Positions 1 through 37,250 of a stretch of DNA of 37,250 bases are shown here, piece after piece. The DNA is from Candidatus Undinarchaeales archaeon (GTDB lineage Archaea > SpSt-1190 > JASMDC01). The stretch is from positions 7,002 through 44,251 of the forward strand of contig JASMDC010000029.1 of NCBI GenBank assembly GCA_030753015.1, given 5' to 3'. The notes beneath the pieces are model-generated. The model saw only the letters and a list, made by a program, of their open reading frames with translations. It made no database searches and was not told the origin of the DNA. Position numbers and translations under genes: made by a program. Positions within the stretch are counted from its first letter, which is position 1. Each line of letters starts with the position of its first letter.

Positions 1-1524
1 TACTGGTTCCTCCGGGGGAAGGTCGTGAGCATCCCATCGGTCGAAGCAATGGAGGGTATGCTCTCCTACCGCATCGCCGAGCTCATCGCCAAGGACCTCG
101 AGGAGTCCCGGGAGGACGCTCTGTGGATGGGATTCCCCGAGGTGAGCGTCCGTCTATACGACACGGGCTTGCTCGTGAAGGCCTCGATCGACGCCAAGGG
201 GAGCGAGGACGGCGAGCGGGGTCAGCTCACGAGCGAGCAGGAGGTGCCCCTGCACCTCAAGCCGCTCCGGGACCTTGCGGAGCGCTACGTACGAAACTAT
301 ACCGTCGAGCGCACCATCGAGGCGTCCCTGCTGAACGCCCTCATCCAGGACCCACGCATACCCGCGCCGCCCGGCATGGTCACCAAGAACCTGGGTTGCT
401 CGGAGCAGGAAGCGCTGGCCTACAAGCGCGATATGATCGCACCCATGCGCGAGAACGCAAGAATGGCCGTGGCCCTTGAGCTTCGGCGGTTGGCGGAGAG
501 CGACCTGGTCACGAGGGAAACAGAGTGGTCTATCGAGGCCGACGAACGTGGCCTTGAGTTCTCTCTTCTGGCCAACGAGGGCGTGCAGGCGGAGGGGCAT
601 GACTGGGAGAGCACAAACGTCGTGTACCACGTCCCGGCCCGTATGCCACACTCCGCTCTGGCCGAGGAGGGGATGTGCTCTTCTTATTACACGGTCGCCT
701 ACACCGCGCGGTTCCCGGTTGAGGTCACTATCACCGACCTCTCCAAACCCGGGATGCTGAAGGGCGTGGAGGGCTCGACCGCTACCCGCCCCCTGACGTT
801 CAAGATAATGCTCGGGATACTGGTGGAGCACAACGAACCCGACGCAGTCGACCTCAACATCACCCTGGACGAGAACGTCACCGACCTCTGCACAGGTGCG
901 TGCTCCCTGCGGGTCATCGTGGAGAACTCCAATGCAGGGCACATCTCCTTGGACACGTGCTCGTACGAGTACAGGGGCGAGGTTTTCAGTGCTCCGAACG
1001 TCCCGTGCGGTGTCCACTCCCTGGTCGTGGAGTCAGGGGAGCCCATCGGCCTTGCACGGTATGCCAAGCAGGTGAACATCGTGGGCAATTACACCGAGCA
1101 GATCGCGTTCACGGAACGGAGCACGGTGCTCGGCAAGGTGGTCGTGCGCGAGCGGGTCTACTGCACATCCTCGGGTACGGTGCGAGAGCTGGGTGACCGC
1201 CCCGCGGGGTTCGTCGATGGTGAGCCGCCCATGTACATCAAGGTGGTCATCCGCTCACTGGAAGGTGACGACCTGGAGACGCGATCCACCATAGCTGACG
1301 AGGACGGACGGTTCCTCCTCTCCGGCCTCGATCCGGGGAAGTACCTCGTCCTCGCCCGGAGTTCCCTCGACCTCACCAACATCCCCTCCTACAAGGTCCA
1401 GCCCGCCGCCTTCATCCAGGACGTCATGCCAGGACGGAACGAGATCGAGATAGTGCTCGAACCGCTCCTCATGGAGCTCGTCGATGACACCTATGTGGCT
1501 GTCAGCTCGCGCAAGGAATGCTGA
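1..1524 (+). CDS. Family B exported membrane-anchored protein, 5'-truncated (B1)
   Basis: The reading frame is open from base 1, so the gene starts upstream of the window; an internal GTG at 25 is not the start. The first visible residues (YWFLRGKVVSIPSVEAMEGM) align with positions about 95-115 of the complete paralogues at 4488 and 33843, so roughly 95 N-terminal residues, including the membrane segment, are missing. Visible parts are a helical/beta ectodomain, the family motif DLC-x-G-x-CS followed by a conserved C-x-Y-x-Y and PCG-x-H (about bases 886-1035), and a C-terminal Cna-B/transthyretin-like domain (ADEDGRFLLSGLDPGKY, about bases 1287-1337). It ends in KEC, matching the terminal cysteine of the other B proteins. 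Function is unknown; a surface structural role is inferred. By analogy with A1-B2 and A2-B3, an A-type gene probably lies just upstream. Confidence 0.85.
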   Translation, partial: YWFLRGKVVSIPSVEAMEGMLSYRIAELIAKDLEESREDALWMGFPEVSVRLYDTGLLVKASIDAKGSEDGERGQLTSEQEVPLHLKPLRDLAERYVRNYTVERTIEASLLNALIQDPRIPAPPGMVTKNLGCSEQEALAYKRDMIAPMRENARMAVALELRRLAESDLVTRETEWSIEADERGLEFSLLANEGVQAEGHDWESTNVVYHVPARMPHSALAEEGMCSSYYTVAYTARFPVEVTITDLSKPGMLKGVEGSTATRPLTFKIMLGILVEHNEPDAVDLNITLDENVTDLCTGACSLRVIVENSNAGHISLDTCSYEYRGEVFSAPNVPCGVHSLVVESGEPIGLARYAKQVNIVGNYTEQIAFTERSTVLGKVVVRERVYCTSSGTVRELGDRPAGFVDGEPPMYIKVVIRSLEGDDLETRSTIADEDGRFLLSGLDPGKYLVLARSSLDLTNIPSYKVQPAAFIQDVMPGRNEIEIVLEPLLMELVDDTYVAVSSRKEC

Positions 1525-1761
1525 CCCCCCGGAGGACGCCCACCCAGCGATACGTTGAACGGAATGATATTCTTCAGAGTTAGGTCAAAATAAGGACAAA
1601 TAGGCCGCAAGAACGTGTGTGGAACAACAGGCAACAATCGGCACAGGGTGGGTACCACGCCCAACGATTCGATGACAGGACCGCAACAACGCCCTAACAA
1701 CGCATATATATAGTTGCAGCCTACAAGTATGAGTGAGCTTATGCTCTAGAGTGGTCCCCTG
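1525..1761 (+). promoter_or_regulatory. Intergenic region with TATA promoter of the A1-B2-C1-C2-C3 operon
   Basis: This 237-bp gap has no convincing gene and is visibly more AT-rich than its flanks. A TATA-like element, CATATATATAG, lies at about 1702-1712. Transcription would start near 1735, giving a leader of about 27 nt before the ATG at 1762. No good Shine-Dalgarno is visible before that ATG. A near-perfect palindrome, GTGG-GTA-CCAC, lies at 1648-1658, about 50 bp upstream of the TATA element, and could be an operator; nothing proves it. A seven-codon frame (ATG at 1730) is too short to call. Confidence 0.6.
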
Positions 1762-4488
1762 ATGGGAAAGGTACGGTTGTTCACGGTTCTGATTGCAGTA
1801 TGTCTTGCGTTCCTGCCCTTAGCGGTAGGAGCAGCGAGTGCAGGTATCGAGGAGGTGGCCGACGTCTCGACATTAGCCCTGATACGTGGTAAGGTGACAT
1901 TTCATATGCCATCGGGCGCCGCCCCGCCACGTGATACCCTCGATGCAGTTTGTCGTCGGCTCACTGACGCGGTCTCTTGCATCCCGAGCGTCGTCGACTC
2001 GCCCGCGGGCTCTGATGTGAGCTTCAACGTCGACCTCCCTCATGATTTATCCATCATCTCCGCCGAGGGAGAGGGTCCGTCGCGTCTCGTTCTCCTCTCC
2101 AAGCTCCGTCCGGTCCAGTTCGCTCTCGGTGCCGGGTTCGGTGACATGACACGGGCCCTGAGCATCCGCTACCCGACCCATACCACTGTCGTGGAAGAGG
2201 TCAGGGACACCGAGATCACTGCGACCATCCCACTGGACATATCCGCTGCACGGGACCTCCCCCTCGCGGATCCAGGCCCCGTTTCCGTGGGCGAGGTGTT
2301 CAGCGTGCCAGCACCTGGGGGCGATATGTGCATCTTCGCCATCCTCGAGGGCTCGAGCGTCGCCGAGTCGCGCCTCGCGCCCGGCTGTCGCGATGCCGTG
2401 CTCTCCACCGCCGGGCTGAGCGCTGGTAGCTCGTACAAGCTTCTCGTCGTGTCTGTGGACGTCGGTGGCATCCGTGCCACTACCAAGGACCTGTTCCTCG
2501 AGAGCGTGGACAATCCGCTGGCCATGACGCTAGACCGTGACACAGTGGTCATGGGCGACCCCTTCACCATCGAGCTCGGCCTCACGTCAGAGTCGTGCAC
2601 GGTCACCCTCACAGATCCGTCAGGGGTCGTGGCCGACCGGCTAGAGCTCAGCGACTGCGACCGGATTCCCGTTGGGACCTCCTCCGGGCTGGCCCCCGGG
2701 AGGTATATAGTCAGGGTGGAGGCAAAGACCGGTGGCAAGGTCAGCACCGCAGCGCGAACCATCGAGGTACGCTCCGGCGGGATGGACGCCACTTCCATGA
2801 AGGTCGAGAAGCGTTCCTATCTTCCGGGCGAGACGGCGAGCATCCACGTGGACACCCCCGGCGACTACTGCTACACAGGCGTGTACAACATGGACAACAT
2901 CAAGGTCGGCGAGGACGCTTCCTTCGGGTGTGGTTCGTACGAGATGAAGCTCGACGAGGCCCTGCCTGCCGGCAAGTACCTCATAAAGACCGAGGTGTTC
3001 GACCGGGGCACACTCAAGGCCGTCGCCTCCACGTCCATCGAGGTCGAGGCGTGGGAGCCCCGCATGCGGACCACACAGGCCGAACTGTGCACACACGGGT
3101 TCATTGCTGTTGACGATCATAGGATCCAGTGCATCTCCGAGAGCGATACGTGTATACCCTCGTCCATCTCGGCTCCCTTCTGCGTGTGCTTTATCGAGGG
3201 CGATGCTCGGTCCGTGTGCGAGTACGGCGATTCCTGCACGTCCCAAGGATGCAAGCCACCAGTGGTCGCGAGCCCGTTCACAATCGTCCACGAGCTGAGC
3301 GGTCGATGTCTCGCGAGGCGTGGCGCCGATACGCTCACCTGTCTGGAGATCGGCGAGATCTGCGGCGACGAGTGTGTATGCCTCTCCGGCGACGGTTCGC
3401 CCATCTCCGCCTGCACGGACGGTCAGGCGTGCCAACCCGAGGGCTGCCGGACCGCCAACCTGGAGTTCAAGGTAGAGTCCCGTTCCGCCGACCATGTCCG
3501 GACCGACATCCTCCGGGGAGGCCTAACCGTGACCTGGGAGGGCACCGTCGACTTCGAGGGGCGTCGCCTCGAGACAGGTCCGCTCGCAGGGAAGGCGTTC
3601 ATCGGGCAGCTGGAGGCCGAGGCGTTCGATGCCTCGTTCGACAGGAATAAATGGGCCGTGAAGGCCGTGTTCAAGGGCGAGCTGGGGCCCGGTGTCCACG
3701 AGCTCTACCTCATGACCGAGCACGGTGGCTACACCCACGTGATCCGCAGGCCGTTCGAGGTCTGGTACCCGGTCGATGCGGGCGACCTCGAGGTCTCTCT
3801 AGAGCGCGTGACACCGCGCCAACTCTCCAGCAAGGAGATGGAGACGGGCACGACCATCGAGCTGGGAGCGCGCATCCGCGACGCCCGGGGGACCGATCTC
3901 GTCTACCTCCCCCAGGACGCATTCACGCTCAAGGCCGGCGGCGTGACCGCCGACTCCGTGGGCGCCGAGTACAGCCCGGTGTCGGGCATCTGGACCATCG
4001 TGGGCGACCTGTACGGGCGCTCGACGGGAGAGGACTCCGTCTCCCTCACCGCGGACTACCTGGGACGCCGGGGTTCGATAAAGGATACAATCTCAGTAGT
4101 GGAACGTATCCCGCTTGCGGTCCGCATCCTCAAGGTGGACCCGGGCACTCGTGACAAACCGCTCTTCTACATGCTCACCACCCTCGGCTTCGACCTGGAC
4201 GTCTTCCTCCACATCCGGGGCGCAGACCGCGTGGACAAGGAGAGCTTTGACATCCGTATGGGCGGCCATCGGGTCAAACCCGAGGACATCTCCTATATCG
4301 TCAGTTCGCTGGAGGGGACGCGCGTGCACATCACACGCGTGCGCCTCTGCCCGCCGGAGAAGCCCAATACGCTCGTCCCCTTGGTGGTGGGCGTGACCGT
4401 CGGTGGCAAGGCAGCCCAGGACACCACCACTGTCCTCATCAAGCGTAATCCGGGTAACTGGGACAACGTCGCGGAGGCGAGGTGCTGA
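1762..4488 (+). CDS. Family A secreted Cys-rich Ig-like repeat protein (A1)
   Basis: The 908-aa product begins with a cleavable signal peptide (hydrophobic residues 5-24, likely cut near GAASA). Residues about 30-170 form a beta domain ending in IRYPTHTTV, a motif shared exactly with A2 at 31042. Residues about 175-435 contain Ig/macroglobulin-like beta repeats with L-x-PGRY-x-V and SYLPGE motifs. Residues 443-562 hold two tandem eight-cysteine modules with a common framework (C-x10-13-C-x6-C-x3-9-C-x-C-x9-10-C-x5-C-x4-C). The rest, to about 900, is further beta domains, and the protein ends in ARC. There is no C-terminal membrane anchor. It is the first gene of the operon and overlaps B2 by one base. 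The role is unknown; secretion and disulfide cross-linking are inferred from the signal peptide and paired cysteines. Confidence 0.88.
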   Translation: MGKVRLFTVLIAVCLAFLPLAVGAASAGIEEVADVSTLALIRGKVTFHMPSGAAPPRDTLDAVCRRLTDAVSCIPSVVDSPAGSDVSFNVDLPHDLSIISAEGEGPSRLVLLSKLRPVQFALGAGFGDMTRALSIRYPTHTTVVEEVRDTEITATIPLDISAARDLPLADPGPVSVGEVFSVPAPGGDMCIFAILEGSSVAESRLAPGCRDAVLSTAGLSAGSSYKLLVVSVDVGGIRATTKDLFLESVDNPLAMTLDRDTVVMGDPFTIELGLTSESCTVTLTDPSGVVADRLELSDCDRIPVGTSSGLAPGRYIVRVEAKTGGKVSTAARTIEVRSGGMDATSMKVEKRSYLPGETASIHVDTPGDYCYTGVYNMDNIKVGEDASFGCGSYEMKLDEALPAGKYLIKTEVFDRGTLKAVASTSIEVEAWEPRMRTTQAELCTHGFIAVDDHRIQCISESDTCIPSSISAPFCVCFIEGDARSVCEYGDSCTSQGCKPPVVASPFTIVHELSGRCLARRGADTLTCLEIGEICGDECVCLSGDGSPISACTDGQACQPEGCRTANLEFKVESRSADHVRTDILRGGLTVTWEGTVDFEGRRLETGPLAGKAFIGQLEAEAFDASFDRNKWAVKAVFKGELGPGVHELYLMTEHGGYTHVIRRPFEVWYPVDAGDLEVSLERVTPRQLSSKEMETGTTIELGARIRDARGTDLVYLPQDAFTLKAGGVTADSVGAEYSPVSGIWTIVGDLYGRSTGEDSVSLTADYLGRRGSIKDTISVVERIPLAVRILKVDPGTRDKPLFYMLTTLGFDLDVFLHIRGADRVDKESFDIRMGGHRVKPEDISYIVSSLEGTRVHITRVRLCPPEKPNTLVPLVVGVTVGGKAAQDTTTVLIKRNPGNWDNVAEARC

Positions 4489-6290
4489 TGGCGTGTCGAC
4501 AGCGAGGCCAGTTGTCGATGATGGCGCTCATGGCCATCTCTCTGGTGATCATCGTTATCGTCGGGGGCTATCTCTATCAGGGCCGTACCGAGCGCGAGAT
4601 CAGGGTGGGACGTATCGCCTCCGAGTCGACCCGCGAGCTCCTCATCAAGCTCGAGCAGCAGGTGGACTCCTTCCTCACCGATTCCATGTACGAGACGGCG
4701 TACGAGATGGCAACACACGGAGGTTTCATCGCCGAGAACGTGCCCGAGCCGAACCATTACGGCGTGCCGTACCTGTTCTATCGCGGAAAGATCGTCAACG
4801 TACCGTCGGTGGAGGTCATGGAACAGATGTACGCCGATGAGGTTAAGCGGCGCTTGGAGACCAAGATCGCCGAGGTCCGACGCGAACTGGAGGGGCGGGT
4901 CATGCTCGCCGTTCCCGAGGTACAGATCACGATCATCGACGATGCCATCATGGCCAAGATGGAGCTGCCCGTCGAGGTGCAGGGCGAGGCCCAGGCCCGC
5001 TCGCGCATCCCTGTCTCCACAACGGTACCCCTGCGTATCAAGCGCCTGCGGGACATGGCCGAGCGGTACGTCCACGACTATGCCACCGTGCGCCGCATGG
5101 AGACGAGCATCCTCCATGGCATCACCAACGACGACCGTATCTCCAATCCTCCCGGCGGTGTCACCCGGACCATCCCCTGCGAGGGGAAGACCATCTTCCG
5201 TACCAAGAAGGAACTGGTCACGCCCTTCAGGGAGAACACACAGCTCTCAGTGTCCTTGGAGCTCAAGCGCGTGCGCGAGAACAAGGATCTGACCGCCGAC
5301 CATATCGAGTGGGACGTGGACCTCAATCCCCGCGAGATCGATTTTAGCTTCCTCGCGAACGAGGATGAGGGGGACTTCAAGAGCACGGACGTCATCTACT
5401 TCGTTCCCATCCCCTTCGCCATGTTCGACCTGCGCGACGGGCTGTGCTTCTCAAAGTACTTCGTCCACTATGACGTCAATTTCCCCGTGCGCTACACCAT
5501 CCGTGACATCATGCCCACGGCCCAGGTCATCGGGAGCGAGACCAAGCTCGAAGTGCGCCCCCTGGAGTTCCAGTTCTACATGATGCCGCTGCTCGAGGGC
5601 GAGGACGCTTTCGCCGTCGATCCGACCGTCAAGGCGTCCCAGACGATGGACGACATGTGTCAGGGCTCCTGCTCGATCGACCTCACCATCACCAACTCCG
5701 ACGCGGGGACCGTGTGGCTCGACTCCTGCAAGTACCGCTACTCCGGTGGCCGCATCTCCCGAGAGGGGGTAGTGTGCAAGCTGCATACCATGGTAATAGA
5801 GCCAGATGCCCAGTTCAACCTTGCCAAGCATGTGGCCCAGGTGAACATCGTCGGCGCCTACCGCGAGATGATCACGCTCAAACCCTTCGCCACCATTTCT
5901 GGCACCATCGGCGAGAACCAGCGGGTGTACTGCACACGGACGCGCTCGGTGCTGGAGCGGGGTACAGAGCCGCTGGGCTCGATGGAGGGAGGTGCCGGCG
6001 GGTCCGTCGAGGTCATCTTCCAGCCCCTCTCCCCGCGCATCGAGCGCAGGCGTGCCGTGGCGGACGAGAAAGGGGAGTACCTGCTCTCCTTCATCGTCCC
6101 AGGCCGCTACCTCGTCATGGCCTTCCCCTCGCGCGACGATTCGGGGATGCCCTATGGTACGGTGGAATCGAAGGGGATGATCTATGAAGTAAAGGAGGGA
6201 AAGAACACACTCGACATTACACTGGAGCCGTTGGGCGTCCAGAAAGTGGGAAACGACTACGTGCGAGTATCGGCAACGGAGGACTGTTAA
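4488..6290 (+). CDS. Family B membrane-anchored surface protein (B2)
   Basis: The ATG at 4488 (MACRQRGQ) is preferred over a GTG six bases earlier because GAGGTG lies just upstream and the ATG overlaps the A1 stop (TGATG). The product is 600 aa. The N-terminus has RGQLSMMAL followed by a hydrophobic stretch (residues about 12-32). This resembles archaeal class III (prepilin/EppA-type) signals but lacks the usual Glu at +5, so it may stay as an uncleaved anchor. A charged helical stalk (about 33-80) leads into a beta ectodomain with motif DMCQGSCS at about 388-395 and paired cysteines. A Cna-B/transthyretin-like domain (about 505-582, DEKGEYLLSFIVPGRY) precedes the terminal EDC. It lies between A1 and C1, one base from C1, so the three are probably co-translated. 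It is likely the membrane-tethered part of the assembly. Confidence 0.87.
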   Translation: MACRQRGQLSMMALMAISLVIIVIVGGYLYQGRTEREIRVGRIASESTRELLIKLEQQVDSFLTDSMYETAYEMATHGGFIAENVPEPNHYGVPYLFYRGKIVNVPSVEVMEQMYADEVKRRLETKIAEVRRELEGRVMLAVPEVQITIIDDAIMAKMELPVEVQGEAQARSRIPVSTTVPLRIKRLRDMAERYVHDYATVRRMETSILHGITNDDRISNPPGGVTRTIPCEGKTIFRTKKELVTPFRENTQLSVSLELKRVRENKDLTADHIEWDVDLNPREIDFSFLANEDEGDFKSTDVIYFVPIPFAMFDLRDGLCFSKYFVHYDVNFPVRYTIRDIMPTAQVIGSETKLEVRPLEFQFYMMPLLEGEDAFAVDPTVKASQTMDDMCQGSCSIDLTITNSDAGTVWLDSCKYRYSGGRISREGVVCKLHTMVIEPDAQFNLAKHVAQVNIVGAYREMITLKPFATISGTIGENQRVYCTRTRSVLERGTEPLGSMEGGAGGSVEVIFQPLSPRIERRRAVADEKGEYLLSFIVPGRYLVMAFPSRDDSGMPYGTVESKGMIYEVKEGKNTLDITLEPLGVQKVGNDYVRVSATEDC

Positions 6291-6291
6291 C

Positions 6292-9200
6292 ATGGTACGG
6301 GATACCGTCCTTGCCGTCATCCTCGCCGCCGCTCTTATGACGGTGACGGGCCTGGGGGCCACACAATGTATCAACAAGGAGTATGCGCCGCCGTGCGAGG
6401 GCATCGATTGCGATGCTCCCGGCTGGAGGCTGCCTACCGTCGGGTTCGACGATGACGGCGCCACCACCATCTCGACCGGTACCGTGACCGCGAACGTCGG
6501 GCCGGACCAGGTGATGCGCGGACTTGTCATCGATGGCGGGGAGGTGAAGGTGGACATCGGTCAGGAGGGGGTCGACCACGTCATGCTCGTCACCGATACA
6601 GGGAACCGCATCAAGGTGGCCCGGGACGGTAGCGTGGACATAGAGGACGGCTCCTACACTCTCACCGACGGTACGCCCATCCAGGTCATCGGCGGCCGTA
6701 TGCGGCTCACCGAGCCACAGGTATTCTCGTCGGGGAACGTGGACGTCACCATCGACAATGAGGGAGTCGAATGGATCACCATGAGGACCGACGAGGGCAA
6801 TCAGATCACCGTGATGGCTGACGGTGATACAACCTTCGACGACGGTAACTATCGGCTCCTGGATGGCACCGAGGTGCGTATCGAGGGAGGATCGGTCCAG
6901 CTCCCCTCCTCCATGGAGTACGGCAGCGAGGACGGGACTGTCTCGGTCTCGGTGGGTAACAACGGCCTGGACGGATTCGTCATCATCCCCCCGAGCGGCG
7001 GGAGCATCCGCATCGACGACGACGGTGACCTCAGGGCCGATGACGGCGTGTACACGATCGACGGCCGGACGGTCCGTTCCGTGGACGGTAGACTGCCCTC
7101 GGGCACCATCTCGCTCGGTCCCGGCGCATCATTCGACCTCGACTATGACGTGGCTGACCGGTTCTCCGGTCGGTTCGACGGTCCGGCAGGTGCCATCACG
7201 TTCCAGGACGGGAGACCTTCAGGTCGCCTTGACCTCAGGCGCGATGGACGGGAGTTCACATTGGACCTTGACAGGGGCGACGGCGCCTTTAACTTCGCTG
7301 GTCCCGATGGGGACGCGGCCACATCCTTCGACCGCCGTGGTGTCGTGGGCGCGACCATTGACATGGGCGGAGGTGCACAGATCACCATGGGTCAGGGTCC
7401 TTTCGGTGGGAACATGGCCATCGACATGAACCTCGATGGACAGCACATCACATTCGATCCCCAGCACGGTCCAAGCGGCAAGATCGCGGCGAACAAGGAC
7501 GGGGCAAACTACGCCATCAACCTCGACCAGGGCGCCGGCCATGTGAGTCTTGCGGATGGTACGTTCGACATGTCCTTCGATCCCCAGCGGGGCATGATCG
7601 ACGGCTCCATCCGTGTGAACGAGAACGGTGTCAACGCCGATATCGACCTTACCGGCGCAGGTCCCCGCGGTCGCATCGACTTCGGGGACGGCGGAGGTAT
7701 CACTTTCGGCCCCAACGGCTTCGACGGGGGATTCTCCACCGGCGACGGCGATAACAAGATCGACTTCGACTTCGGACCCGGGGGCATCGGTGTCAAGGGG
7801 ATGGCAGACGGGAACAAGTTCGACTTCGGTCTCGGCCCCAACGGCTTCGACGGGGGCATGAACCTCGGAGGGGACAAGGGCGGAGGCGGGAAAGGGTTCG
7901 ACATCGGCCAGCTCGGCAAGGTGCTCGGCTCCTTCCCCATGCAGGGCGGCGGACGTGCGTCCTTCACGCCCCAGGGGACCGCGCTCCAGTACGGCCCCTC
8001 CACGGTGAAGCTGGACAACGGTGCCATCTCCACCGAGACGACGAAGCCCGAGACGGGCGCCGGCCAGGATGCAGGCCAGGAGGATAGCGGTGAGAAGGGC
8101 ATGAACGTCTGCACGCCCAGGCTGCTCTCCCGACCCCAGACCGCTGGCGGAGGAGGCCCGCCCATGGACCCCTCGCTCACCGACTGCGATCCCAAGCGGA
8201 CCGCCGTGAACCAGCGGGAGCACGTCGACAAGCTCGTCAACGACTTCAACCGCGCCAATGAGTACTACTCCACCATGCTCGCGAATCTCGAGACCATTCG
8301 GAAGGGATTCGAGCAGTGGTGCCAGAACTGCCAGAAGGCCACACAGGAGTTCATACAGAAGCGGTACATGCCCTGCGGCGGGAAGCTCGCTATGAATCCC
8401 ACTCCGGCCAAGGTAGCCGCCGATCCTACCTTCGGCCCCGAGATCTGCGGCGAGTCGGTGAAGACACTGTGCGCGCCCGACAACAAGGAGACAGCGGAAT
8501 GCACTGCCAACACCAAACCCTTGGACAACGCCAAGGCCTGCCCCCTGTGTCTGACGGTGAACTGCGTGTTCGGGGACAAGTGCGAGATCGGCTTCCCGAA
8601 CAACAAGGGCGCCGGGAAGGAGCAGCAGCCGAAGGAGGACGAGGCTGGCTCCGGTGGCGAGAAGGGCAGCGAGGAGGACGAGAAGGCCAAATCGGAGGCA
8701 TGCGGTGCCCAGAGCGGTGAGCAGCCTCCTAGCGGACAGCAGCCCCCTGGCGGTGCCCAGCCCCCCGGTGGTCAGCAGCCTCCGGGTGGTCAGCAGCCCC
8801 CTGGCGGTAAACAGCCCGGCGGTGGCGGTCTGCCCTTCGACCCGAGCGGCATGTTCAAGCCCAAAGAGGACGAGAAGGATGAGCCCGAACCGACTCCCCA
8901 GCCTACACCCGAACCTGAGACCGATGAGCCCCTGGACGAGGTCCCACCCGAGGAGGCACCTCTCGAGGGACAGTCGGAGAACACAGAGTCGTCGTGCACC
9001 TGCGAGGGTACCTACGAGCCGGTGTGCGGTACCGACGGACGCACCTACATCAACCGGTGCATCGCCGGATGCTTCAAGGTGGAGGTGGCCCATGACGCCG
9101 CCTGTGACGAGTGGTGTGAGACCGATGCGGACTGCATCCCCGAGCGCTGCTGTGCTACCGAGACCAAGTGCGTGTGCGTCAACAACCGATGCCAGCGCGG

Positions 9201-12200
9201 CTTCAGGGCCGAGATGGCACCCCTTACAACCATGGCCCGCTCATTGTCACTAGGGGCCGGGTTCGGCGGATTCCTGCCTGCATCGGACGCCTCATGGGGA
9301 GAGCTTGTGAGGAGGCCCGCTCGAGGCGGGCTCAAGGGCGCTGACGCGGGCGGCGATGCTTCAAAGTGCCTCAAGCAGGAGGAGCAGAAGAACGCCTGCA
9401 ACAGCAACGGCCAAGAGGACAGCTTCAAGGAGAAGGTCAAGGAGCAGGGGAAGAACTCCGAGGACCTTGGCGTCAAGGGGTGCCAGACCAAGGGCGCCGG
9501 GCCAGTGTGCGATCAGGCGGACGACTGCACGAAGTGCGACGATTGTACCAAATGCGCCAAGGACGGGTACAAGAAATGCAAGCAGAAGGTAAATCCAGTC
9601 GAGGCGCCGAAGGGCGACGTTAAGGAGAAGGGCGCGTGCCCGAAGCACATCTGCTGCGGTCCCGGGTTCAACTGCCAGGACAGGAACAAGGTCACTCGTA
9701 CTAGATGCGGGACGAGGACGAAAAGGAAGGACCGGATCACCTGCCAGCTCGAGACGCATACATGCTCCTTCGTCACCCAGGCCACCCTGATCACCAAGAT
9801 GACGCAGAACTCCCTTCCCTCACCCGGCGGCGTGCAGGAATGCGCACAGAACGTGGCCGACCTCAAGGACGTGTGCACCGTTGAAGGCTCGGAGGCCCTC
9901 GGCGGGAACACTCTCGATCCCTGCGCCGTGAGCATGCAGCTGGGGATGATCATCGGCCAGCTCCAGGACCTGGTGACCCGCATGAGCGCGGCCTCGAACC
10001 AGCTCAAGAGCGTGTCATCCCGGCTCGGCGCTGAGCACTCCAAGGGCTTCTCGGACCGGAAGAACCAGGACATCAAGGGGAACATCGACGAGGTCGGTCG
10101 CGTGCTCGGTGGCGCGCAGGCCGACGTGACGTTCCAGAACCGCCTGGCCAACTTCGTGCGGCTCTTCCAGGACCAGAAGTTCAGGTCCGACATCACCGCG
10201 AACGCCAACTTCGCAGCCCCCAAGTTCACTATCGAACCGAAGGCGGAAGGGAGCCCGGCCGAGGGCATCTGGAAGGGTTACTGCAAGGATTACGAGCTGT
10301 GCGGCGCGTGCCAGGACCAGGACACGCCCGCCGGCTGCCTCGCTCCGACCTCGAGGTCGAGCTTCAATCGCATCAACGACGACTACCGCGGCCGGTGCGA
10401 CGCTCCCGAGTCCAAGGGCGCGGTCACGGAGCGCTCCTTCGACATCTGGCAGAACACCGCTGCCATCGACAACTTCGCCGGTATCAATCCCGAGGACGAC
10501 CTGTTCATCGACACGGCCGACTGCTACGGTTACGACGCGCTGCCCAAGGCCGAGCAGCAGCAGCCGCAGAACGATACGCAGGAGGAAAAGCCTCAGGAGG
10601 ATAAACCGAAGGAAGAGGAGAAGCCTGAGGAGGAGAAGCCTGAGGAAGAGGAGGTCCCCGAGGAGGAGGAACCGCTGGAGGAGGAGCCTCCCGAGGAAGA
10701 GGAGGAGTCGCATCCTGCCTGTACCGCTGCCTGTCGGACCTGTTTCAGTATCGACCGCTCCCACTGCCATGCACATCTGGGGATATGTGTGTGCGAGGCG
10801 GGAGGGAGATGGATGCTCACCTCACAGGCCTGCGAACCGGAGGTCATACCGGACGCCGAGGAGCTCTCCTGCTGTGAGAACCTGTTCGGCGTCGGGGCCG
10901 AGAGCTCGAACGTGGCGTCGGACGAACAGTGCGCTGGTCCGACCATCAAGGGGGTCACTGTGGACCGATGTGCCGATGGTGGCGGCCTGTGCTGCAAGTA
11001 CCGCTTCCAGGAGCTTCCCATCAAGAAGCACTGCGGGGAACTGGAACCCGAAGATATCGATGACTGCGACGACATGTGCCTGGCCATCTTCGACCGGGAT
11101 ACGGCCGACTGGTGCACTGAACGCTGTCCTGCCATCGAGCTGTCCTGCGAGCAAGAATGCCTGCGCCAGGGTACTGACCTCGCATGCCTCGAGGGGTGCG
11201 ATCCTCACTCCGCCCACTGCATGCGCATCTGCCTCGACGCCCACCCCGACAAGGACGAGTCGTGCATACGAGCGTGCAAGGCCGCAGCACCTGAAGGCGA
11301 GGTGACGGCCGAGCTTACCAGGCCTGGTACCAAGGGAGTTGCCGGTCAGGTGTTCGCGGACGGCGACGAGGTGGAGGTCGGTGGTGTTGTGAACAATACT
11401 GGAAAGGTGCCTCTCTTTGGTACCGGCCGCCTGTCCATTGTCACCCTGAGCGACTGCGCGTGCCAGGGCGAGGGCTGTGCCTGTGAGGAGAAGGTCACCC
11501 TCCTCAAGGAGTTCCCGGTCCACCTGGAACCGGGCGAGGGTCTGGATATACCCACGATGACGACCGCGCTCGAGGGCGCTGGCTCATCCGTGCAGACCTT
11601 GGTCGAGGTCGTGGACGACGAGGGCAACGTCCTATTCTCACAACGAAGCCCCATTGCCCATATCGTGGACGCGGGGGCTATCACGGTGCGGGACGCCTAC
11701 TTCGTGGGTCCCGGCGGGAGGACCGAGGAAGCGTACCCTGGCACCGACCTCTCGGGTGCCGTGACCCTCGAGTCCGTCGCCTATCCCGTGATGGTGGAGC
11801 TTTCGCTGATGAAGAGTGGCGCGATCCTCGATGGGTCTTCGGCCACCTATACGCTCACCGGTCCCACTGGTGAGAATCCCCTTACCTCCGGTGCGTTCAC
11901 GCCGACCGACGATGACGTCGGAGCGGTCATCCGCATCCGCGTCACGGTGCGGGACGCGGGTGGTGCGATACTCCTCGAACGCACCCTCGAGGAGCAGGGC
12001 ATGGACGCGGAGGTGTGCGGGAGCGAGATGACCGAGTGGTGTCTCACCCAGTTGGGTAAGGTGCGTCCGAGCTATCCGGCGGCCTATGCCGAGGTACGCA
12101 AGCTTAAGCTCGTGGTCAAGGACGCCGCCTTCATGAACTTCGACGGGCGGCGCATCGACACCGTGTACGGCTCGGCCGACATCGTGGCGGTCGTGTGGCT

Positions 12201-12639
12201 GCGGAACCTGCTCACGGTCCCCTTTTCCGGCAACATCGTGGTGAGGGCGGTGAAGGAGGATGGCACGACCACTGCTTCCCAGGAGGTCTGGGCCACGGAT
12301 GAGCGTATGCTGGACCGGGGTGACGAGTCGACGGTCCAGATGGAGGCCTTCGGCGTGGAGCCGCCGACGGTGTACGGCCTGTGGGTCACGGCCACCGACG
12401 ACACGGGGAGGGTATGGATCGATGAGGTCGTTAACATCGAGACGTTCCCCCACGCCCGTCTGACCGTGGCGTCACGTGATCCCTCGGGGGCCGGATCGTC
12501 CATCGACACGGTCATCGGGATAGGCTCGTGCCAGCTCAGGGTGACCTGTGAGGGCTGCTCGTCGCTGTGCGAGTTGCACGTGAACCCGCAGACATGCGCG
12601 CTCGAACCGTACAATTGTGATTGTGACTGTATATTCTAG
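6292..12639 (+). CDS. Family C giant secreted Cys-rich protein with Kazal-like domain (C1)
   Basis: The product is 2,115 aa. A signal peptide (about 1-23) is followed by QC-x-N-x2-Y-x-PPC-x-G-x2-C, conserved in all three C proteins. Residues about 75-290 contain three tandem beta repeats of about 66 aa (DG-x5-DG-x-Y-x-L-x-DGT signature starting near 112, 177 and 244), then Gly/Asp/Phe-rich beta segments to about 590. A cysteine-bearing helical region follows, then a PPGGQQ repeat (about 809-846), a Kazal-like domain (902-938, PVCGTDGRTYINRC) and a WAP-like cluster (940-967, C-x5-C-x4-CC-x5-C-x-C-x4-C). Further along are a Lys-rich CxxC segment, a helical region, a Glu/Pro linker (about 1430-1475), more cysteine clusters, Ig-like domains and the terminal CDCDCIF. 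I count about 90 cysteines. The start ATG is one base after B2 with GGAGG upstream. Function is unknown; an extracellular structural or adhesive role is inferred. Confidence 0.88.
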   Translation: MVRDTVLAVILAAALMTVTGLGATQCINKEYAPPCEGIDCDAPGWRLPTVGFDDDGATTISTGTVTANVGPDQVMRGLVIDGGEVKVDIGQEGVDHVMLVTDTGNRIKVARDGSVDIEDGSYTLTDGTPIQVIGGRMRLTEPQVFSSGNVDVTIDNEGVEWITMRTDEGNQITVMADGDTTFDDGNYRLLDGTEVRIEGGSVQLPSSMEYGSEDGTVSVSVGNNGLDGFVIIPPSGGSIRIDDDGDLRADDGVYTIDGRTVRSVDGRLPSGTISLGPGASFDLDYDVADRFSGRFDGPAGAITFQDGRPSGRLDLRRDGREFTLDLDRGDGAFNFAGPDGDAATSFDRRGVVGATIDMGGGAQITMGQGPFGGNMAIDMNLDGQHITFDPQHGPSGKIAANKDGANYAINLDQGAGHVSLADGTFDMSFDPQRGMIDGSIRVNENGVNADIDLTGAGPRGRIDFGDGGGITFGPNGFDGGFSTGDGDNKIDFDFGPGGIGVKGMADGNKFDFGLGPNGFDGGMNLGGDKGGGGKGFDIGQLGKVLGSFPMQGGGRASFTPQGTALQYGPSTVKLDNGAISTETTKPETGAGQDAGQEDSGEKGMNVCTPRLLSRPQTAGGGGPPMDPSLTDCDPKRTAVNQREHVDKLVNDFNRANEYYSTMLANLETIRKGFEQWCQNCQKATQEFIQKRYMPCGGKLAMNPTPAKVAADPTFGPEICGESVKTLCAPDNKETAECTANTKPLDNAKACPLCLTVNCVFGDKCEIGFPNNKGAGKEQQPKEDEAGSGGEKGSEEDEKAKSEACGAQSGEQPPSGQQPPGGAQPPGGQQPPGGQQPPGGKQPGGGGLPFDPSGMFKPKEDEKDEPEPTPQPTPEPETDEPLDEVPPEEAPLEGQSENTESSCTCEGTYEPVCGTDGRTYINRCIAGCFKVEVAHDAACDEWCETDADCIPERCCATETKCVCVNNRCQRGFRAEMAPLTTMARSLSLGAGFGGFLPASDASWGELVRRPARGGLKGADAGGDASKCLKQEEQKNACNSNGQEDSFKEKVKEQGKNSEDLGVKGCQTKGAGPVCDQADDCTKCDDCTKCAKDGYKKCKQKVNPVEAPKGDVKEKGACPKHICCGPGFNCQDRNKVTRTRCGTRTKRKDRITCQLETHTCSFVTQATLITKMTQNSLPSPGGVQECAQNVADLKDVCTVEGSEALGGNTLDPCAVSMQLGMIIGQLQDLVTRMSAASNQLKSVSSRLGAEHSKGFSDRKNQDIKGNIDEVGRVLGGAQADVTFQNRLANFVRLFQDQKFRSDITANANFAAPKFTIEPKAEGSPAEGIWKGYCKDYELCGACQDQDTPAGCLAPTSRSSFNRINDDYRGRCDAPESKGAVTERSFDIWQNTAAIDNFAGINPEDDLFIDTADCYGYDALPKAEQQQPQNDTQEEKPQEDKPKEEEKPEEEKPEEEEVPEEEEPLEEEPPEEEEESHPACTAACRTCFSIDRSHCHAHLGICVCEAGGRWMLTSQACEPEVIPDAEELSCCENLFGVGAESSNVASDEQCAGPTIKGVTVDRCADGGGLCCKYRFQELPIKKHCGELEPEDIDDCDDMCLAIFDRDTADWCTERCPAIELSCEQECLRQGTDLACLEGCDPHSAHCMRICLDAHPDKDESCIRACKAAAPEGEVTAELTRPGTKGVAGQVFADGDEVEVGGVVNNTGKVPLFGTGRLSIVTLSDCACQGEGCACEEKVTLLKEFPVHLEPGEGLDIPTMTTALEGAGSSVQTLVEVVDDEGNVLFSQRSPIAHIVDAGAITVRDAYFVGPGGRTEEAYPGTDLSGAVTLESVAYPVMVELSLMKSGAILDGSSATYTLTGPTGENPLTSGAFTPTDDDVGAVIRIRVTVRDAGGAILLERTLEEQGMDAEVCGSEMTEWCLTQLGKVRPSYPAAYAEVRKLKLVVKDAAFMNFDGRRIDTVYGSADIVAVVWLRNLLTVPFSGNIVVRAVKEDGTTTASQEVWATDERMLDRGDESTVQMEAFGVEPPTVYGLWVTATDDTGRVWIDEVVNIETFPHARLTVASRDPSGAGSSIDTVIGIGSCQLRVTCEGCSSLCELHVNPQTCALEPYNCDCDCIF
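8716..8829 (+). repeat. Low-complexity QQPPGG-coding tandem repeat in C1
   Basis: Imperfect in-frame repeats of about 18 bases encode (Q/A)QPPGG units ending in a Gly run, directly before the Pro/Glu/Thr linker and the Kazal-like domain. Such a segment is expected to be a flexible extended spacer. Copy number may vary between strains. The C2 gene has a related GGGQPGG tract at the equivalent place; C3 has neither and carries a different linker. Confidence 0.8.
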
Positions 12640-12652
12640 GGGGTATTTATTT

Positions 12653-12660
12653 GGTGGGAG
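12653..12660 (+). promoter_or_regulatory. Shine-Dalgarno deciding the C2 start
   Basis: GGTGGGAG lies five bases upstream of the ATG at 12666, in a 26-base spacer after C1. It favours 12666 over the in-frame TTG at 12651 and places the signal peptide (MRRRRWSSV...) at the true N-terminus. The start of this spacer (CTAGGGG-x-TAT) is repeated after C2, which suggests that gene and linker were duplicated together. Confidence 0.65.
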
Positions 12661-12665
12661 CTGTC

Positions 12666-15600
12666 ATGAGGCGGCGGAGGTGGTCAAGCGTAGCAGTGCT
12701 CGGCTACGCCGTGGGCCTCATCCTTCTCCTCGTACCGGCCCTCGGGCTGACGCAGTGCATCAACCGCGATTACGGCCCGCCATGCCAGGGCCTCGAGTGC
12801 TCCCCGGACCGTGCGGGAGAGCCGCCGAACGTCCACCTCGACCTCGACGGGACAACTACCATCTCGGACGGCGTGGTCACTACGACGGTCGGGCCCGACC
12901 GCACGGTGCGCGGGTTCGTTATCGATGGGGGCGACGTCCGCGTGGACGTGGACCACGATGGCGTGGAAACCGTCATACTGGCGACCGAGAGCGGCCATCG
13001 CATCCGTGTCCAGCGTGACGGGACCGTCAATATAGAGGACGGTTCCTACATGCTCACAGACGGCACCGCCATCCGCGTCGCAAACGGGCGTATGTCGCTC
13101 CTCGATCCCCAGACCTTCACCTCGAGGGATATGAGCGTCACAATCGGCAACAAGGGCATGGAGAAAGTCACGGTAGTGACCGATGAGGACAGAATGATCG
13201 ATGTCTCGCCGCATGGCGAGACCACTTTCGAGGACGGCACCTACCGGTTCATGGACGGCACCGAGGTGCTCATGGAAGGCGGATCCCCCCAGCTCCCCGT
13301 CGACATGGTGTTCACGACCGATGACGGTTCGATCACCCTCTCAATCGGGAACAACGGGCTAGGTGATGTACTGCTGTCGACTCCGGAGGGCGGAGAGGTG
13401 CGTATCGGCCCGGCCGGCGAACTCCAGGCCGCTGAGGGCAGCTACACGCTGGACGGTGACCGGCGCTGGACGCTCGGGGGCACCCTCCCAGAGGGCACGC
13501 TCTCCCTCGGTGACAAGGCATCGATGGAGATAGAGTACGACGTGGCCGACCACTTCGCCGGACGTGTTGAGACCCCCGCGGGCTCTCTGTCCTTCCAAGA
13601 TGGGAGGCCCACCGGTCGGCTCCAGCTCAGGCGCGAGAGCAAGGAGTACATCATGGAACTTGAGGAGGGCGACGGCACGCTCGCCTTCTCGAGCGACGAG
13701 GACCAGTTCTTCACGGACTTCGACCGACGCGGGATCATCGGGGGGACCATGGACATGGGCAAAGATACCCACCTTCGCATGGAGCGGGGACCGTTGGGGA
13801 GGACCACCGTGCTCTCTCTGGACATCGGCGACCAGCAGCTCACCTTCGATGCCACGCAGGGACCGAGCGGCGCCCTGGCCGTCAACAAGGACGGTAACTC
13901 GTATGCGCTCGACCTCTCCGACGGTATCGGCAGCGTCCAGCTCGCTGACGGGGCGTTCGACATGTCCTTCGATCCGAGCGGACTGGCCGACGCGTCCATC
14001 CAGATAAAGGACGATGTCACGTTAGACCTGGACCTTGACCGCGGTACCGGTACGTTCGATGCGGGCATCGGCTACAAGGGTGGCGACGTCCGGTTCAGTC
14101 CCGACAAGGGATTCTCCGGGAGCTTCTCCTTCGGAGAGGGGGACGGGAAGGTCGATGTGAACATGGGGAACGGTGGCATCGGCGTCTCTGGCGGAGGCGG
14201 CGGGGGCGGGGGCGGCCAGGGTTTCGACCTCGGGTTCGATCCCACCAAGGGATTCACGGGGGGTATGGGCTTCCCCGGCGGGAACGGGGACCTGCAGTTC
14301 GGTGCCGACGGCCTCACCGGCAATGTCAACACGCCCTTTGGTACGGCTAAGTTCGGCCCCCAGGGCATTGATATGGGGTACGGCGGAGTGTTCAACATGA
14401 ACGTCGCGCCCGACGGCGCCATGACACCCAGCCTGTCGACAGCGGCCGATGGGGCCGGTGAGTCGGCGACGAGCGGTAAGGCGACGAACATCTGCACGCC
14501 CCGCCTGCTCAAGGAGACCACCGTCAGCGGTGGTGGTGGATCCCCGCTCGACCCATCCCTCACGGACTGCGACCTGGCCCAGACAGCGACCAACCTGCGC
14601 GAGCACGCCGATAACCTGATCAACGACTTCACCCGGGCGATCGAGTACTACTCCGCCCTGGTCACCAATCTCGAGACCATGAAGGGCGGGTTCGACCAGT
14701 GGTGTTCTAACTGCATGCAATCGGTCTCTGGGTTCATGGCCAAGGGGTATGTACCCTGCGGCGGTAAGCTCGCCCCACCGCTCACTCCCGCCTCGATCGC
14801 AGCGGATCCCGGCTTCCGACCGACAATCTGTGCCGCGGCGGCGATGGAGAAGTGCCCGCCCGGGGCAGCGCAGACTGCCCAGTGCACAGCATCGTCCATG
14901 CCCAATCCCCTGGCCAAAGCGTGCCCGCTCTGCCTGACGCTCAACTGCGTGTACGGGCATGAGTGCAAGATCGGTTTCCCCAATCCTGCCGCCGCAGGCT
15001 CGTCAGCCCAGGGGGAAGCGGGCGGTCCCGCGGCGGCCCAAGGCGCGGGCGCCAAGGCCGCGTGTGGTGCCCAGGGGGCAGCGGGAGCTGGAGGTCTGGG
15101 CGACGCGCTCGGCGGTGTGGGCGACGCATTGGGCCAGGCCAAGAGCATGATGGACAAGGCCAAGAGCCTCATGCCCAAGGGCGGGCAGCCAGGCGGTGGG
15201 CAACCGGGAGGAGGTCAGCCAGGGGACGATCAACCGGGTGGCGGGCAGCCAGGCGGGGGGCAACCGGGAGGTGGCGAACAGGAGCAGCCACAACAGCAGG
15301 ATACGGCCGATAATCCCAATCCGACGTGCTCCTGCAGTGCCGAGGAGGCACCCATCTGCGGTACCGACGGACGCACCTACTTCAACAGCTGTCTGGCAGG
15401 GTGCTTCGGGATAGAGGTGGCGCACGAGGGTGAGTGCGAGACATGGTGCACAACAGACGCTGACTGCGTCCCTGACCGCTGCTGCACGACCGACACCCGG
15501 TGCACGTGCGTCAACAATCGATGTCGCTCGGGCATGCACGCGAGCCTGGCGCCCCTGAGGACGACCGCTCGGGCTACGCCGATGATAGCAGGATTCAGCG

Positions 15601-18600
15601 GTCTCTACAGCTCCATCGCCGATGAGCGGCGGACGCTCCCGGAACGGCCTGCCACGGCCGAGCTCCAGGGCGCAGGCCAGTGCATCCCCTTCCAGGGCAA
15701 GATGTCCTGCAATAGCGCCGGGGCACCGGACTCGTACGACGTCCCCCCTCCCCCCATCGGCAGCAACATGAACGACCTCGGCGTCACTGGGTGCACAACA
15801 AAGGGTGCTCCGCAGATGTGCACGGTCCCGGACTGCATCAAGTGCCAGACCGACTGCCTGGGCAAATGCAAGGAGCCTGCCGGTTGCCCCACATGCAAGG
15901 CGCTCATCAAGGCGATCGAGGCGCCCAGACGCAATCCGCCCATCCCCGGCGCTTGCACCAACCACAATTGCTGCGGTCCCCCCTTCAACTGTCAGGACAT
16001 GAACAAGCAGGTCGGCTGCCCGCCGTGCAAGTTCTGCGGTGTGCCCCCGATCCCATGCATGTGGCTGGTAGCAGGTTGTGTCCCCGAGACCCACGACTGC
16101 GCGGACGTCACACAGGCCACCCTGGTCACCAAGATGAAGCAGAACTCCATCCCGTCACCGGGAGGCGTTCGGGAGTGCGAGCAGAACGTGGCCGACCTCA
16201 AGGACGTGTGCACTGTCGAGGGTTCCCCTGAACTGGCCTCTGGTATGCTCGATCCCTGCGCTGTAGGTATGCAGCTCGGGGTCGTTATCGGTGAGCTGCA
16301 TGACCTCATCCAGCGAATGAGCCAGACGGTCGCCACTCTCAGCCAGGTCTCCGGACGGCTCGGGTTCGAGCATTCCCAGGGCTTCTCCGACCGCAAGGCG
16401 GCCACCATCGAGTCCAGCATCCAGGAGATCAGCTCCGTGCTGGAGGGCGCGAGTGCCACCGTGGACTTCCAGGTGCGCCTGGCAAACTTCGTACGGCTCG
16501 CCCAGAACCCGGAGTTCAACAAGGACATCATGTCCGATGCCAGCTTCCAGGCACCCAAGTTCGACATCCTGCCCAAGGCGGAGGGCTCGCCCGCACAGGG
16601 TATCTGGAGCGGCTACTGCACAAACTACGACCTCTGCGCTGCGTGCACGGACAAACCGACGCCCGCAGGATGCCTGGGCCGCACGTCCAAGACGAGCTAC
16701 AAACCCAACGACCTCGACTACCGTGGCAGGTGCATGTCCAAACAGAGCACATCGTCCATTACCGAGCGCTCCTTCGACATCTGGCAGAACAAGGGATCCG
16801 TCGACAACCTCGCCTCCATCGACGCCGAGGAGGATCTGTTCATCGACATGATGGACTGCTACAAGTACGACGCCCTGCCCCAGATGGAGCAACCGCAGCC
16901 GCCTGGTGGTCCGCCCGGTGGTGGACAGCCCGAGGAGGAACAGCCAGAGGACGAGATGCCACCCCCGGAGGAGGAGCCCGATGCCGGATGCGTGTCAATC
17001 TGCAAGGGATGCTACGGTGTCGACCGCACCCACTGCCACACCCATCTGGGCGTCTGCGTCTGTGAGGCCGGGAAACGGTGGTTCCTCACGTCCCGGTCGT
17101 GCGAGCCCGGCCGCGGGGTCAGTGATGACGACCTCGCCTGTTGCGAGCGGTTCCTCTCCGTAGGTGCCGAGGTCCCTGAGACGCCCTCCGGCGAGGTTTG
17201 CTCGGGTCCGGTCATCCGCGGCGTGACCGTGGACCGTTGTATCGAGGGTACGGGTCTCTGCTGCAAGTACCGGTTCCAGGAGATCTCTTTGGCCGGTATC
17301 TGCGATGTTCCCGACGATGTGGACGATACCGGTGACACCGGAGTGGACCGCTCGTGCGACGTCACGTGCAAGGCCATCCTCGACCGGGACACGGCCGAGT
17401 GGTGCGCCCGTCGCTGTCCTCAGATAGAGCTGACCTGCGAACAGGAATGCCTGCGCCGGCCCTCGTACACAGAGTGCCTGACCGACTGCTCGCCCGCTGC
17501 TGCGGACTGCATGACATCGTGCATGGACGAACCTGGAAGTAATGAGAAGGACTGCGTGAGCACCTGCACCTTAGAATCGCCGACGGGTGCGGCCGAGGCC
17601 TTCGTGGGGCGCCCCGGCGGTCCGTCCATCGCAGGTCAGGTGTTCGCCTCGGGAGACAGCGTGCAGGTGGGCGGTGTGGTCAACAATACGGGCGACGTCC
17701 CATTGGAGGGCACGGGCCGTCTATCCCTGGTCACCCTGACCGATTGCACCTGTGATGGCTCGGGCTGCACGTGCAGTGAGGAGGTCAAGCTCCTCAAGGA
17801 GTTCCCAGTACGGCTGGGACCGGGAGAGGACCTCGAGATAGCCTCAGTGTCCACGGTCCTCGAGCAGGCCGACACATCGGTCCAGGTCCTCGTCGAGGTC
17901 GTGGACGAGGACGGGAAGGTCCTACTGTCCCGCCGCAGCACCATCTCGCACGTTGTGTCCCCCGGTGCGATCGCCGTGCGGGACGCCTACTTCGTCGACC
18001 AGGGAGGGAGGACCGACAAGACCTACCCGGGCACCTCCATCGCAGGCGCTGTGACCATCGAGTCCATCGTCCATCCCATCACGGTAGTGGTCTCTTTGGT
18101 GAAGGGCGAGCTCCCGGTGATCGGAACATCGACGGCCTACACGCTCACCGGACCGACCGGGGACAAACCGCTCCTCTCGGGCACCTACACGGCCCTCGAT
18201 GGGGATGTCGGCAAGCTCCTCCGAATTCACGTGGTCGTCCGCGATTCGGGCGGCGAGGTCCTCCTAGACCGGATCCTCGATGAGCAAGGTGTGGACACGA
18301 AGATGTGTGGGAGCGAGATGACCGGGTGGTGCCTCATCCAGCTGGGGAAGGTGAGACCGAGCTACTCATCTGCCTTCGCGGAGGTGCGCAGGTTGCAGCT
18401 CGAAGTGCGGGACGCCGCCTTCATGAACTTCGGCGGACGCCGCATAGATACCATGTACGGTTCGGCCGATATCGTCGCCATCGTATGGCTGCGGAACCCT
18501 CTCACCGTTCAGTTCTCGGGACAGGTCGTCGTACGGGTGGTGAAGGAGGATGGTACCACCACTGCCAAAAAGGAGGTCTGGATGACCGATGGACGAGTCC

Positions 18601-18929
18601 TTGACCGCGGCGACGAGGAGACCGTCCAAGTGGAGGCATTCAGCATCGAGCCGCCCACCGTCTACAGCCTGTGGGTGACCGCTCGGGACAACGATGGCAG
18701 GACGTGGCTCGACGACGTCGTGAACGTAGGGGCATTCCCCCACGCGCGGCTCGCTGCTGCGACACGGGATCCCTCGGCACCCGGGACGTCCATCGACACG
18801 GTGATCGGGATAGGCTCGTGCCAGCTGAGGGTGTCCTGTGAGGGCTGCTCGCCACTATGCGAGCTGCATGTGAACCCGCGGACGTGCGTTCTCAAGCCTT
18901 ATAACTGCGATTGTGACTGTATCTACTAG
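12666..18929 (+). CDS. Family C giant secreted Cys-rich protein with Kazal-like domain (C2)
   Basis: The product is 2,087 aa and collinear with C1 over nearly its whole length. The signal peptide has four arginines (MRRRRW) before a hydrophobic core and is followed by the conserved QCINRDYGPPC motif. The three ~66-aa beta repeats and the Gly-rich beta segment (with a run of GGGGGGG) are retained. A GGGQPGG tract precedes the Kazal-like domain (888-924, PICGTDGRTYFNSC) and the WAP-like cluster. The middle cysteine segment is Pro/Cys-rich as in C3, unlike the Lys-rich version in C1. A helical region, a short Glu/Pro linker, CxxxC-rich repeats and Ig-like domains lead to the terminal CDCDCIY. 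The last few hundred bases are nearly the same as in C1, pointing to tandem duplication or gene conversion. It is in the same operon as C1, 26 bases downstream. Function is unknown. Confidence 0.88.
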   Translation: MRRRRWSSVAVLGYAVGLILLLVPALGLTQCINRDYGPPCQGLECSPDRAGEPPNVHLDLDGTTTISDGVVTTTVGPDRTVRGFVIDGGDVRVDVDHDGVETVILATESGHRIRVQRDGTVNIEDGSYMLTDGTAIRVANGRMSLLDPQTFTSRDMSVTIGNKGMEKVTVVTDEDRMIDVSPHGETTFEDGTYRFMDGTEVLMEGGSPQLPVDMVFTTDDGSITLSIGNNGLGDVLLSTPEGGEVRIGPAGELQAAEGSYTLDGDRRWTLGGTLPEGTLSLGDKASMEIEYDVADHFAGRVETPAGSLSFQDGRPTGRLQLRRESKEYIMELEEGDGTLAFSSDEDQFFTDFDRRGIIGGTMDMGKDTHLRMERGPLGRTTVLSLDIGDQQLTFDATQGPSGALAVNKDGNSYALDLSDGIGSVQLADGAFDMSFDPSGLADASIQIKDDVTLDLDLDRGTGTFDAGIGYKGGDVRFSPDKGFSGSFSFGEGDGKVDVNMGNGGIGVSGGGGGGGGGQGFDLGFDPTKGFTGGMGFPGGNGDLQFGADGLTGNVNTPFGTAKFGPQGIDMGYGGVFNMNVAPDGAMTPSLSTAADGAGESATSGKATNICTPRLLKETTVSGGGGSPLDPSLTDCDLAQTATNLREHADNLINDFTRAIEYYSALVTNLETMKGGFDQWCSNCMQSVSGFMAKGYVPCGGKLAPPLTPASIAADPGFRPTICAAAAMEKCPPGAAQTAQCTASSMPNPLAKACPLCLTLNCVYGHECKIGFPNPAAAGSSAQGEAGGPAAAQGAGAKAACGAQGAAGAGGLGDALGGVGDALGQAKSMMDKAKSLMPKGGQPGGGQPGGGQPGDDQPGGGQPGGGQPGGGEQEQPQQQDTADNPNPTCSCSAEEAPICGTDGRTYFNSCLAGCFGIEVAHEGECETWCTTDADCVPDRCCTTDTRCTCVNNRCRSGMHASLAPLRTTARATPMIAGFSGLYSSIADERRTLPERPATAELQGAGQCIPFQGKMSCNSAGAPDSYDVPPPPIGSNMNDLGVTGCTTKGAPQMCTVPDCIKCQTDCLGKCKEPAGCPTCKALIKAIEAPRRNPPIPGACTNHNCCGPPFNCQDMNKQVGCPPCKFCGVPPIPCMWLVAGCVPETHDCADVTQATLVTKMKQNSIPSPGGVRECEQNVADLKDVCTVEGSPELASGMLDPCAVGMQLGVVIGELHDLIQRMSQTVATLSQVSGRLGFEHSQGFSDRKAATIESSIQEISSVLEGASATVDFQVRLANFVRLAQNPEFNKDIMSDASFQAPKFDILPKAEGSPAQGIWSGYCTNYDLCAACTDKPTPAGCLGRTSKTSYKPNDLDYRGRCMSKQSTSSITERSFDIWQNKGSVDNLASIDAEEDLFIDMMDCYKYDALPQMEQPQPPGGPPGGGQPEEEQPEDEMPPPEEEPDAGCVSICKGCYGVDRTHCHTHLGVCVCEAGKRWFLTSRSCEPGRGVSDDDLACCERFLSVGAEVPETPSGEVCSGPVIRGVTVDRCIEGTGLCCKYRFQEISLAGICDVPDDVDDTGDTGVDRSCDVTCKAILDRDTAEWCARRCPQIELTCEQECLRRPSYTECLTDCSPAAADCMTSCMDEPGSNEKDCVSTCTLESPTGAAEAFVGRPGGPSIAGQVFASGDSVQVGGVVNNTGDVPLEGTGRLSLVTLTDCTCDGSGCTCSEEVKLLKEFPVRLGPGEDLEIASVSTVLEQADTSVQVLVEVVDEDGKVLLSRRSTISHVVSPGAIAVRDAYFVDQGGRTDKTYPGTSIAGAVTIESIVHPITVVVSLVKGELPVIGTSTAYTLTGPTGDKPLLSGTYTALDGDVGKLLRIHVVVRDSGGEVLLDRILDEQGVDTKMCGSEMTGWCLIQLGKVRPSYSSAFAEVRRLQLEVRDAAFMNFGGRRIDTMYGSADIVAIVWLRNPLTVQFSGQVVVRVVKEDGTTTAKKEVWMTDGRVLDRGDEETVQVEAFSIEPPTVYSLWVTARDNDGRTWLDDVVNVGAFPHARLAAATRDPSAPGTSIDTVIGIGSCQLRVSCEGCSPLCELHVNPRTCVLKPYNCDCDCIY
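15178..15282 (+). repeat. Low-complexity GGGQPGG-coding tandem repeat in C2
   Basis: In-frame repeats of about 12-15 bases encode GGGQPGG units, including two nearly identical blocks (GGGCAGCCAGGCGG-type), ending in a Gln-rich stretch before the Kazal-like domain. It is equivalent in position to the QQPPGG repeat of C1 and is a likely flexible spacer. It is prone to length change by slippage. Confidence 0.8.
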
Positions 18930-18939
18930 GGGATATCGG

Positions 18940-21900
18940 ATGGCGACCTATATGACAGGAGCGGTGTCGGGGATGCGGGCCATATCGGCCTGTCTTCTCG
19001 TGCTCGTCCTGTTCGCCCCGTCCGCCCTCGGTATCCGCCAATGCGTCAACCGCGAATACGCTCCACCATGCCAGGGCGTCGATTGCGCTCCGGTAGAGCT
19101 GGGAACACCGCCGGACCTTACCTGGAACGATGACGGGTCGACCGTCATCACTACCGCCGACGAGGTCATCACTGCCAATGTGGGGGCCGACCGGGTCATG
19201 CGCGGTCTCATCATAGATGGTGGCGATATCCGTGTCGACGTCGGCGAGGACGGCGTACTGTCCCTGGACCTTGTGACCACCGACGGCCTGCGCATCACGG
19301 TGGAGCGGGACGGGAGCGTGAACCTGGAGGACGGCACCTACACCCTCACCGACAACACCACCATACGCGTTGTCAACGGGAAGATGCACCTCACTGAACC
19401 CCAGGTGTTCACGTCCCGCAACGTCAACGTCACCATCGGCAACAAGGGTATCGAGCAGGTCATCGTGGTCACTGACGAAGGTCATTTGGTACGCATCGCT
19501 CCAGACGGCGAGGTGACGTTCGACCATGGCTCCTACTGGCTGATGGACGGCACTGAGGTCTCCATCGAGGGGCGGAACGTCATCCTTCCGGAATCAAAGA
19601 CCTACTCATCGTCCGATGGTCTCGTCACCGTCACCATAGGTAACAACGGGTTCGAGGAACTGGTGCTCACACCCGCTGGTGGTGGCGAGGTGCGGATCAA
19701 CGCCGACGGCGACCTCAGTGTGGTGACGGGCGACTATATCATGGACGACGTGCCCTACTACTCCCCGGGCGGGAAGCTCCCCGAGGGTGAGCTGTCACTG
19801 GGCCCCGAGGCGAGCTTGGAGATCGAGTACGATGTGGCCGACCGGTTCGCGGGCACATTGCGTACACCGGCAGGAACCCTGGTCTTCAAGGACGGACGCC
19901 CCTCGGGGCGTCTCGAGCTCGTCACCAAGGATCGGACGGAGACGCTCACCTTCGAGTCGGGGACGGCCCTCGTGCATGCCCTCGAGGACAGACTGGCGGC
20001 CATCCTGGAACAAGCGCTCCACGAGACCGCCGATGAGATGGCGCAGCACGGAGGGTACACCCCTGAAAACGTCCCCGATCAGAACCTCGACGGTGTCCCC
20101 GTCCTCTTCAACAAGGGAAAGGTCACCAACATCCCCTCTTCGATTGCGATGGAACAGATGCTCGCCCAGGGAGTGAAGCGACGTGTCGAGGACAGGCTGG
20201 TCGAAGTGCGGCGCCAGCTCAGCGGGAGGGCTGATGCCGGAACACCCGAGGTGGAGGTGAACCTCGATACCAACGAGATCACCGCCATGCTTGTGCTCCC
20301 CCTGAACATCGACAGCGACGCCGAGCTCCCTTCGAGCATCCCCATACGGACGTCCGTCCCGCTCAGGCTCAAGCTCCTACGCGACCGGCTGGCCACGTAT
20401 CTGAGGGAGTACGCCGAGGGACGCAATATGGAAACTACGCTCCTCTCCCACCTAATAGAGGACGAGCGTATACCCTCGCCACCGGGCGCGATCTCCAAGA
20501 GCGTCGAGTGCGACCGCGGTGAAATGCTCGCTACCATCGGGGACATTGCACGCCCCGTAGGCGAGAACATCCACATCTCGGTGAACGAGGAGCTCGTGCG
20601 CGTGGACCGAACGGCCGCGTTCACCACAGACTCCGTCGGATGGGAGATGGTGCCTGTGGACAAAGGGGCCCAGCTCTCCCTCCTGGCCAACGAGGGCGTC
20701 AAGGACTATGAGAGCCGGGTGGTCATCGCACTAGTGCCCACTCCCGGGCCGGTCAGTGACACTTGCGTCGGCCGGTACTCCATCCAATACGACATCAGCT
20801 TCTCGGTTAGCGCCAGTGTCAGCGACAACTCGCCCGCGTTCCAGGTCAGGCGCGGCGATCCCGCCCGGCCCGAGAAGCATCCGCTCACCCTCCGGTTCGT
20901 CATGGTACCGCTCCTCCAGGGAGAGAACGTCAATGCTCTCGATGAGGAGGTGACCGCGCCAGAGGAGGCGGATGACCTGTGCACAGGTGCGTGCTCGGTC
21001 CACCTTACCGTCCCGGACTCCGGCTCGGGCACGGTGTGGATCGGTCCATGCAGCTTCGAGTACACCGGCGGCCGCATCGACCTGGAAGAGGCACCATGCG
21101 GTGACCACGAGCTCATCGTCGAGCCCGACGAGTTCGAACTTGATCGTCACCGGGAGCGGGTCTCCGTGCGTGATGTGCACCGGGCCGAGGTGACCCTCCC
21201 GCCACGCGACGCCGGTCCGGAGCGGCCGAGCGCGGTCACAGTCGACCTTGAGCGGGGGGACGGCCTAATCTCGTTCACCACGGGCGTGGGCAGCTTCACT
21301 ACCACCTTCGATGCCCGGGGCGTCATCGGCGGGACCGTGAGCGTAGGCGGTGGCGCGAACGTCCAAGTTGGACGGGGTCCATTGGGTAGGAACCTCGCCC
21401 AAACCCTGAACGTCGGTGGTCAACAGCTGTCCTTCGATGTGCAGAACGGCATCAGTGGGGCCCTCGGAGTCACTAAAGGCGGCAACTCGTACACGCTCGA
21501 TGTCCTCAGCGGTGTCGGGGCTGTCCAGATGACCACCGGGCCCTTCGACATGGCGTTCAACACCGCCGGTCTCGCCGATGCCTCAATCCAAGTGGCCGAT
21601 GACGTCAGCCTCAACATGAACCTCATCCCCGCCACGGGCAACTTCGGTGTGGGTATCGGGTTCGAGGGGGCCAACATCAACTTCGATCCAATGGCCGGCT
21701 TCTCCGGCGGGTTCGGCTTCGATGTCGGTGGCGGTCAGTTCGGTGTCAATCTCGGTGCTGGCGGTCTCGGTATCAACGCCAACGTGGGTGGTGAGAACTT
21801 CAACGTCGGGTTCAACGACGGCGCGTTCACCGGGGGTATCGCCTTCGGCGGCGGCAACGGTGGTATCAACATCGATCTGGGCGGCGCCGTCACCGGCTCG

Positions 21901-24900
21901 TTCAACACGCCCTTCGGTACAGCGAACATGGGCCTCACCGGCGATGGTGTCACGCTCGGCTTCGGTACCTTCGACATGAACATAGGTCTGGACGGTGCCT
22001 TCACGAGCAACCTGGCCGAGGGGCTGCAGAACCTGGGCCAGAGCGTCGTCGACAGCGTAAAGGGCCTCGTCGATGACGCACTATCGGGCAAGCTCACCAA
22101 CATCTGCGAACCACGCCTCCTGAGCGAAACGCAGGTCAGTGGCGCAGGTGGACCGTTCCTCGACCCCATGCTCACCGACTGCGATCTCGAGCGCACGGCC
22201 GACAACCTTCACGAACATATCGACAACATCATCGTCGATTACGAGAACGCGATCGAGTATCACACGACACTGGTGGAGAACCTCGAGTCCATCAGAGGAG
22301 GGTTCGAGGAATGGTGCGGGAACTGTGAATCGTCCATCAGCGGTTTCATGGCCAAGGGCTACCTGCCCTGTGGCGGTAAGCTCTCCATGAAGCCGACACC
22401 CAGCAAGGTCGCCTCCGATTCCGGGTTCAAACCCGAGATATGCGCCATGTCTGTGATGGCCCTGTGCGCACCCCAGAACCCGCTCACCGCGTGGTGCACC
22501 GCGGCCTCGTTCCCGAGCCCGCTCGGACTGGCCTGCCCGCTCTGCCTCACCCTCGACTGCGTGTACGGTTCACAGTGCATGATCGGGTTCCCCAACCCGA
22601 AGGCTGCCGGCGCCGCTGCTACCGCTGCAGGGACGGCGGCCAAGGGTGCGGGCAAGGCTATGATCGGTGGCGTCGCCGGGGCCGCCTCGTGCGCGGCACA
22701 GAGCGCCATGGGAGGTGCGGGTGGCGAACCGCCCCTGCCACAGGAGGAGCCCCCGCTCGAAGAGATGATCCCGCGGGAGGATTACGAGGAGCTGACGCCA
22801 GAGGTGCTACAGCAGCTGAAGGACCAGCCGCGCAACGGTACCTGCGTATGCGACGGCTCCGGTGGCCAGGTATGCGGTACGGACGGTCGCACCTACATCA
22901 GCCGATGCGTCGCTGAGTGCCTCGATATCCGGGTCGCCCGGGACGGCGCCTGTGAGGAATATTGCACCTCGGACGCTGACTGCGTCCCTGACGCCTGCTG
23001 CGACACCGTGACGGCCTGCTCGTGCGTGGACAACCGCTGTGTCGGGCCCGAGGACTCGGCCCCGGACCCGTGGACACCGCCGACGACCACGACCACCGCG
23101 GCGGAGGATGCAGTTGACGAGTGGAACCCGTCCGAGATCACCGTGGACCCGGTGGAGGCAGGGGTCACCGTGAACGAGGGCAATGCAGGGATCCCTATGG
23201 AGGTCTGGGAAGAGGCCATCCCCGACATGGGCGGCGGAGGCGGAGGGGACGATGATGGCGGAGGAGGCGGAGACGGCCCCGGCGTCAGTGTCACCGTGAA
23301 CATACCCATTGGCGAGATCGGCAACCTCGGTCAGCTCGGCGGTGGGCTGGGGAAGCTCGGCGAGGGCCTCGGGAAGATCGGCGATGGGCTCAACGCCATC
23401 ACCAAGCCCGTCCAGGACCTTGCCCAAGGAGTACAGAACGCGGTCGATACAGTGACGAAGCCTATCACGGACGCCATGCAGGGTGTACAGAACACAATCG
23501 ACCAGGGCATCCAGAACATGGGCGATGCTATCACCGGCGGGACCGGGGACCTCTCGAGCATGACCGGCGAGGCGGGAGGGGAGGCCGGCGGCGAGGCGGG
23601 CCAGCAGGGCGATGAGGATCCGGGTGTCTGCCTGCCGTTCAAGGGGAAGATGGCCTGCAACAGCATGGGCGCTCCGGCCGTGTACGACGTACCGCCACCG
23701 CCCATCGGCGCGCCGGTCATGGACCTGGGCGTCAAGGGCTGCATCACCCAGGGCGCGCCCATCACTTGCACGATGCCCGACTGCATCGCTTGCGAGACGG
23801 AGTGCCTCCCCATGTGCGGGGACGAGATAGGGTGCCCGGTATGCACAGGGCTCATGGAGCTCACCGAGATACCCAAGCGCGTGCCGCCCATCCCCGGCGC
23901 TTGCACCAACAATCACTGCTGCGGTACGCCGTTCTCCTGCGTCGACTACAACATGCCCGACCTCTGCGAGATCCCTTGTGGCTGGTGCGGTCCGGTCCCC
24001 TGTATCTGGAAAGCCGCTACGTGCTTCCCAGAGTTGCACAACTGCGCCGATGTCACCCAGGCGACCCTGGTAACCAAGAAGAAGCTCAACTCCATCCCGT
24101 CGCCCGGCGGTGTCGCAGAGTGCTCACAGAACGTGGCCGACCTAAAGGACGTGTGCACCGTTGAAGGTTCCAAGGAGCTCAAGTCGGGGATCCTGGACCC
24201 GTGCGAGATCGGCGACAAGCTGGACGTGGTCATCGAGGAGCTGCACGACCTAATCGACCGCATGAGCCAGGCCGTCGAGGAGCTCTATGACGTGTCGGGC
24301 CAGCTGGACTACGAGCACTCGCAGGGCTTCACCGACCGGCGCTCGGCCACTATCAAGGAGACGATCAAGCGCATCACCGATATCCTGGAGGGCGCCAAGG
24401 GCGACAAGGACTTCCAGATACGTCTGGCAAACTTCGTACGGTTGTTCCAGAACGATGACTTCCGGGGCGACATCTCCGAGAACGAGCAGCTCACCGCTGC
24501 CATGTTCGGTATACTGCCCTACGCCGAGGGAGCGCCGGGTATGGCGATGTGGATGGGCTACTGCATGGACTTCCAGCTCTGCGGCGGGTGCTCTGGAGGG
24601 CCCGTCCAGGCTGGATGCCTCGGCCCCACGTCCATCGGGAGCTACCTGCCCAACATCCTCGACTTCAGGGGCCGGTGCATGTCGGTGCCCGCGGCCACCG
24701 TGGTCAACGAGCGCAGCTTCGACATGTGGGGCGACACGAGCGCTCTGGACAACTTCGCCAACATCGATGCCGAGGAGGACCTGTTCATCGACACCCTGAA
24801 GTGCTACAAATACGACTCCGAGAGCACCGGATGGGAGAACCGGACGAGCGGCCAGGGCATACCGTACGACGAGGGCATTGAAACACCCGGCGGGGAGGTA

Positions 24901-26835
24901 ACACCGCCGGAATGCGTCGCCGCCTGCAGCGAGTGCTACGGGATCGACCAAGCGCATTGCCACGCTCACCTCGGCCTCTGCGTGTGCGAGGCCGGCGATA
25001 GGGACATCCTCACGTCCCAGTCCTGCGAACCCAGCGCCCGCGTGAGCGAGGACATGCTGGGATGCTGCGAGCGTCTCCTGTCTGTGGGCGCCGAGAGCAT
25101 CGACAGCCCCGGCGGTGAGCTATGCACGGGACCTATCCTCAGGGGTATCACGGTCGACCTCTGCTCGGACGGTTCCGGCCTGTGCTGCAAGCACCGGTTC
25201 AACGAGGTCCCCCTCGAGGGCAACTGCGAGGCCGTGGAGGCGGCAGGGGTCGGGACGTGCGAGGACATGTGCATGGACGTCTTCGACCGGGAGACCGCCG
25301 ACTGGTGCGCCGAGCGGTGCCCGGCGATCGACATCTCCTGCGAGGCGGCTTGCCTCGGGACCGAGGTGGACACAGAGTGCCTGAGCGAGTGTGTCCCGCA
25401 GCGGCCCCTCTCGTGCATGCAGGACTGTATAGCTGGCCACGAGGGCCAGGAGGCCGACTGCGTCCGGGCGTGCAAGGCCGTCTCGCCGCGAGCGGAAGTG
25501 GACGGGTACGTTGGTCGTTCGAAGGCCCCCGACGTGCCGGGACAGGTGTTCACCGCGGGGGACGCGGTCGTCGCCGGCGCAGTAGTGAACAACACCGGCG
25601 AGGTCCCCCTCATCGGCACCGCCCGTCTCTCCCTGGTCACCCTATCGGACTGCTCGTGCTCTGGCAGTGACTGCGCCTGTGAAGAGGATGTGCAGCTGGT
25701 CAGAGAGATACCGGTACGTCTCGGTCCGGGCCGGTCCATGACGATCCCGGCGCTACCTGTGGACGTCGGCCGCGAGGACGTGTCGGTCCAGACGCTCGTC
25801 GAGATCCTGGACGAGAACGGGAACGTAATCGTTTCCCAACGCGGCCCCATCTCTCATGTGGTGTCGTCAGGCGCCGTGACCGTTCGGGACGCCTACTTCG
25901 TCACATCGGGCGGGAGGAGCACCGAGGTGTACCCCGGCGCCCCCATCCATGGTGCCGTGACCATCGAGTCGAAGGCCTACCCCGTGACCCTCGATATCTC
26001 GCTGGTCATAGGTAGCACAACCGCCGCCGATTCGGTGGCGACGTTCACGCTCGCAGGCCCCACTCTCGACCGCGCCGTCGCCAGCGACTCCTACACAGCA
26101 CAGGACGCTGACCTAGGCAAGGTGCTCCGCATCCACATCAAGGTGACCGATGTCGCCGGCGCCGTGCTCCTCGAAGAGACCCTCGCCGAGCAGGGCATGA
26201 CCACTGAGACCTGCACCGCCAAAATGACTGAGTACTGCCTATCCAACCTCGGGAATGTTAAGCCGAGCTATCCCCTCGCTCATGCCGAGGTGCGACCGTT
26301 GAGCCTCACGGTCCGGGACGCGGCCTTCATGAGCCTGGGTGCTCGGCCCATCGCCGCCATTTTCGGGAGGGCGGACGTGGTGGCCATCGCCTGGGTCCGG
26401 AACATGCTGTCCGTCCCCTTCGACGGACGCATCGAGGTCAAGGTCGTGCGGGAGGGCGGCGCCGCTATCGCCACCAAGGAGACCTGGGCTACCGGGGACA
26501 GGGTGCTCGAACGTGGTGACGAGGTCGCCGTCCAGGTCGAGGCCTTCGGTGTGGAACCGGGCAACGCCTACTCCCTGCACGTGTTCGCCGAGGACAACGG
26601 GGGCAGGGTCTGGCTGGACGAGGTGCTCACGGACACGGTCTTCCCCAATGCGTGTCTGAGCGTCGAGGCACGTGATCCGTCCGCACAGGGTGGCGATATC
26701 AACACCGTGATCACCATCGGCACCTGCCGGCTCAGGGTCGAGTGCACGGGGTGTTCGTCCCTGTGCGAGCTCCATGTCGATCCGTCCGACTGCTCGCTAC
26801 TGCCGAAGAACTGCGACTGCGAGTGTGTGTACTGA
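18940..26835 (+). CDS. Family C giant protein with inserted B-type ectodomain (C3, hybrid)
   Basis: The product is 2,631 aa from ATG 18940 (GGGGAT upstream; ten bases after the C2 stop). ATG 18952 is an alternative. A signal peptide (core ACLLVLVLFAPSALG) is followed by QCVNREYAPPC and the ~66-aa beta repeats. At about residue 340 the C beta region is interrupted by about 420 residues homologous to the ectodomain of B1/B2/B3, then resumes at VDLERGDG. After the Gly-rich segment come a Kazal-like domain (1302-1338, QVCGTDGRTYISRC) and a WAP-like cluster. A unique linker follows: a TTTTT run, a GGGGGG acidic stretch and a long amphipathic region rich in G-x-G-x-L and VQN-x-VD heptad-like repeats (about 1450-1540). 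The common Pro/Cys segment, helical region, CxxxC repeats, Ig-like domains and terminal CDCECVY then follow. It is the last gene of the operon, and its 3' end faces ribK 17 bases away. Function is unknown. Confidence 0.88.
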   Translation: MATYMTGAVSGMRAISACLLVLVLFAPSALGIRQCVNREYAPPCQGVDCAPVELGTPPDLTWNDDGSTVITTADEVITANVGADRVMRGLIIDGGDIRVDVGEDGVLSLDLVTTDGLRITVERDGSVNLEDGTYTLTDNTTIRVVNGKMHLTEPQVFTSRNVNVTIGNKGIEQVIVVTDEGHLVRIAPDGEVTFDHGSYWLMDGTEVSIEGRNVILPESKTYSSSDGLVTVTIGNNGFEELVLTPAGGGEVRINADGDLSVVTGDYIMDDVPYYSPGGKLPEGELSLGPEASLEIEYDVADRFAGTLRTPAGTLVFKDGRPSGRLELVTKDRTETLTFESGTALVHALEDRLAAILEQALHETADEMAQHGGYTPENVPDQNLDGVPVLFNKGKVTNIPSSIAMEQMLAQGVKRRVEDRLVEVRRQLSGRADAGTPEVEVNLDTNEITAMLVLPLNIDSDAELPSSIPIRTSVPLRLKLLRDRLATYLREYAEGRNMETTLLSHLIEDERIPSPPGAISKSVECDRGEMLATIGDIARPVGENIHISVNEELVRVDRTAAFTTDSVGWEMVPVDKGAQLSLLANEGVKDYESRVVIALVPTPGPVSDTCVGRYSIQYDISFSVSASVSDNSPAFQVRRGDPARPEKHPLTLRFVMVPLLQGENVNALDEEVTAPEEADDLCTGACSVHLTVPDSGSGTVWIGPCSFEYTGGRIDLEEAPCGDHELIVEPDEFELDRHRERVSVRDVHRAEVTLPPRDAGPERPSAVTVDLERGDGLISFTTGVGSFTTTFDARGVIGGTVSVGGGANVQVGRGPLGRNLAQTLNVGGQQLSFDVQNGISGALGVTKGGNSYTLDVLSGVGAVQMTTGPFDMAFNTAGLADASIQVADDVSLNMNLIPATGNFGVGIGFEGANINFDPMAGFSGGFGFDVGGGQFGVNLGAGGLGINANVGGENFNVGFNDGAFTGGIAFGGGNGGINIDLGGAVTGSFNTPFGTANMGLTGDGVTLGFGTFDMNIGLDGAFTSNLAEGLQNLGQSVVDSVKGLVDDALSGKLTNICEPRLLSETQVSGAGGPFLDPMLTDCDLERTADNLHEHIDNIIVDYENAIEYHTTLVENLESIRGGFEEWCGNCESSISGFMAKGYLPCGGKLSMKPTPSKVASDSGFKPEICAMSVMALCAPQNPLTAWCTAASFPSPLGLACPLCLTLDCVYGSQCMIGFPNPKAAGAAATAAGTAAKGAGKAMIGGVAGAASCAAQSAMGGAGGEPPLPQEEPPLEEMIPREDYEELTPEVLQQLKDQPRNGTCVCDGSGGQVCGTDGRTYISRCVAECLDIRVARDGACEEYCTSDADCVPDACCDTVTACSCVDNRCVGPEDSAPDPWTPPTTTTTAAEDAVDEWNPSEITVDPVEAGVTVNEGNAGIPMEVWEEAIPDMGGGGGGDDDGGGGGDGPGVSVTVNIPIGEIGNLGQLGGGLGKLGEGLGKIGDGLNAITKPVQDLAQGVQNAVDTVTKPITDAMQGVQNTIDQGIQNMGDAITGGTGDLSSMTGEAGGEAGGEAGQQGDEDPGVCLPFKGKMACNSMGAPAVYDVPPPPIGAPVMDLGVKGCITQGAPITCTMPDCIACETECLPMCGDEIGCPVCTGLMELTEIPKRVPPIPGACTNNHCCGTPFSCVDYNMPDLCEIPCGWCGPVPCIWKAATCFPELHNCADVTQATLVTKKKLNSIPSPGGVAECSQNVADLKDVCTVEGSKELKSGILDPCEIGDKLDVVIEELHDLIDRMSQAVEELYDVSGQLDYEHSQGFTDRRSATIKETIKRITDILEGAKGDKDFQIRLANFVRLFQNDDFRGDISENEQLTAAMFGILPYAEGAPGMAMWMGYCMDFQLCGGCSGGPVQAGCLGPTSIGSYLPNILDFRGRCMSVPAATVVNERSFDMWGDTSALDNFANIDAEEDLFIDTLKCYKYDSESTGWENRTSGQGIPYDEGIETPGGEVTPPECVAACSECYGIDQAHCHAHLGLCVCEAGDRDILTSQSCEPSARVSEDMLGCCERLLSVGAESIDSPGGELCTGPILRGITVDLCSDGSGLCCKHRFNEVPLEGNCEAVEAAGVGTCEDMCMDVFDRETADWCAERCPAIDISCEAACLGTEVDTECLSECVPQRPLSCMQDCIAGHEGQEADCVRACKAVSPRAEVDGYVGRSKAPDVPGQVFTAGDAVVAGAVVNNTGEVPLIGTARLSLVTLSDCSCSGSDCACEEDVQLVREIPVRLGPGRSMTIPALPVDVGREDVSVQTLVEILDENGNVIVSQRGPISHVVSSGAVTVRDAYFVTSGGRSTEVYPGAPIHGAVTIESKAYPVTLDISLVIGSTTAADSVATFTLAGPTLDRAVASDSYTAQDADLGKVLRIHIKVTDVAGAVLLEETLAEQGMTTETCTAKMTEYCLSNLGNVKPSYPLAHAEVRPLSLTVRDAAFMSLGARPIAAIFGRADVVAIAWVRNMLSVPFDGRIEVKVVREGGAAIATKETWATGDRVLERGDEVAVQVEAFGVEPGNAYSLHVFAEDNGGRVWLDEVLTDTVFPNACLSVEARDPSAQGGDINTVITIGTCRLRVECTGCSSLCELHVDPSDCSLLPKNCDCECVY
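19957..21231 (+). other. In-frame insertion of a B-family ectodomain inside C3
   Basis: Between the strand TETLTFESG (left) and the resuming strand VTVDLERGDG (right), the C3 protein aligns with B2 residues about 55-460. Shared stretches include ALHETADEMAQHGGY against SMYETAYEMATHGGF, then MEQM, VKRR, EVRR-x-L, VPLRLKLLRD, DDLCTGACS and the PCG-x-H region. The membrane segment and the Cna-B domain of B are absent. In C1 and C2 the flanking strands are contiguous, and the C3 flanks look like a duplicated beta strand. Boundaries are good to about 20 codons. Confidence 0.85.
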
Positions 26836-26852
26836 GCACGTATGCGTACTGC

Positions 26853-27506
26853 CTATTGCAGGTGTACCGTTACCTCGACCTCGTCCCCGTCATCGATCCC
26901 GAGGACTTCGCGGAGCCGGTCCGCGGCGATGATCTCGATCACGTCGGTGCGGTGCGTACGTTCGGGCATCACCACTGCGCACGGGATGTCGCGTAGGGAT
27001 GCGCGAAGGACACGGACCGCCCCGAACGAGCGTTCCTCGCCCGTGTACCCCGGGAGCATGTCACCCGCCCCGCCCGTTAGCCCGTCCACCCGGAACGGCT
27101 CGTTGGGAACTACGTTGAGAGTGCCCGGGTAGGGCGTGAACCCGACCAGAGTGGCCAGGCCCTCCCGGTAGCCCTTGCGAGAGAGGTAGTAAGCACCCTC
27201 CCCCATACCGGACGCGATCCGTCCTTTGATGACGACGGTCCCGGGCTTTCCTGTGATAATGCCCTCGAGCTCCTGCTGGAGGGCCTTCAGTCGACCACGG
27301 CCGGCCGTGGTGAGCCGGATCCGCTGTACCCTGCCGACCAACTCGCGCTTCACGAGGCCTCCCTGTTCCAGCTCGATGAGGTACCGGGAAGCGCTCTGCT
27401 GCGATCGTCCCAGGGCCTGGCCGAGCCGTCTGGAGGGCATCAAGACGAATCCCCGATATCCGCCCAATCGAGCGATTGCGATGATAGCGGCCAGTTCGAA
27501 TCCCAC
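26853..27506 (-). CDS. ribK: CTP-dependent riboflavin kinase with N-terminal HTH
   Basis: The 217-aa product should phosphorylate riboflavin to FMN, using CTP as known for archaeal RibK. The kinase domain (about 88-217) has the family signatures GRIASGMGEG (95-104), FTPYPGTLN (123-131) and PERTHRTDVIEIIA (181-194). The N-terminal 80 residues form a winged HTH with a helix around GRSQQSASRYLIELE, the two-domain form found in many euryarchaea, so it may also bind DNA. The start is GTG at 27506. No Shine-Dalgarno precedes it, and the palindromic TATA centred at 27533.5 lies about 27 bases upstream, fitting a leaderless mRNA. It is convergent with C3 and divergent from mtd. Confidence 0.93.
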   Translation of the reverse strand: MGFELAAIIAIARLGGYRGFVLMPSRRLGQALGRSQQSASRYLIELEQGGLVKRELVGRVQRIRLTTAGRGRLKALQQELEGIITGKPGTVVIKGRIASGMGEGAYYLSRKGYREGLATLVGFTPYPGTLNVVPNEPFRVDGLTGGAGDMLPGYTGEERSFGAVRVLRASLRDIPCAVVMPERTHRTDVIEIIAADRLREVLGIDDGDEVEVTVHLQ

Positions 27507-27529
27507 GTCACGCGGGGAGCGGGGAGAAT

Positions 27530-27537
27530 TTAATTAA
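27530..27537. promoter_or_regulatory. Palindromic TATA box shared by ribK and mtd
   Basis: TTAATTAA is a perfect palindrome centred at 27533.5 in the 53-bp gap between two divergent GTG starts. The ribK start (27506) is 27.5 bases away on one side and the mtd GTG (27560) is 26.5 bases away on the other. That is the usual TATA-to-start distance in archaea, so both transcripts could begin at the start codon. No second TATA-like element is present in the gap. Confidence 0.7.
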
Positions 27538-27559
27538 CTTTGCGGCGTTCATCCTGGAC

Positions 27560-28405
27560 GTGAACGCCATGGACCGGCTCAGGCTCCTCTTTCTCAAGAC
27601 AGGCAACATCGGGGCCTCCACCCTCATCGAGCACATCATCGATGAGCGGGCCACCCGCCAGGACATCGAGGTCCGGGTGGTCGGCAGCGGCTCGCGCCTC
27701 GATCCCGCCTCGGTGGTGTGGCCGACGGACATCGCCCTCAACGCCCGAGCGAACCTTGTGGTGTACGTCACCCCCAACGCCTCGCTCCCGGGTCCCATGG
27801 ACGTCATCAAGGCGATCCGGTCCGCGGACATCCCGCTCATAGTCATCAGTGACGGTCCTGCCGTCAAGGCGCGCGAGGCGTTCGAGGAGCTGGGTGCCGG
27901 GTACATCCTCCTACACGTCGATCCCATGATCGGTGCACGCTCGGACCTGCTCGACCCGACCGAGATGGTGCTCTTCAATGCTGACGTGCTCAAGGTGCTG
28001 GCCGCCTGCGGGGTCGTCCGAACGCTCGCGAGGGAGCTCGATGCCGTCATCGAACACCTCAAGGTCGGGGACGCCACCCTACCACGGACGGTCATCGACC
28101 ACCACCTCCCGATGACCCTGGACGAGTTCTCTAACCCCTATGCACGCGCTAAGGCCATCGCCGCCCTGGACATGGCCTCGCGGGTCGGGCGGCTTGACGT
28201 GGAGGGATGCTTCATGGAGAAGGAGCCTGCCCGCTACCTCCCGCTCATCGCGGGAGCACATGAGCTCATGCGCGGTGCGGCCCTCCTGGCCGACGAGATA
28301 CGGGAGCTGGAGAAGGCCGACGACGCTCTTTTACGCACCCCGCACCGGCGTGACGGTGTGGTGGCCAAGAAACGTCCCCTGGACGAGCGGCCGGTTTCCC
28401 CGTGA
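27560..28405 (+). CDS. mtd: F420-dependent methylenetetrahydromethanopterin dehydrogenase
   Basis: The product (281 aa; family usually about 275-283) interconverts methenyl- and methylene-H4MPT with coenzyme F420 in the cytoplasmic C1 pathway. Recognisable family segments are FLKTGNIGAS near the N-terminus, IEVRVVGSGSRLDP, MIGARSDLLDP, VLFNADVLKVLA, FSNPYARAKAIAAL, VEGCFMEKEPARYLPL and the C-terminal EKADDALLRTPHRRDG. GTG 27560 is chosen because it sits at leaderless distance from the TATA box; ATG 27569 (three codons in) is also possible. It overlaps ftr by four bases (GTGA), so the two are one operon. Its direction of use in vivo (reductive or oxidative) cannot be told from the sequence. 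Confidence 0.95.
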   Translation: MNAMDRLRLLFLKTGNIGASTLIEHIIDERATRQDIEVRVVGSGSRLDPASVVWPTDIALNARANLVVYVTPNASLPGPMDVIKAIRSADIPLIVISDGPAVKAREAFEELGAGYILLHVDPMIGARSDLLDPTEMVLFNADVLKVLAACGVVRTLARELDAVIEHLKVGDATLPRTVIDHHLPMTLDEFSNPYARAKAIAALDMASRVGRLDVEGCFMEKEPARYLPLIAGAHELMRGAALLADEIRELEKADDALLRTPHRRDGVVAKKRPLDERPVSP

Positions 28406-29271
28406 GGTCGGGCAACGTGGAGCTCTCCGAGGGCTTCGGACGGGTCATGGCCCGGGTGCTCGTTACAGCAAAGGACACGGGATGGGCCCGCCGCGCCGCG
28501 GAGGCTGCCTGCGGGTTCGGTACGTCCCTCATCATGTGCCCTGCCGAATGCGGGATTGACGGGGAGGTCGACGGTACTTATACACCCGATGGCAGGCCCG
28601 GGATCGTGTTCATGGTGGTCCAGCGCACCCTCCCTTTGCTGGAAGAGCAGCTCGTGTCCCGCATCTCGCAGTGCGTTCTGACGACCCCAACGGCTGCCTG
28701 CTTCAACGCTCAGGAAAGCGATGAGGTCCTGCCCGTCGGGAGCAAGGTCCAGTACTTCGGTGACAAGCTCTCTACCAAGGAGGAGCGTTTCGATCGTACC
28801 CTATGGCGCATCCCCCTCATGGGCGGTGACTTCCTTATCGAGGATACGTTCGGTGTCGTCCATGGCGAATCGTACAAGCTGTGGGTGATGGGGAGCGAGG
28901 TGGGCGCGCTCACCGCAGCCCGGGCCGCCGCCGAGACCGCATCGAAAGTGGAGGGCGTGTTCCTTCCTTTCCCGGGCGGGATCAGCGCAGCGGGATCCAA
29001 GGTTGGTTCGGTGCACTACTCGTTCCTCAAAGCCTCCACCAACCACCCGTACTGTCCGACGGTGCGAGACAGGATCGAAAGTCGGCTTCCCGAGGGGATC
29101 GAGGCAGTGTACGAGCTCGTGATCACCGGTCTAGACCGTCAGCGGGTCGAGGACGCAATGTACGGTGCCGTCGAGGCGGCGGCTGCGAACGGTGCGGCCC
29201 GCATCTCGGCAGGTACGTTCGCGAAGAAGGTGATCGCGCGGCGACCCGACCTGGCCGACCTGCTCAAGTGA
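28402..29271 (+). CDS. ftr: Formylmethanofuran:tetrahydromethanopterin formyltransferase
   Basis: The 289-aa product transfers the formyl group between formylmethanofuran and H4MPT in the cytoplasm, the step after CO2 fixation by formylmethanofuran dehydrogenase. Family features are MARVLVTA near residue 16, ACGFGTSLIMCPAECG (36-51), TPDGRPG (61-67), a TPTAACFNA segment, GGDFLIEDTFGVVHG, FPGGISAAGSKVGS, SFLKASTNHPYCPT and the C-terminal AARISAGTFAKK. The length is close to the usual ~297. The GTG start at 28402 overlaps the mtd stop, indicating translational coupling. No other C1-pathway gene (mch, mer, fwd) is adjacent. Confidence 0.95.
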   Translation: MRSGNVELSEGFGRVMARVLVTAKDTGWARRAAEAACGFGTSLIMCPAECGIDGEVDGTYTPDGRPGIVFMVVQRTLPLLEEQLVSRISQCVLTTPTAACFNAQESDEVLPVGSKVQYFGDKLSTKEERFDRTLWRIPLMGGDFLIEDTFGVVHGESYKLWVMGSEVGALTAARAAAETASKVEGVFLPFPGGISAAGSKVGSVHYSFLKASTNHPYCPTVRDRIESRLPEGIEAVYELVITGLDRQRVEDAMYGAVEAAAANGAARISAGTFAKKVIARRPDLADLLK

Positions 29272-29314
29272 AGATGTCGTACGTACTACTCGTATATACA
29301 ATCATAGAGGAATC

Positions 29315-29322
29315 TTTATAAT
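29315..29322 (+). promoter_or_regulatory. TATA box of the first microprotein gene
   Basis: TTTATAAT, about 44 bp after ftr, predicts a start site near 29345 and a leader of about 33 nt before the ATG at 29378. It begins an 850-bp interval (29272-30121) that is AT-richer than its flanks and contains only very small genes. Confidence 0.55.
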
Positions 29323-29330
29323 CCGGATTT

Positions 29331-29342
29331 AATACTAGTATT
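29331..29342. promoter_or_regulatory. Perfect 12-bp palindrome near a predicted transcription start
   Basis: AATACTAGTATT is a perfect palindrome lying between the TATA box (29315-29322) and the predicted start near 29345. A dimeric repressor bound here would block initiation. No second copy was found in the window, so a regulatory role is only suggested by position. Confidence 0.4.
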
Positions 29343-29377
29343 AGTTAGAGAGAACGACTCATAAGTTGTGTGTGAGA

Positions 29378-29455
29378 ATGGTGACCCTCCCAAGCCTTGT
29401 CGTGGCTGTACTGACCGTGCTGTATGCTGTTCGAGGATACAGCGAGGTCGAGTAA
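29378..29455 (+). CDS. Microprotein 1, single membrane span (25 aa)
   Basis: The 25-aa peptide starts MVTLPSLVV, has an uninterrupted hydrophobic segment at residues 4-18, and ends GYSEVE. It aligns without gaps with the two microproteins downstream: MVT at 1-3, LYA at 15-17 and [YF]-[SR]-E at 21-23. With the second copy it also shares AVLTVLYA exactly. The repeated pattern, the different intervening bases and the shared start make chance unlikely. The predicted topology is one transmembrane helix with a short acidic tail. It may be a small subunit of a membrane complex or a regulator; the function is unknown. Confidence 0.7.
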   Translation: MVTLPSLVVAVLTVLYAVRGYSEVE

Positions 29456-29464
29456 CGCGCTGAA

Positions 29465-29571
29465 GTGAATCCCCCCCCCAGTGGACGACCCCCGAGGTCC
29501 GATCCGACTATGTAGTGGTCGGAGCGATCGTCGCAGGGGACATCTATTTCTTCCATGAGAGGACCATGTAG
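29465..29571 (+). other. Possible small membrane-protein ORF interrupted at a C9 tract
   Basis: A GTG at 29465 leads into nine consecutive C (29471-29479). As written, that frame ends at a TAG at 29510-29512. With one more C, the frame would continue through a charged segment (WTTPEVRSD), a hydrophobic stretch (YVVVGAIVAG), DIYFFHERTM and the TAG at 29569-29571, giving 35 residues. This could be a phase-variable gene, a homopolymer sequencing error, a decayed copy, or chance. A six-base inverted repeat (TCCGAC at 29503-29508, GTCGGA at 29518-29523) also lies here. Confidence 0.3.
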
Positions 29572-29671
29572 TCTAGAAAATACTTATCGTCTATATTAAC
29601 AGTGTGAAACCTATAAGATCCTGGGAACGTATTGACTTATTGTAGCGATTACACCCCCCCAGGTGATCCAC

Positions 29672-29761
29672 ATGGTAACGATCCCCGTAGCGATAATGGC
29701 CGTTCTGACCGTGCTCTATGCGATCCTGGGGTTCCGCGAGGTCACGAACGATCTGTCCTAG
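29672..29761 (+). CDS. Microprotein 2, single membrane span (29 aa)
   Basis: The 29-aa product starts MVTIPVAIM, has one hydrophobic segment (about 4-20), and ends FREVTNDLS. It aligns gap-free with the microproteins at 29378 and 29941. A clear Shine-Dalgarno, AGGTGAT at 29661-29667, lies four bases before the ATG, which is strong support that it is translated. AT-rich TATA-like elements (CTATATTA at about 29591, CCTATAAG at about 29610) lie upstream, suggesting its own promoter. A C7 tract directly precedes the Shine-Dalgarno. Function is unknown. Confidence 0.75.
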   Translation: MVTIPVAIMAVLTVLYAILGFREVTNDLS

Positions 29762-29940
29762 CGAGAATCCCTGGTCAGCGGGCATGCTGCTCAGCTTGTT
29801 CTAATATCGATAATCCTGCCATCATCAGTAAAAAGAGCCGTAAATCGTCGTAGTTGTTATAGTACGATATATACGTCAGGATTATATCCTAGAAATGACT
29901 ATAATATTACTAGAGAGATATCAGTAGGGAGAAACCGCAC

Positions 29941-30048
29941 ATGGTGACACTACAGATAATCGCACTAGGGTTGGTCATCATCCTGTATGCGGCGCACGCC
30001 TATAGCGAGCTTAACCAGGACCAAAGGGTCCTGTCACACGACTTCTAA
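29941..30048 (+). CDS. Microprotein 3, single membrane span (35 aa)
   Basis: The 35-aa product starts MVTLQIIAL, is hydrophobic over residues 4-18, and has a longer polar tail (AYSELNQDQ...) than the other two copies. MVT, LYA and YSEL fall at the same positions as in the other microproteins. A TATA-like CTATAATA at about 29899-29906 predicts a start site near 29930 and a leader of about 12 nt; no strong Shine-Dalgarno is visible. An inverted repeat GGAT-TAT-ATCC (29879-29889) sits just upstream of that TATA element. Function is unknown. Confidence 0.65.
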   Translation: MVTLQIIALGLVIILYAAHAYSELNQDQRVLSHDF

Positions 30049-30121
30049 GGTGAGACGCGTCAGGGGATATCCCGGGAAGGCCCAGGGACGAATACGAATG
30101 GAGAGGCATACCCCTGAATCC

Positions 30122-30985
30122 TCAGCGCTGGTCCAGCAGCCAACGGTTCATCCTTATCCGGTTGATCTTCCCCACCCTCTCCTTGATGACTACCTTCTTT
30201 CGCTCCAGACGCTGGAGCGCTCGCGAGAGCGGGTACTTGTCGAGGTTGAGACGTGAGCGGATGGTGGTCTGGAGGAGCTCGCCGTCCGACTTGAGCAGTT
30301 CCTGAACTATCGCCTTCTCCGTGTCGTCCAGGGTCTTGAGCACGTAGTCCAGTCCGCGCTTCGGTTCGACCTCTTCCTCCTCGGGCACCTCCTCCTCTTC
30401 GGGATTGCGGCTAATGGCCAAAATGTAAGCGGTCCACCCCAGGACGAAGACCAGGAACACGATAGGCAGGGCGAGCGCCATCTCGCCACCGATCCTATAG
30501 GATACTGTGATGATGCCCGAAGGATCGTCGAAGCTCACGATGCGTGCCTCGACGAGGTGCTGCGAGGGGATCGTGGAGTTGCGGGGGAGGAGATGGGCCC
30601 GCTCGGGTAGAGCGACCGAGTAAGTGATACCCTGTGTGAAGTGGGGGATGAAGGTGAGAGTGCTCGTCGTCCCATCGCTCTTCACGAGCCCGGAGGTATC
30701 GTACACGATGGTGACGGGCCCACCATAGGGATTGTGGACAGAAAGCCGTTTGGTCGCAGGTACGTAGTCGTACGGGAGCATCCCAGAACCGGTCCGTACC
30801 TCCAGTTTCGCAGGATCGTTGGAGAACCGCATGGAGAGGGTCGTGTTCGTAAGCATGTTGACCGTATAGGACACGTGGACCGATCCATCGGCGTTCACGT
30901 CGAGACGGCAGGAGTTGGGGAGCGCCTGACCAAGGGTGGCGAGGCAGAGCACCAGAGCGATAATGAGAATCAGGCTTCGGGCCAC
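30122..30985 (-). CDS. Membrane-anchored winged-HTH protein with extracellular beta domain
   Basis: GTG 30985 is chosen because it opens a clean signal peptide (MARSLILIIALVLCLATLGQA) and lies 26.5 bases from the TATA centre, as for a leaderless mRNA. The longer open frame to 31159 would run into the divergent A2 gene and is not needed. The 287-aa product has an outside beta-rich domain (about 23-165), one transmembrane helix (about 168-191), an acidic linker (EEEEVPEEEEVEPKRG) and a cytoplasmic winged HTH (about 212-287, with ALQRLERKKVVIKERVGK as the recognition/wing part). This is the architecture of archaeal one-component membrane regulators. It is divergent from A2-B3 and shares its promoter region, so it may sense the envelope and control the A/B genes; that is inference. 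Confidence 0.8.
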   Translation of the reverse strand: MARSLILIIALVLCLATLGQALPNSCRLDVNADGSVHVSYTVNMLTNTTLSMRFSNDPAKLEVRTGSGMLPYDYVPATKRLSVHNPYGGPVTIVYDTSGLVKSDGTTSTLTFIPHFTQGITYSVALPERAHLLPRNSTIPSQHLVEARIVSFDDPSGIITVSYRIGGEMALALPIVFLVFVLGWTAYILAISRNPEEEEVPEEEEVEPKRGLDYVLKTLDDTEKAIVQELLKSDGELLQTTIRSRLNLDKYPLSRALQRLERKKVVIKERVGKINRIRMNRWLLDQR

Positions 30986-31007
30986 GGAACGGGCTTTCCT
31001 AATCAAC

Positions 31008-31015
31008 TTATATAA
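31008..31015. promoter_or_regulatory. Palindromic TATA box shared by the wHTH gene and A2
   Basis: TTATATAA is a perfect palindrome centred at 31011.5. On the minus strand the GTG at 30985 is 26.5 bases away; on the plus strand the ATG of A2 at 31042 is 30.5 bases away. Neither start has a Shine-Dalgarno at the usual distance, so both mRNAs are probably leaderless or nearly so. A regulator bound here would affect both genes at once. Confidence 0.7.
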
Positions 31016-31041
31016 ATCTTGTCGGGCGTTCGATTGTTCAC

Positions 31042-33846
31042 ATGGCATTTCATCGTCTGTTACGTACCATCTCAGCCATAGTCCTCGTCGCTCTGCTCCT
31101 GACACCGGGCAGCGCCATCGTCGCGGACGAGGTCGTGGAGGAGGTGGACATATCCACATTGAAGTACGCCCAGGTGGACATCACCTACGTCCTCCCGAGC
31201 CGCTACCTCGATACACTCGATGATCAGCTGCTCAACAGCAGGTGTTCCTTGCTCTCTTCGGTGACCGGATGCCGCGCTTCGATCTACGGTGGCGAGGAGA
31301 AGGTCGTGTTCAACATGCTCGAGCCTAGCCCCGAGATCGGAGTCCGTGACATCGAGATCCAGGAGGACCTCATCACCGTTGAGTTCTACTTCAAGTACCT
31401 GCCTAAACAGTATGTGCTCGCCCAGGGGCTGATGGTGCGTGAGCGGGGGATGAAGATCAGGTACCCCACCCACACCACCGTGCTCAACTACGTGCTGGAC
31501 ATGCCCCTCCTCTCGCAGTTCGCGATCTCCAGGCGGGCTGTCCCTTTCTCGGCCACGGTGGACAAGACGTCCTTCGTCATCGGCGAGACCATCCCTATCC
31601 CAAAGATCTCGGAGGGCATCTTCTGCGTCGCGGCCCTCCTTGACGGTGACACGGTCATCGTCCGCGATTACTCGAGTACCTGTTCACCCTTCGAGCTGGG
31701 GACCACTTCGTTCATCCCGGAGGGCAGCTACGACCTCTACCTCATCGCGCTCACCGGGAGCTCGACCAAGTACAACAGCGTCCGGATCGATCTTGAAGCG
31801 TCCGACATCCCGACCTACCTCGACCTGGACAAGGACCGGTGCAACCTCGGAGAGTCCTTCGTCGTGAAGGTCACTTCCTCCGAGGACCTCGACCGGTGCG
31901 AGGTGCGCTTAATCGATCCCTTCGGCAACGAGGTGGAGGAGCGCACGTCGTACGACTGCGAGAACATCATCCTCGGGACCTCGCCTGCGCTGGTGCCCGG
32001 TCGCTATCTGATCAAGGCCTATGCTTGGAAGGGCGAGGAGCGGGGTGCTGCCTCGATGAGCATCACTCTGGTGGGTCAGGGATACACATCCTCCGAGATA
32101 ACCACCGACAGTGACGTGTACAACGCTGGCGACAACATCGAGGTGTATGCCGATACCGAGGGTGACCTCTGCATCACCGAGCTCTTCGACTCGGAGTACA
32201 ACAAGGTGGGCGAGGCCACGTCCGTCGGATGCAGGCCCGTTGACATCGCCGCTGACGATAGCCTCGAAGCGGGCAACTACCTGCTCAAGACCACTGTGAA
32301 GAAGAACGGGCGAATCATCTCTGTGGCCCCAAAGGGCATCGAGATCAGGCCATGGTCGGAGCGACGCGGCACGGTCCAGTCGGACCTCTGCCAGCAGGGC
32401 AAGCTCTACATCCTCGGCGAGCGGTTCCCCTGCATCTCCTCCGGCGAGGTGTGCGTCCCCTCGTCCTCGTCCAAGCCGCTATGTCTCTGCTTTGACGACG
32501 GGGGCAACCCGAAGGACTTCTGCGACTACGGCCACACCTGCGGCCAGACCGGCTGCTCAGCAACGAAGGTGTTCAAGACCCCCTTCATCATCATCCGCGA
32601 CCAAGGTAAATGCCTGGCACGCAAGGGCGACCAGACGATATCCTGTATCGCGCTCGGTGAGATCTGTGCCGGCAACTGCGTATGCATCAACGAGAAGGAC
32701 CAGCCCCTCTCGTCCTGTGTAGGGGGCGACACCTGCACGTTCGAGGGATGCCGCCGCTCCACGATCGAGCTCGAGGTCACGAGCGTCACACCGGAGAGCG
32801 TGCGCTCGGACGAGCTCAGGACCGGTGCCCAAGTGACGTGGAAGGGACATCTCCATATGGACGACCAGCTCTTCTCTGGAAGCCGGTCGCAGCTGGAGTT
32901 CACCATGCGCCTGGGCACGATCACGCTCGAGGACGCTGTCATCGAGGCCGAGTACGTTTCCTCGGCGGAGGGTTGGAAGGTGACCGGTACCTTCTCGGGG
33001 GACCTCGATCCGGGTAGATTCGAGACCTTCCTCATGGTCAAGCGTGGCGAGGACATCCATATCATGCGTAAGCCCATCCAGGTGTGGTATCCGGTGGGAG
33101 AGAGCAACCTCAATATCGAGATGCGGGACATCAATCCCGAGAAGATGTCCTATCGCGAGCTCGGCTACGGTGGCGGTGTCGAGCTGACGGCCCGTGTCAC
33201 TGACCATACGGGCCGGGCGCTCACCGGCAAGGACCTGCCGCCCGATGCGTTCAACCTGACCCTTGAGGGTGCCAAGTCGCTCGGTGCGTTCTCGATATCC
33301 GAGCCCACGTTCGACCAGCAGCTCGGCCTGTGGGTCATCAAGGGCACGTTCATGACCAATGTCCGGATCACCGTCAGCAAGGTCTCGGTGATCGTCAACC
33401 ATCTTGGTCGCAACGGCAAATCCTCCTCCCCCTTCGAGCTTCTCGAGCACGTGCCCCTTGTGATCAGGATCAAGAGCACCGATCCCGGTAGCCAGAAACC
33501 GATCTTCCATCTCATGGCCATCACCGGGTTCGATATGGATGTGTACGTTTCCATCGATGGCTCTGTATCGCTCCAGGCCGAGAACTTCGATATCACTTTC
33601 GGGAACATCAAGATCAAGCCCGACTGCAGTACAGCCGAAGGCGATCCATGCATCGACTACCTCATGGACACCGAACAGGGTGTACGCATCCACCTCTCCA
33701 ATATCAAGCTCTGTCCGAACGAACCACCGCCCAACAGCTCCCGGGACCTCAAGATCAAGGTCAAGGAGCAAGGTCAGAAGGCCGAGGACAAGACTCAACT
33801 ACGCATCATCGAGAATCCGGGCAAGTACCAGGTGAGGTGTTCATGA
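31042..33846 (+). CDS. Family A secreted Cys-rich Ig-like repeat protein (A2)
   Basis: The 934-aa product is a paralogue of A1 along its full length. A signal peptide (core ISAIVLVALLLTPGSA) is followed by the N-terminal beta domain with the shared IRYPTHTTV motif, Ig/macroglobulin-like repeats (LVPGRYLIKA, DVYNAGDNIEV), two eight-cysteine modules at 450-570 with the same spacing as in A1, and C-terminal beta domains ending VRCS. The start ATG is close to the TATA box (leaderless). It overlaps B3 by four bases. No C-type gene follows this A-B pair. It is divergent from the membrane wHTH gene. The molecular role is unknown; it is inferred to be the secreted partner of B3. Confidence 0.88.
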   Translation: MAFHRLLRTISAIVLVALLLTPGSAIVADEVVEEVDISTLKYAQVDITYVLPSRYLDTLDDQLLNSRCSLLSSVTGCRASIYGGEEKVVFNMLEPSPEIGVRDIEIQEDLITVEFYFKYLPKQYVLAQGLMVRERGMKIRYPTHTTVLNYVLDMPLLSQFAISRRAVPFSATVDKTSFVIGETIPIPKISEGIFCVAALLDGDTVIVRDYSSTCSPFELGTTSFIPEGSYDLYLIALTGSSTKYNSVRIDLEASDIPTYLDLDKDRCNLGESFVVKVTSSEDLDRCEVRLIDPFGNEVEERTSYDCENIILGTSPALVPGRYLIKAYAWKGEERGAASMSITLVGQGYTSSEITTDSDVYNAGDNIEVYADTEGDLCITELFDSEYNKVGEATSVGCRPVDIAADDSLEAGNYLLKTTVKKNGRIISVAPKGIEIRPWSERRGTVQSDLCQQGKLYILGERFPCISSGEVCVPSSSSKPLCLCFDDGGNPKDFCDYGHTCGQTGCSATKVFKTPFIIIRDQGKCLARKGDQTISCIALGEICAGNCVCINEKDQPLSSCVGGDTCTFEGCRRSTIELEVTSVTPESVRSDELRTGAQVTWKGHLHMDDQLFSGSRSQLEFTMRLGTITLEDAVIEAEYVSSAEGWKVTGTFSGDLDPGRFETFLMVKRGEDIHIMRKPIQVWYPVGESNLNIEMRDINPEKMSYRELGYGGGVELTARVTDHTGRALTGKDLPPDAFNLTLEGAKSLGAFSISEPTFDQQLGLWVIKGTFMTNVRITVSKVSVIVNHLGRNGKSSSPFELLEHVPLVIRIKSTDPGSQKPIFHLMAITGFDMDVYVSIDGSVSLQAENFDITFGNIKIKPDCSTAEGDPCIDYLMDTEQGVRIHLSNIKLCPNEPPPNSSRDLKIKVKEQGQKAEDKTQLRIIENPGKYQVRCS
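33831..33839 (+). promoter_or_regulatory. Shine-Dalgarno deciding the B3 start
   Basis: GGTGAGGTG, inside the last codons of A2, lies three to six bases before ATGATG at 33843-33848. It fixes the B3 start at the end of A2 instead of the far-upstream start of the open frame at 33648, and indicates coupled translation. Confidence 0.7.
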
Positions 33847-35714
33847 TGGTCGGGCGCACGCGTGGTCAGATGGCCCTCATGGGGCTCGCGGCAGTAGCGT
33901 TCGTCGTCATCATGATCGTGTACATGATGAGCGGCGGCCAGCAAACGGAAACCGAGATCAGGATCAAGGATATCCAGTCCGCAGGCCTCAAGAGCGAGCT
34001 GGAGAAGGTGGAGACCATCGTCTCGGACATCTTCGAGGAGTCCATCCACTCCTCCGCGCTCGAGCTGGCACGCCACGGCGGGTACGCAAAGGGGAACATT
34101 CCACCCAGGAGCCTGGGCCAGACACCCTACTGGTTCTACCGGGGCAATATCGTCAACATCCCATCGGTGGAGGTCATGACCGGAATGATGAAGGAGCGGA
34201 TGGAGTGGCGCATCTCCAACGAGCTCAATGACCTGCGGAAGAACCTGAGGATGAACATGTTCCGCATCGGCCAACCATCGGTCACCGTCACACTTACCGA
34301 CGTCCAGATCAACGCCAATATGGAGCTACCGATCAATGTTGTCCAGGGTGAGAACAAGTTAAAGACCAAGATCGAGTTCACCCACACAGCGACCCTGCGC
34401 CTCAAGAAGCTTCGCGACCTTGCCGAGGAGTACGTCCGTGAATACGAGAACGCACGCTACATGGAGTCGCAGTGGGAGCACGGCGTGAACAACGATCCAC
34501 GTGTGCCCGAGACCATCGGTGCAGGGGCGGCCGAGACCGGTCCCTGCTCGCACTGCCAGGTCGTCAAGTTCACCAAGGCCGGGATGACCGAGGCGCTGAA
34601 AGAGCACGCTCAGCTCCATGCGTCCATGGAGCTCCAGCGTGCCCGGGGCCTGCCCTTCTTCAAGGAGGACGCTGCCGGCGCGGCCGTCAAGGACATCCAG
34701 CTCGACTTCAAGGTCAATCCCCAGCACCTGAATTTCGAGTTCACGGCCAACAGGGGCGAGGACTGCGAGAGCAACACCGAGGTAAAGCTCATCAACTGGG
34801 GGAATCCCGGTGCATTCCCTACAGGACAATGCCAGCACTCCTACATGGTCGACTACGACCTGCTGGAGTTCCCCGTGGAGATCATCATCCGGGACCTGCT
34901 CAAGATCGGCATGGCCATGACCACCGAGACCGTCGCATCAACGAGCGATCAGGAGGAAAGCGGGACCAAGAGCATAGTAAAGCCCCTGGAGTTCCGCATC
35001 GTGATGGATTCCTACCTCAAGACCGGCGATCCTCGGGCAGTGGACGGCTCGGTCACCGACCCGGAGACCGTCGACAACCTCTGCCAGGGAGCTTGCTCCA
35101 TAGACATCACGGCCACCAACGCCAACGAGGGCACCCTGTTCATCGACTCGTGCGAGTACGGGCCTGGTAAGCATTTCACCGAGTCCAACGTACCGTGCGG
35201 GATCCACACAATCACCTTCACAGCGATCGATCCTCCGGGCAAGGCCAAGTTCGTTAAACAGGACAACATCAAGGAGAACTACCAGCTCGACATCGAGGTC
35301 CAGGACTACGCCTCGGTGAAGGGTACCATCAACATGAAGAACAAGGTGTACTGCACCAAATCCAAGCGCGTGGAGGACAAGGGTCTTGAGACCCTGGCGT
35401 ACTACGAGGGTGATCCGCCGCGGACCATCAGGCTGTTCTTCTACCCGGTCAACCACCGGCTGGGGGAGATGGTGCACGCCGACATCGACAAGAACGGCAA
35501 CTACGAGGTGCCCGTGATCAATCCCGGGACCTATCTTGTGCTGGCCTTCCCAACCGAGGACGCCTCCAACCGCCCCACCCACAAGGTGCTGCCCAAGGGC
35601 CTTGTGATGGACATCCAGCCCGGCTCTAACGATCTGAGCATCGAGCTCGAGCCACTGCGCGTGGAGAAGGTGGGCGACAAGTTCGTCAACGTGGTCGGTA
35701 GCGAGGACTGCTAG
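33843..35714 (+). CDS. Family B membrane-anchored surface protein (B3)
   Basis: The 623-aa product starts MMVGRTRGQMALM (ATG 33846 is an equal alternative). It has a hydrophobic segment at about 9-32, resembling a class III signal with RG before Gln but no Glu at +5. A charged stalk (TETEIRIKDIQSAGLKSELE) follows, with the family segment LELARHGGY, the ectodomain with NLCQGACS (about 413-420) and PCG-x-H, and a Cna-B/transthyretin-like domain (about 520-609, DKNGNYEVPVINPGTY). It ends GSEDC. It is the second gene of the A2-B3 operon. Compared with B2 it has an extra cysteine pair (CSHC) around residue 236. It is likely the membrane-tethered component of the assembly; function is not known. 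Confidence 0.87.
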   Translation: MMVGRTRGQMALMGLAAVAFVVIMIVYMMSGGQQTETEIRIKDIQSAGLKSELEKVETIVSDIFEESIHSSALELARHGGYAKGNIPPRSLGQTPYWFYRGNIVNIPSVEVMTGMMKERMEWRISNELNDLRKNLRMNMFRIGQPSVTVTLTDVQINANMELPINVVQGENKLKTKIEFTHTATLRLKKLRDLAEEYVREYENARYMESQWEHGVNNDPRVPETIGAGAAETGPCSHCQVVKFTKAGMTEALKEHAQLHASMELQRARGLPFFKEDAAGAAVKDIQLDFKVNPQHLNFEFTANRGEDCESNTEVKLINWGNPGAFPTGQCQHSYMVDYDLLEFPVEIIIRDLLKIGMAMTTETVASTSDQEESGTKSIVKPLEFRIVMDSYLKTGDPRAVDGSVTDPETVDNLCQGACSIDITATNANEGTLFIDSCEYGPGKHFTESNVPCGIHTITFTAIDPPGKAKFVKQDNIKENYQLDIEVQDYASVKGTINMKNKVYCTKSKRVEDKGLETLAYYEGDPPRTIRLFFYPVNHRLGEMVHADIDKNGNYEVPVINPGTYLVLAFPTEDASNRPTHKVLPKGLVMDIQPGSNDLSIELEPLRVEKVGDKFVNVVGSEDC

Positions 35715-35819
35715 TCCCCGAGGACCGCTTCGGACGATCGCCCGCGAACCGGCCTGCACCACGAACAAGATCGTCAGCCTCCACCTGATGGCGATACGAA
35801 CGTGTTCACGGTATTTCCG

Positions 35820-37112
35820 CTAGCCGTCACCTGATAGCAGCCATATCCACAACGGTACGAACGAGATCCCTCCCTCTTTTCTTTCCAGGTTTCTCGTAAG
35901 GATGATCATATCTCTCGTTCTCTCGAAGCGCTCACTGAACTCCATGAGGGCGTTCACCTCGCGTTCGCTGACCGTGTCCGTGTACGTGACGTTAAGCGCC
36001 GACAGCGTCCGGTCCCTGTTCTTTATGATGAAATCGACCTCGCCCTTCCCCTTCCAATAGTAGACGTCCTTGTCCCTCCGTCTCAGCTCCACTAGTACCA
36101 GGTTCTCGGCCAGCTTGCCCTTGTCGCCCGAGAACCTGAAGGACACGGCGTTCCTCAAACCGTTGTCGATGCAGTACACCTTCGATGGAAGGGTCTTCTG
36201 CTCCTTGAAAGAATAGGAGAAATGGTCCAAGATGAAGAAGAGACGCGCCTCCTCGAAGCAGGAAAGGTACTTCTTTATCGTGTCGTACGAGAGGCCCATG
36301 CTTCCGCGCAGGCTTCTGAGAGAGATGGTGCCGGCGATGTTCGTCATGAGGAACAGTGCGAGGTCCCTGACCTTACGACTGCTCAGGTCGTGTCGTTCGA
36401 CTATGTCCTTGTACAGGATGTCGTCAAAGTACTGCGCAAGGAGCCTCATCTTGAACCGTTCGGGTTTAAAGTAGACCTCCGGGAACCCGCCCCGCTCCAT
36501 GTACCGCTCGAGCCGGTTCAGCAGCCGGTGTCTTGTCTCCTCTCCGATAGGACCTCTCCCTCCCTTCCCGACATCGGGCCGCTCGTTACCGAAATCGAGG
36601 AACTCCAGGTATGAGAGTAGGAACACCTCGAACGTGAGGTTCCTGCCCGTGAGGAGCGTGGCGTACTCCCGCTTCAGGAGGGACGAGGAGGAGCCAGAGA
36701 TGACGAACTTGTCCTTCGTCCTTCGGTCGTAACGCTTGCGGATCCAGGCCTCCCATCCCTCCCGACGATGGACCTCGTCGAGGAAGATGTACGCGTTATC
36801 GTCCGGATTGATGGCCTCCCTGTAGGCGGTGTACATCTCGTCGAGCCCGATCCCCGCCAGTGCTTTATCTTCCAAGTTGACGAAGAGGATCTGTTCGGGG
36901 CGGGCACCCCTGTTCAAGAGGTCACCTATCATCTGGTACATCAACGTGCTCTTTCCCGAACGCCTCGCTCCAGTAAGGACCGTTACTTCCCGAACGTCGA
37001 CAGAGGCGATAAGGTCCTCGTATGCCGACCTGTGGACGCCTTCGAGCTCTCCGATGAGGTCCCTTCGCTCCCACCAAGGATTCCAGTCACCCAGCGCCTC
37101 GATCAGCTCCAA
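35820..37112 (-). CDS. AAA-type ATPase with DUF4143-like C-terminal domain
   Basis: The 430-aa product has a Walker A GARRSGKS (48-55), Walker B YIFLDE (108-113) followed by VHR, and the sensor-like SGSSSSLLKRE segment. A DNA-binding-like helical region and a C-terminal nuclease-fold-like segment follow (YYWKGKGEVDFIIKNRD...), which keeps E and D but lacks the usual lysine. This matches the widespread archaeal/bacterial ATPases with a DUF4143 domain, often found in many copies per genome and of unclear function. The start is a TTG at 37112; GGTGAT (37118-37123 on the plus strand, reverse complement) lies five bases upstream and supports it. It is convergent with B3 across a 105-bp gap that shows nothing notable. 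It is probably unrelated to the A/B/C system. Confidence 0.88.
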   Translation of the reverse strand: MELIEALGDWNPWWERRDLIGELEGVHRSAYEDLIASVDVREVTVLTGARRSGKSTLMYQMIGDLLNRGARPEQILFVNLEDKALAGIGLDEMYTAYREAINPDDNAYIFLDEVHRREGWEAWIRKRYDRRTKDKFVISGSSSSLLKREYATLLTGRNLTFEVFLLSYLEFLDFGNERPDVGKGGRGPIGEETRHRLLNRLERYMERGGFPEVYFKPERFKMRLLAQYFDDILYKDIVERHDLSSRKVRDLALFLMTNIAGTISLRSLRGSMGLSYDTIKKYLSCFEEARLFFILDHFSYSFKEQKTLPSKVYCIDNGLRNAVSFRFSGDKGKLAENLVLVELRRRDKDVYYWKGKGEVDFIIKNRDRTLSALNVTYTDTVSEREVNALMEFSERFERTRDMIILTRNLERKEGGISFVPLWIWLLSGDG

Positions 37113-37188
37113 AGTACATCACCCCTGTTACAATATAATGTAGCTTTTCAGTAATATATGTTACGTTTTAATGTGCTTTGTTGCATAA
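37113..37188 (-). promoter_or_regulatory. AT-rich promoter region of the DUF4143 ATPase gene
   Basis: This short gap is strikingly AT-rich. On the minus strand, a TATA-like stretch at about 37151-37160 would start transcription near 37130, upstream of the GGTGAT ribosome site. GTAA-x6-TTAC (37151-37164) is an inverted repeat overlapping that TATA element and may be an operator. Confidence 0.45.
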
Positions 37189-37250
37189 CTAACCTTTTCT
37201 CGGCTCCAATCCCTTGTCCTCTTCGACAGTCAGGTCGACCACCCAGTTGA
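37189..37250 (-). CDS. C-terminal tip of an unidentified protein (partial)
   Basis: On the minus strand a frame is open from the window edge and ends at a TAG at 37189-37191, with 19 visible residues including NWVVDLTVEED and a charged tail. Base composition and residue make-up look coding, in contrast to the AT-rich DNA after it. The gene lies in the same direction as, and upstream of, the ATPase gene. Too little is visible to name it. Confidence 0.4.
   Translation of the reverse strand, partial: NWVVDLTVEEDKGLEPRKG

Follow-up and report, generated by a model that had tools for sequence, protein, structure and literature searches.

We asked whether the giant, cysteine-rich exported proteins encoded side by side in this archaeal DNA belong to one surface system and, if so, what that system might do. 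The stretch analysed (the window; 37,250 nucleotides) is C39:7002–44251 of an archaeal assembly that comprises 117 contigs and 3.85 Mb. The initial annotation had described three paralogous families arranged as B1 // A1-B2-C1-C2-C3, with a further A2-B3 pair; this arrangement was confirmed, and every open reading frame (ORF) lay where it had been placed, on the forward strand. B1 (1–1524) encodes a pilin-like anchor whose 5′ end falls outside the window, upstream of it and beyond a short N run in the contig. A1 (1762–4488) encodes a protein predicted to be exported by Sec, with chained Ig/MG-like domains and two cysteine-rich segments (27 Cys), and B2 (4482–6290) has a likely ATG at 4488, forming TGATG with the A1 stop. 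The three giants are C1 (6292–12639; 2115 aa, 94 Cys), C2 (12651–18929, with a likely ATG near 12666; 2092 aa, 98 Cys) and C3 (18913–26835; 2640 aa, 106 Cys). A2 (31042–33846) is overlapped at its stop by the ATG of B3 (ATGA; 33843–35714); the start first listed for B3 (33648) was too early, and the RGQ signal comes after ATG 33843. The five-gene unit proved as tightly packed as had been proposed: its junctions are overlaps or gaps of 1–26 bases, depending on the start chosen; therefore, A1-B2-C1-C2-C3 is likely to be one transcript. Pairwise identities were far above chance level, indicating that the members of each family are indeed paralogous (A1 and A2, 32% across approximately 900 aa; B2 and B3, 37%; C1 and C2, 55%).

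The families extend well beyond the window. A B profile search of the whole genome returned 20 B genes in addition to an insert in C3, and there are likewise 20 A genes. An A gene directly adjoins 19 of the 20 B genes, in either order, in agreement with the proposed one-to-one pairing, and the pairs are spread over at least 15 contigs. A genome search with the C-terminal module of the giants gave approximately 22 giant C-type ORFs of 1,067–3,145 aa, and most A-B pairs have a cysteine-rich giant ORF adjoining or next to them (surroundings of up to approximately 20 kb and more). Cysteine richness, which had been noted for all three families, holds across the genome: 25–29 residues in A, 8–16 in all scanned B and usually 80–207 per giant. 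With C3 counted once, the coding sequences sum to approximately 60 kb for A, 38 kb for B and 147 kb for the giants; that is, this archaeon devotes approximately 6% of its genome to these proteins. Nine other members of the phylum, essentially without B, have genomes of 0.6–1.1 Mb, against 3.85 Mb here. At two giant loci, C20 and C53, no A or B gene was seen within the stretch read; at C20 (L206 1133–13689 and 14235–18998), two giants, one with an M23 domain and an SLT-like block, lie downstream of a protein of 1587 aa that begins with a macroglobulin MG2-like part. Giants at C27, C46 and C74 are likewise counted as unpaired. A 3,450-aa ORF at C38 7159–17511 (+) contains just 2 Cys; it is oriented opposite to an A-B pair and overlaps the beginning of this pair's A ORF.

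Nearly all B proteins of the genome, and nearly all full-length B homologues of DPANN archaea, carry an RGQ or KGQ class III signal motif and a hydrophobic stretch as a sequence pattern. In the AF2 model of B2 (mean pLDDT of 89.9), an unbroken helix of 72 residues (residues 7–78; 4500–4715) continues into a globular head, in which an alpha/beta part is followed by transthyretin/CnaB-like domains. The initial annotation had not recognised a pilus protein in the system; a reading as something other than a pilus protein is unsupported because B carries the signal motif and helix of the pilin type. B is pilin-like in its sequence and model, with a putative cleavage site. The same class III signal and long N-terminal helix support, as an interpretation, the membrane-anchor role that had been assigned to B, and our best reading of these predicted features is a minor-pilin-like anchor or primer. 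In fold comparison, the C-terminal transthyretin/CnaB-like domains alone matched (Z ≤ 10.2, model 470–584), and the N-terminal head (approximately 80–390) was hardly covered. At approximately 600 aa, B is far longer than ordinary pilins. No pilin family model for B was found in Pfam or NCBIfam, and neither a PDB sequence search with B or the C-terminal module of the giants nor an NCBIfam search with A, B and C returned anything useful.

AF2 models A as a string of Ig/macroglobulin-like domains (pLDDT 82.8), the relative placement of which is unreliable owing to a pTM of 0.47. Together with the model of B, this model agrees with the cysteine-rich beta architecture that had been anticipated. Alpha-2-macroglobulin/CD109 is likewise built of such domains; however, with a TM of ≤0.2 and no sequence family match, A has the domain class alone in common with it. 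Profile searches of genome and viral contig collections found no full-length relative of A outside its own genome; matches elsewhere were confined to Ig-like stretches. Homology between A and the DPANN giants was rejected on comparison. An Ig-like adaptor is our best reading of the modelled A protein.

The C proteins combine a constant end with variable contents. A 330-residue C-terminal module is common to 13 aligned giants and always forms the end of the protein (11647–12636 in C1, 17937–18926 in C2 and 25843–26832 in C3). C1 contains a Kazal_2 domain (residues 900–929, 8989–9078; Pfam E = 3.7e-5) and C2 a Kazal-like domain (residues 892–932, 15324–15446; phmmer against PDB 1an1_I, E = 1.1e-8); other giants of the genome have C-type lectin, FG-GAP, TSP3 or several Kazal domains. 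These observations support C as the large variable part, and the predicted export of A, B and C held as well, with the signal peptides of A and C judged by hydrophobicity and sequence. The N-terminal repeat region of C3, as the initial annotation had missed, contains a B ectodomain that lacks the anchor helix (residues 354–764, 19972–21204) and is 39% identical to B2; this fusion speaks for B and C being physically close. All four Peptidase_M23 matches and the sole SLT match of the genome fall in giants, and two of the giants concerned, C21 and C41, directly precede A-B pairs. The SLT module retains the ES...GGIMQ...YN.G motif. One giant has it close to the N-terminus and another close to the C-terminus; the two copies are 62% identical, above the rest of the proteins, indicating that the module has moved. 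In the M23 domain of the C21 giant, the first metal-ligand position is, on our own reading, D instead of H. In C1–C3, Pfam recognised no enzymatic domain, and SLT was absent; therefore, lysis cannot be claimed for these three proteins.

The initial annotation had proposed conserved adjacency of the families in other archaeal genomes as a check. This held for B and a giant, which recur together in DPANN archaea, a recurrence of B that had been missed; A and the C scaffold were not found elsewhere. The condition named as refuting, that homologues of the three families never occur together in other genomes, is thus answered in part. B profiles found relatives in a range of DPANN-like genomes. B aligned to an unannotated family of Woesearchaeota, Pacearchaeota and Nanoarchaeota (hhalign probability 99.7, E = 5.7e-27, 442 columns), and a scan of named genomes gave 62 B loci in these groups, including the complete genome AR20. 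Of the 60 loci in which a gene follows B, 47 have a giant ORF of at least 900 aa immediately 3′ of B; the two genes usually overlap by 4 or 8 bases. Eight of the other loci reach the contig end. ORFs of this size make up approximately 1.4% of the remaining ORFs in the same loci, and the binomial tail for the enrichment is approximately 1e-75, uncorrected for relatedness. Pfam domains among the 47 giants included SLT (10), Amidase_3 (2), Peptidase_M23 (1) and VanY (1), as well as Ig and fn3; Castelle et al. 2021 (PMC8204110) had already reported some of these proteins as lytic-transglycosylase giants. When the window's own C proteins were aligned to the DPANN giants with hhalign, the best P was 0.075, from short helical stretches barely above reversed controls. 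A shared function with the DPANN giants thus rests on B, position, export and type of cargo, as the C scaffold has no detectable homology. The recurrence suggests that the pair of anchor and giant is a device, widespread and for the most part undescribed, with which these archaea contact or attack other cells. A single B sequence gave no match in 61 relatives, nor did a B profile in nine phylum-mates; a deeper B profile gave one weak match in these nine (G002, E = 4.5e-5). B was absent from the viral contigs. In several Woesearchaeota (L125, L130, L134, L135, L136, L140 and L163), a conserved winged-helix-like ORF of approximately 61 aa overlaps the start of B, and in L122 such an ORF is in frame at the listed B start. 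A secretion ATPase next to DPANN B was also considered, and three short T2SSE-like matches, 5–8 kb off, were unconvincing.

Putative genes for pilus assembly were found beside one of the approximately 20 loci of the window's genome. At C26b, a T2SSE secretion ATPase (E = 4.8e-14) with a cysteine-rich N-terminal part, a polytopic membrane protein with no Pfam match, A and B form an unbroken run. The genome has four Peptidase_A24 matches and five T2SSE matches above the cut-off. Archaeal ATPases with cysteine-rich N-termini have been described, and a nanoarchaeal ATPase was reported without identified cognate pilins (Makarova et al. 2016, PMC4858521); B is a candidate pilin for this nanoarchaeal type IV pilus ATPase. 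Two further secretion ATPases followed by polytopic proteins have a ferredoxin-like N-terminal part; one lies at C40 131523–133937 (Fer4, Pfam), and the other, at C75 (L195 5864–7831), has 21 Cys and a CxxCxxC motif.

Taken as a whole, the locus is probably a surface-display system, a reading that we hold with moderate confidence, in which B is a minor-pilin-like protein, A an adaptor and C a set of modular giants that bind and sometimes lyse other cells. B would be exported, a prepilin peptidase would probably cleave it behind the K/R-G of the RGQ motif, and the long N-terminal helix of B would anchor it, either in the membrane or as part of a type IV pilus-like assembly. A, as a Sec-exported Ig-like rod, would act one-to-one with B as a bridging adaptor. 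The C proteins would be Sec-exported giants stabilised by disulfides; their constant C-terminal module could, as a guess, be the docking end, and the variable N-terminal part would present repeats, Kazal, C-type lectin, FG-GAP or peptidoglycan hydrolase domains as cargo. B may thereby carry or prime the giant on the cell surface, and the displayed giant would bind other cells, which in some loci it could also lyse. Bacteria are the probable partners or prey because the cargo of some loci is predicted from its domains to cut peptidoglycan. A bolder form of the proposal, which we put forward tentatively, makes B a new class of DPANN minor pilins, with a type IV pilus assembly projecting modular giants that bind or open bacteria, and gives the lineage of the window some 20 exchangeable weapons or adhesins.

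Several other explanations were weighed against this display system. B may merely be a membrane anchor and A-B-C an envelope coat, S-layer-like or formed of spikes, with no type IV pilus assembly. Ig-like rods and cysteine-rich repeats fit a coat, S-layer proteins are among the Foldseek matches (Sap for A and SlaB for B), and most loci lack an ATPase and TadC of their own. However, the pilin-type signal and long helix of B, and the existence of a cluster of ATPase, TadC-like protein, A and B, speak against it; moreover, a lattice protein would not be expected in approximately 20 diverged copies whose cargo varies and includes hydrolases. We consider such a coat unlikely. Highly improbable is an artefact of binning or assembly, i.e., that the loci come from contaminating contigs: contamination was estimated at 5%, but the A-B pairs are scattered over at least 15 contigs, an archaeal CTP-dependent riboflavin kinase lies beside the A-B loci in the window, and the B homologues are archaeal.

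What the giants do to their targets divides the remaining explanations. A contact-dependent antibacterial or predatory system, in which giants open bacterial walls and adhesin-type copies choose the prey, is possible but doubtful. The confinement of SLT and M23 to giants in the window's genome and the hydrolases in DPANN giants agree with it, archaeal peptidoglycan hydrolases can kill bacteria (PMC12352652), and predation has already been proposed for Woesearchaeota (PMC8204110, PMC9723730); against this, most giants, C1–C3 included, have no recognised enzymatic domain, and the M23 domain of the C21 giant has the altered metal ligand. The copies in the window that lack hydrolases, along with the C-type lectin, FG-GAP and Kazal modules, could instead mean that the giants modify or hold the cell's own envelope or that of a symbiotic partner, i.e., adhesion without killing. 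We regard this as somewhat unlikely. To our knowledge, murein is absent from archaeal envelopes; SLT and M23 domains would therefore have no substrate of the cell's own.

The system had been called apparently undescribed; this holds only in part, since DPANN archaea were already known to have giant lytic murein transglycosylase proteins (fam00969), reported as single genes in Woesearchaeota and Pacearchaeota (Castelle et al. 2021, PMC8204110; PMC9723730). No published account of the B partner and the operon was found in the open-access full-text literature, and in this respect the description stands. Like fam00969, the proteins considered here are giant and exported, some with SLT, and such giants were found directly downstream of a B homologue. 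However, the C1–C3 scaffold has no detectable homology to them, SLT is absent from C1–C3 and present in a giant at another A-B locus of the genome, and the window's system adds A, the cysteine-containing C-terminal module and an approximately 20-fold expansion. Type IVa minor pilins with the PilY1 tip adhesin (PMC7541494) and archaeal type IV pilus loci with large PilY-like proteins (PMC4858521) likewise place a pilin-type gene beside a large exported non-pilin; the differences are that C1–C3 match neither DUF2341 nor PilY/PilC, that B is of far greater size, and that an own ATPase occurs at one locus only. The SPEARE giants of Nanohaloarchaeota (PMC10266531) resemble them in being giant, exported and partly Ig-like surface proteins of DPANN archaea, whereas the present giants are smaller and cysteine-rich, and Pfam found no VirB4/TraG ATPase domain in C1–C3 or the other scanned giants. 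The analysis thus places DPANN wall-hydrolase giants, previously known only as single genes, in an operon with a partner protein. It also proposes candidates for the previously unidentified cognate pilins of nanoarchaeal type IV pilus ATPases (PMC4858521). If the display reading is right, the grip or attack of tiny archaea on other cells becomes directly testable as a two- or three-gene system.

Other genes recur beside the A-B loci. The gene divergent from A2 (D; 30122–31159, reverse strand, with an uncertain start at 30985–31048) had been missed in the initial annotation. It encodes a signal/TM protein with a C-terminal winged HTH (DUF7343/MarR_2) and belongs to a family of exported/TM proteins with such a cytoplasmic tail that lies beside five A-B loci (the window copy, C29 212586–213605, C32 12408–13421, C76 6064–7062 and C36 12210–13307). 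D is possibly a membrane-bound regulator of the A-B system. At two A-B loci, D is adjoined by a member of a further family, E (C29 213695–214423 and C32 13418–14110), proteins of approximately 230 aa with an N-terminal signal and one TM near residues 140–165. Between the two clusters of the window (26853–29271) lie a CTP-dependent riboflavin kinase with an HTH (Pfam) and two genes that by eye resemble Mtd and Ftr of the methanopterin C1 pathway.
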